Part shown: one piece after another, positions 1-64,000 of the stretch
Position numbering within the stretch: position 1 is the stretch's first letter
How the letters are laid out: the number at the start of each line of letters is the position of its first letter
From: Sphagnum magellanicum
Lineage: Eukaryota; Streptophyta; Sphagnopsida; Sphagnales; Sphagnaceae
Direction of reading: 5' to 3'
NCBI GenBank assembly: GCA_021904315.1
Contig: CM038920.1
Coordinates: 15,190,001 to 15,254,000 of the forward strand
DNA length: 64,000 bases
Position numbers and translations under genes: made by a program
The notes under the pieces: model-generated
Told to the model about the DNA's origin: nothing
Databases searched by the model: none
What the model saw: the letters and a program-made list of their open reading frames with translations, nothing else

Positions 1-30
1 GACCCGCAGGCAACATAACATCCCTGAATT

Positions 31-375
31 TCCTCAGGATAAACATCCATAGAGTTAATTTGCAAATGCCAAAACCGATTTGGATTCACTCTATGCTTGA
101 CGAGGGCACTTCAAACCCTAATCCACCTCTGCTTCTCCAGACCACTATACCTTCCAGCATTGACCCATCACTCCAAATTTCAGAAAATTTCAATCACTGT
201 TTTATCATCCGAGAAACGCTGGAGTGCGTGCTATAAAGCAACCTTGAATGCATATGCTCCTCAGAACACACATCCATGGAACTAAATTTGCAAATGCCGG
301 AACCGATTTTAGATTCACTATGTGCTTGAGAAGGACACTCAAACCCTAATCAAACTCCGCTTCTCCAAACCACTA
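31..375. repeat. Direct duplication, units 31-147 and 258-375
   Basis: Two copies of about 117 bp share a start TCCTCAG, the internal stretch TTTGCAAATGCC, and an end near CTTCTCC(A)ACCACTA. They are separated by 110 bp. Several substitutions and one-base indels separate them, so the duplication is not recent. No coding sense was recognised in either copy. The short open frame across the first copy is not supported by codon pattern or homology. Confidence 0.7.
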
Positions 376-2034
376 AACAACATCAAATTCAAAAGAGGAC
401 AAAGCCACAAGTGCAAATGAGAGCAAGAGCAGGAAATTTACATCACCCCAGAGTTGACAATTCCTTGAAAATGAAGAGGAAGCAGCCACGTTTCTCGAGC
501 CTGTGTGCTTCACCATTTGCTCATCACCTTGTATTTCTAGTTTCTACAAGTTGGTGCTCGCACCCTTGATTTCACAAACGCGAAGGGCTCAGCCTTCGCA
601 TGGATGATATCATTCGTCGCTAATACTGCCACCCATTTATTTCCTCATCAACAACTGTCCGCATTTTCAGGCCACTTTACACCAGTATTGTTTTACTACG
701 GTATTTAGGAATTTTTGTTTGCAATCAAAGTGGCTATCATCCATAGGAAGATGTAAAAAAAATGGTCATCATCTTTCCAAATATTTAGCCAAATCTGGCT
801 ATAAATCAGATATGAAGTGCAAATATTTTGACTACACATCAAAAAGAAATTTGACAATTTTTAATGTTTTCTCACTTTTGATAATTGAAAATTTCCAAAT
901 CATTTCATTTTTTTAATTTCAAACTTCAAAATCAAAATGTCCAATGACTTATTGGTCAAAAATTATATATGTTAGTCAAAGCGATTGCGTTGAAATCAAC
1001 TTGTGCAAAATCATCCTTTGTTAAAGTTGAAGAGGTAAAATCATGAATATTTTTTACTAATTTTTCCAATCAAAAGGATCGTGATTTCTTGTAATGTTTA
1101 ACAAGGGTTTTCAAAATATGAAAATTATCTTGTTCGAGACAAAATTTCAAGAAGAACCTTTCCCAAGGGGTTTATTCTACAATTAACGTTAATTTATTTG
1201 GTTGACATTTTGAGGTGATGAACTTCAAGGCACATTGTGGAAAGGTCACTTCAAAAAAGTTTAAATGAATCATCCCAATTCATGTTGCGAATACATTTCC
1301 CATTGCCTCCCCATGAACCTCAATAAGTTGATGTTGAATTTTTGGATGAATTTTTATAACGATATTCTTAATGTGGGAGCAAGTACAATTGGGTGGTACC
1401 ACTAGGAACAATTTCAAGAATTGTTTTAGGAATCATCAAGAAAATTATTTATTTATAAATCATTATGTATTTATAAATTCCCTATTTTCCCATTGGTTGA
1501 AGTTAATGTATCATGGGTGTTTCCACACCACTGATGTCTCCTATTTCTTGTTGGAAATTCTTTGCCCTAGTTCACAAGCACTTTAAAGCTTGCTACTTGA
1601 AATGTTTAGGCATCCTAATTCTTGTTTTGTTGAAGCACAAAAGAACTCTTGATGATTCAAAAACAAACATTGGCACCACTTGTGCTTTGTTTCCTTTCAT
1701 GAGCTAAACTTAGCCATTGGTATATGCTTTAATCCCAGTCAAATTTTGCATCATGCATTCTTATTTTTTACATTTTTTTAATTGTATGTCTCAACGAATT
1801 CACTATCAAAAACACTATCCATTCACCATGGCCATGCCAATATGTGTATGTATTTAAAAATTTCTACAAAACTTTGTGGGTTTGAAAATGTACCCTGCAA
1901 TGCACATCACAATTTCATTACATATGGTGTTTACATGAAGGTTTAATTTCATTACAAGATGTTGAGTGTTTTGTTCTTCAGATGTATTAATGGATCCTTT
2001 GTTTATGTTTATCAAGAAAACAAAATAGACTTGC
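376..2034. other. No gene seen
   Basis: AT-rich sequence with many stops in all frames. The short frames here (up to 71 codons) have no recognisable motif and no similarity to one another. I see no repeat boundary, LTR or RNA gene. Confidence 0.5.
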
Positions 2035-3495
2035 AATACTTTGTGGAATAGCAAGGGTTCAAAGGCTTTGGTTGGGATGTCAAGTCCCTTGAAAATGTTG
2101 ACATTTCAAAAGAAGAAATTTGCAAATTCCTTGACCCAAAGTTTGATAAGAATAGGTGGAAGTTCTAGCTTCACACAACACATGAATTACAAGATACCTT
2201 TTAAAACCTATACACATGTGTGTATGAGAAACACAAAGTTTTGAATGACACTGTAACCTTGGAGTTTACATGTGCATGAGTGGTTGAAAATTTTGGAATT
2301 AGATTGAATTAGGTGGCTTATGCATTTAATGTTCATGAGAAGCACAACTCTCTACAAGTTGTAAGGTGAGCTGCAAAAGAAAAAAATATTTTGCAACTAA
2401 TCTTATTGGAAGAAGCTTGTGATGTTACACAACCTGAATGCTAATATTGGATCTAGATTTGCAAATTTGTTTGTTGGAGGTGTTGGGAAAATACAAGCTA
2501 CGCAAACTCAATTGTCAAGAAGTTCAAGATTAGAACAACCACCTGCATTTGGGGCCTCTAGGTTGAATGTAATATGTTCTATAAAACCTAAAGCTGAACC
2601 AAGATTAGGTAGGAATACACCACAAAGTTTTTTCAAATCTTTGTCATCATTACATTTACGAAAGATGTCAAAGTTGTGTAGTTTGGAAAGCATTTCCAAA
2701 ATGTAGAAAATGTTGGTTTATAAACAAGCATGCATTGGAACTTCAAAAGAACAAGTAGAAAAGAAGTAGAATGATTTGGTACAAAAGGAAGCTAAGCAAA
2801 AGAGGGCCCACCTACATGTAGATGATATAATGGTGATTCATCGTGACATCAAAAATGACCTTAATAAGGTGAAGGCAAATCTTGAAAATGCTTTATTTTC
2901 ATGGGAGTCTATGGGTGGACTTGAGGTTTTTTAGGTGCCAAGTATTGAAGTAAACACAAATCATAAAATAGTCCCTGGTTTGAATGTTGCACAAACCAAG
3001 ACTAAATAACTTTAACAACATATTAGGACTGAATTTTATTTTTTGCATTCATGCATTTTGAATTTGTAATCAACATAAACTTATTGCCTTTTGTGTGATT
3101 TTAATGTTACTAATTGTGAAGAAACATTAACTTCTTTAATGAAAAGTTTGAAAGTTGCCCAAGACTTCATATCCATGTTGGTTAAGCAACTTCCTCAAAT
3201 GAAGTCAAGAATAGGCCTTTATTTTGAACCATTGCCACAACTAAGGCCATCTACTCCATCCTGATGTGCCATTAGGATGGTCAATGTTCAAGCTTGTCCA
3301 ATTTGTGGTGAAAAGTTTTACAAATTTCTATGATATTTGTACTGCTTCATGTAATCATACATATCATCCATGGTGTTTGGTGGCATTCACCATGTCCTCA
3401 AAAAAAATGCAAGGTGGTCATTTGTGAAAAAATGTTTCAAAAGGATTGTGAACCATACTGGCACAACCATGTGCGATAGTCTCAATTTTTAAGAG
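2035..3495 (+). pseudogene. Decayed coding region ending in a RING-like Cys/His cluster
   Basis: I do not recognise this gene by name. Reading the plus strand with frame changes gives coherent protein-like text. An N-terminal stretch near 2095-2170 contains FLDPKFDKNRW. A lysine-rich middle follows, then a C-terminal metal-binding pattern: CPIC at about 3295-3306, then CxHxxH followed by PWC at about 3350-3380, then further Cys and His to about 3470. The pattern is split by a frameshift close to 3328-3332 and another in the A-run near 3401, and several in-frame stops occur upstream. Cys/His clusters of this kind are seen in repeated, uncharacterised plant proteins, and the copy may have been carried by a transposon. 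Family name and function are unknown to me. Boundaries are approximate. Confidence 0.4.
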
Positions 3496-4099
3496 TTGCA
3501 TCAGGGTTATTTGAGTGGGGTAAGGTTATTAAGGGCTTTTAGCGACTTCATAGGGAATGATGAATGCGCTTGGTGCGTAGGGGGGTTATTTTCTTTTCTG
3601 AAATGCATTATTGGTGGATAAGGAGTTGGATTAGTTCTTTTCTTCAACAAAGGCTAATAAGCATAGTTTTAGAAACTTTGTTGCGTAATTAGGGGTGAGA
3701 AATCTCTAAAGGGTTGGGGGTAGAAGTAAACACCAAAATTTGTAATGTTCAACACAACATTAGTCTTGTTATGGTATTTAGGGAATAGCAAGGATGTTAG
3801 GAATTCTTGAAGCAGTTGAAGGGATGTTAATGAAAGGTCTAATAGAGATAAAATAATCTTCAAGCCATTGAACATAAGGTTAATTCAAGGCAACTCAACG
3901 ATTAAATAGATAGTGTGCTAATGGCAACATGAGTCTGATGATAACTGAAACATTTATTTAGAATAGGGATAAGCTCAGCAAGGAGCTGCAAGTACATGTA
4001 AAATCCTAGGCTATGCATAGTGATAGTTCACAACTGCAGGAAATTTAGGATGTGTCGAATGGTGCAAACTAGGTAATTTGTTTTGCTATTATGAGGTAG
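3496..4099. other. No gene seen
   Basis: No supported reading frame. A 68-codon minus-strand frame lies here but lacks any recognisable motif. There is no repeat structure. Confidence 0.45.
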
Positions 4100-4450
4100 T
4101 CAACGAATCGGACTGCACAACCAACGATAGTGTCCAATGCCAGGAATTGAAGACCATGCGAAGATAGAAGTATCTTTAGTTTTGTAACAACCTTCACAAA
4201 CGATTTCGGGTTTGTCACCAGAAGCGGGGTTGACTTGCAACAAGATCACCAGGGTGCGAGAGTTTGGAGAAATACGATAGTACCAAGCTCGAGGGGGTTC
4301 AACTTCAAGACGAACATGCACCTCTCGAGGTTCGAGTTCTTCATCATGAGGATGTTGTGTTAGGGTAAGATCTGGAGATGACTTCGGAGGCGGTTTTTCA
4401 TTCACTTGTGCGGTTTGCGGCCCATAAGATGTGACCATGCGTGACGCCAT
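4100..4450 (-). CDS. Hypothetical 116-aa frame, possibly a first exon
   Basis: An open frame of 116 codons with an ATG at 4450. Its base composition is clearly richer in G and C than the surroundings, which favours real coding DNA over chance. The N-terminal 45 residues are rich in Pro, Glu and Lys (for example KPPPKSSPDL) and likely disordered. The rest looks globular, with a central hydrophobic strand RTLVILLQV and two cysteines in VCEGC (about residues 83-87). I do not recognise the family. There is no signal peptide and no membrane segment. It may be exon 1 of a spliced gene continuing below 4100, or a fragment. The Copia LTR begins 166 bp upstream of its ATG, so that insertion would lie in the promoter or 5' UTR. 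Confidence 0.4.
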   Translation of the reverse strand: MASRMVTSYGPQTAQVNEKPPPKSSPDLTLTQHPHDEELEPREVHVRLEVEPPRAWYYRISPNSRTLVILLQVNPASGDKPEIVCEGCYKTKDTSIFAWSSIPGIGHYRWLCSPIR

Positions 4451-4616
4451 AATTTCAAGGAGAAGAAAAAGGTCAGACCTTTAATCAAAATCAAATCGAC
4501 AATGAAGGTGTGAAGGACTTGTTCAATTGAAGTGCACAGTCGTAATTTATCGATCGAAGAAAATGAAAGAAAGGGGTGAGTAATGGCTTAGAACCATGGT
4601 AAAGTAAAACCATAAG

Positions 4617-4929
4617 TGTTGAGAATTCAAGCTCAACTAATTAAGTTTCATTAGTTACTGGAATAGGAAAGTAACTAGGTTACTTTCACAAGGTTGAATT
4701 ACTTTCTTTACTTATTTTAGTTTGGTTATTTGTGGTTTGGTCTTGTAGTTAAATACCTTGGTGTTGATGGTTTGTTTCTCTTTTCTTCATTACACAAGTT
4801 TGTGTATTTCTTGTGACAAGAACCATGGAGAGTTCTTGATGTTGTGTTTTGTGTTATGAGCATTATGTTGTACTTTCCTTTCAATAAAGATTTATGTTTG
4901 CACTTGAGTAGATCTCCTATTTGTTAACA
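4617..4929 (+). repeat. Left LTR of the first Copia element
   Basis: Starts TGTTGAG and ends TTAACA, giving the usual TG...CA ends, with 313 bp matching 10440-10752. A polyadenylation-like TTTCAATAAAG lies near 4881, and the LTR should supply promoter and termination signals. No obvious TATA box is asserted. Confidence 0.95.
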
Positions 4930-4941
4930 TGGTATCAGAGC
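4930..4941 (+). promoter_or_regulatory. Primer binding site, initiator tRNA-Met type
   Basis: TGGTATCAGAGC follows the LTR without a gap. It is the standard plant Copia priming site complementary to the 3' end of initiator methionine tRNA. Confidence 0.93.
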
Positions 4942-6165
4942 TTAGGTTGTTTGATGAGGAAGTTGAAAGAGATCTAGAGCTAGAAAGTCTCTAGAACTAG
5001 AGCTTGAGAGTCTCTAATAATATCATAGGAGTTTGTCAAGTGCAAAAGAGAAACGAGGAAAGGAAAGAATGTGAAGAGAAAGAAAAGAAAAGAAAAAAGA
5101 GGTGAGAGGAGATCAACATATCAAAGTTGTGGAAGTCAGATCTTTAAACCTAGATCTAGATCTACTATGAAAAGATCTTGAAGTGAAACTTGGAGGGATT
5201 GTAGAAGACTATAAGACGCTTCTATTCTCAAATTTTCAAAAGAAAAGGATATGTTTTGTGAGAGTTATGAACTTTTGAAGATTCTATGTCAGATCTGGTT
5301 TTTTGGTCATATCTCCTTTGTTTGAGCTTTTTTGGATCTGCAGCTTTGGGATCTTATAGATCATATAGGAATACATGTGTTAGAGAAATTTCATGTCATT
5401 TGGATTTATATTGAGAGAGATTCAAGCATCTAAAGTTTCAGTCTCAGTTTTGAAGTCAGTTTCTTTTGAAAGTGATATCTCTTTGTGGTCATCATTAATA
5501 GAGCTGAAATTTTGAGCAGATATAGAAGACATATATCTTATGTGTCTCCCAAAATCTCAAGGATTTTGGAGTTGCTGAGAGCAAGTTGTAAGTCATTTTG
5601 TGTTCAGGTCCCAGTTTGAGGTGACTTCAAAGAAGTAGCAAGATCTCCCATTTTATGAAGTTAAATGAGCTGAAATTTTGAGAGAAGTTAGTAGACATAG
5701 TTGTTCATGTTTCACCAGAATTTCAGAACGATTCAAGGTCATATGTGTGTGGAGTAGCTTTGCAAAGTTGCTGTGACAAAAGTTGTTTTGAGAAAACATC
5801 AAAGCAAAGTTTTGAAGTGGAGCAAATACATCTTGGGAGAACTTGAAGGAAGGAGTTTGGAGATTGGGAAGCGCAAATACATTATCAAAACCTTCGTACA
5901 AAAGTGTGGTATGTAATCATGTACTTAATACCATACGAAATATTATACGAGATACGTACCTATACGAAAACCTATGTATAGTATAGAATTTCGTATAATA
6001 TTCAAGACATACATACATATGCAAGGTCCATATGGTTCAGCCCTAACCCTAACCCTAATCCTAGAAACCTAAGGAAGGAAAACTCTAACCCTAACCCTAG
6101 AAACCCAAGGAAGGAATTAAAATCATTGTGAAACCCCAAGAAGACATTGAGTGGTGCCTTGAGAG
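4942..6165 (+). other. Untranslated leader of the first Copia element
   Basis: About 1.2 kb between the priming site and the gag start, with no credible frame. Near 5915-6000 there is a run of short TACGA/ATAC repeats. Near 6040-6105 there are telomere-like CCCTAA triplets in two blocks, each followed by TAGAAACC. The gag ATG at 6166 is the first one in frame with the polyprotein. Confidence 0.75.
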
Positions 6166-9100
6166 ATGGCGGACGGCCTTTCTCAAATTGCAATTGAAAA
6201 ACTAGACAAGAACAATTTCCAAGTGTGGAAATTTAGGATTATGAATTTCTTGATGGGGAAAGGCTACTGGGAATTCATAACTGGTGATGAGACAGAACCT
6301 CCTCTCCTAGAAAACCCCACACAACAGCAAATTCAAGCCAATAAAACTTAGCATGAAAAAGAAAGGAAAATCTTGTATTAGCTTTCTGTGAGTGTGTCCA
6401 ATTCCTTGATTGTGCATATTCAAGATGCAAAATCACCCAAGCAAGCTTGGGATACATTGGTGAAGATGTATAGCACCAATACACAAGCTCGCAAAATGTA
6501 GCTCAAACAAGAGTTGCATAATTTACAGAAAAACAAAATGAACATCAATGACTATTCTACAAAGGTGAAAAACCTTGCAGATGCTCTTGCATCTATAGGA
6601 GCCCCTGTAGATGATGAAGATTTAGTGGCCGTGACCTTAAATGGATTTGGAAAAGACTATAGTCAGTTCCGTACTTCAATTGCTGTTCGAGAAACATTTC
6701 CCAACTTCCAAGATTTAATAACACTACTTATAAGTGAAGAGATGAGAATTGTTGGTACGTCATCCAATGGAGGATCACAAGAAAGTGCTTTCTACTCAAA
6801 TACCAATAGAGGTAGAGGCAGAGGTAGTAAAACCTCATTCCAAGGTCGACACGGAAGCTCGCATGGTGGACATCATCAACATGAAGGTCAAGCTCATGGA
6901 GGTGGACGAGGAAACTTTGGAGGAAGAGGAAGTCGAGGAAGTCGTGGAGGTTGTGGTGGAAGCCATCGAGGTCAACAACCAAATAACGATTCAAACTGCT
7001 ACTACTGCGGGAAACCTGGGCACATGGCCAAGAACTGTTATCAAAGGGAGCATGATGCACGAAGTGGAAAGCTGCAACAAGGGAATTATGCATCAACTAG
7101 CAATCAAGGTGAAGGTGATGAGCAACTGTTTGTGATGCAACACATGGCAAATTCAATGATAGGAGGTGTATCAGACAACAATGTCTGGTACGTGGATTCT
7201 GGAGCTTCAAACCACATGACTAGCCATGGAGAATGGTTTAGAGACGCAAAGGATTTGAAGACACCAGGGTTTGTGGAAACTGGTGATGACACTACACATC
7301 CCATCACACAAATTGGCAAGGTGCCGTTGTCCATGCAAGATGGGCAAACAAAGTACCTGAAAGATGTACTTCATGTTCCAACCATAACAAAAAATTTGGT
7401 CTCCGTAGGCCAGATGGTGGAACAAGGTTTACAGGTGACATTTAACCCAAATGGATGTTTTGTGGAAGACATGAAGAACCAAGGCAAATTGATTGCAAAA
7501 GGAGAAAGGAATGGACGAATGTTCACCTTGGATGTGAAGATGCCTGAGGTGAATTCCATGTTATTCACACATGGAAAAGGAGTTGGAGACATTGGAATTT
7601 GGCACAAGCGGGTTGGCCATGTTAATCTCCAACGTCTTAAGCTCATGGAGAAACAAAATCTTGTTGGAGGTCTTCCCAAATTTGGAGCAGAAGAGGTGAT
7701 GTCAAAGGTTTGTGAAGCATGCCAATTAGGGAAGCAAACTAGGCATCCATTCCCAACTCAAACGACTCATGTAAGTTCCAAACCTTTGGAAATGATCCAC
7801 TCAGATGTGTGGACCACGAAGACAGAATCCATTGGAGGATGCAAGTACTATGTGAGTTTCATTGATGACCACACAAGGAAGGTGTGGGTCTACTTCATGA
7901 AACACAAAGGTGAAGTGTTTCAACATTTTTTGCATTTCAAAGCAATGGTGGAAAAGGAAAACGGTGTGAGCATCAAATGCCTAAGGTCCAATGGAGGGGG
8001 AGAGTATTTTTCAAATGAATTCAGTGAGTACTTGAAGGAGTATGGGATTCAAAGGAAATACTCATGTAGTTATTCCCCACAACAGAATGGAGTTGCTGAA
8101 AGGAAAAACAGGCACATTGCAGAAATAGCACGTGCCATGTTGAATGAGAAGAATTTGCCAAATTACTTTTGGGCAGAAGCGGTAGCAACTGCAGTCTACA
8201 TCATGAATCGAACACCCACAGCGGCAGTTCATGGCATGACACCTGAAGAAAAATTCACAGGCAAGAAACTCGATGTTTCACACCTCAGAGTGTTTGGTTG
8301 CATTGCATACATGCATGTTCCTAATGAAAAGAGATCAAAACTAGACCCAAAAGCTGAAAAATGTATCTTCATTGGATACTCTTCAGAACAAAAGGGATAT
8401 AGATGTTTCAGTCCTTCCACTCGGAAGTTGCAAGTGAGTAGAGATGTTGTGTTTGATGAGATGGCTAGTTGGTATTCACCACTGAAGGTAGCAGAAGATG
8501 GAGAAGCTAGAAATGGTGATGTTTCATCAAATGTGGAACAAGAATCACAATTAATTAGTGGACCACAAGAGTCTTCAATTAGTGGGTCCAGTAGCACTCC
8601 ATGGAAAAGAAGATTAAGATCTTCAAACATTGTACATGGTAGTTCTCAAACATCATCTAGAAATTCTCATGTAGATGGTGGATCAAGTGATTTAGAAAAG
8701 AGTGAGGGCGAAGAATCAAGAATCACTTCAGTTACTACTCCTGGAGCTCGAATGGCCAAGAAAGCTTTGAAAACACCCGACAACAACAATGGAGTACGAA
8801 GATCCACACGAGTCAAGTACCCTGTACAAAGACTCACATATGATGGCTTTGTAGCTCATCATTACGCATACATGGTGAGAATTATACAGGAGGTTGAACC
8901 CACTTGTTTTGAACAGGCGACTGGAAACCCTAAATGGGACAATGCCATGGATGAAGAGATGGCAGCTTTGGATGCGAATGCTACTTGGGAATTGGTAGCT
9001 TTACCAGAAGACAAGAAAGCAATTGGGTGCAAATGGGTGTACAAAGTCAAACACAATGCAGATGGATCTGTGAGCAAATACAAAGCAAGATTGGTTGCCA

Positions 9101-10467
9101 AAGGTTATGCCCAAACGTATGGCATAGACTATGAGGAGACCTATAGTCCAGTTGCCAAAATGACAACTATAAGAGCAATCATTGCTATGGCAGCAGCAAA
9201 AGGATGGTCTTTACATCAAATGGATGTAAAGAATGCCTTTCTTCATGGAGATTTACAAGAAGAAGTGTACATGGAACAACCACCAGGTTATGTGGACCAA
9301 ACACATCCTAACTTGGTTTGTAGGTTGAAGAAAGCTCTGTATGGCTTGAAGCAAGCTCCTAGAGCTTGGTCAGACAAGATAGGTCAGTATCTTGTCACAA
9401 GTGGATTTCAAACATCCAATGCAGATTTTTCACTATATGTGAAAAAAACAGATCATGGGATTGTAGTCATAGTCATCTATGTTGATGACTTGATTGTCAC
9501 AGGAGATAGTGATGCAGACATCTCTGATTTGAAGAAGCTTTTGAAGCAAAAGTTTGAGATGAAGGATTTGGGAGAGTTGCGTTATTTCCTCGGCATTGAG
9601 GTGATCAAGTCCCTTAAAGGGATATGGTTACTCCAAAGGCAATATGCCTTGAACAAATTGGCCGAATATGGGATGACGGGTTGCAAACCCATTTTAATTC
9701 CATTGGAACAAAATGTGAAGTTAAATGCAGATGAAGGAAACCTCGTGGAGGATACCACTATGTACAGATGCATAGTGGGGAGTTTGATTTACATGACCAT
9801 CACAAGGCTAGATTTGAGTTATGCAGTTGGAGTGGTGAGTCAATTCATGCAAACACCACGAAAGCCACATTTGGATGCAGTGAGGCGCATACTGAGGTAC
9901 ATAAAACATACCTTGCAGTGTGGAATTTTTTATGAAGCCAAAAGCCAGTTACAAGTACATGGATACACGGATGCTGATTGGGCTGGCAATGTTTCAGATA
10001 GAAGATCAACCAGTGGTTTCATGTTTTCTTTTGGAAGTGGTGCTGTTAGTTGGAGCAGTAAGAAACAACCAACAGTTGCATTATCAAGCACGAAAGCAGA
10101 ATATAGAAGTGCAGCAATTGCTGCATGTGAAGTAGTTTGGTTACAAAAACTACTCTCAGATTTGGGACAGTCAGTGGATGCTCCTGTTGTCATTTATTGT
10201 GATAACATCAGTAGCATACTACTTGCTAACAACCCAGTCTATCATGCTAGGACAAAGCACATTGAGGTGCACTACCATTTTATTAGAGAAAAAGTTCTAG
10301 CAAAAGAAATTGACCTTATTCATGTCAGTACTGAAGATCAGGTTGCTAACATTTTCACAAAGGCTTTAGGTACAGACAAGCTAAAGAAGTTTCGAAAAAT
10401 GCTTGGTGTACTAGAAGTGGATTTGAGCTTGAGGGGGAGTGTTGAGAATTCAAGCTCAACTAATTAA
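6166..10467 (+). pseudogene. Copia gag-pol polyprotein with three amber stops in gag
   Basis: The polyprotein starts at ATG 6166 and stays in one frame to TAA at 10465-10467, inside the right LTR. In-frame TAG codons at 6349, 6379 and 6499 break the gag. The remainder (from 6514) is open for 1,317 codons. Counting from 6514: CCHC zinc knuckle at about 162-175; protease DSGA at 228-231; integrase zinc region with HKRVGH and CEAC; integrase core D431, then N493 where Asp is expected, then E529, with normal 35-residue spacing; reverse transcriptase with YVDD (Asp 991-992); RNase H with TDADW near 1153 and the CDN motif. The product would make and package cDNA. The gag stops and the D-to-N change in integrase predict loss of function. 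Confidence 0.95.
10431..10439 (+). promoter_or_regulatory. Polypurine tract
   Basis: GAGGGGGAG directly precedes the right LTR. It is the expected primer site for plus-strand DNA synthesis. Confidence 0.9.
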
Positions 10468-10752
10468 GTTTCATTAGTTACTGGAGTAGGAAAGTAACTA
10501 GGTTACTTTCACAAGGTTGAATTACTTTTTTTATTTATTTTAGTTTGGTTATTTGTGGTTTGGTCTTGTAGTTAAATACCTTGGTGTTGATGGTTTGTTT
10601 CTCTTTTCTTCATTACACAAGTTTGTGTATTTCTTGTGACAAAAACCATGGAGAGTTCTTGATGTTGTGTTTTGTGTTGTGAACATTATGTTGTACTTTC
10701 CTTTCAATAAATATTTATGTTTGCACTTGAGTAGATCTCCTATTTGTTAACA
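10440..10752 (+). repeat. Right LTR of the first Copia element
   Basis: 313 bp, TGTTGAG to TTAACA, matching 4617-4929 with 7 differences by hand count. The polyprotein stop falls 28 bp inside it. The following bases GGTCA do not repeat the left flank. Confidence 0.95.
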
Positions 10753-11110
10753 GGTCAAGGGAAAAAATTGAAGGTTTAAGTAAAGTTTGTTAGGGGGGAA
10801 ATGGAAAAGGTGAAAAGGTGTTTTTCCTTCACCTTCCATTGGCCACCAAGCTTTGAATCTACCTTCACCTCCCTTTTTCTTCTTTTTAAAAGGCGGATTC
10901 AGATCATTGGGGGCTCTCTCTTTGCCTTAGAAATAATTTTCATTCAATCTTGAATACTTGTTCCCACGACCTTCTTGAAAAGGAAAATAATGATTAGTCT
11001 TAGTAGAGGGGAGAAGGAAAGAAAGTAGAATGAAAATCTTGTAATAGTTTTGAAGGAATGGGGGTGGGTAGTGATAGTGTTGGAAGGTTGGAACTTTAGA
11101 GAAATCTCAC
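10753..11110. other. No gene seen
   Basis: Flank between the Copia LTR and the 190-bp array. It holds one TTGGCCACCAAG near 10840 and a 61-codon minus-strand frame without recognisable content. Confidence 0.45.
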
Positions 11111-11672
11111 AAACCCTTTCGGGTTTCATAGCATAACTTCTTATTGGTTTAGTTGCAGATCTTGAGATTTGGTAGCAAGTTGCGTTTTGTAGTTAGCTTT
11201 TTAACGAGCTAAGGCAAGCCAGATTTGAATAATGTATGTGTTAGAAATGATGTTTTAAGTGACTGATGGTTTGTAGTCAAGTTAAACCGACTACCTTCAT
11301 AAAGCCCTTTCTGGTTTGGTAGTATAACTCCTTACTGGTTTAGCTACAGATCTTAAATTTGGTAGGTTGGTGCACCTTGTAATTAACTTTTTAATGAACT
11401 AAACCAAGCTGGATTTGAATAATGTATGTGTTAGAAATGATGTTTTAAGTGACTAATGGTCTGCAACCAAGTTAAATTATCACCTTTGTAAAACCCTTTC
11501 GGGTTTTTTAGCATAACTTCTTGTTGGTTTAGTTATAGAGCTTAGGATTTGGTAGTAAGATGCACCTTGTTGTTAGCTTTCTCGTGAGCTATGGCAAGCC
11601 AGATTTGAATGACCTATGTGTTAAAAATAATATTTCAAGTGACTAGTGGTCTGCAACTATGTTGGACATGGT
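11111..11672 (+). repeat. Tandem array, three units of 190 bp
   Basis: Units begin at 11111, 11301 and 11491, each with a version of AAACCCTTTCGGGTTT followed by AGCATAACTTCTT. Shared internal text includes AAGCCAGATTTGAAT and GTGTTAGAAATGATGTTT. The spacing is 190 bp in both intervals. Point changes are spread evenly and no unit is open in any frame. The third unit ends near 11672. Confidence 0.85.
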
Positions 11673-12180
11673 GTCGGGTCCTTAAACAGTGGTTTAAATG
11701 AATGACAATTGACATAAATTCCTAGAATGTGTAGTGTGTGAGCTTGAAAAAATATATCTATCAGTTCTAATCGTAAATGATACATAGGAGGCATGCTATT
11801 TAATTTCAACTACAAACGTAATCTAACATCTAGAATTACACTTGCATTTTTCCTTCACTAGTAGCATTTGTGCTTTCAAGCATAATCACCTTGTAGAACT
11901 GGGAGTAGAAGGATGGAAAGTTGCTTCACAAGGATTAATGCGCTTCATTTGGACTATCAACGACTATAGTTAATTTGTGTGGTTCATTCAAGGTGAAGGC
12001 TATCAAAAATGTCAGAAGTCTTCAATTAACTTCATGAGGTTAGTTTTCATAAGTAGACCAATTTAGATTCTTAAAACCTTCGTTTATTCTGTTAGATCTA
12101 CAAATGCTTATGTAATTTTTAAACCTTCACATTGAGACATGATCATTTGAAGTTCATGGTCCTTAATCTTAGATCTAGGT
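11673..12180. other. No gene seen
   Basis: No supported frame. The stretch leads up to the putative Gypsy LTR start at 12181. Confidence 0.4.
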
Positions 12181-12604
12181 TGTTAAGGGAGTAATTATTC
12201 ATTGTAATAGTTAGTTAATATATATTTATTTACCTAGTTATTGTTTTAGGAATTACTAACTAGTTTACATAGTTTTTATCAACATTTGAATTTGAATTGA
12301 TCATCGAGGATTATTTTTAAATGATCATTTTTGGCAAGAAGAAGAAGAATGGAGAAGATTATTGTAGAACATTGAGTTTTGTGGAAATATGAAATAAGAG
12401 TTTTTTTTTTTTTTTTTGGAAAAGCTTAAATTCCATAGCCAAATTTGTTGTTTTGATGTTTTTCTCATACTTTCATAACTAGATTAAAGTTTTGAATATA
12501 GATATGAGTAGATTTAAATGAGTATATTTTATTAGTATTAGTTTCATAATATGTTTTAGTCCAAATTTAGAGCAAAATATAGGATAAAGATTTTGTATTT
12601 ACCA
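12181..12604 (+). repeat. Putative left LTR of the Gypsy element
   Basis: Begins TGTTAAGGGAG and ends TTTACCA, directly before a TTTGGTGAC motif taken as the primer binding site. The same 13-base string ACCATTTGGTGAC occurs on the minus strand at 60259-60271 ahead of another Gypsy gag, which supports this as an LTR/priming-site junction. No partner LTR was found in the window, so the start is a judgement. Confidence 0.4.
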
Positions 12605-13329
12605 TTTGGTGACAATCCCAGGGCTTGAATTCATATTGAAATTCAAAATCTTGTTTATGTCTTGTTGGTAGAATTTTTGTTTCAAAAATTTGATAGTAAA
12701 CTTCAATTTCATTTTTTGCATTTTTTTTTTCAAATCTTGATCATAAATTTTTGTTCAAGAAGCAAATCTAAGCAAAGTAGCTAACTGTGAACATTTTGTT
12801 TTAATGTAAAAATTTGTTTAGAATTGAATTAAAATGTGGAGAGATGGAAAATAAAATTGTAACTAAAAGTTTGAAAAAATAATTAAATTAAGTTATAGTA
12901 CATGAACAAGTGGAAAATGGCATTGCCATCAACAACAATTTGAATGCAAATAAGATAGATTAACAATTTGTAACACCTAGAAGAATTTTTCAATTCAAAT
13001 AGAGACATTCGTGGATCGAAAAAAAAACCAATAGGCCATAGAATGCTTCAGGCAGCATCAATAATTCCTCGTGAAATGCAAATTGGTGAAACACATGAGC
13101 ACACTTGCAATCTGCAACAAAATCCAAAAGAGAAGAACATTAAATTGAAAATGCAAACTTACATGTTGAGTTTATAATGAAGGAATCGAAAATCTAAACC
13201 TTGAAAAAAAGTTGCATTAGAATCACCAAGTCTAATGCAACAATAGAACTTTGATGTTTTGATGTATGAAAAAGAACAAAAACTCAACAAGTTGTAAAGA
13301 GAAGAAATAATATTAAGGTACATATCAAC
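12605..13329 (+). other. Gypsy priming site and untranslated leader
   Basis: TTTGGTGACAATCCCAGG follows the LTR end. It resembles a tRNA priming site, though I cannot name the tRNA. The next 700 bp are AT-rich without a frame, as expected for a degenerate leader. Confidence 0.35.
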
Positions 13330-14080
13330 TTCTGCTTTTTACTATAAAAAAGAACATGAAAATGAAAAACTTGAAGAAACAGCTCATAATTTTGAACCTC
13401 AAATTCATTATGTGGTTGAGCAAGAAGCTGGAACTCAAGGCATCATAATGTCTAGAGGAGTTGAATCAATACTTGTAACTAAACAAGAAACTATAGTCTT
13501 ACCAATAGTAGAACCAACAATAGCAGAAGGTGTACATGTGGCTATTAGAATAAGGTATAATGAACCTAGACTTAATTAGTAGAGTGGAAGCATTGTTAGG
13601 AGTCCCAAGGGATTGGAGCTAAAGAATTCATAATGTGAATAAAGTTCCAAGACCTAACCCTCCACATTGCACATATTGCCATTAGATTGGACACAAATCA
13701 ATGAATGTTCATTTATTAAAGATAATCTGAAGCAAATGTTTGTTGAACATTTCTAGAATCTAAATTAAAAATTTACAAGAGCAGAGAACCATGGACTTTT
13801 TGAGTTAGAGGATCTGTACCATGAGAGGGTCAAAATTTGAAATAGATTCAAAGAACAAATCTAGAGAAATAACAAAGTGGAAATGAGAGATTAAATTATG
13901 GTAGATGTAGTATTAATTTCTATAGTTCTTGTACCAAATTTATTACATCATAACAATGTTGGAGTTATTTATCCAGGAACTTCCAATTTCAGAATGGAAC
14001 TAATAAGATTTATATTATTATATTATGTGGCAATGCCTCAATCTATGGTTATGGTTACTGAAATTCCATTTGTAACAACA
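13330..14080 (+). pseudogene. Gypsy gag, N-terminal part
   Basis: Broken gag text. Near 13655-13715 a zinc-knuckle pattern reads CTYC, then GHK, with a stop inside and the last Cys replaced. Near 13810-13890 a patch related to DLYHERVK appears, again with stops. The only longer open piece is 13898-14086. The fragment ends at the CACTA-type element at 14081 and resumes at 17084. It would have formed the N-terminal gag of the same polyprotein as the fragments downstream. Confidence 0.6.
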
Positions 14081-17000
14081 CATTAGTAGAAATTAACCAA
14101 AATGTAACCACTTCATTTGCAACTACATGCGACTTGTAGTCATTTGCAATTAAGTTTGGGAATATTTACAACTATAAAATCAAATTTTAACTATTTTGGT
14201 CACTCTTACAACTATGATGCAACTATTGGAAACTTCATCCTATCAATTGGATGGTTTTTAGGTTTCCATCCATGCATGTATTCATATGTCCCATTAGTCG
14301 CAATAGTCACCAAATTAATCACATCCTAAAGGTATTTTATGGTGACATAAGGGTGTATTTTTATGTATGTATTAAAATTATATTTACGATATATTACATA
14401 TATCATAAATATATATTTGTGTGTATATTGATTATGTGTATGTATGTATAGTATTCATATAATGAATCTAAAAATTAATATTTGAATTCCAAAATTTATT
14501 ATTCCAATCTAAAAATTAATGTTTCAGTTATGAAATGTATATATATTTCAATTTAAAAATTGATACACTAATTTAAGAAATATTTATATGAATTTGAATT
14601 TTTTATTTGCATTCTGATTGTTTGTTAAATTAAAAATCATTATTCGAGTCTAAAAATTGTTATTCCAATTTTAAAATGTTTTATTTGAATCTAAAAATCA
14701 ATATTTCAACTTTAAACATTGTCATTCAAATTTGAAAATTATATTTAAACATTAAAATTGATGTTTAAAATCTGAAAATTGCTAATGGAATTCATATATA
14801 TATATATTAAAAACATTTGAATCCAAAAAAATTTATTTTAATTCTAACAATTGTTATTGGAATTCTTTGCTTAATTATTTGATTTTGAAACAAAACTATT
14901 TGAATTTGAAAATTAATATTTCAATTCTGAAACCTACTATTTCAATTCTTTAAAGAATTAGCTGAATATGAAATTTCATATTTGAATTTGAAATTTGTTA
15001 TTTCAATTCCCTGAAAAATTATTTGATTTTTTAAAAAAATATTTAAACTCAAAAAGCTTATTTGATCTAAATTTTATATTTGAATTCTAAATGATTATTT
15101 TCAATTCTAATAATTAAAAATTCAATTTTGAGTTTTTAAATTTAAATTTAAAAAATAATTTGATTTGAAACTTGAAATTGCAATTCCAAATTATTTTGGA
15201 TTTTCAAAATTAATATTTCAATTCAGAAAATTCTTAATTGAGTTTAAAAATGGACATTTCAATTCTGAAAACTTTTATTTAAATTCGAAGACTTATTTCA
15301 TCTAAACAATGATATTTGGATTCTGAATTTGTTTTTTGGAACCTAAAATTAATATTCCAATTCCAGAAATTATTGACTGAGTTTTAAGGTTTTTTTCTAC
15401 TAATGTTATCCATAATGAATCACTTTAATAAATAATTATAAATGATTATATTTATTAATTATAAGTTACATTAAATAAAATTTTTAAAACATAGAGTTTT
15501 ACATTATATATTTTATATTTTTACAATAAAAAAATAATTACTAAAATAATTATAATTATTTCAGATAAGAATTAATTATAGTATATGCATAATTATTTTT
15601 TAATTGAACATAATTATTCATAATCTATAATTCATAATTGTAAATTTGAATTGAAATTTTTTAAAAATCATATTGTAGTTAAAATAATTATTCTAATGAT
15701 TTTAATTTCAGGAATTATGATAAATTAATAGGATTCTTTAAAAATCTATAATTATTGATCTATGATAAAAAAAAATTTATAATAATAAATGTAATTATAT
15801 AATAATAAATGTAACTATTTTAAAAATCATGTAAGAATTTTTAAAATAAAAATTATTTTTTCATTATTTATAATTTTCAAACGATTTTAAATGATTATTT
15901 AAAAAATTAAAGTAATTAAATTATTTTTACATTAATGATATTATCTATTATTCGATTAGATATTTAAAAAGCAATAAATTATTTTCGTTATTTATTTATC
16001 TTTGAGTTATATATTAACAATTTGTGAAAAATTAGATGGCTAGTTAGTTGAATATTAAGAAGTTAATATTCATTTAAATAGTTGATAATGAATACCTAAT
16101 ATTTGTGGTGTATAGTTTATATTTTAAATATATGTTAAATTTACTCATTATTAATTAAATGGTTATCTAATTATCTAGTGAACCATGTACTTGAATTATT
16201 TATAAATATAAAAACTAAGAACAAAAGGCATGAGCAAAGTTTTAGAGTTACAATTTAGTTTGTGAAAAATTCGCAACTTCAAAACTTATCCTATATTGTT
16301 TGTTCTCCATTCCTATTTTAAACACTATATAAACATGGGGTGTGGTCATCAAATTTCACATTAAGAAATTTGTGCACATGGGATGAGCCAATCAAAAGGA
16401 TTAACCCAAAACAAAAAAAAAAGTTATGCACAATTTTAAACTATCAACTTCCCCAACCTACTTATCTACTTAACTAAGTAGATACATAGTATGACCTACC
16501 TGCCTAGGTCAACCTATGTACTTACCTACTTAAGAACCTATTTATATGAGTAGGTATTTAACTTAGGAAGGTAGACCTACCTACCTATTTCTTTACTTAA
16601 GTAAGTAGGTAGGTATGTAACCTAGGTTTGTAAGCACCTATTTAACCTAAACACCTACCAACTTAATATTATTATTTTGTATTAAATTCATCTTAAGGTG
16701 CCACATGGCATATTTAAATTGGGCCACGTGTCATAATATAGGATCATTTAAGCATTTGAATTGAATATCCTAGATTATTTCAAAATAATAATTATTATTA
16801 TATTTTAAATAATTCGATATTAGAACACGTGACGACACATCACTTGCTTCAATTGTGACTGAAATAGTTGCATCATAGTTGCATGTGACAATACGTATAC
16901 AATGGAGTCAAAAGATGAACTTGTATTCGTTGATTTATTCTTTCATCCAATACCCATTGTTGTTTGTAACTACTACTCATGCAACTTATCCAAGGCAACT

Positions 17001-17083
17001 AATGAAATTTTAGTCACAAATGTCAATTGTAACTAAATTTCAGTCGCAAAGACTAGTTAAAAATACCTATTTTTCTTCTAGTG
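14081..17083 (+). mobile_element. Non-autonomous CACTA-type element A, 3.0 kb
   Basis: Left end CATTAGTAGAAA (one change from CACTAGTAGAAA) and right end TTCTTCTAGTG form the short CACTA-type inverted termini. Near both ends are many copies of GCGACTA, AGTCGCAA and relaxed forms, the subterminal repeats expected as transposase sites. AACA occurs on each side (14077-14080 and 17084-17087). A strict 3-bp duplication is not clear. Inside are degenerate units of about 30 bp built on ATTTGAATCTGAAAATT (14470-15390), an internal TTTTTCTACTAATG that resembles another terminus, and a CTAC/GTAG palindromic core (16459-16665). It has no transposase. It lies within Gypsy gag. Confidence 0.82.
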
Positions 17084-18420
17084 AACACTAACCCATACTA
17101 TTGCAAGCACGAAGACCAAACCCTAGATTCCAAGGGAAACAAAATTCGTTAATGTGCATACAGAGATGTTTAGAAAGTTGGATAAGATTTTGTTGGACAA
17201 CTATTAAATCCAAGAAGAAGAACTTCAAACCCACCAAGACCACCAAGATCTCTAGGACCTTTAAGATATTTTGGATTACCAATGATGAATCCAAGTAGAC
17301 TACATTACCACCAAACATGCCTTATCATTGGTCACTTAATTAACTATCTTGGGTATGTGAAGGATTCTAACCCAAATGTTCATGTCATAGTTTCTAAGGC
17401 AGCCATTAAAGCAAATGGTGAAATAAAAGATGAAGAAATTATTAATTTATTTAGTTTTACCCTCAAAGATATTATGTTTAATTGGTGTAACAATTACATG
17501 GGAGATTACCCAAATTTTACTTTTGCGTAATTGTAGTTAATTTTTTTATAAAAGGTTTAGAATAGTTCAAAATTATGAGCAAGTCTATTTGTAGTTGAAA
17601 AACATGAAGCAAAAGAATAATGCAATAATGAAAGTTTATTATAAGAGATTATTGAAGTTAGTTAATAGTCTTTAACATAAAACAACATATAGTTTCCTAA
17701 CTATTATTTTCAAATCTGGATTACAACCATATCTACATGTAACAACAACATGCATGAAGAGAAAAACCTTATAGTAGCATAAGGAAACAATTTTGGTTTT
17801 TGAAGAATGAATTTTGAAATAGAATCTATAAGCAATTTGTGAGTACCACATAATAGTAAGATAATATTAATTTTGAAACCTCGAACATAAGACAAATCAT
17901 AATGTTGAAAATTATAAAGTCAAAAGAAAGGAAGACTTTATTCTTACAATTTTTGAGGTTACCACTCAATAAATCAAAATATGGAGACTTGTGAGGTATT
18001 CATGTCTTATCTATGGTGACATTGGACATAAGATCATAGACTATCCTAAGTATAATGACATGCAAAATATGTTTAAGAATAAAATAATGAAGACTACATA
18101 TAAACAAATTGTGGTAGAGCTCGAGGTTGCAAATCCTTCAATTCATATAATGGATGTCAACATGGCCATCACCAGAAGCAAGGTTATTAATGAACATGTG
18201 TTTAAGGATAGAAAAATAATCAAGAAGAAGTCTACTATTGACTAGGAAAAGGAGTAGAGACTATAATAGTCTTTTGTCAAAATTATACAAGACATGCAAA
18301 CAAAAGACCCACTAGAAAGTCTAAATCAAAAGGAGAAAGCATAGTGGAGTACAAGTTGGGCAAGATTACCACAAACTGAGGTATCCATAAAACCAATTAT
18401 ACCACAAAATTTGTTTGTTA
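17084..18420 (+). pseudogene. Gypsy gag, capsid and nucleocapsid part
   Basis: After a low-complexity Pro/Lys-rich start, the 17282-17530 frame carries the capsid-type text KAAIKANGEIKDEEI and DWCNNYMGDYP-like residues (here NWCNNYMGDYP). A TAA follows, and the capsid text continues with stops and frame changes to about 17800. At 17991-18050 a zinc knuckle shows C, then Tyr where the second Cys should be, then GHK, then Tyr where the last Cys should be. Both changes fit G-to-A transitions. The region leads without a break into the protease domain. Confidence 0.8.
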
Positions 18421-19371
18421 TTCTTAATAACAAAACTATATCTATCGAACAAATATTCCAAAACATCAATAAACAGATGATGGAAACTACATATACCTTG
18501 AAGTTAGGTCAATTATTGAAAATCACACTAAATCTTAAAAAATATGTGGCAAAAATAAAGCCAAAATGACCTAATTTAGTTACTAAAGTGATATTAAAAC
18601 CCAATGTAGCCATAGTGATTAAAACACATTATGAAGTTGACATTGCATTTATAGAGGTAGATAACTAGATGGTAATTATCTAAGTACAAGTTGGGAAAAA
18701 CATTGTTGAAGATGTTTTGTTAGATGGAAGAGCAAGTGTAAACATCATAATGGAAAACTTCAAAACAAAATTAAATTCACCCAAACCAAGAGTAGTTCCA
18801 TACTGCCTCAAAATGGCAGATCAAAGTATGACCAAACCTTTAAGAATTATCAAAAATTTGAAGATTCACATACATGGTATACCATATGTAGCCACATTTA
18901 TTGTTTTACAAAACAATGTGGTAGATTCTAGTTATTTTACGCTGTTGGGAAGACCTTGGTTTAGAGATGTAAAGGTTACACATGATTGGGGGAATAATGT
19001 GATTAATGTTCAAGGCAATGGAACAATCAAAACAATATCAATAAACAAGAAACTAGGAGCAGAAACCAAAATACCCCAAATATTTGTTTGTTATGACTTG
19101 TTGGATGGGCTAACAAATGAAAAGGAAGATCTAATCTTTGAAACATAATCAAAGTTATTCTCAATTGACACAATCACTATTTTAGAGGAAACAATTTCAA
19201 TGCTGAGTATTGGAGTGTCAGAGATCAGAATCAATGAAGAATCTGAACCACAACAAAGGACATTAGATCAAGGAGTAGTAGACATGGTGCCTTCAATAAC
19301 AAAAACAACAAAATTTAATGTCAAACTATATATATCACTTGAGGATAAAGTTTATCTAGAAACCTGCTATC
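18421..19371 (+). pseudogene. Gypsy aspartic protease region
   Basis: The frame 18717-19148 (143 codons) holds a retropepsin. LLDGRASVNII near its start has the catalytic Asp, with Gly-to-Arg next to the expected DGG or DSG. LLGRPWFRDVKVTHDWGNN lies about 80 residues later as the C-terminal flap strand. The protease would cut the Gypsy polyprotein. Stops at 18597-18670 and 19146 break it from its neighbours. The text continues as linker towards the reverse transcriptase (LEDKVYLET just before 19365), where the solo LTR interrupts it. Confidence 0.85.
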
Positions 19372-19376
19372 ATCAT

Positions 19377-20172
19377 TGTCGCAACCCCACTTTGGGGCTA
19401 AGTGTGAAAATGCAACTCACACTCCCGAAAGTGGGAAAATGGAGTCCTTCGGGACTCCCAAAAACTCAAAGCTCAATTTGAAGGGTCAAATCTCCTCGCA
19501 TTTGAGTGTTTTTGGTCTCATTAGAAAGGTCTTGAAGTGTAAATGTCCAAAATGGCCTCGCATGAACCATTTGAACATCTGCAGCCCAAGTTATGGGCAA
19601 AAGAAAGGCCGGGAGTCAAACTGGTAGTTTGACTCCCGACCACTAAAAGTCAGGAATCGACCTCTTCCCGACATCCGATTCTACAATGCGACATGGCGTT
19701 AGAAAGCTCTTGAAGAGAGCTATAACTTTGGTTCATACCTTGTCTTGATTGGACTTTATAGTTGGGAGATATGAGTTCCCAAAGTTCTAGGACTCCAACT
19801 TGGGAGTCTTAGGAAAAAGAACCATTTGGATGTAGCCTCTGTAGAGAGGTGTAGAGTATACTATATGGGGGAAGGTGGTGGCTTCCCCCGAGTTCAGGCC
19901 GTGGTGAGTCTTGTGTGTCAAAGTGCCCCTGGCTTGTCCCAACACCCAAGGGTGTTCCCAAATGCTAACTAACCCTCTTGTGGTTGGTTTTGGATGCAGA
20001 TTCAAGCTTGATAATCTAGTCCTTCTTCCTAGTCTAATCCCGGGACTTCTAGCACGCCCCTCTACCCCCTTTTAGTGCTGGAAGTTGGGAGCAGCCCTCA
20101 AGTCCCAACTTTCCACAACTCTACATAGTTAGACCCTCAAGTGGGTTCAACAAGGGATTTAGGAGCGCGTCA
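19377..20172. mobile_element. Solo LTR, 796 bp, with 5-bp target duplication
   Basis: Begins TGTCGCAACCCC and ends GCGCGTCA, and is flanked on both sides by ATCAT (19372-19376 and 20173-20177). It is visibly richer in G and C than the surrounding Gypsy DNA and has no coding content. Removing it with one ATCAT copy rejoins the Gypsy frame exactly. These are the marks of an LTR left by recombination between the two ends of a full element. The family is different from every other LTR in the window. Strand is not determined. Confidence 0.9.
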
Positions 20173-20420
20173 ATCATAGCCAGGTTGATATCGAAGTCGA
20201 TGAAACACCAACTAAAATTTAGGTGCATAATCTTCAGATTGTAGGTTGGACTTTAACTAAAAAACAATAACTTATAAAACTAAATCTTAGCACAAAAGTA
20301 AATCCACAATGCATCAAAGTTGATGCACAGTTAACAAAGGAGAAAATTAATGAGTTTTAAATTTTATTCAAGGAATTCAAATATGTGTTTGCTTAAACTT
20401 ATAAGGATATGAAAGGCATA
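20173..20420 (+). pseudogene. Gypsy polyprotein, linker to reverse transcriptase
   Basis: Continues the frame broken by the solo LTR: VDIEVDETPTKI near 20188, then a degraded linker, then the conserved start of the reverse transcriptase with TYKDMKGI ending at 20420. Several TAG and TAA codons are in frame (for example where Gln or Trp is usual). The text stops at the ATA codon 20418-20420 and resumes at 48991 beyond the giant element. Confidence 0.85.
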
Positions 20421-20448
20421 AACACATTTAATTAATTTAGGACTTTAC
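20421..20448 (+). repeat. Left terminal inverted repeat of the giant element
   Basis: 28 bp from AACACATTTAATTAA to GGACTTTAC. It matches the right end except for a 2-bp and a roughly 18-bp gap. The first GTGGCCACCAAG site follows about 70 bp further in. Confidence 0.82.
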
Positions 20449-20517
20449 AAAAGTCCAAAAGTGCCAAAATAAAATTTACAATGTTATTTTTTTTTTAGTC
20501 TTTCAATTTTTAAATGA

Positions 20518-22456
20518 CCTAGTGGCCACCAAGATATGGTTGTTAACAACAAGGAAACTTTAAAGCTCTTAAAGACAAATTTACAATTTACATCCCAAGT
20601 TATACAAATTAAACCTTGTGGACACCATGGGAGGTTTTTTAACAATTAAAAATAAATAAAAATTGGAGGATGTCAATTTAATGAAATATAATAAACAAAT
20701 ATCAAACATACATGATTAGATTAAATCCAAATTGAACCTTGAAACGTGGTGGCCACTAAGCCTATAACAAAAGGAAAATAAGCTATAGCATAGTGAAAAT
20801 CTAGACTACATAACATAACAAGTCTATTTAAAGAAGGGAAAAAGTTGCAAAATTTGGAAAAATTTAATACATAATATAGCTAAACAAACTTAATTAAATG
20901 TTTTAAATACAAATTGAACTTGGTGGCCACCATGTTGTCAAAACACCTCATGTAATTTCTTTAATGGTCTTGAAACAAAAACTCCACTATGAAATTTGTA
21001 TAAACCTTAATAAAGGATAGCCTAAATTGGAAGCATAATTTCAAAACACTTGAATTGATTTCTCCAAGAGTCATGGGATGAAAACTCCACTATTAAAAAA
21101 TCATTTAAAAAAAGCGTAAAATAAAGTTTTTATAAAATGTGAAACATAATGTCAAATCCTCCTAGTCTTGTGATTTTCCATGTTCAAATATGCAACAACA
21201 TCAACATCATTTCGGAATAAAAAATTGAGTGGCCAACATTTTTTTCTACCATTCAAAACTACAAACGACAATGCGCAATTTGCGAACAACAATCCAAATC
21301 AATTGCAAACAAAAGTTAATACTAGAAAATGAGGGCATATGAAAAGATATAACCATGTAAAAAGTTATGCCTAGAAAAATGGTTTACAAAATGAGAATAA
21401 ACTGGAATAATGAAATAAAATGATTCAGAATACTTAATACCTAAAGAGGGCAAGACATTGCGAACAATGCCATTATCACTACCCATCACTGGAGGAACTA
21501 ATAGTAATTCTTCGAGGACAAACTTAATCAAGCTTAGAATATTTGATTATAAAATCATAATGAACTTGAACCATTTGGCCAATATCAATCCAACCAAGGA
21601 TGGCCACAAACGAGATGCAAGGTCTAACCATTACACCTTGTTATTCGACAACATTTGTCCCCTGAATGATTCAAGAAAAATACCACTCCATTTGGAATTC
21701 CGGAGTGCCTTGCTAAATTCATCATTAATGAATAATGTTTGATCCTCCTTCCCATAAGGCAGTCCATGACAACCATGATAAACACATTTCAAATCCTTTA
21801 AATAATAATGGGACCTGGGTGAAATTTCACTACTAGTCTTGGAGCATTGTTCATGTCCCCAAATGAAAATGAACCGATCCACAAAATTTTCAAGCATATA
21901 CATTGGAAGAACCTCTAGCACATCTTTAAATTTCATACAAGACCAAATTGCAACGTAAATTTTTTCAAATGTTTTTGTAAGAAAATCTTCCACTCCAGTT
22001 TTAAATTCCACTTTGGCTTTGTTAACATTTCTTCCAAACATTCTGGCATTCCCTTGCAAAATATCCAAAGGTGGGAAATAACACAACACACCATTGACGC
22101 TATAAATCAACAATTTTTTCAATCCAAGAGGTGATGAATGTACACGAGAACGTGTTGAATTGCGTTTAGTCATTGCTACGGGGCCTAAGGGCACATTTAA
22201 TTAAAAAAACAACAAAATATGTCAACAAATAAATTACACATTCACGAGATGATATGTGTTATCCAAATTAAAAGAATCAATTCATGTGTTAAGAATATTA
22301 ATTATTTTTTGGTTAAATATGAAATACCAAAAAACATAACTGCATCCAAGCGGCCGTTTGGTGGCCACCAAACAACACAATGATACTAAAAAAAAAGGAA
22401 ACAAAATAAGACAAATATTCAACTATGTGCATGAGGTGCTTAGTGGCCACCAAACC
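20518..22456. repeat. Left subterminal GTGGCCAC palindrome cluster
   Basis: Dispersed sites centred on GTGGCCAC occur at about 20522, 20748, 20924, 22361 and 22443, with relaxed forms near 20625 and 21227. Several are flanked by CTTA/TAAG or TTTG/CAAA, making a longer palindrome. The one at 22357-22373 reads TTTGGTGGCCACCAAA. The same motif recurs at the right end of the element and is almost absent outside it. Likely protein-binding sites, by inference. Confidence 0.7.
21631..22194 (-). pseudogene. FCP1/NIF-like (HAD superfamily) domain, copy 3
   Basis: A 187-codon frame resembling NLI-interacting-factor or small CTD phosphatase domains. These HAD enzymes remove phosphate using two Asp in a DxDx(T/V) motif. 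Here motif I reads SVNG at residues 32-35 after KKLLIY, so both catalytic Asp are lost. Motif II is IWSC at 83-86. A family-typical FIWGHEQC lies at 110-117, the motif III Lys is in YLKDLK near 131-136, and the acidic motif IV is IND at 156-158 (usually DD). The frame is open but the active site is gone, so it is a relic or a pseudo-enzyme. It is the last of three related segments in the same orientation inside the giant element. Confidence 0.6.
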
Positions 22457-22790
22457 ACATGCGAACCAAATTGTGGAATGGAATATGGTAGCCTAGAAAC
22501 ATGTTTTAGAAATTAGTAATTTTCAAATGAGAAGGTCTATTTTACATTTGAGAACGACCAAGTCATATGGACAAATACATTAAATTGGATTGGAGCTAAT
22601 TAGCCTTGAAAACAAATTAATGAAAACAAAGCATGCACCCATGTTAAATCAACATATTAAACCCATTCATGCATAATAATTTAACAATAAACAATAAATG
22701 TTTCATCTATTTTATTTACAAATCTAGATTTAACTTTGTTAAAAAAAAATCATCACATTTCACAAAACAATGAGTATTCAATTTTTCATA

Positions 22791-23608
22791 CTAGGGGTCA
22801 TTGGGAGGCACGTCCATAATGCTACCGAAAACATTCAATTCTACAAATTTATAAATTCGCATTTTGAATGAATTCAACAATTCCAAGTATGGGAGAACAA
22901 TGTTGAACAAATAATTATCATTAGTGGGAGACCCGTAAAAAGTCTCAAAGAAAATGGCACTACAAGGAGGATTAAACATAATCTTGTGAAGTGTGTCATC
23001 TACTAGCAAAGTATTTTCAAAAGTCGTACTAATAAAAAGACAAAAGAAATCCTTTAGGTTTTTATGAAAAACAGGTTTGTCAAGCTTTTCCAACAAGAAA
23101 TGATCATTTCTAAAACAAAGAGTTTGGTCCAATATTCTTAAAGTTGGAAGGAGAATGCTTATTTTCTCAGTGATTATGTTTAAGTGCCTTGAAAAGTTCC
23201 TCTTCAAATTGCCGATGACCATATGTACATTGTGAATTTCTTTACACAAGCGAAAAGGAACTCTTTCAAACCAAGCCTTAAAACATTAGGGTGAGATCTA
23301 ATTTGACCCTCACTAGTTGCCACAAGAACACCATTCAAGTCGAAAATCAAATGATAGTCATTCACCTCCACTGCAAGCCGAGTTTGCTTTAAAGAACCAA
23401 ATTTCATTCCAATTTGTTCACGTTGAGTATCTTTAGCAAAACCAGAAGATGGTGTAATTTTTTGTCCACTATCTTTTGCAAAACCTGAAGACCTTGCAAT
23501 TTCATGGTACCTATCACTTTTAACACCAAAAGTCATTGTAATATTTTGTGAAACAAAATCCATAGGTGGATTAATCTGAAACAAGTCAACTTCATCCAAG
23601 GCAACCAT
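22791..23608 (-). pseudogene. FCP1/NIF-like (HAD superfamily) domain, copy 2
   Basis: Two overlapping minus-strand frames (23608-23204, then 23249-22791) form one domain split by a frameshift near 23205-23250. The first has a Ser/Lys-rich lead with the repeat SSGFAKD (residues 40-46 and 54-60), then LIFDLNGVLV with motif I DLNG at 90-93 (first Asp kept, second Asp is Asn), then YIWSSA at 128-133 as motif II. The second frame supplies the rest, with LLVDDTLHKI as an intact motif IV (DD) and FNPPCSAIFFETF after it. Of the three copies this is the closest to a working HAD fold. The Asn in motif I still argues against normal phosphatase chemistry. Confidence 0.65.
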
Positions 23609-24125
23609 GCAAACAATTTTGGCTAATTACACTTGATTTTCGACGCATAGTGACCCACATACAAAAGTCGTAACCTATACTTTCCAAAAATCAAACATAT
23701 TTTAGAATAAAGGATCCCAAGATATAAAAAACATAATTGAAGAAAACAAGATTCAACATGATCATATTCATTCATTCGAAATTACCAAAAAGGGATTTTG
23801 AGTTCATTGGCCAATGAGTAAAGGGCCAACAAGAAAGTTAATTTTATATGAAATCCTCCCTTGAATACATTGCAAAATTCAATATTTAACACAATTCTAA
23901 GTAACAAATTATAAGGCCGCACAACCTCCATACAATATTTTTAACACATCATTAAATTCAATATTTTGAAACATATTATCAAATTTAGCTTCAACTCAAT
24001 TATAAACAATCGTTTGACACCATGTTATAAGAAGAAAAATTATAGTGTTTGCCATAAGAATCTAAAAGTCGTCAAAACTTAATATATGTTTTAGTGATCT
24101 GCCACATCGTATCAAAAGGATTGTG

Positions 24126-24826
24126 CTACACAAATGTAAACACAGAATCGCATGTGGAGTGAAAAGCCTCCAAATAGTGAAGGACTTCACCCATCAGGTA
24201 TTTCAAGGATACGTCTACCCTACCATTCCATTTTTCAACTAACATGACATTCTTTATTGGGTTTCTCATCATCCTTACAAGATTGTGGTCTACAAGGATG
24301 GTGTTTCCAACATGTGTACTTAGGACTTTATCAAAGAAATCCGTAAAGCACTTATGGAAAACCATTGTCTTGGACTTGTCAAAAACAAAATGTGGTTATT
24401 TTTTTGACATAGCTCACAATCAAAAATCCGCGAAGCATCGACATTAAAATCTATATATTCTCTCATTTCACTCAAGAATAATGGAATCTTGTAAGGCTTG
24501 CATTTAGTCCAAATATACATTACCAACTGTTGAAGACATCTTTGCATGAATTCTTACAAGTTTGGTCCAGGAATAACATAAGGATCTATTGATGGATTTC
24601 TATACCATTTGGCACGAATTAGAGTGCAAGGTTTAAAGGATTTTCCTTGTTTTTCAAAAACTCCCCTCAAGCTGAAGACAACATGAAGGGGACTCACCTC
24701 CAAAGGCTTTAGATGATCATGATAATAATATTTCGATTTGACATTTGCGGGTGTCACATCTTCATCACTAAGTTGACTAGAACAAACATCAATTGATACC
24801 ATCAAAACATAACATGTAAATAACAA
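24126..24826 (-). pseudogene. FCP1/NIF-like (HAD superfamily) domain, copy 1
   Basis: Three minus-strand frames (24826-24554, 24547-24320, 24365-24126) make one broken domain. The first contains LHVVFSLRGVF, where SLRG stands in place of motif I, and a following segment ending in PGPNL that leads into the helical cap. The second has MYIWTK as motif II. The third has NTILVDHNLVRMM, a motif IV with the second Asp replaced by His. A stop at 24551-24553 and at least one frameshift separate them. It is upstream of copies 2 and 3 in transcription order, so the three could be a tandem multidomain gene or a captured gene duplicated within the transposon. Confidence 0.55.
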
Positions 24827-25689
24827 AGGTAGGTCAAGTTATAATTCCATGTACACTCGATGCAAAAAATTATAAATGAAAATAATCAAAAGAAGAAGAA
24901 AATTCATTGTCGAATATAATGTTGTTTCCTTCACATTCTTGAGAAAAAAATTTGAAGGTTTGTCCACAAGTAAGGTAAAACTCTACAACCCACAAAACAA
25001 CACAATTAGTAAACACTAATCTAACTAATAATGGTGGGCCGACAATCAAGTAATAGCATAAGGCCCTCCATTAATTATCTCTTAGTAGTTGCCAAACAAT
25101 TGTGGGTGTAAGGCACCTTACTATCACCTAGCAATCGTTAGGTGATAAGACGTGAAAGGTGTCTTATAATGATGTGTCTTTTACCCACAATCACTTGACG
25201 ACCACTAGGCGATAACCCAAGCCCATTCATCAACTCTAACCTGGGGGTGACCAAGCAATACTCAAACATTTCTTATTACCTATGGCCTAGCAGTCATTAG
25301 GTGATAGTTTAAAACCGCACATTATGTTTTTCATTAATTAATTATCATATAAATGAACTAAACACACAATGTTTTATAAATTTCTTGGGGGCCGCTAGAC
25401 ATTGTTTAGCACACAACCTAGCTATATCCCACAAAAATGCTTGTTACAATTATCATGGAAATGAGTTAATGTATCAACAATAAGTAAGCTCTAAGTATAA
25501 CATCAAGTCCAAGGCATATATAACAATGCAACTAGAGGAAAATCTAGTCCATTACACAGATTTCATTAAATAATTACACACCACAAAATATTGTTCACCC
25601 ATGCATACAACCTTTACATCATTACGATTATTTATGTTCATTAAAATGAATTAGAATTCAAACAATTTATTTAATCGACCTTTGTTTTA
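24827..25689. other. No gene; scattered CTAGG-type palindromes
   Basis: No supported frame. Imperfect palindromes related to the 45-bp array occur at about 25080, 25130 (CCTAGCAATCGTTAGG), 25195, 25287 and 25388. Confidence 0.5.
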
Positions 25690-28600
25690 TTCACCCCACA
25701 AAATTGTATGAACTCAAAACATTTAGTGGAGGTTCGACATCACACAATTCCTCACCAGCTTTATAACTTTCATCTACATCAACTACAACTAGAGTTGGCC
25801 TTAATGATGAAGCTATAGATGTATTGACCATCGACATGTTTATGGATGCAAGCACATTGTCCTCCTTTCGTGAATCCTCTTGATCATGGCCACTCGGTTC
25901 TTCAGGTGCCTCCTAGTAGGCTTTTGGACTAGCTTCCTATGCAAATGGAATCACCTCTAGTGTTAGTGGAATTGGACTATCATTGTTCTTTGGATTTCAC
26001 CCCTAAAATCGACCTTTTTTCCTCACCGGTTGGCTTTTACTCATTAGCTGGTTATTCATATTTGAGGTCCTTTTCTTATTTTTACCTCTTGTAACATAGC
26101 CAGGTTTTTTCTTGTTGACCTTTGGTGGATTCAAGTGTTCAAGTGTTTGAGACTAATTCATGGCTTCTTTTTCAATAAGTACGATGATAACATCTTCATT
26201 GTCCTCAACATTAATTTGAACAGCCCTATGATCATTAGAATTGATTTGGGCGGTTGAATTCTAGTGTTCCAAGTCGCGACACCGGTTAGCATGTGAAGAC
26301 TAAAACCATCATTTCGCAACGGTTTCCTTCAATATCTTTTGAAATGATTTCAAGAACCTTACATTTATTTTCTTGGTAACTAGAAGGTAGGATTAGATAA
26401 CATCTATATTTAAGGATATTTGTTCATAAAACATAAAATCATATAGTCGATAGGCATTAATTGGACATAGGTCACAAGACCTCCATCGAAGATATTCAGA
26501 CAAACCATGCCGCTCAAAATTATAAGTTCTAGAATTCACAATATTTTTTCCAAGGAAACCTCATGCTTGTATAATTGTCAATCTTTTGGAAACACATAAA
26601 TTGGTCATTCAATTAATGTTGACAATTTATTGCTTGTAAGAATATCAACGCCCACATTTGTTCCAATTTTACAAGGGAACAAATATGTGTATATCAACAC
26701 ATGATTGTTTAGTAAAATCATTGATTGAAATGGAACCTCTCCTCATGCCATGTATTGCCCAAATTCAAATCAAATATTGGTGACAAAAATTGACTTGCTC
26801 ACAATAGTAAGCAAGCTTTTGAATGACTCCCAATCACATATGCAAGCAACTATTGTAAAATTGGCCTTGATGTTGAGGAGTCCAATAAGAAAAGACTCCC
26901 AATTAAAGCCCTTCTAAACAATGGGAACAACTTTTGTACTGTGTGTTGTATAGACGATATCGATGGTCCATGTCACATCATTTTATAGGAATGATGCCAA
27001 TGATTCCTTGTTGATAACATCCATTAAGCATGACATGTTATCAATTCTATCATACTTGTAATGACTATCCAACAAAATGACCTATACTATAACATCTTTT
27101 GCACTTCCACTCTGGATCCACTTCTCCAAAGAGCATTTAAACCCTGAAGGTGGAGCCTCATCTGAAGGGTTTAGTCTCAATGTTTTTAATAGAATTTGTC
27201 ATTGAGCTCCGAGTCCAAAATAGAGAGCAACATCTTGTCAAGGTTGTGCTTTTCTTTCAACGTGTGCCATTTGTCATCCAAATAGGGCTTCTAATTATTG
27301 GCGGTCGGCTTCAGATGACCAAAATGAATCAATATTTCATTTTGGATAACAACCTTCCTTTTCAAAAGCCTTGTAAACTCGTACATGGACTTCAACTTTG
27401 GCCTCCTTCCTTTGGTTGGACGCTCCCTCAAAGTTATTGTTTTCACGAATAGCCTTTTTGCTAACTTCTCAAATCAAATCTCTTTCAAATTTGCCAAGCA
27501 ACCAAAGGCGGATTTGCTAATTGGTTTTAGCAAACATGCAAATACATCTCCAGATCCATCAAGGATGTTGCACCTTTCCCATTCAAAGAGGGCATTTTGC
27601 CACAATTGGAACAACACATTTGTCAACATCAAGATGTTCATTCATTCCTTTGTGGATTCCACATTCAACATGGGCTTCAATGTCTCCTTGAATTTCTATG
27701 CAACATGTAAAACAACAAGAAGGATTAATAATAGAAGTAAAAACAAAGGAATATTTCATAACATAATGTGATAATTTAAATACCTTGTATTCGTTAGAGT
27801 GTCAAAGAGAAGCATCCAAATTTGGATGTGGTTATTCATAAGCGTCCCAAATCCAATGTGCATGTGCAAGGTTCTCCTTATAAGAAGGCTTCATTCCAAG
27901 GTCACAATCCTTGTTCAAAATTTTCAAGAGGTTGCAAATTTTCACAAAATTCGTGTCCCACACAATGATTATTTGGAACTTGTTGTAAATCTTTCGAACA
28001 CAATCCTTTATATTGGGATCTTCCACCAATTCCTATTAATACAATCATATTTTACTAATCCATTCCTTCCAGCCATATCATTTGCATTGCAAACAAGTAG
28101 GTATGTCAAAGAGGAACAATAAATGCAAAGACAATGCACCTTTGTTACAACAATTAGAATTTGATGGTTTTGCATATCCTTCCACTTCCTAGGCTTTTGC
28201 AATAGAATATGTCCTGGACTTTTGGGGTCCTTTAGAATTGTAAATATTGGCACTTTTGTGTCAAACTTGTTATACTACATATTCATTTTTTTGATCTTGT
28301 TTTTATGTATATTCAAAAAAGGCCAGTATACAACGTTTGGGGGTGCTTTTTAAAAATAATGAACATCGACCGTAACACCTAGAACTAGGTCATTTCCCAA
28401 GGGAAAGTAATATGAGAACTTGTCTCCTAGTGTGTTATCTAACTTTGTCCAAAAAATCTTTTTTTTTCTATTCCTTGGTTTTTCCTTTTGTGGTTTTTTT
28501 GTTGGGCATGGCTTGCTTGAGCCCTCAAAGTTAGTCATAGCCCATTCAAAGGCCCTCTAGGAGTCTTTTGACAATTCATCTTTCTCAATTGAAACAATTT

Positions 28601-29016
28601 CAAATAATTCATCCCAATAATCACATGTGCAATTTTTTCCTTCAATTCCTTAATTTGGAAACCTTTCTCAACACTAGTTAGGGACAATTCATCGCTAGTT
28701 TTGTCAATTGGGCAAACAAGACCAACTACTTCTTTTTCAAATCCTTGACCATGAAAATGACCATTGCCAACTCATGAACCCAAACCTTCAATGGATGGAT
28801 GGCTTCTTTTTTTATGGAGTCCTCATTATCATTCTTGATGAATTGGAACTCTATTAAGGATTCATGTGTAGGCATCAACCTCACGCCCCCAGTCGATACG
28901 CTTTTTGAAAGCATCCAAATTCTGAGCTTTACCTTAGGATAATATTGGTTGACCCCCAAATATTCACCAATCACCTTCTTTAGCAACGTGGGTGTGTACT
29001 TGCATGTCAAAAACAT
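25690..29016 (-). pseudogene. Long decayed minus-strand coding region, unidentified
   Basis: Read from 29016 downwards, the minus strand gives long stretches of protein-like text interrupted by stops, many where TGG or CAA/CAG codons would suit. Pieces include the open frame 29016-28726, a Lys/Pro-rich stretch at 28538-28440 (KKPQKEKPRNRKKK), FTIVACICDWESFKSLL near 26855-26800, and IYTYLFPCKIGTNVGVDIL near 26690-26635. A charged, Pro-rich tail with KKKPGYVTRGKNKKR lies near 26120-26070. I recognise no domain. Its size, orientation and place behind the array suggest one large gene of the giant element, perhaps over 1,000 residues. The plus-strand frames at 27150-28122 are probably shadows of it. 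Confidence 0.45.
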
Positions 29017-29135
29017 TTCAGAAATATGACCTTAAATTATTGCTTGAGACACTCAAGGCGTCCAAGTGATTGAAAACAATATGATTTAAAAATGCATAGC
29101 CATCACCAAATGTTTTTTTGAAATGCATTGAAAAT

Positions 29136-29741
29136 CACTTAGCAGTTGTCAGGCGTTTTTTCGAAAATGAACTAAGAAATGCATGGTGGCCACTAAGCGA
29201 TTCTCAACATCGTGACATAAGTAATTCCTCGCAGTTACCAAACATTTTTTAGCGTTAAGACTTGAGGAATGCTTAATAGCCGCCAAACATTTATTCACAA
29301 TATAATCTATGAAACGCTTAGCGATTGCGAGGTGTTTTTCAACAATATAATATAAGAAACACTTAGTGGTTGCTAGGCATTTTTCGACAATATAAGCTAA
29401 GAAATGCTTGGTGGCCGCTAGGCATCTCACGCTAATATAATCTTAAAAACACATGGCAGCTGCCAATTATTTCTCAATAGTATAGGCTGAGCAATGTTGA
29501 ATGGCTGTTAGGTGTTTTGCACTAATATAATTTTAGAAACACCTAGTAGATGTGAGGTGTTTCTTAACAGTATAGGTTGAAAAATGCCTCGCGACCGCCA
29601 GGCATTTTTAAAATTATATTCTAGAAAAACATTTGGTGACTACAAAGTGTTTCTTGTTAATATAATCTTAGAAACGTTTAGTGGTCACCAAATGCATCGA
29701 GGAAATTAGAATTGGTAATGCCTAGTGACCATCAAGCATTC
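29136..29741. repeat. 45-bp palindromic array, 14 units
   Basis: Unit centres recur at about 29136, 29181, 29226, 29270, 29314, 29360, 29405, 29449, 29492, 29538, 29583, 29629, 29675 and 29718, a spacing of 43-46 bp. Each holds an imperfect palindrome of the type GCTTAGTGGCCACTAGGC, followed by an A/T-rich spacer such as AACAATATAA. The clearest are at 29181 (GGTGGCCACTAAG), 29405 and 29675. On the minus strand, 29430-29149 is open for 93 codons as a 15-residue repeat, just upstream of the unidentified minus-strand relic. It may therefore be a coding repeat, a binding-site array, or both. Confidence 0.82.
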
Positions 29742-30057
29742 CGATTCAAGAAGCTTTAGGAGATTAATGGACTTACAATGGTTTGTTAGCCATTTTGAAA
29801 TTTTTGAAGGTTCTTAGTTTGTGACATTGAGGTCTTTGTTTTGTTGAATATTTGTTTCACATGAATGTTGTTGATATGTTAGGTTAGAAATGGTTTTGTT
29901 CTTTGTGATTCTCCTGCATAAGATATAATAACACTAAATTTTAAGTACAGATAGAGATGAATATGAATAATACTAAGATGGATCTAATGAAAGTTAAAAA
30001 AAATGCAAACAACTACATTAATAATCTTATGCACATAATGAAATTGAAACTTTATGA
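29742..30057. other. No gene seen
   Basis: A/T-rich stretch between the array and the CACTA-type element D. Nothing recognised. Confidence 0.45.
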
Positions 30058-32774
30058 CCCTATGAGAAAAAAGGGTGTTTTGTAACTAGCCTTGCAATTC
30101 AATTTTTGAATTACATCAGACAAATTGCAAAAAGTTGCAATAATTGCAACTCCCCATATATATAGTGCAACTCGTTACAACTCAATTACAACTTTGTCAC
30201 AACAATTCCTTTTCAACTACTATGCAACTCCCCTATGATTATAATCATAATGTCATGTTAATGTCATTTTTCATCCATTCATCAAAATTTAACACATGGC
30301 ATTATAAGGATTTTTTGTGATTGTTTTGAAATATTGATACCCATCATCCATTATGATTATTTGTTTTAGATGGTCTTGGATTATGACACGTGGCACAATC
30401 AAAAGTTGTCATGTAGCATATTAATTGATTTTTGGAAACATATATATACCTAGGTAGGTCGATACATAGCCATAGGTAAGTAAGTTGATATAGCTCCAAC
30501 CTACCTACTTACTTACCTACTTAACTAACTATTTACTTACTATCTAGGTAGGTAGGAAAGTAAGACCTACTTATTTAAGTAGGCAAGTAGGTTAGTAAGA
30601 AGGTAGAATACTAGAAAAATGAACTAAAAAAGTAGCCACATAAGGTTTTTAATTTGTTATGTGTTTTGTCTTTAGGGTTAAGCTTTTATGAGTTCATCTC
30701 AACATGGCACATATATTTTAATGTGAAAATGCAAGAGGAGACACCTCTTTTATATAGTTTGTGAAATGAAATATTGAAGACAAAACATGTGGGTTAAATC
30801 TTTTAATGGAACCCTAGTTGCAATTGAGTTGTAATTACCAAAAACAAAATCACATGTTTTTTGTTTTATTTTAAATTTTTTAATTAATTTGAAATTTTTA
30901 ATTAATCATCTGACGTAATTATTTGAATTAAAATACGATAATTAATTATGTAGATTGATTATATGAACTAGTTAATATAATTTAGATAATTAGTTAGTTG
31001 AATTATTCAAATATTTAATTATCAAATAAGTATCAAATAATTAATTATCAAAATAAATATTTTATGATTAATTATTTAAATAATTATTGAATAATTAATT
31101 ATGTTGATAATTGATGATTTGAATTCGAATAAAATTCAATAATTATTCACTTACATTAATAAAAATTTAAAATTTAAATTATTTGAATTAATTAATTAAT
31201 TTTATATAATTAATTACTGAATTTAAGTAATTAATTATTAGATTTTTAAAATTTATTATCTAAATTAGTTAAATACTAATTAATCAATTTTGATTAATGA
31301 ATTTATATGAATAGTTTATTATTTAGCTTACTTAAATAGTTCATGGTAATTAATTATATTACATATTAATTACTAATTTAAAATTAATAAAAAATTAATA
31401 TTAAATATTAAATAATAAACATGAATTTGAGTAAAAAACATTGAGGTATATAAAAACATATTCATATGTACACCTTTATTTAATTACTCACTTACATGAA
31501 TAAAAAAATTCATTTAAAATTATTTGAATTAATTAATTAAATATATATAATTAATTACTGAATTGAAGTAATTAATTATTAGACATTTGTTTATTTATTA
31601 TCTAAATTAGTTAAATACTAATTAATCAATTTTGATTAATGAATTTATATGAATAGTTTATTATTTAACTTACTTAATTAGTTCATGGTAATTAAGTATA
31701 TTACATATTAATTGCTAATTTAAAATTAGTAAAAATATTATTAAAATTTAAATAATAAACATGAATTTGAGTAGAAAACATTGAGGTATATAAAGACATA
31801 TTCATATGTACACCCTTATTGAATGTTTAATAAAATATACACATTGCTTTTAATTTCAATTCAAAAATAGATTTTCACCTTTCATGAAATTCTATCATTT
31901 GATATGTATGTATATCAACATAATATTGTGAATTCCAATGTAGTGAAATATTATTAACACAACAATTGAACATCAAACACAACAAATAGGACTATAATAT
32001 TTATTACATTATTTAAATTTTGGTTATTTAGATAATTACGAAAATGAATTATTTTAATTAATTAATTCAATAAAGGAATCGACTCATATCACTGAAACAT
32101 TTAATAATTTAGTTTTAAAAAGTTGAAGTGTATAAACAATGATATATGTATGTGTATATTCATAAACATTTTAATACACCATTCCAATCCAATTGAAGGC
32201 TTACATTTACACTTTCAATGAATTGCCACATAGTTGAAAATTAATTTTAGATGAGTTGAACACTCTAGGTCCAAAATAGTGGACAAGTAGTGGTTATGTA
32301 GTGAAACCATAGTGGCACATTTTATTGTAATTTAGTTGTAAAATTAGCCAATTTAGTTGACTTTTAGTTGTAAACAAATTGCAAGTTCTAGATGTTATGG
32401 ATTTTTACTTAATCGTACATGTGGCATGATCATACGCATCAACACCGTATGCCGATTGCAAAGTAATTGCTTACTCAACGCTAAAGCTACACTAGTTGTA
32501 ACATAGTTGAAATTAACCATTTCATTGCAACTTGTGATCATGGTCAAACTATGGTTAACTATCACCATATATATTTTGCATACATATGCTCGTATAAAGT
32601 CCAAGTTACAATTAATGTGCAATTAAATTATAATTATGAAATATTCAGACATGGCATTTCAATTATTAATTCATTGTATTTCCATACTATAATTATACCC
32701 TAGTTGCACAATAGTTTTTGTGATGATCTAGTTGCATGTTAATCTAGTTTCCGTGGACACAATTTCTTATAGTG
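30058..32774 (-). mobile_element. Non-autonomous CACTA-type element D, 2.7 kb
   Basis: Left end CCCTATGAGAAAAAAG and right end TTTCTTATAGTG are degenerate CACTA-type termini. TGA flanks both sides (30055-30057 and 32775-32777), a 3-bp target duplication. Subterminal AGTTGCAA and GTTGTAA motifs are dense in the first and last 500 bp. A CTAC/GTAG palindromic core (about 30445-30610) next to an ACACGTGGCACAAT motif matches the cores of elements A, B and C, though the rest is diverged. Orientation is given to match element C. No transposase is present. Confidence 0.78.
31148..31826. repeat. Tandem duplication of 341 bp inside element D
   Basis: CACTTACAT starts at 31148 and again at 31489, and the following 330 bp are repeated. 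Examples are TACTAATTAATCAATTTTG, AATAAACATGAATTTGAGTA and ACATTGAGGTATATAAA. The copies differ by a few percent. The DNA is almost pure A/T with no coding content. Confidence 0.85.
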
Positions 32775-33342
32775 TGACACATTTATTTAAAATTTGACTT
32801 TGAATCAAATGTAGACATAGAGAAACTGAGGGGCAATGCCTAATTAGAAATAAACACATATAAATTAGATGATGAGTTATACACAAGGAAGTACAATCAT
32901 AGAAAATGCCAATCATACATATAATGCAAATGATAAAAACAAGGCCAAACATATTGAGACAAATAAAGTGAATGATTATTTGTACACATAATATGTTAAT
33001 CATAAATAGAAACTATCATTAGTAAGATTGATATTTCAAAGACAAGTTCACACAAATTTGGACAATGGTAATGAAATAGAATCTGAAGTATAACAACATA
33101 GAGACTAACAAAGACATAAGTAGACAAATCATACATAAGCATACATGCACATACATAAGCATAGGGATTTGATATTGCACATGTTGATTGGTAGAAGTAC
33201 ATTTAGCATCAAATGCCCTTAAAATCAAACCCTTTGTTAGTGCTTCATAACTATAAACACATTGAAGGATACAAGGAATTGACATTGGCACACATAAGTA
33301 CATAAGATGAATATTTAACGGGAAAGTGCAAAGATTGGGTGA
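32775..33342. other. No gene seen, between CACTA elements D and B
   Basis: Several overlapping minus-strand frames of 68-108 codons lie here. They overlap one another in different frames and show no recognisable domain, so none is called. Confidence 0.4.
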
Positions 33343-35146
33343 CACTAGTAGAAATCAGCCAAAATGTAACCATTCCATTTATGACTACATGCGACTAATA
33401 GTCGTTTGCGACTAGATTTGAAAATATTTGTAACTACAAGACCAACTTTCAACTATTTTGGTCATTTTCACAACTATGATACAATTATTAGAAATTTCAT
33501 CCTATTGGTTACATCAATTTTACATTTATTTTTATCCATTAATAGGTTGATATGTCCCATTAGTTGCAATAGTCACCAAATTAGTTGCATCCTAAAGGTA
33601 TTATACAATGACATAGGGGTATATTTGAATGTATGTACTAAAATTATATATATATTATGCATACATATGTATATTGTTCATATAATGAATCGCAAAATTA
33701 ATATTTGAACTTTGAATTTTTTTATTCAAATTTGAAAATTGTTATTTCAATTGTTAAAAACATTATTTGAATTTGAAATTTTTGATTTGAATATGATATT
33801 TTCAATTCAAAAAGACTGATTTGATCTAAAAATTGATTTTGAATTCTAAATTAATATTTTCAAATCCAAAAATTAGTATTTCAATTCAGAAAATTATAAT
33901 TGATCATAAAAATGGAATATTTTGAATATTCCATTTAATTTTGAATATTTTTATGTGAATACGAAAATTTATATTTTAGTTATGAAATTTTTTCATTTAT
34001 ATTTTAATAATCATTTTATTCGAACTTGAAATTTAAATTCCAAATTATATTTTTAAATATTTTATTATTTATGAGTTATGTATTAATAACTTGTGAGTAA
34101 CTAAGTAGCTAGTTTGTCAAATATGAAGAAGGTATTACTTATTTAAGTAATTGATAATGAATATTGAATATTTGTAGTGTATAGCTTATAATTTAAATAT
34201 ATGTAAATTTCATCATTATGAATTAAATGATTATTTAATTATTTAGTACTTGAATTGTTTAAAAATCTAAAAACCCTAGAAGTAAGGGATGAAGAAAGTT
34301 TTGGAATTACAACTTAGTTTGTAAGGAAGTTGCAACTTCAAAACTTATCCCATATTGTTTGTTTTCCATTCCTATTTTGAACACTATACAAACAAAGGGG
34401 TGTGCCTATGCAATTTCACATTAAAAAGTTTGTGCACATGGGATGAGCTAATCAAAAGGCTCAACCCAAAACAAAAATACAAATAATGCACAATTCTAAA
34501 GTACATACCTCCTCAACTTACTTATCTATTTAGCTAGGTAAGTACCTAGTTTGACTTACCCATCTAGGTCAGCCTATATACCTACCTACTTAAGTACCTA
34601 CTTATATGAATAGGTATTTAGCCTAGGAAGGTAAAACCTACCTATTTATTTTTTACCTAAGTAAGTAGGTAGGTAGGTAGGTAGGTAGGTAGGTAAGGAT
34701 TGTAGGCACCTATTTATGTACCTACCAACCTAATATTAATATTTTTATTAAATTAAAATTTTAATGCCAGGTGGCATATTTACATTGGGCCATGTGTCAT
34801 AATATAAGATCATTTAAGTCTTTGAATTTAACGTCTTATATTATTTCAAAATAATAATAATAATAATAATAATCATATATTAAGACATGTGGTAGCACAT
34901 GATTTGCCTTCAATTATGACCAAAATAGTTGCATATTAGTCGCATGTGATAATACGTATACAATGGAGTCAAAGGATGAAATGTATTTGTTGACTTTTTC
35001 TTTCATACAATATTCTTTGTCATTTGCAATTATTTATCACATGCGACTTGTCTTAGGCGACTAAAAGGATTTTAGTTGCAAAATGTCTTTTGCGACTAAA
35101 ATTTAGTTGCAAAGAGCAGTCGAAAATACATGTTTTTCTTCTAATG
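33343..35146 (+). mobile_element. Non-autonomous CACTA-type element B, 1.8 kb
   Basis: Starts CACTAGTAGAAATCAGCC and ends TTTTTCTTCTAATG, flanked by TGA on both sides (33340-33342 and 35147-35149). Dense GCGACTA / AGTCGC / TTGCAA subterminal repeats lie at both ends. It is closely similar to element C but lies in the opposite orientation and lacks about 1.3 kb of its interior (the break is near 34048). The CTAC/GTAG core at 34510-34700 includes an uninterrupted GTAG microsatellite (about 34664-34695). It has no coding capacity. Confidence 0.93.
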
Positions 35147-36129
35147 TGAATGTACAAGGTTTGGACATTTGAAAATTACTGGTTTCTGCAGGCCTTAGGT
35201 GATATTTGGAAAGAAGTTTTGGGTACTTTTCTAGAAATTTGGGACTTTACAAAATTATTGTTTTTATAGAGTGGTATAAAAGGATTTTGAGTATTTGGCT
35301 TATTGACAATTGTTTTGTGCAAGGAGAGCATGGAGAGCAAATACAAATATATTGTGCCTTAGACTTCTAGATTCTTTGTACTATGTGTTTGTCATCTCTT
35401 TTATAGTGCCCTTGAATTGCACGAGAGAAAAAGGATGAAAACCCATCCTTCATTTCTTTCGTTTATTTTAAACTTTAAAATTTCAGAAAAGTAAAAGCAC
35501 AAAAACACATACCTAAAAGTGGGGTTGCTCGTTGGGTTGGTCTTTAGCGACTTTGTAATGTGCTCATTGGGAGTTGTTGCAGAGATAAAGAAATGGAGAT
35601 CAGGAAAGTGAAAATGAAAACTAAACCCTAATTTTTTTTTTTGAAGGGTGATGTTTGGATGGATGGATGGAAAGATCGGTGGATGCATGCAGGATGGACG
35701 AAGCAATTGACGAAAGGATGGATGGATGGAATGTTCAAAACCATTAAAATTGGGATGATATTTTATATGCCCAAAAAATTATGAAAACATAAGGAAAGTA
35801 TATATATCCAAAAGAATGATGAAAATAATTTGGGGAACTATTTTTTCTTTATCAAAAAAAAATATCGGGGTTGAAGGAAGAAAAAGATGATAATTAGGGA
35901 TTTTTTTTTTGGTTAACATAAAATATATATATATACTTTTTAAGGGAAACAATGAAAACTAAAAGTAGAAAGTCTTGAAGAATTAGTATGAATAATGTAA
36001 TGTATGAATAATGTTCATTTAAACTAATTTATATCTCAATGTCCAAGGATCTTATGGTTTTATGGTAAGATTATTGCAAGAATGTTTGAGTTTTCAAGGC
36101 TTTAGGTTGAACATGATTAGGTTTGAAGG
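35147..36129. other. No confident gene; 101-codon minus-strand frame
   Basis: The frame 35706-35401 on the minus strand has a Pro/His/Ser-rich start from an ATGG microsatellite (CCATCCATCCATC) and no known motif. I do not call it as a gene. A homopolymer T run and TATATA tracts occur near 35890-35935. Confidence 0.4.
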
Positions 36130-36480
36130 TTATGAAGACGTCGAGTTTAGGGTTTAGGGTTTAAGGTTTAAGGTTTTACAGGGTTTGTGTTTTGGGTGTG
36201 AAGGTATTATGGATTTAGGGTTAACACCTAAATTTTCTATTATGTCACATTCCAGTTTGAAGTTTAGGAGGATTAAGGTTTTAAGTTTTTGGGGAACTTT
36301 AAAGGGAACAAGTTTATGGTTTATGGTTTTTTGGGTTAAATAATATGGAATTTTAAAGGTTTGGAAACAAATTACGACTTAAGGTATTTAAGGTTTCAAG
36401 GTTTCAAGGTTGGATAAATTCGAGTATGAAGGTTTGGAGGTTAAAGTATGGTTTAAAGGTTTTAGGGTTTAAGGTTTTGA
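36130..36480 (+). repeat. Degenerate telomere-like GGTTTAGGG/GGTTTAAGG stretch
   Basis: Repeats of GGGTTTAGGG, GGTTTAAGG and TTTCAAGG recur irregularly for about 350 bp. The best run is near 36150-36175. They resemble plant telomere repeats (TTTAGGG) but are too irregular for a real telomeric tract. Confidence 0.6.
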
Positions 36481-36489
36481 TACATTACT

Positions 36490-37170
36490 GTGAAAATAAA
36501 GATCCAAGAATAAATGGCCTCATTGTATTTTCAATACATCCAAATAATTTATGATTATAGAAATTTGAATCAATGAAAGTGGATAAAATTGTGAAAACAA
36601 AAATTCAAGACAAACAAGTCAATGTGGTTTCAACTTCTTTTGAATTATTACTTGTATTTCTAAAAATTAGAATCAATGTATTCAATGTGAACACAAAGAT
36701 TCAAGAGAAATTGAATTCAAACTTTTTTGAACAATAAGATTTCTTTATTTATTAGTTGAGAAATTTTGATACTTGACGAATATTAAATTATGTGATGATA
36801 AAAACTCAAGACAAAAATTGTGGCATAAGTTTAAGTTAATGTGGAGTTTTGAATTATTATTATTTAATAAATGAATTGATTAGTTTAGAAATTTTGATAT
36901 GTCATTTAATAATATGTTGATATGGACAATGTGAAGACAAAGATCTAGGACAAAGTGGCCTCCATATCTTTTCAATAAATACAAGTTATTTATTAGTATA
37001 GATTTTTTAATCAATGGTAAAATTGGGAAGACAATTAAGATTTTTAAAAAAATGTCTTCAACATGCTTTTGTGAATAATTACTTAATATTATATTACTTT
37101 ATTATTTGTGAAAATTTGATACATAATTGTTAGATAATGTGAAAATGAAGATCCAAGACCACTTGTGATT
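36490..37170 (+). repeat. Degenerate tandem repeat, about 95-140 bp period, seven units
   Basis: The phrase GTGAARACAAAGATCCAAGAC and close variants recur at about 36490, 36591, 36687, 36792, 36931, 37025 and 37139, each followed by A/T-rich text. Unit length varies and identity is low. No open frame runs through it. Confidence 0.6.
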
Positions 37171-38158
37171 ATAAGGGAAATTTAGGGTAAATTTTATGGT
37201 CCATGTGTAAAATATATTAGTGTTGAAAGTTTATTTGATAGTTTTTTTTTTGGTTCAATAACTCAACACAAGGTTCACCAAAACTTAAACTAGCAAGGCT
37301 TCCCATATTTATAATTTCCAACTTGAAGTTTTTTTTTTTCACATTAATACAATTGTGTATTTTTCCTTTTAATAAATATAATTCTTTCATTGAAAAAAAC
37401 ACGTTGCGTCTTGAAAATAATATATGAATTTAAATGGTTTTGCTTTATTAATTCCCTGATAATATTATGATGAATAATGGAATAATATGAATAATTTTTT
37501 GTAATTTGATCATATTAATCAAAAATGGCATCCTAATAACAATGTATAATTTATTGATTGCCAAAAGTTTCACATCTAAAGTGTGTTTCCAACTTTATAT
37601 AATTTTTTCATAATAACAATAATTTTTACAATAATTTTGATATTAACACATTGTGATAGTTAATATCCAAAATTTTGTAAAATTAATGATGTCAATTGAT
37701 ATTAAGGTATTAAATAAAAAATAAATTAGCTTCTAAGGCTACAAACTATTTCATTGTCCAAGCGTGATGCAAATCCATACAACCATGGCATGGATCATAT
37801 CCTAAACATGGTAGGTGAACAACATGACTAGTTCTAATATTTAGGGTAATAAAATTTTAAACATGTTTTGGTTGATAATATGGTCATATCAACATATTAA
37901 GCTTTCACATTCAAATTATGTTAGATTATTTGTTATCACAACTTTCCCAACTACCAATTAATATCCATAATTTAGTTTGATTACTAGATTTTGCTAGACG
38001 TGATTAATATGTATTTAGTTACAATTCAACACATGATCAATAGTTATAATTGGATTAAATACATATTAACTACCCAATGTTGGTTTAAAACATTTCCTCT
38101 AATTCAATTTCTTTAACTTCAAATGTTAAGTTGAAGTTTTTTGAGTTTGAAATAGGGT
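37171..38158. other. No gene seen
   Basis: A/T-rich spacer up to the inverted CACTA-type element C. No frame, repeat boundary or RNA gene recognised. Confidence 0.45.
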
Positions 38159-41100
38159 CACTAAAAGAAAAACATGTATTTTCGATTGCTCTTTGCGACT
38201 AAATTTTAGTCGCAAGAGACATTTTGCAACTAAAATCCTTTTAGTCACCTAAGACAAGTCGCATGTGATAAACTAGTTGCAAATGACAAAGAGTATTGTA
38301 TGAAAGAAAAAGTCAACAAATACATTTCATCCTTTGACTCCATTGTATACGTAATGTCACATGCGATTAATATGTAATTATCTTGGTCACAATTGAAAGC
38401 AAATCATGTGTTGCCACGTGTTTTAATATATGATTATTATTATTATTATTATTTTGAAATAATCTAAGACGTTCAATTCAAAGACTTAGATGATCTTATA
38501 TTATAACACGTGGCCCAATGTAAATATGCCACATGGCATTAAAAAAAAATAATTTAATAAAAATATTAATATTAGGTTGGTAGGTACATAAATAGGTGCC
38601 TACAATCTTTACATACCTACTTAAGTAAAAAAATAAATAGGTAGGTTTTACCTTCCTAGGCTAAATACCTATTCATATAAATAGGTACTTAAATACGTAG
38701 GTACATAGGCTGACCTAGATTGGTAAGTCAAGCTAGGTACTTACCTAACTAAATAGATATGTAGGTTGGGGAGGTATGTACTTTAGAATTGTGCATTATT
38801 TGTTTTTTTGTTTTGGGTTGAACCTTTTAATTAGCTCATCCCATGTGCACAAACTTCTTAATGTGAAATTGCATGGGCACACCCTTTTGTTTATATAGTG
38901 TTCAAAATAGGAATGGTGAACAAACAATATGGGATAAGTTTTGAAGTTGCAACTTCCTTATAAACTAAATTGTAATTCCAAAATTTTCTTCATCCTTTAC
39001 TTTTAGGGTTTTTAGATTTTTAAACAATTCAAGTACTAGATAATTAAATAATCATTGAATTCATAATGATGGAATTTACATATATTTAAATTATAAACTA
39101 TACACTACAAATATTCAGTATTCATTATCAATTACTTAAATAAGTAATACCTTCTTCATATTTGACAAACTAGCTATCTAGTTACTCATAAGTTATTAAT
39201 ACATAACTCATAAATAATAAAATATTTAAAAATATTTAATTACTTTTCAGAATCTGATCGAACTATATATAATATAATTAATATGAAATTAGTTTAATGA
39301 CTAAAATTTAAAATTAAATATTTTAAATATTTAATTTAAAATTATATATCATGAATTAAAAATTGTTATTAGAAAATAAATTCTTACACAAAATTTTGAA
39401 AAATTATTATTCAACTAACTACATTATTTATTGTATAACAAAATTTATTGTTGTAAAAATTATTATAAGTCAAATAATTTTTTTCTCTTGGTAATTATTA
39501 ACTATAAATACAATAATTTGTTAAACATAATATTAATTTTCATAATTACTGTAAAATTACTATAAAATATTTATCATAGATGATTAATCACAGAATTTTT
39601 AAAGATAATATTATTGTATAATAATTCGTGAAATTAAAATCAGTAAAATAATTATTCTAACTACACTATAATTTTTCCAAATTTTTAATTCAAGTTTGAA
39701 GTTATAAATTAAAGAGTGTGAATAATTATGTTCAATTAGAAAATAATCATGCACATACTAATTAATTCTTATATGAAGTAATTACAATGATTTTAAAGTA
39801 ATGTCACATTAATTTAATTAATTAATTTCTTCTAATATAAGAATATAAATTATATAATATACAAATCTATGTCATAACAATAATTATTTAGTGTCACTTA
39901 GATTTAATAAACATAATCATTTATAACTATTTATAAAAGTGATTTATTATGGATAGCACTAGTAGAAAAAACCTTTGAAATTCAATCAATAATTTTTTGA
40001 ATCAAAATATAAATTTAAGATTCTAAAATAGTAATTCAGAATTTAAATATCAGTTTTTTGAAGTTTTTAAAAGTTAAATAACAAATTTCAAAATTGAAAT
40101 GTTAACTTTCAGATTCAAATAATAATATTCAAAATTAAAATTTACATTTGAAGACTCAATTAATAATTTTCTGAATTGAAATATTAATTTTGAGAATCCA
40201 AAATAATAATTTGGAATTCCAATTTCAATTTTCAAGTCAAATAATTTCTTAAAATTTAAATTTTAAACTTCAAAATTCAATTACCAAATTTCAAGTTGAA
40301 ATAAAAATATTTAAAATCAAGTTGCCAATTTTTAGAATCAATAAAGTTTTTTAAATTGATATGATAATTTTTAGATTCAAAAATAATAATTTAGAATTCA
40401 AATATCAGTTTTTAGATCAAATAATTTTTTTGAATTTAAATAACAATTTTCAGAATTGACATGTTAATTTTCATATTCAAATAACAATATTCAAAATTGA
40501 AATGTCCATTTTTAGACTCAATTACTAATTTTCAGACTTGAAGTATTAATTTTGAAAATCTAAAATAATAATTTGGAATTCAGTTTCGAATTAAATGATT
40601 ATTTAAAATATAAATGAAAAGTTTTCATAGCTGAAATATAAAATTTCATATTCACATAAAAATATTCAAAATTAAATGGAATATTCAAAATATTTCATTT
40701 TTATGATCAATTAGTAATTTCTGGATTCGAAAATATTAATTTAGAATTCAAAATTAATTTTAAAATAAAATCAGTCTTTTTGAATTGAAAATATCATATT
40801 CAAATCAAAAATTTCAAATTTAAATAATGTTTTAAACAATTGAAATAACAATTTTGAGATTTGAATAAAAAAATTCAAAGTTCAAATATTAATTTTGCGA
40901 TTCATTATATGAACAATATACATATGTATGCATATTATATATATATAAAATTTTAGTACATACATTAAAATATACCCTTATGTCATTGTAGAATACCTTT
41001 AGGATGCAACGAATTTGGTGACTATTGCCACTAATGGGACATATCAACTTATTAATGGATGAAAATAAATGTAAAATTGATGTAACCAATGGGATGAAAT

Positions 41101-41250
41101 TTCTAATAGTTGCATCATAGTTGTGAAAATGACCAAAATAGTTGAAGTTGGTTTTGTAGTTGCAAATATTTTCAAATCTAGTCGCAAATGACTATAAGTT
41201 GCATGTAGTTGTAAATTGAATGGTTACATTTTGGCTGATTTCTATTAGTG
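38159..41250 (-). mobile_element. Non-autonomous CACTA-type element C, 3.1 kb, inverted
   Basis: On the plus strand it starts CACTAAAAGAAAAACATG and ends GATTTCTATTAGTG, flanked by GGT on both sides (38156-38158 and 41251-41253). Read on the minus strand it aligns with elements A and B along their length: subterminal AGTCGCAA repeats, the degenerate 30-bp ATTTGAA units (about 39960-40900), the CTAC/GTAG core (38590-38790) and the ACACGTGGC motif. At 39959 an internal CACTAGTAGAAAAAA mirrors the internal end-like sequence in element A. No transposase. Confidence 0.93.
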
Positions 41251-43276
41251 GGTAAATATCATGTGCACAATTTAATAAATAGAGCAAAGATGTGTCTAAA
41301 TGCAAATGTAATCAAATTTGGTTGAAATTGGCAATGTACATATTATATGTATAAAGGATTAAAATGTGTATCTATCAATTATTATTGAATAGACTAGAAG
41401 TTTATGTTAAATCGGCCAAAGAAAGTAAATGCAATTACTACAAAATGTACTAGGACAATTTTTTCCCCTAGTCTACCCCCTTTGTTTTAGTTGACAATGT
41501 GTTTAATTATCATTGTATATTTGAATATTTAGGAAATTTTCAATAATAAAATGTAATTAATTATTGTTAGACTTCTAAATAAATTTGTTTAATTGACTGG
41601 AAACAATCTACATCAGAATTACATATTAGTTTATATATTAAGCTTAGTAAATACCAACTATATTTATATCTTAATATAATTTTCATGTAAGTCTAGTTGT
41701 TTTGCCCTAGGAAGTTCATGTGATGCACATAATAAGTCCCAAAATGGTACTATCACTCCATGAAATGATTTTCAATCAAAGAGGCACTAAGCCAAATGGT
41801 GCCCATTAAGTCTGTCAATTTCCACTAGCACATCTTACAAAATGGGATGTAAATTCATGATAAAAGTTCTAGTTTATATTAACAATTTCCTCATCATTTT
41901 GACCTAAAGTTCCCTAATACACATAATTTCATAAAATATCAATGTGTTAAGGGGTAGAAATTTCTAAACTAACTAGATTAAGGCCATATGCATCAAGCTA
42001 ATGACTTAGAATAATTATTAATGGTAGACTTTAAGTTAGTAGCATCCCTTAGTAATAATATAATTGTTTAATTTAATATGATATTAACATGTTTTTAATG
42101 GACAAATAAATTATATAAGTTTTCCCATTGCTTACAAGTCTTCAAAATCTATTTTATTTCAATGTATAATAATAATAATAATATTTAATTTATCAAATAC
42201 ACAGGATAGGTGAATTAGATATATATTGCCAAATTTAATATCATGAATAACAAATTTGGTGCATGGAATCTAAATTTGAATGTTGGAAGAAAATATTCAA
42301 TTTGAAGTGTTTATAATGGTTAATGTTGGGTAGGTTTGATTACATGGGGCTTGTGGATGGATAGTAGGAACAAAAGGTGATGAGCCATGAAAAGGTTGAA
42401 AAAAAACTATCAAAAGTTTTATGTGTTCTTGGGGCAACCCAATGCAATGTGTTGTCGAGGAATATATAAGTTTGTGTTACATAAGGAAGTGCTTAGGGGG
42501 GGGGAGGTGTTAATATGTTGCATTGCTTTGAATGAGGATGAAGTGGCTCTATTGAATTTGGTTTTAAACTTTTCTATAAAACCCAACTAGTGAATAATCC
42601 AATTTTTTGCACTTAGGTTGACAACAATTGTCAATTTGTTTTGTAATATGTTGGATTAATTGATAGATGGGGAATGAAGGGGTTTGGAATTGGATCTTGT
42701 TTGCAGATCAATGGTGCATGAGTTGATAGACTTAAAGTTGAAATAATTATATCATGTGTATGCTTACTCATAATCATGATGGTGCTAGTCACATACATGC
42801 ACATACAATTTTGACATGAGTTTTGAATGTGGTTTGTGAACACCAAAATTTCATAAGGTTTTCATATTATATAACATCATGCTTAAAGTGCCACATGCAC
42901 CTAGTATATACTAGGCGGTAGTTGCAAAATGTGGTTCGGAAACACCAACATTCCATCAAATTTTCACACACAACATGCTTACAAACCACTTGGTAATTGT
43001 TTAAAGTTCCTTTTGGAAGTCCTACAATCTGCAAGTCTAGTCCTTAAAGCTAGTTTTAGACTTAAAAACCGAAATCTGTTTGTCAATTTATAATATAAAA
43101 CTAGTACCATTTCTAATACATGTTTTAAAAACTAAATGGGTGTATTATTTAGTATCATTTTGTGTGACAATAGGTTTTTGCATTGTACAAATTATTGATA
43201 TAATTCTCAAACTAATATTAGCTTGAAAATGTCACATTGATCTACCCTAAACCATTTTTATTTTTTGCAAGTCTAG
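41251..43276. other. No confident gene
   Basis: Part of the giant element beyond CACTA-type element C. A 67-codon plus frame at 42387-42590 and a 71-codon minus frame at 42846-42631 show no recognisable domain. Nothing else was seen. Confidence 0.4.
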
Positions 43277-43486
43277 TTGCCCCATAGATTCCTAATAAAG
43301 CACAGTGGCAAGATTGGCATGGAAGTGACAATGCGAGGAAAACACATTGAAGAAATCAAACACATGAGAATGTGTGCTATTAAAGGCAAAAAGATCAATG
43401 GGTCACCCAAAATAAGCATTGGGAAAGGATGGAAAGAGTTCAAAACAACTAATGAGTTGAAAGTAGGGGACCATCCTTCACTTTAA
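43277..43486 (+). pseudogene. B3 DNA-binding domain fragment
   Basis: A 69-codon frame reading like the middle and end of a plant B3 transcription-factor domain. IPHRF-like MPHRFLIKHSGKIG at residues 1-14 resembles the first strand and loop. KISIGKGWKEFKTTNELKVGD at about 46-66 matches the family's GWxxFxxxNxLxxGD signature. The ORF ends just after this, where the last strand should be. No upstream coding exon was found. Known B3 proteins bind DNA in development and hormone responses. This piece is too short and isolated to act alone and is probably a gene fragment carried inside the giant element. Confidence 0.55.
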
Positions 43487-46059
43487 ATAGTTGTAACATT
43501 GAAAATTGTAATGAGTTATTGCATTTTGAAGGATATTAAGTTGAAGGATAATTTATTTACAACTTTTTTTCAAATTTGATTTAACACCACAATGTGCATG
43601 AAAATGGCTAAAGAAAAGTCATTGTTTTTTAATACTTGATTATAGATGAATTATTTATTTATTTATTAATGTTTGTGAATTAAGGGGCACCCATCAAAAT
43701 AGTGGGCATTCACACTACAATAGTGGGCATCCACATCAAAATAATATCTTAACCATGTAGGTTAAACTCCAGTATATTTCAAGGAACATCAATGTGGGAG
43801 AGAAGGGATAAAGAGGGATAGTTGCCATCTTGTATTGAATTTGGAATGTTGGTCCTCTACTTGAGCAACCTTAAGGATACTAGTTCAAAACTTAACATGA
43901 AACGACAAAAGCAAGCCCAAAAACAAGGTGACTTACAAGATATTAAATTTATTGTATAACTAATGTCGAGTCGAGTCATTGATTTGTCACTAGCATTATA
44001 ACAAATATGGGTGATTATGCTATTAGGGTTTCATAGAATTCATGAAACCTAGTTGCACAAAAGGGTACTTAGGGCATGCCCATTGCCATGTGCATGACAT
44101 TGGGCCTTCATGGCAACCATGTATGACCCTATCATTCACATGTAAATTGCCATGTCATTGCTATGAAATGACATCATAGTGGACATTTTTTTATGGTCAA
44201 ATCTCCATTAACAAAGGATATACCACAAAGTAGAATCAAATTACAACCATGGAGTGCCAATTTTATTTTACATGTGTTGAAATATATTGTTACACAATTA
44301 TATTAGATAAATTTTATGTGTAAAAATGAATAAAATTTATAATTTCAAAAAATTCCTCGAGGCTTGGAAAATATTCCTTATAATTATTACGTGCCCCATT
44401 TATTTGACCCTTAATTTAAATGGAATAATATTCTTATAATATTATTAACCAAGGATGAGATATGAAAATATTCCATACCAAGGATTTGTGCAAATGTTAA
44501 TGATAATAGCCATTTTGTTAAATTCCATAAAATTTGCATAGTTTTGAAATTGAAAGGGGTGAGGAGTGCGGATGAAGAGGTTTGTTGAAATATTATAAAA
44601 TTAAAGGAGTAATAATATGTGCACCAATTTTCAAGCCAATTTTTAATCATATTTCCATTTAGTTTGTTTTAGTCTCCTATCCAAGTGAAATAACACATAT
44701 TTAATTACTTAAAAATTTTACAAAAGTTTGAAAATCCAAACAATAACTTGACAATGTTATATTTATTCAAACTTTCAATTATAAATCACCTAGTGGACAC
44801 TAGGACTAGAAGGAAAAGCTTTTTAAAAAAGAACAAAATTTAGCTTTGTGGGAATGTCCTTAAATCTATTCATGAAGGAAAAAATAAAATTCGGAAACAA
44901 TAATATGTAGGATTGTTGATCATGATTTATTGCAACAAGAACAAGATTTAATTTGAAAAATAAAATGCAAGACTCACATTATATAATAAGTCTAGTGTTA
45001 TATGATATCAAACTTTGAAAGAAAAAAAATTCAAAGTTATGAGTTAACTTCTTTTTTGGTGGACAAGTTGAAATCATGAGTTTATGATGATGCTGATGAT
45101 GAAAATAACAACATGGTGCAATGTTGTAATGTTGGCTGAAAAAATCATAGATTCGACTACATGTTGAGCTAAAAACAAATCTAATTGTGCAAATGTTCTA
45201 TTTCTCATAGTTGTTGATCCTTTTTAATCAACAATAGTTATGGAAATAAAACATTTGCACAATTAGATTTGTTTTTAACTTAACAATACAATTCAATCTA
45301 TAATTTATTTTTAGTTGTCATTGCAATACGTGTGTCAAGTTGTTAAGTTGTTGTTTTTTAGAAAAAATCTACAACCCTAAATTCAAAACCTTAAACCATA
45401 ACCTCAAACCCCCTAAACTTTAAAAAATAGAAATATGTTGAATGGTACACTACATCCAAACTAAAATATGACTCATTTATAACAACATAAACAATTATGA
45501 CATGGTGGCCATTAAGAAGATGATTTTAAAAAGAAACAAAATCTTGAAAAATTTAGTAAAAAATGTAAGTTATAATGTAACAATTTTGATTTTTGTTGGG
45601 TAAAATGCTTTCAACACAAAAAAATGAAATGTAATAATATACACAGAAAAATTATATATAATGTTGCATTCCATTTTTTTGTGTTGAAAACAAACATATA
45701 TATAGACACATAGAAACTAATTAACTAATTAAACTACAACTTTATATTTTAGCTTCAAATTCATATTTGAACTATGTTGAATTATTTTTTTAAAAACATA
45801 CAAACATAATATCCACACGAAACAAACATACAAAACATCCACATGAAACAACATAAACAAGTTGAAGAAGAGACACCATTTCAATTTTGATGTAAAAAAA
45901 AAAGGTTATGTTTTTGCAAAGTGTATTTTGTGAGATTCATTGAAGGATTTAATATCAACATTGGGAAGGAATAACACTGATGCGAGAAAATATGAATCAA
46001 AGTTGAGAAAACACCCCTTGCATCAATAGTCATGTAGAAGCTTATACCATACTTGGAGG
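43487..46059. other. No gene seen
   Basis: A/T-rich interior of the giant element. Isolated GTGG-type palindromes lie at 44788-44804 (CCTAGTGGACACTAGG) and near 45503. The phrase AGTGGGCATTCACA is repeated near 43700-43730. No supported reading frame. Confidence 0.45.
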
Positions 46060-47600
46060 TCTGAGTCTATGTGGTCCAAAGATGAATTCCTCTACATTAT
46101 CCATGACAAAATGGATCATGCAAAAACTACACTCCCAAGGTTGTAGGTGGCGAGCAAAATGATTTGTGGGCTTAGACAATCACCCATTATGTTGATGGGT
46201 ATGATAGCCCGTCGTCATGTCAATGAGATATATGCACAAATTCCAATCAGTTGTGGCTTAATGATCCCAATTTTACAATTGGGTCATTGTTGTGGCTTTT
46301 TCGAACTTTGGAGAAAGCTCAAGCTTGCGAGTCTAAAATGTTGCTTGAGCACCCTCCCCAAAATGCACTTTTTGCATGTCTTTTGCAAGGAAAATCTCAT
46401 TGTATAATTGAATTAAAAACACCAAGTCAAAGTGTGGGCCCCAAATTATGGCCAATTTTTTTTTGCTTCAAATGGTTAATTGTGTGAAGGATAATAAAAA
46501 TAGGTATTCGTTAGCATTTCTTTTGTTATTGACGGCTAGGGAAGTGTTTGAGGAGGTTAAGTTGGGATTCCTTGTGGTTGGTCATACACATGAAGATATT
46601 GATGGATGCTTTGGATATTTGTCTAGAAAGTTAAGAAAATAGAACAATTATATTTTGGTAGATTTGATGAAGGCTTTCATGGTCTCACAAGAAAGATCTT
46701 TCATTTTGCAATTGATTCAAAAAATTCCAAATTTAAAAACCTAGGTCCTTAGTTGTTTAAAGGATGGTTCAGAAACTTTAGTAGGGCATATTAATATGCA
46801 TATTTTTAGATCTTTTGTGGATTCATTTTGTTGGCTTGTGATGCAGTATAAAGTTTCACCAACCGTTAGCATTTGGACTCCCATAGAAAGGCCTCCAATC
46901 GAATTATGGAAAACTAATGCAAATGGATCTCCAAAGCTACCTACTGGGGTTCCTAGCCCTGTTCCATATTGCCCAATTTGGGGCCATGATGTAACGAGGT
47001 CAATGGAAAGGGAGAAGTTTATCAATGCTAGACTGTCTAAATACATGGAACTTTGGAAACAAGGCATTGAACAAAGTGTAACTTATGTGATGAAGATGAG
47101 TTCGTATGTGGATTACTAGGAGCATATTTGATTACATTTGTCAAAACCTTTGCCTGCTCTAGGGTCGACTCTTTTGGAGGGCTTTTGGCCTTTTAGCAAT
47201 TGGAAGTTGAATTATGTAATAGTTGAGTTGTCGTCCACAACATTGGTCATTGATTCGAATGACCCGATCATTCATCCTTATTATGGGCCCAACAATTTGA
47301 AGAAGGTTCTCACATACACCTTGTTTAGAGATATCAATAATGGAGATTTTATTTTCGTGAGGCCTCATGATCCTTTCCTTGTCCCTATTTAGTTGAAGAA
47401 CACATAATGATGTTGTTAAGGATGATTAATATGAAAATTTCAAAATGGTGAGGGTGCAATGGTGGGTCATAGTGAAAAACGGGTCAAATTTGGATGAACA
47501 ATGTTTGTATAAAGATTGTTGGAACGGCAAGTAGAAATGTAATTTGGTAGATCCAAAACAATGGCTCGAGATTACAACTGTTCTTTTTTTTTTACCTTCA
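46060..47600 (+). pseudogene. Transposase-candidate relic with HTHEDID motif
   Basis: Three frames of the plus strand join as one broken protein of about 500 residues. An N-terminal part (46080-46440, two frames) contains IIHDKMDHAK-like and LLWLFRTLEKAQ text. The core 46448-46642 contains NCVKDNKNRY then LGFLVVGHTHEDIDGCF. The C-terminal part (46796-47392) contains YCPIWGHDVTRSME and DINNGDFIFVRPHDP, with a further frame to about 47600 carrying MVRVQWW. Stops at 46640, 46743, 47117 and 47390 and at least two frameshifts inactivate it. The DN...HTHEDID arrangement resembles the uncharacterised family I recall as DUF7869 and could be a nuclease fold with acidic residues. An Asp usual before the NCVKDN segment appears to be Val. 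It is the best candidate for the giant element's own transposase. Confidence 0.55.
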
Positions 47601-48937
47601 TGAAAAAAAATACAACAAACAAAAGTCAAATTACTATTTCTAATAATTGTTCTTCTTGAGTGAAAGTGAATTTGGAGGTTGCTAATGCATCCAATAATTT
47701 GTAAAATATGTTTGTGTTATTTAATGAATTTAGTTATAATATATCAAATTATTCATATGTATTTTTGAGTATCCATAATTAGTATCAATCTATTGCTAAC
47801 ATTGGTGTCTTTTAATGTGTGAATTTTTTAATAATTATTTTTTTAGGCGAAGTTAAAAATTGGACTTCTAATTTTTCGCTTTTCAAACCAATAATATACT
47901 TTGTTACACCTAGTGGCCACAAGGACAAATGGTACATAAAATTTTAATCTACTAAAAAATGTTTCACTATGAACACCATTTTTGGATTTGTAAATAGGCA
48001 TGGATTTGTGGATAGGCACAATTGTTTTTTTAAAAAACTCAATGGATTGAGTTTCTCTTTGTGATTATTGGTTACATTCTTATTATTTTTATTTGATGTA
48101 TCATCTAGCAGTGGAATAATAAATTGTTGTGTTTTTGTGTTTGATGAAATGTAATTTTGTTCATTGTAAACAATTTTGTGTACAATGTTCTTTTTAGTCA
48201 TGATTAGTGATATTTGTTGTTGCACATGAACCTTAATCCCTAGTGGCCATTAGGCGTTTGTTTTTTTGTTTCATGACATTGATTCCAAATTTATTATGAG
48301 TTTTTGTATTTTTGGGTTCTTTTGTGTTAGATGTAGCATATTTTTAAACAAATTTTTATCATAAAAAATATTGTGTGGCATTAACATGGTATTAAGGAAT
48401 TTGTTTATTGCAAAAATTTGTGTGTGTATATTGTTAGATACTAGTTTTCGATATATATTTTTGAGACATTAACCTTAATCGCTGGTGGCCACCAGGCTTC
48501 TACCTTTTTTTTCATGGTATGAGTAACAACTTTGGATCCATAGACATTATTGTGATTAATGAATTGGCACATGTTGTGCTTAGTTTTTTAATTTAATAAA
48601 TATAATTAAATTTTTTTCTTATGAATAAAAATACAATTTGATTTCTAACCTCGATAATGAATAACCTATAATTTTCACTTGGTGGGCATTAGGCAAAATA
48701 TTCTTTTCATCATATGAATATATTCATTTTGAAATTATCATATTATATTTGTTATTTCTTTCATGCCCCTTAATGTATAAAAACAATGATTGAAAATGTT
48801 CTAAAAAAAATTTGGTATGAATTTTTTTGAGACTCAACGTATACATGGATGCAAGATTGTTGTTTTTACTTAAATGTAAGGTTACATTTCTTAAATATGG
48901 TGGCCACTAAGCAGAGTTCATACATCCACTAGGTTGG
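47601..48937. repeat. Right subterminal region with GTGGCCAC palindromes
   Basis: No gene. Palindromic sites lie near 47908 (CCTAGTGGCCAC), 48239 (CCTAGTGGCCATTAGGC), 48483 (GGTGGCCACCAGG), 48679 and 48898 (GGTGGCCACTAAGC), getting denser towards the right terminus, mirroring the left end. The minus-strand frames here are Asn/Lys-rich and unconvincing. Confidence 0.7.
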
Positions 48938-48986
48938 GTAAAGTCCTAAATTAACAATTTAGTCTTAAGTTAATTAAATATGTGTT
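48938..48986 (-). repeat. Right terminal inverted repeat of the giant element
   Basis: 49 bp that, on the minus strand, read AACACATATTTAATTAA, then about 18 extra bases, then TTTAGGACTTTAC. The outer 15 bp and the inner 13 bp pair with the left end at 20421-20448. CATA follows immediately. Confidence 0.82.
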
Positions 48987-49287
48987 CATACCTCTAGAGC
49001 TAGTTCAACACAGAATTGAGTTAGACACCTCAATCCCTCTAGCACATCAAGCAAGGTACAGATTGAACCTTAACTATATTGCAACTATCAAACAAGATAT
49101 TAACAAACTATTAATAGTAGGATTTATTTAATTAGTAGAGGCAGCTACATGGTTATCACTTATATTGGTAGTACCTAAAAATAATGGAAACTAAGAATCT
49201 ATGTAGGTTTCAAGAAGTTGAATAAAGCAACAAAAAAAATCCTTATCTTTTATCATTTTCTGATGAAGTACTAAACATTGTAGCAAG
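48987..49287 (+). pseudogene. Gypsy reverse transcriptase, N-terminal part
   Basis: Resumes the Gypsy frame with PLELVQHRIELDT and later LVVPKNNG (usually VVPKKNGK), with stops at TAA and TAG codons. A +1 shift near 49190 gives the next conserved stretch with KKLNKATKK and DEVLNIVA ending near 49284, where the MITE-like insert begins. Confidence 0.85.
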
Positions 49288-49539
49288 GTGGGTGAAAATC
49301 CTTTAAGGTGTACCACACGAAACAAAAAGTTTTTACTTTATATTTTGATCCTCATAAAAAATAATGAGTCAAAAGTTGTCAAAAATTTCAGAAGGACTAT
49401 ATTTTAAACCATTACAATTCTAGATTCCATCATAATCATCCATAAATGTGTCTTTACACGGTAAAAAAAGATTACATAAAAAAGATAGAAAAGGGTGACA
49501 TTGTGACAAGATTTTGGTACACTTTAAAAAATTTGTGCC
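49288..49539. mobile_element. MITE-like insertion, about 252 bp
   Basis: Sits between two adjoining motifs of the reverse transcriptase. The left end GTGGGTGAAAATCCTTTAAG and the reverse complement of the right end (GGCACAAATTTTTTAAAGTG) are similar, and both continue into GTGTACCA. CAAG occurs on each side (49284-49287 and 49540-49543) as a possible target duplication. No coding content. The superfamily is unknown and the exact ends are uncertain by a few bases. Confidence 0.5.
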
Positions 49540-49543
49540 CAAG

Positions 49544-50560
49544 TATGAAGCCTATTCATTCTTAGATGGATATTTAGGATACCATCATATTTTTATAGCC
49601 CATGAAGATAGATATGAAACAACCTTTGTAACAGACTAGGGAGCTTTTGTTTGGATGGTGATGCCATTTGGTGTCAAAAATGGGCCACCAACATTTTAAA
49701 GAGCAATTAATAGAGCTTTCAAAGAGTACTTAGACTAATTCATGAAAATATTTTTAGACAACTTCATGATTTATAGTCATATGAAGAGTCATTCGATGAA
49801 GCTTGGACTTTGTTTTCAAAAATGCAAGAATATAAAATCAAACTTAACATAGAAAAATGTGCCTTTATGATATTTTCAAGATTGATTTTAAGGTTCATAG
49901 TTTCCAAGGAAGGAAAAATACTAGACCCCAAGAAGGTTTAGGTAATAGTAAATATGCCAATACCTATAAACCCATAGCAGATTTAGGTCTTTAATGGTAT
50001 GGCCTAGTTTTATAAATGTTTCATCAAGTGCTTTGCCATTGTCATGGCACTAATCACAAAGTTGATGAAGAAAACAAAACCTTTTATATGGACCACAAAG
50101 TGTTAAGAAGCCTAGGATTAAATCAAGTAGAGATACATGGAAGCACCAATTTTGATACCTCCAAATTGGCAACTGGAGTTCCATGTCCACACAAATGCAT
50201 TTTTACTGGCAATAGGTGCACTATGAGCATACAACCCAATTGGTACTATGACCAACCTACAATATATGCCTTTAGATTACTAAATAAAGCATAATAAAAT
50301 TATACTACTATAGAAAGAGGAACCTTCACAATGGTTTATGTTTTGCATAAGTTCAAACATTTTTTGTTGGGAAACAAATTTGTCTTTTATGTAGATCACA
50401 TGGCGTTTGTATATTGGTCAACAAACCATAGGTGTCTTGAAGGATAGCTAGATGGCTATTGTTATTTTTGGAATATGAGTTCACAGTAGTCTAAAAGCCC
50501 AATATAACACATGTGGTAAATGATGATTTGTCTAGATTACCAAATATCTTACAACCATTA
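49544..50560 (+). pseudogene. Gypsy reverse transcriptase palm and RNase H
   Basis: Continues with YSFLDGYLGYHH (family FLDGFSGYHQ), VMPFGVKNGPPTF, and FLDNF at about 49755 where FLDDF is required, so a catalytic Asp is Asn. Downstream, RNase H begins around 50150 with HVHTNAFLLAIGAL, Asn again replacing the first catalytic Asp, and FKHFLLGNKFVFYVDHMA follows near 50350. Many stops are present. The enzyme would have copied the element RNA into DNA. Confidence 0.85.
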
Positions 50561-52330
50561 GGAGTTCCGAATTAGACTAAAGATGTATCACTATTTTCTA
50601 TAGAACCTATGTGGATGTAAGAAGTGAAAAGCTATTTAGAAATAGGTTAGATGCCAAAAAATTTGAATTTAATTTAGAAACAAAAGTTAGCCAGAAAGGC
50701 AAAACCTTTTACTTAAAGAAAAAACCATGTACAAAGTGGAGCAAGACAATAGAATGTGCAAATGTTTGACCACCTCAGAAGCACATATTATTCTTAAGGA
50801 GTTATATGAAGGAGTGGTAGAAGGTCATTTTGATGTCAATATTATTGCAAAGAAAATTCTAGATGCAGGTTATTAGTGGCCAATTATATTCAAAGATACT
50901 CATGAATTTGGTAGAAGTTGTGACAACTGTTAAAGAATTGGAGGACTAAAAACAAAAAGTTTGACCAAATTGGTAACATCGCTTCTAAAGGAACCTATTA
51001 TGAAGTGGGGTTTAGTTTTTATAGGTCCAATTAAACCAATAGGTAGATGAACAAGAAATAAATATATTTTGGTAGTTATAGATTATGCCACCAAATGGAT
51101 GGAGGCAAAGGCATTCAAAACCAATATTGTAGTAGTTACAACCATATTTCTATATGAGTATATTTTGACTAGATTTGGATGTTCTTTAGTTATAGTTACA
51201 AACCAAGGAGTGCATTTCATTAATGATATAATTAAATATCTCATAAAATAATTTTTGTTAAAACATGTTAGTTCTACTACCTATTACCCACAAGGAAATG
51301 GATAAGCAAAATCTACTAACAAAGTTATTGGTAGATTATTAACAAAGTTAGTTAATGAGAAGAAAACAAACTAGGATGAGCATTTGTCCACAATTTTATT
51401 TTCATACATGATAGTTTACAAGGTGGTAATGGGATATACACCTTATTAGTTAGTTTATGGTTTGCATCCTCCAATGCTAACAAAATAAGTTCTATCGGCT
51501 ATTAGTGGGGACCATAGAGATGCAGAACCCATGAGAATATTAACTACCAAGATTATAGAGCTGGAGAAGCTATAGGAGAACAAATTGGAAGCTCAAAACA
51601 ATGTTGGAGAAAACCAATGGAACATATTTATTTGGGGTCAACAAAAACACATAGAAAATAAATTTCAATTTGGAGATTATGTTTTCTAGTTTCCCAAGGG
51701 AAAAAATACACATATGGGCAAATTCAAGAAAAGATGGTTTGGCCTATTCAAGGTACAATATTGCTTACCCAACAACATAATTCTTCTTGTTTCTATTAAC
51801 AATTTTGAACCAAACCCAATTTTGGTCAATGTTAATAAGTTGAAACCATACATATATGTGGACCAAACATTGAAGGGGATTTAGAGTTCAAGGAATTATA
51901 AGTTTTTAGAGTCTATAGATTCTAACCACAGAAAAGAAAAACTTGATGAAAATTCAGAAGAAGAAATAACATCAAAGATCATAGATACTTATTAGATAGT
52001 CACATTAAACAAGGCCTTAGTGAATATGATGATTCAACAAGTTATGATGCCATTCAGAGACCATAATTATACAATTTCATAATCACTGGACTATAGGCCT
52101 ATCACATTAGAACAAAATTTTGTTGATATGATGACTTAGTGTAGGTTAGAAAAAATTTGTAATGTAGACAATACTAGGTCATCATATTTAAAATTGCCAT
52201 TAGAACAACCTAATGCCACATTTACAAAGTTGTTAGGTCAATAGGCATTGATTATAGCCCATATTGTTATCAGTATGAACTTGGACAAAAAATCAACACT
52301 TGTCAAAAAATTAAAAAAAGGGACAAATCA
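50561..52330 (+). pseudogene. Gypsy integrase and C-terminal region
   Basis: A His/Cys zinc region near 50880-50940 precedes the core. All three acidic core residues are changed: GLVFIGP near 51009 (Asp to Val), VTNQGVHF near 51206 (Asp to Asn), and G-stop-AKSTNK near 51300 (Glu to Lys). The only long open piece is 51069-51251. After the core, FGDYVF and KFKKRWFG (51675-51740) match the C-terminal DNA-binding region, then NPILVNVNKLKPY near 51820. A tail of acidic and polar residues continues to about 52330. Confidence 0.87.
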
Positions 52331-52671
52331 TTAAGACATTAACCCTAAAGTAAAAAGTGAAACATCACTACATGAAATGAAATGATTATGTTTTAGTAGC
52401 TGACAAATAATAAAAGGATTTCCACAACTTCCAATGGACAAGGAGAACAAGTTCAAGGAGGGGTTATGGAAAGCTTAGGGAGAAAAGTTTTTTGTATTTT
52501 GTTTTTTTCTTGGGAAGAGGAGGAAAATGAGTGTGAGAGAACTAGTTATTGTGTGTGAAAAAATGTTGTTCATGGAATAAAATGTGTGTAAACAAAAGAA
52601 CATGGAAGGAAGTTGTGTGTAGCAAGTAGTTATGGTGGAGTTCATGAAATGATTTCCATGAACAAGCCTTT
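52331..52671. other. Gypsy 3' end, no clear LTR
   Basis: AAGGAGGGG near 52457 could be the Gypsy polypurine tract, which would put a 3' LTR just after it. I do not find a sequence matching 12181-12604 there. No gene is present before the second Copia LTR at 52672. Confidence 0.35.
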
Positions 52672-53089
52672 TGTTAGAAATACTATTCGTTTCGAATTCC
52701 CAATGTTGATGAATGTGTTAAACATTCATCAAAAGGATGAATAATAATCACATCCTTGTAGTAGTTAGGTTAGGGTTTAGAAGTGGAAATTACTTAGGGT
52801 TTAGCGGCGGTTAGGGTTAGGGTTTGGTGACAGTTTAGGTTAAGTGGTGCCTACTTTAGGGTTAGGAGATAGTATATAATGGAGTGGTTTTGAGTTTTTT
52901 TTCATTCTCTCCTTTCATGGTTTTGAGTGCATGTAGAACCTTCAAGCTTTGTTACTAGTTGCAAGCCATAGTTTTGTGATTGTAGCATTTGAAACATACA
53001 ACCTTTGTGATTTCTTGTTAGTTAATACGATTGTTCCATTTAATGAACCTTGAATGCTTCATTTCTTGCTTGTTTTCAAGTTGTTTCCA
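52672..53089 (+). repeat. Left LTR of the second Copia element
   Basis: Begins TGTTAGAAATACTATTCG. It contains a GGGTTTAGCGGCGG-type repeat near 52795-52865 and a TATA-like TAGTATATAATGG at about 52870. The end is taken at TTTCCA before ATAGGTTATGGGCCC. Similarity to the right LTR stops a few bases earlier, near 53078. Confidence 0.8.
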
Positions 53090-53615
53090 ATAGGTTATGG
53101 GCCCACACTAAGCAAGAGAAAGGACATTGTGTTAGAACAAGAAATAGTCAAGGGTTTACCTTGTATAACATAGAAAGGCAGAATCTTTTTAAGGGAAGGC
53201 TTTTCGTTTGCAAGGTTGCAAAGAGAATAAGAGTCCATTTCTAAGTGAGTGGGAGGTGTGGAAGAGATTTCTTCAAAGTGTTATAAGTTTTTCAAACGTG
53301 AAAAACTTGTTCTTCAAGTTTTTTGAAAGTATCAAGTTTCAAGGTGAAAGTGTGTGGAAGAGAGTTCTTCAATTCATTAAAAGTTTGAGGTGTGTGGAAG
53401 AAAGCTCTTTGAGTTGTTGAAAGTGTGAAGTTTCAAGTGTGCCAAAGAGAGTTTTTTGCATTTTTATAAGTTTTTTGTGAAATTTCAAGCTTGTGTAAAA
53501 AAACATTTGCAAGTGATAGAAGTTTTTTCTTTTCAAGCTTTCGTGAGGGGTCAAAGATTTCTTCCAAAGCTTTCAATCTTTTGAGAGAGTGTTTGTTGTA
53601 GCATTTGTGTTCAAA
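53090..53615 (+). other. Leader of the second Copia element
   Basis: Starts ATAGGTTATGGGCCCAC, presumably the primer binding site, though it is not the initiator-Met type seen in the first element. Several copies of GTGTGGAAGA...TTCTTCAA and TCAAGTTTC recur at about 53260-53520 as short imperfect repeats. No coding frame belongs to it. Confidence 0.5.
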
Positions 53616-56600
53616 ATGTTTTCTTTTCAAATGGAATCCTTGAAAGTCATGGAGAAGTTTCATGGTGCCAACTTTCACCTTTGGAAGTTCAAAATGCGCA
53701 TGATGTTTTCTAAACATGGGCTTTGGAAATTTGTTGATGGGACTGCCACCTTGCCAAATGAAGAAGTTGTAAGGGTCGATTACAACGAAAAAGAGACAAA
53801 GGCTTTTGCATTGCTTTGTGAACATCTCACGGATGCCCAACTTGCACACATTCAATATTGTGACAATGTGAAAAGTGCGTGGGAGGTTCTTTGTGGTGTG
53901 CATGAAACTAACACAATTGGCAACAAGTTGTTCCTTTGAAGGAGATTCTTCACCATCAAAATGCAAGAAGGAGATGACATGCTTATGCACATCAACACAG
54001 TGAAAGCCCTTGTGAACCAACTACATTCCATCGAGGTGAACATTACGGATGAAGATGTTTACATGGTATTCCTCATGCACCTTCCTCCATCCTTTGATAA
54101 CTTAGTCACAAGCTTGAAATCCATGTCCACAAAAGATGTAAACCTTCAATTCATTGTAACAAGGTTACTTCACAAAGTGTCCAAAAGAAAAGAATGTGAG
54201 AGTTCCGAGACTACCGCATTAGTCAACAAAACTCACAAGTCAAACAAGAAGTTTTGTTTCTATTGTAAAAAACCTGAACATTTTGTGAGAAATTGTTTGA
54301 AGAAGAAAAATGATGAAAAAGAAAAAGCTATTCAAGCTTGTGACAATCACGAACAAATGTTTGTTACAACATTGAATGTTAATGATCATACCACGTATGA
54401 TTGGATTATCAATTCTAGTGCAACGCAACACATGACATTCAAATAAGAATGGTTTACCACGTACGAACGCATTTCCCTAAGGAGGGTGTTCATAGGCAAT
54501 GACATCATTTTGGAGGCCATTGGCAAGGGGAACATCAAAGCCACAATGCAAGTGGGAGGTGAATTGACACACACAACCATCACCCAAGTTCCTCATGTTC
54601 CGAAAATGAAGAATAGTCTCATTTCCGTGAGTAAACTCATTTCTGAAGGTTTCAAAATAGAGTTTGACAAGGATGGTTGTAAGGTCAACGATGCTCGAAG
54701 AGTTGTTGTGGCGAAAGCACGAAGGGACAAAAACTTGTACCTTTTTAATGTGAAGGTGCATAAGGACGCGACACACATTACAAATTCTTTGGAGGATGGT
54801 GCAATGCATTGGCATGAAAGACTTGGCCATCTCAACATGGCAAGCCTTAAGGAGTTGGGTGCCATGGTGCATGGCATGAATGTGAAAGAAGTGTCGTTGC
54901 ATCGCATTTGTGAAGGATGTGTCAAAGGCAAACATCAAAGAACATCATTTCCCAAGGATGGAGCAATGAGGGCTTCACAACTTTTGGAGATTACCCACAC
55001 CGATGTGTGCGGGCCAATGAGGATTACATCGCATGATGGAGCGTGATACTTTTTCACTTTTATTGACAATTTTTCAAGGAAAACTCACGTCTATTTTTTG
55101 AAGGCCAAAGGAGAAGTGTTTGAAAAATTCAAACAATACAAGGTGTTGGTGGAGAACAAAATTGGTCACAAAATCAAAGTGTTATGATTCGACAATAAAG
55201 GAGAATTTGTGTCTAAGAAATTTGACGCATTTCTTGTGGAATGTGGAATTCAACGACAAACAAGTGCGCCCTATTACCCACAACAAAATGGTGGTGCAGA
55301 TGTGCCAATAGAACCATCATGGAATGTGCAAGAAGCATGATTCTTGCACAAAGGTTCGAACTTGAATTTTGGGGTGAAGCGGTGAACACGACGGTGTACA
55401 ACAAAAATCGATGTCCAACCAAGGCTCTTGATTCCAAGATCCCTCAAGAAGCGTGGAGTGGTAGGAAACCCGATGTGTCTCATTTGATAGTTTTTGGTTA
55501 TAAAGCTTTTGCACATGTCCTCGATGAGAAGAAGACCAAATTATAGTCTAAGTCCATGCCTTCTGTGTTTTTAGGATATTGTGAAGGCACCAAAGCGTAT
55601 CGCTTGATGTGTGTAGAAACCAAGAGAATCATCAAAAGTAGAGATGTCATGTTCATTGAAGGGTCAAAGGAAATAGGTGGTGCGTTTCATCCCGAGAAAG
55701 AAGAAAATGTAGTTATGCATGAAAAAGTTGAAAGAGAAGAACCATTGACCTTTAATCGAGATACACCTTTGAATGAAACAAGGATGGAAGGTGTGCAAAG
55801 TGAATCCACACCAAGTTCTTCATTGGAAGAAGAATTTGTTGTTTCCAATGATAACCCATCTAGTGAACCTTCACAAGATGTGCCGAGGGAAAGACCTCAA
55901 AGGCAACAAAGGGAATGGCCTCGGGATTGGTGGATTGCTACCAAGGAGGTGGAGTGCACCACCATTGCATTTTTGGAGGAGCCCCAAAATATTGAAGAAA
56001 CATTGACATGTGAAAATTCCAAGGAGTGGGAGTGTGTGATGCAAGAAGAATATGATTCCCTCATGACAAACAACACATGGACTTTGGTACCATTTCCCAT
56101 CGGTAGGAAACCCGTTTTTTGCAAATGGGTGTTCAAAATCAAAGAAGGCGCAAATGGGGAAGTGGAACGCTACAAGGCCAGATTAATGGCAAGAGGTTTT
56201 ACCCAAACGTACAAAGTGGATTACAACAAAACTTTTGTGTTCATCGCAAAGTTTACATCTATTCGTTGTATTCTTGCATTGGCAGCCTTGGAAGACATGG
56301 AGATCCATCAAATGGATGTGAAAACTGCATTTTTCAATGACGAGCTTGAAGAGGAGATTTACATGGAGCAACCTCAAGGGTTCCTGCACCAAGGAGGTGA
56401 ACATCTTATGTGTAAGCTTCACAAGTTCTTGTATGGTTTGAAACAATCTCGATGGGCATGGAATCAAAAGTTAGATGCGTTTCTCAAAAGCATTGAATTT
56501 ATGAAGAGTGAGGCCAATCTTAGTGTGTATGTTGCACAAGTGGGAGATGTGAAGTTTTTCATTGTGGTCTATGTGGATGACCTCATTTTGGTGTGCAACG

Positions 56601-57529
56601 ATCAAAACAAACTTTTGCAAATCAAAGAGGAACTAAATCAAAATTTTGAAATGAAGGACCTTGGGGAGTTGCATTTCTTTTTGGGAATGGAGGTGGAAAG
56701 GAATCGTGATGAATGACTCCTACGCATCAACGAAATCAAATACCTCAAAGAAATATTGAAGCATTTTGGAATGGAAGAATGTAAGCCCATTGGAGTTCCA
56801 TTCAATCCCAAAGTGAAGTTACAAAGGAATGCGAATGGAAATGATGAATCAAAGGGATTTCCATATCAACAAGCAGTTGGGTCTTTGATGTATGCCATGT
56901 TGTGCACATGACCCGACTTGGCATACCCAATAAGCGTGTTAAGTGAACACATGGCGAACCTTAACATGGAGCATTGGATGGCCGTCAAACAAATCTTTCG
57001 ATACTTGCAAGGTACATTGCAAATGAAATTACAATTTGGTGTAACACCATCCAAGGAAGTGCTTGGATATTGTGATGCAGATTGGGGTGGTGATCTTGAA
57101 GATAGGAGGTCCATCATAGGGTTTGTTTTCATGATCGGAGGTGGAGCCATTTCTTGGAGTAGCAAACGACAACCTACAATAGCATTGTTCACCATTAAGG
57201 CGAAATACATGGTGAACATGCAAGCCATAAAAGAAGCCATATGGATAACAAAATCAATGATGGATTTAGGATACATGGAAGAGACAAAAGTGATGGTGAT
57301 TTGATGCGACAATCAAGGTGTGATATCATTGACCAAGAATCCCATTCACCACGCACGAACAAAACACATTAATGTACAACATCATTTTGTTCGAGAATGA
57401 GTTGAAAATGAAGAAGTTCGATTTGAATATTGTCTAACGGAACACATGGTGGTGGATGTGCTTACCAAGGCATTATCAAAAGAATGACATCATAAGTTGA
57501 TAAACATGTTGAGATTAGAAACTTCATAA
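53616..57529 (+). pseudogene. Copia gag-pol relic with many TGA stops
   Basis: Starts at ATG 53616 and ends at TAA 57527-57529. Order: gag (FHGANFHLWKFKMRM near the start), zinc knuckle CFYCKKPEHFVRNC, protease with INSSAT where IDSGAT is usual (catalytic Asp to Asn), integrase, reverse transcriptase with an intact YVDD near 56570, and RNase H with CDADW and CDN. TGA stops: 53937, 55044, 55185, 56714, 56909, 57302, 57398, 57485. Others: TAA 54444 and TAG 55544. A one-base deletion near 55302 moves the frame and destroys the integrase Glu motif. RNase H reads TIKAKY where TEAEY is usual, so its Glu is lost. Confidence 0.93.
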
Positions 57530-57537
57530 AGTGGGAA

Positions 57538-57984
57538 TGTTAGAAATATTATTCGTTTCTAATTCCCAATGTTGATGAATGTGTTAAACATTCATCAAAA
57601 GGATGAATAACATACACATCTTTATAGTAGTTAGGTTAGGTTGAATAGTGATGTTTAGGGTTTGGAAGTGGAGGCTACTTAGGGTTTGGCGGCGGCTAAG
57701 ATTAGGTTTTGGTGGCGATTAGGGTTAGGGTTTGGTGGTGGCTAAGGTTAGGTGATGGCTAGGTTAGGGTTAAGTGGCGGCTATTTTAGGGTTAGGACAT
57801 AGTATATAATGGAATGGTTTTCATTATTTCCTTTCATGGTTTTTAGTGCATGTAGAACCTTTAAGCCTTGTTATTAGTGCAAGCCATAGTTTTGTGATTG
57901 TAGCATTCGAAGCATACAACCTTTGTGATTTCTTGATTGTTCCTTTTAATGAACTTTGAATGTTTCATTTCCTGCTTATTTTCT
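57538..57984 (+). repeat. Right LTR of the second Copia element
   Basis: Begins TGTTAGAAATATTATTCG after the purine-rich AAAGTGGGAA. It is longer than the left copy because the GGTTTGGYGGCGGCTAAGGTTAGG-like minisatellite near 57655-57790 has gained units. The TATA-like TAGTATATAATGG is kept near 57800. The end is set where similarity to the left LTR stops. Confidence 0.85.
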
Positions 57985-60271
57985 TGTAATAATTTTGTGG
58001 TACTAATAGTGGACTCCTTCCTTCTATAGTAGTCATACCTTCTTCACATATCATTGTCGCCTCCTTATGCTTTTGTAATGTTGACCGCTTCATCCCTATA
58101 GTCGCAATTATGAGGTATGATTGTAAACCTATTCTAAACATAGTAGTTAGAAAATGATATATGGTTGGTACTTGTAAACCATGAGCCAACTTTTGAATCC
58201 ACTAATAATAAACCTCCAACTACTCACTTTCTTCCTATTTCATGTTCTTCAAATCCATGTATATTTGTTCGTCATTTTGAGTCTTTCGATGACATTTGCA
58301 AAATGTTTGTGTAAGCTCCGGAAAAGTATTGTTAGGAAATTTTGACATGTAATTATAGCACTAGTTTGATGTCATATCTCATAGCATATAACTAAACACA
58401 TTAATGATATACTCTTCAAAAGTCTTTGCATTTGCTTATACTATAGAATTGAACATTCTGACATGAACATCTAGATCAATATCTTTTTTTCAATCAGGAT
58501 ACTTAAAAGCTACCCTGTTTGGCCTAACATAATGGTAATCTTTGTGATAAAAAATTGGTGGAGTTATAGCAATTGGTTTTCGGTATCCCCCTTTTTGTTA
58601 CGTGGCATTTACACTTTTTCACCTTCCAACAACCATTGAATTCATCAGTGGTCGATCTATAGTCCTATTCACATGAGTAGTCATTATTGGATGAGTAAAC
58701 ACCATTTGAAGTATGCCAACAACTCTAGTAGTAATTGTTGATAGTGCCCAACTTCGACTCAAATTCATTACTACTGAAACTCCACTTGATCTGCTACCTA
58801 ATTTTGATGTAAATCCAATTAATACTCCCCTTTTAACACCATCTATGTTGGGCACAATAACCGTTTCCACTCCTATGGTTGTTATACATGCATCAAATGA
58901 TTGAATAACTCCTTCTCCAACATGTTTCTAGGTTTCAACAATTGCCACTTTTGACATTATTGGTGGAGCTATGTTAATGCAAGATTGATGATACTCCAAT
59001 CTATGGCTACCCATTGGTATCCACTATGATGTAATATGTGGATGTGAATACCCCTTTGGTTCTTTGCTCTTATTTTAAATAGATGGACGAATATGTGGAC
59101 TTTGTGGTCCCAATTGGCTTCCTAATTCCATGCTTCTAAATCTATTCTAGACTATAAGAATTCCTAATTCTTGTTCTTGTGGTTGATCCATTAATGCTCC
59201 TACCACATTCTATAACTCCACATGCCTAGTAATACATGTTCTAATGTGAAAAGGCACAAAAGGACAATCCATGATTACATGTCCTTCCTCACAAAATGCA
59301 TAGACCTTTGAAAATAACTAATCATCTTGAATCCATAGATTCATTATCCCATGTTTCGATTGTGTACCTTGTTTGATCCAACTTTGGATTCCCTTCATGC
59401 AAGTATGACTATGATACTTCATCCAACGCATTCACCTGTGCTTCTCCATACCTAGATGATCATGGGTAATTTTCTTGAGTCTCCTCACACACATCAACAT
59501 TGGTGTTTTCATCCACCTTTTGGTGTTCCATTGGTTCATAGTAATTTGGAAATGTAGATTGATACACAAACTTGGGTTGTATACCTCTTGTAACATCCCT
59601 CCTTCGACTAGTCACTGATTGTGGATGAGATTTCTTGCGCTTGATATTATAGAAGTCCCTACTCCATCTTGATCTCTACAATTTTGAACCACAAATTACG
59701 ACTAAATTGTATATTGCATCCACTCATTCAGATGAATAGTTGACTACATCTCTTTGTGGAGATCATTGTTTGGAATTGTGCTTTCTCTTAAGACCCTTAG
59801 TCTAGACATCCCACCATACCACTTCTTGTAGGAGAAATAGCTTATGCCTTGTAGGCCTTTCATGTGTTTTCAAAACTCGTCTATGCAACATCTGATTCTA
59901 ATATGGGGTTTTTGTAATCCCTACATACATTTATCCATTTTCAAAATTGTCTTTTGTCTGACTTTCAAATAACTTGTCGATTTGCTTCCAAGTCTAATTA
60001 TCGTTGTAGACTATGGGTCACCATCTGATTTATCTTGTTTCACAATTCTTTGTCTTAAAAGTCTATAAATCACTTTGTAATCCTTATGGTGTCAACCACA
60101 TAAACCTCTAATACTTTCTAATAGACCCTTTAAAATTTTGAATTGAAAAAAAAACATTATGCATTTATACATTCTCATCTATGATATAGAACAAAATTTG
60201 TAAAAAACCTTCCCTTTATTGAAAGAAAGAACAAGAAAAAAAAATTCCCCACAAGATGGTCACCAAATGGT
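57985..60271 (-). pseudogene. Gypsy gag relic on the minus strand, with priming site
   Basis: Read from 60271 downwards: ACCATTTGGTGAC (60271-60259), the same LTR-end/priming-site string found at 12601-12613, then a leader, then gag text. A second-half zinc knuckle lies near 59290-59240 (CEEGHVIMDCP). A Ser/Thr/Val-rich linker lies at 58870-58619. The capsid-like frame 58189-57965 carries FRIGLQSYLIIAT and KHKEATMICEEGM, strongly like plant Gypsy capsid. Stops are many. It resembles but is distinct from the plus-strand Gypsy gag. The relic stops at the second Copia LTR. Confidence 0.7.
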
Positions 60272-62899
60272 AGAATTGAAATTAAAATTCCTGTAGAATG
60301 TTTCACAATATTGTAACAACATATTTGCATTTCACATGCATTTGTTCATTATTCTTGTTTTAAGTTTCAACAAACTTAACATTACCATTCATTAACACAT
60401 CAAATTCATGGTTATTACATATAACCAAAATTTTCACTTTAGAATATATTGTAAAAAGAACTTGAAAAAAAAAGTATAATTCATTTCATCATAATTTAGT
60501 ACTACAAAAAATTCACATTTGTGGACAAATATCTTGTAAGGGATGGATTCATCCATTTTTTTTTACGATGATGACTTCTAGGTTTTAAGAGACATCAAGT
60601 CCTACTTGGAGAATTATAACTTCAAAATTCACTCAAAGTTTGTTGTCGTCAATAGTATGCATTGCACAAATCCCAAATTCCCCAATAAAAAAGTAAACCT
60701 TCTTTGAAACTCCACCAAAGTTTCATGTGTCCATGTGGGCTCAATACTAACATATTTCTTATATTATATGTCACAAATTTTCATGAGCAAAGGGTTCTTC
60801 TCCTTGTGCATGAAAATGGGAGGTTTTTTTTTCAAAGGATACGCAACAAGGAGGCATTCAAGATGATGATGGGTTCTTTAATTGGACCACTCAAGATATT
60901 ATGATAGTTTTGAGTAGTGGCTTGCCTTTTAGAGCTGGACACAAGATCCACTTTGACACTTTCCAATTGCTTTTCCTTGCCTTGTCATCTTCTAAGAGTC
61001 TAGTGGTGGACATTAATGCTTCCACAAGTCTCTTTCAATTCCCTTTGCTTTCAACTTTGTCCAATTTCATGTCTTTTTCTACTCTTTTTTATTTCTCTCA
61101 TTTTTTATTGCAAATCTCATTAAGAGGTTCTACCTGAAGTAGGTAACTTCTTGAAAGCATGTCAAAATCTTGGAAAACATGTTCTTTTGTTTGAGTTGGA
61201 CCGAGATGTTTATCTTGAGCTTTTGCAATCGCTATTCAATGTTCTTGAAGAGTAAACTGATGTTATGAAGGAGGAAAATAGCGACCCAAATGCTTCTATT
61301 TAAAAAAAATCTAGATTCAATATTGATTGTGAGTAAGTTTAACCTTCACAATTTCAAGTATCTAGTGTGGGTTTTTGGCCAAATCTTGATAATTAACATT
61401 CCATTACTTAACATAGAGATTGGTCGCCTCCAATGTAGAAGACAATCCCTTTTTTTTCCCATGAGGAATTCTTACTTAGCCCACCATTGAGTCTTTCTTT
61501 GCTAGAATATTCAAAGGTTATGGCTCATCATTTATCCTCCGTTCTATCTCTAGTTGTACAAACAAAGTGTTGTAGATATAGTAGCTCTATTTTGCATTAC
61601 ATTGAAGATGAAGATGAAGATGTATTATACATGTATAATATGTAATAGGTTTAAAGGAACCTATTACATAGAATAGGTTCCTTTAGACTTTGGCTTTTTC
61701 TTCAAGCCTTCATTATTGGTTCAATTTTTTCCAACTTGTTTGATCAACGTGATGTTTTCACATTTCATTTCAAACCATTTAAATGTTTTTTTTTTTTTTT
61801 TAGTTACAAATCCTAACAAATACAAATTAATTGTGCACATATCATAAATCCAAAATGAAATCTTAATCCAACAAAAGCAATTTACTAACTAGGCTTCAAA
61901 TTCAAGATAGAAATGTAAGAATGTCTACAAATTTAAAAACTACTCTTGATTTTTCAAGACATTTGGCTTTAGCATGTGCATAAAATACCTTTATACTTCT
62001 ACCATAAATCCATGATGTGTAGTGCATAAATGTTGTTAAATTATGTAACCATGTTTCAATTTTTAGCATTATATTAGTAAGTGCTGGTGCTTGGGATGTA
62101 TGCATCTATTGAATATATTTATTACATTATTCCCCACAATGGAGTTCATAACCTTCGTATATATTTGACATTGGAGTAGAGTTTAAAATTGTTATGCTAA
62201 CAACAAATCACAAATTCCATATTAAAATTTTATTTTATCATTAGAGGCTTCAAACTTATCTTAATTTTCATATGCATTTCTTAGTTTATTTATAATGATT
62301 ACATATTTTTAACTATCTTATAGCAAATCCCAAATTTAATATAGATAAACTATGTAGATGAGTTCATAATCATTATTTTGCAAGCAGATCACAATTTTCA
62401 CATTGTAGATGAATTCAATATTGTTCTAGTGGACACAAGTCACAATTTTCATAGGCATTACATTGTTGATGACTTCAGATCTGTTCTTGTGGAAAAAGAT
62501 GACAAATTTCTTTTATATGACAATCAAAACAAGTTGAACATATGTAGGTGAAAGGAAATCACAAATTCTTATATCCCTTTCGCTTTCTCCAATAATAATC
62601 CATCTCATGGTGAGCACAAACATAAAAAAGAAGTATAAATTGTCCTATAAATGGATAATGCACCATGGAATAAATATATCTATCATGAACCTATCTTAAA
62701 CTTGTATGATTGTAGTGTCAATTCACTGTCACTTTGGATTATAATTCTTAGATGTCAATTCTTGATCATCTTGAATATGGACACATTTGGTGCATTGTTC
62801 ATGTGTTTTTAAACTCTTGGATATTCCTTTCTATGACAATTAGCATCTCGTCCTCATCTTTGTCACCAAAAGATGTCCTCATTGTTTAAAACAATTAAG
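60272..62899. other. No confident gene; probably includes LTR of minus-strand Gypsy
   Basis: The DNA next to 60272 should be the 5' LTR of the minus-strand Gypsy, but its outer end is not visible. Plus frames at 60704-60904 (66 codons), 60901-61137 (78) and 61290-61490 (66) show no recognisable domain. A short inverted pair, AGGTTTAAAGGAACCTATTA and its partner, lies at 61645-61690. Otherwise nothing. Confidence 0.4.
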
Positions 62900-63673
62900 A
62901 GTACACCATTTTTCAAGATCTCTTACTTGTGGGGTGCTTTGCATTTTTGCCCCCTTTTTTTTTGGAGGTAGGAAGATTGAAATTGTCTGCAAACTATTTC
63001 GTTAGTTCTTTGATTGCGCTTTGATGCTTGCATCATGACAAAGATCTTTTGTTATTTTCACTATCTTTAGTGTGCCTATTCACATCACTTTTTTGAAAGC
63101 TCTCTTGCAGAGTAAAGAACTTTTCAGTGTTGGTTTCTTTTGACATCTTTCCTGACTTCGTTTTTTTGATATGTTCCTTGTTGATTATATCCACTATGTA
63201 TAATGAGTCAATACTGTGAAACATGATTTATCAACTCTAGTTTTTTCTTCTTAACAATGGCATGTGTTGTTTGTAAGACATTCCAAATTCTTGCGAAAAA
63301 CGGGGTACTTATAATTTTTCTGATGGTCTTCACAAGTTTGGATGTGTGCTTGTGGTCACGGACATATGATGGTGACTTGCATTCTTCTCAATGTTGTGAT
63401 TTGTCAGTGACATGGTTGTTTGACCCACAACATTTTTTATCCATGCTTTTTACATCTTCTCCTTTTTCTGATGTCAATTGTGATGATGTTCTTGGCTCCC
63501 CTTCTTCCTCCATTGGTTCCTTCTTCCTCCTCCACTAGGGCTCCTTCTTTCTATTCGATTAGTGCTTCCTAGTTTGCATTGTATTTTAAAATTAGCAATT
63601 CATATTCATCTAAATCACTTTCATTCTTTTGCCATTTCTTGTGTGTGGTTCCTACCAATGAATATTGGTCCAT
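62900..63673 (-). pseudogene. Decayed minus-strand frame, unidentified
   Basis: From ATG 63673 the minus strand reads smoothly for about 80 codons with two in-frame TAG codons. It contains LVGTTHKKWQKNESD, then DEYELLILKYNA, then an acidic VEEEEG run, then basic IRKRRRCKKHG. A further frame piece at 63224-63033 is Lys/Ser/Thr-rich (KKTKSGKMSKETN). I do not know the protein. It may be part of another degraded element whose remaining end lies outside the window. Confidence 0.4.
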
Positions 63674-64000
63674 TCTGCTTGTCCCTAACAAATATTATGC
63701 TTGGTGTAATATATGAGCCCTATAGTTTTGATTTGTTAGTTTGGTTAGCCACGAATTGTCCCTTTGAGCTTGCCGAAATCTGGGTCAAACATTTATATCA
63801 CTATGGCATACATTTTGTATTCCTGCACATTATTTTTCGATGCCAATATCCTTCTCTAAACATTATATTTTGCATCTATTGTTTTCATTTGTTTTTGATC
63901 CACTATATGCAAGTCTCATGGAGTTTTAGTAACCATTCTCACAATTTCAAACCTACACTTACAATGGAAAATTTATGTTTCTACCATGTTTTTTTTTCAT
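63674..64000. other. No gene recognised at window end
   Basis: The minus strand may continue the relic described at 62900-63673, but frames are too broken to follow. Ends in a T-run. Confidence 0.35.

Follow-up and report, generated by a model that had tools for sequence, protein, structure and literature searches.

A giant inverted-repeat DNA transposon in a Gypsy gene of Sphagnum magellanicum, very probably mobilised by a DUF7869 transposase

A Gypsy retrotransposon gene of Sphagnum magellanicum is interrupted by 28.6 kb of DNA, and this raises the question of whether so large an insert is a single mobile element and, if so, of what kind. The insert occupies positions 20421-48986 of the window, by which we mean the whole 64,000-nucleotide stretch analysed (contig CM038920.1, positions 15,190,001 to 15,254,000). 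A first-pass annotation had described inverted ends beginning AACACA with CATA on both sides, and it proved exact to the base: the insert starts with AACACA at 20421, TGTGTT closes it at 48986, and the target site duplication CATA lies at 20417-20420 and 48987-48990. The left terminal inverted repeat, AACACATTTAATTAATTTAGGACTTTAC, spans 20421-20448 on the plus strand, and its partner at 48938-48986 on the minus strand has about 20 extra bases. When the flanks are joined with a single CATA, an RT-like reading, ...YKDMKGI followed across the join by PLELVQHRIELD..., continues without a shift of frame, as that annotation had also maintained. The host Gypsy gene has further stops elsewhere in its reading. 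The empty sites that had been proposed as a check are abundant, since of 40 matches scored against the joined flanks (300 nt; 292 candidates), 38 span the join at 80–86% identity and are unoccupied; the remaining two are the window's own two halves.

In the host genome of 439 Mb, each end occurs in multiple copies. Forty matches to the first 300 bp of the insert were scored; in 37 of them the alignment opens at query base 1 or 2, and in three at base 6. Among 40 scored places that match the last 300 bp, 21 come within 3 bases of its end, 12 break off at base 268 and seven at other points; where members of the 268 class were directly readable, they lack the window's extra bases there, and the same terminus then follows. 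The outcome foreseen as fatal to the interpretation was that no other locus would pair these two ends. That outcome did not occur: for 12 of the 40 left ends, a right end lies 19–63 kb away on the same strand, compared with a mean of 0.24 and a maximum of 2 in 1000 trials of random placement; these twelve include C19 spans of 39–63 kb and a C14 span of 41 kb whose pairing may be partly wrong. Exact 4-bp duplications flank 10 of the 13 independent sites examined, and one further site matches at 3 of 4 positions; the C19 copies, whose flanks are common on both sides, were counted as one site, and their duplication was read from a left end that begins ATCACA. None of the ten exact duplications is TTAA, the target of piggyBac, Kolobok and Sola3. 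The elements have terminal inverted repeats of about 30 bp and a constant 4-bp duplication, both marks of a cut-and-paste DDE transposon. An LTR retrotransposon was considered and rejected, since the termini lie in inverted orientation and, among the 20 largest repeat families listed, no long direct repeat joins them. The annotation's idea of a poorly described group of giant plant DNA transposons is borne out, and the group is multicopy.

The insert has a complicated interior. Three nested insertions, with limits known to within a few bases, lie at 30059-32774, 33343-35145 and 38159-41249; one end of each reads CACTA, CACTA and CCCTA, respectively, and their 3-bp duplications are TGA, TGA and GGT. 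The first two are missing from the C15 copy and the third from the C14 inner and C5 copies, and these sister copies and the CACTA-like ends uphold the earlier view that three CACTA-type elements are present and that about 21 kb is left without them. In addition, a second, bypassed left end lies inside the insert at 44692-44805 on the plus strand, and a deletion junction with AACA microhomology lies at 45853-45859, where about 5 kb of the C15 copy, the front half of the transposase gene included, is gone. The window copy is therefore both defective and composite, and the original description of a single giant element holds in that it is one transposon but requires correction as to its makeup. 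Scored copies with the composite junction number at least 12. The internal-type ends found on C19 and C10 might have marked free-standing 12-kb elements, an idea that we dropped because four of them have the same outer flank; more probably they represent another internal junction.

Two other accounts of this structure must be weighed. The internal left end at 44692 implies that more than one element contributed to the locus, and it could be argued from this that the two outer ends belong to two separate insertions, with the CATA and the reading frame matching by chance. The unoccupied site in related Gypsy copies and the repeated pairing of the ends at other loci with matching 4-bp duplications rule this out, and we regard it as extremely improbable. 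The insert is one giant inverted-repeat DNA transposon inside a Gypsy retrotransposon gene. Alternatively, since nested insertions are common here, the internal left end could be that of an ordinary nested element that arrived after the giant had moved, in which case nothing was bypassed. This we consider unlikely, since the junction occurs at four loci with distinct outer duplications (CATA in the window, ATAA in C15, AAAT in C8 and TATG in C2) and a pattern search of the C15 and window copies found no second right end. Bypass of the inner end is the reading we prefer because copies with and without the junction sit at distinct duplicated sites.

The rear part of a DUF7869 gene, with frameshifts and stops, lies at 45858-47392 on the plus strand (PF25273, E 7.8e-24 at 46412-46639; also 46448-46855). 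A D-D-38-E pattern is conserved across the DUF7869 family, and the best solved-structure matches of its predicted fold are DDE transposases and integrases, so that a DDE transposase is its likely identity. The resemblance to Mos1/mariner and retroviral integrases is one of predicted fold: by sequence, the single family match is a weak, sub-cut-off one to a retroviral integrase C-terminal domain (E 0.036, window profile scan), and the duplication here is 4 bp rather than TA. KDZ and Academ are not among the fold matches, which counts as no evidence against either. Proteins with this domain are present in Physcomitrium, Ceratodon, Riccia and oysters, and we found no mention of the family in the literature searched.

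The first-pass annotation had taken the other genes of the insert for captured cargo, but most of them are accessory genes that are conserved in the transposon family, with fixed position and orientation. Three broken NIF/FCP1-like copies lie on the minus strand: copy 1 at 21631-22200, whose position is conserved and whose PF03031 match is below the curated cut-off here and above it in the C16 sister; copy 2, broken across frames, at 22791-23626 (PF03031 E 3.6e-5, over the cut-off, and 9e-4, below it); and copy 3 at 24126-24838 (E 0.014, below the cut-off, for 24129-24395, with no PF03031 match at 24557-24838, both pieces being kept in the C16 sister). A second accessory gene, G2, is broken and lies at 26758-29031, also on the minus strand, the stretch above 28791 having been assigned by eye against the C16 copy. 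No Pfam family matches G2 over the cut-off; sub-cut-off matches are TraM-like (E 0.002) and chromate-transporter (E 0.088), and a longer reading gave no profile match. The NIF-like protein has a single weak solved-structure match (E 0.014). An antisense NIF/FCP1-like gene is found within 25 of the 40 left ends, mostly about 1.2 kb in, and G2 often lies behind it, as counted from 107 of 136 genome rows, the other 29 being 28 second pieces of entered loci and one that was missed (C10:10246604, beside a NIF-like gene). Full members are shown statistically to run from the left end through the NIF-like gene and G2 (minus) and the transposase (plus) to the right end.

Random capture of host genes, as in Pack-type elements, would agree with the absence of NIF-like genes from the C15, C5 and C14 inner copies and with the roughly 110 of 147 NIF-like loci that have no scored left end next to them, although scoring covered some of the left ends only. 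Against it, NIF-like genes keep a fixed place and orientation next to left ends of either type, with protein identity to the query as low as 37%, G2 keeps its place relative to them, and the pooled dN/dS (one NIF-like piece left out) is below that of shifted frames. The fixed layout leads us largely to reject capture, which is very unlikely. Some NIF-like copies look catalytically dead, apparently being at least partly without the catalytic aspartates.

Motifs of the form GTGGCCA/TGGCCAC cluster near both ends, at 20521-21607 on the left and 47912-48907 on the right. As far as can be told, the palindromic arrays reported earlier are partly such GTGGCCAC-type clusters and partly opposed copies of CACTA-type elements. 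These findings are best explained, with high though not complete confidence, if the insert is one member of a family of giant cut-and-paste DNA transposons that the DUF7869 transposase mobilises. The transposase, with its putative DDE-type RNase H fold, would bind the transposon ends, probably aided by the clustered GTGGCCAC motifs; the segment between the left AACACA... end and the right ...TGTGTT end would be excised, and insertion by joins staggered by 4 bp would give the 4-bp duplications observed. The lineage of the window copy grew when a relative inserted into it, after which the composite moved by means of its outer left end and its right end while the inner left end was passed over, as the copies with and without the junction at distinct duplicated sites show. 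Since the window copy is now defective, it either moved in trans or broke after landing. In composite transposons and macrotransposons, such as paired Ac/Ds ends, an outer end and a neighbour's far end likewise mobilise a longer unit; the Sphagnum composite differs in having become a lineage.

To which superfamily might these elements belong? EnSpm/CACTA elements have CACTA termini and 2–3-bp duplications, whereas the ends here are AACACA...TGTGTT with 4-bp duplications, and CACTA features are confined to the nested insertions; six DUF7869 database proteins scanned gave no KDZ or CACTA family over the cut-off, although P0066 does match Transposase_23 (TNP1/EN/SPM; E 0.023) weakly, below that threshold. 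The ORFs scanned, whose reading frames are broken, contain no Academ helicase or nuclease domains, and a viral contigs scan gave 23 pattern matches and no relative. Sola transposons duplicate 4 bp of target, as do the Sphagnum elements. Ginger elements duplicate 4–5 bp (PMC10045372), and no match to the Ginger1/Ginger2 rve transposase was found for P0011, P0014, P0002 and P0034 (E <= 0.5) or P0056 and P0066 (E <= 1). Giant KDZ and EnSpm/CACTA elements of algae (PMC12477816) share with ours a size of tens of kb, accessory genes and nested insertions. The same source describes Sola1-1_Ec32 of Ectocarpus, a giant Sola1 of 21.5 kb with an accessory gene opposite the transposase strand, and giant families of that alga in which the predicted transposase is frequently broken, the enzyme presumably coming in trans; the transposase gene of the window copy is likewise broken. 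Giant elements are thus on record for a superfamily that the annotation had named as usually much smaller, and size alone cannot exclude a known superfamily. That the Sphagnum elements are giant, accessory-gene-carrying Sola1 members with the same machinery has, in our view, an even chance of being correct. Sola1 is listed for Physcomitrella (PMC9033089) and bivalves (PMC10294476), and DUF7869 occurs in mosses, Riccia and oysters, but this host overlap is a lead only; moreover, the Ectocarpus accessory gene is a ParB/methyltransferase, whereas ours are the NIF-like gene and G2.

A bolder possibility, which we put forward tentatively, is that DUF7869 elements form a separate, undescribed DNA transposon superfamily whose Sphagnum members are giant, carry three genes with a conserved NIF/FCP1-like helper, and grow by fusing with relatives; such a helper might, for example, target or protect the element through the transcription machinery. 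DUF7869, listed by Pfam as of unknown function and found from mosses to oysters, gains a likely function as a DDE transposase. The Sphagnum elements show that a plant can harbour a lineage of giant DNA transposons whose multi-gene arrangement is conserved rather than random cargo, and they offer a concrete case of how such transposons grow, through insertion of a relative, bypass of the inner end and spread of the composite. Finally, the NIF/FCP1 family are relatives of Pol II phosphatases, and the question is raised of why a transposon keeps such a gene when some of its copies are seemingly catalytically dead.

The element begins with AACACA at 20421 and ends with TGTGTT at 48986, and CATA lies immediately outside each end, so that the inverted ends and flanking tetranucleotides proposed in the first-pass annotation are exact. 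When the flanks are fused with a single CATA they give the start region of a Gypsy reverse transcriptase (identified by eye), and the reading frame continues across the join without a shift, as had also been claimed; the interrupted Gypsy gene has stops elsewhere. The annotation had suggested looking for empty sites in Gypsy relatives, and a search of the host genome (438,994,042 bases, 31 contigs) with 150 bases of each flank returned 292 candidates. Of 40 scored matches, 38 cross the join uninterrupted at 80–86% identity, and the remaining two are the two halves of the window itself. The site is thus unoccupied in these 38 relatives, and the insertion at 20421–48986 is therefore one precise event.

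Each end occurs in many copies. A genome search with the first 300 bases yielded 104 candidates; in the 40 that were scored, the match starts at query base 1 or 2 in 37 cases and at base 6 in three. With the last 300 bases there were 141 candidates, and at the 40 places scored the match runs to within 3 bases of the end at 21, to base 268 at 12 and to other points at seven. A same-strand right end lies within 80 kb of 12 of the 40 left ends, whereas 1000 random placements averaged 0.24 such pairs and never exceeded 2. Other loci thus do pair these ends; had none done so, the annotation's reading would have been refuted. The lengths of single copies run from 19.0 to 33.1 kb, and candidate pairs spanning 39–63 kb (C19) and 41 kb (C14) may in part be mispaired; an outer copy on contig C14 is 31.3 kb long, of which 22.5 kb is an inserted family member. 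A sister subfamily on C2, C3, C8, C11 and C18 shows 73–75% left-end identity; its candidate transposase gene, DUF7869, lies 26.0–30.4 kb after the left end in five copies, a rather constant full length for these elements. On C19, at 0.6–0.8 Mb and 16.1–16.4 Mb, several copies have outer flanks in common, and a larger unit holding the transposon therefore seems to have been duplicated segmentally.

An exact 4-bp duplication flanks the element at 10 of 13 independent sites, the three flank-sharing C19 copies being tallied as one: CATA in the window, CATT and TTGT at the inner and outer C14 copies, TGAA on C18, ATAA on C15 and again on C16, CTTA and TATG at two C2 copies, AAAT on C8, and AACA in two of the three C19 copies. 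Terminal bases of the C16 and C19 copies are altered, and their boundaries were set by eye. Three of four bases match at the sister copy on C18; there is no duplication at C5 or C14:7813862, whose right ends are degenerate, and no right end was found for the sister copies on C3 and C11 within the stretch inspected. The CATT insertion sits within the NIF/FCP1-like (NIF-like) accessory gene of the outer C14 copy, whose halves match query residues 31–80 and 81–212; these abut, so nothing was lost at that site.

The window copy has a layered history. Sister copies prove the three nested CACTA-type insertions proposed earlier, with duplications TGA, TGA and GGT. Another CACTA-type copy in the left flank (14078–16919) is of the same family as insertions 2 and 3 and oriented as insertion 2. 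The window also holds a long open Copia-type polyprotein (6502–10467, 1321 aa, named by eye), with 300-bp repeats 98% alike at 4615–4914 and 10438–10737, and a broken Copia-like element (53547–57304) with Pol_BBD and gag_pre-integrs in one piece. At 45853–45859 the C15 and C5 copies hold a further 5–7 kb, in which the first half of the transposase lies, and the AACA microhomology at the window join fits a simple deletion. A second, internal left end stands at 44692, directly after TGAAAT. Among 40 scored places matching this junction, 12 span it, 24 start at the internal end and four stop just before it; these four and the inner C14 copy have the uninserted state TGAAATGTA. Four junction-bearing copies differ in their outer duplications (CATA, ATAA, AAAT and TATG), so the composite has moved as one unit using its outer ends.

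In seven related copies, the end regions (16.8 kb in all) hold 40 GTGGCCA/TGGCCAC motifs and the interiors (134 kb) hold 37; the window beyond the element has two in 35.4 kb. These motifs are putative transposase binding sites.

The annotation had described captured genes. NIF-like fragments (21631–24838, minus strand) and a second accessory gene, G2 (about 26.8–29.0 kb), are indeed present in the element, and their placement does not resemble chance cargo. The NIF-like search (399 candidates, 150 scored) gave 147 merged loci. Within the first 5 kb inward, 25 of 40 left ends have an antisense NIF-like gene, at 1.03–1.26 kb in 19 of them, as do nine of 24 internal-type left ends (random means 0.04 and 0.02); neither set has a sense-strand gene over that distance. 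Where NIF-like and DUF7869 genes are neighbours within 40 kb, 27 pairs are divergent, one is convergent and 10 share a strand (random means 1.1, 1.0 and 1.8). G2 gave 136 genome matches, entered as 107 loci; of the 29 matches set aside, 28 are further pieces of these loci and one, C10:10246604, adjoins a NIF-like gene. Among the 147 NIF-like loci, 58 have G2 on their 5' side, on the same strand at 2.6–12.9 kb, none has it on the 3' side and three have it on the opposite strand (random expectation 0.35, 0.4 and 0.8). Pooled dN/dS in the true versus shifted frames is 0.46 versus 0.72 and 0.93 for NIF-like, 0.30 versus 0.62 and 1.04 for G2, and 0.51 versus 0.62 and 0.65 for the transposase; a NIF-like piece outside the pool gave 1.32, 1.19 and 0.55 over three pairs. 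On balance, position, strand and dN/dS thus make NIF-like and G2 genes of the transposon family.

The two aspartates of the first HAD motif are catalytic. Among 89 NIF-like database proteins the pattern was matched 24 times; 18 of these matches have NVN, NIN or SVN ahead of GV at this motif, and five of the other six look off-target; the window's second NIF-like copy has DLN, with one aspartate kept. Some copies, at least, may act in protein binding.

The window's transposase remnant carries stops and frameshifts, with QMVN in place of the QLDN block. The C-terminal part of the DUF7869 protein is possibly a DNA- or chromatin-binding module. For this part of one such protein (P0003, residues 519–631) a model shows strands and weakly resembles SH3-like barrels, among them those of the chromatin readers EBS, SHH1 and Spindlin. 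Window positions 47132–47389 have a weak, sub-cut-off match to the retroviral integrase C-terminal domain (E 0.036). Some DUF7869 proteins carry PF26133 as a second precomputed domain, and the N-terminus of one DUF7869 protein, P0066, weakly matches Transposase_23 (E 0.023, below cut-off).

According to PMC4455052, Repbase includes Academ, Ginger, Sola and others. Target and ends together rule out piggyBac, Kolobok and CACTA, and the lack of an rve match in the six DUF7869 database proteins scanned rules out Ginger. Sola1 is a candidate superfamily for the element and the best lead, because its hosts overlap with those of DUF7869; Physcomitrella is among the Sola1 hosts listed in PMC9033089. 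Giant Sola1, KDZ and EnSpm elements are reported from Ectocarpus in PMC12477816, where the giant Sola1 is 21.5 kb long and, like our element, has an accessory gene on the opposite strand. Eight curated bivalve Sola1 elements average 5445 bp (PMC10294476). The Sphagnum element may represent a separate superfamily.
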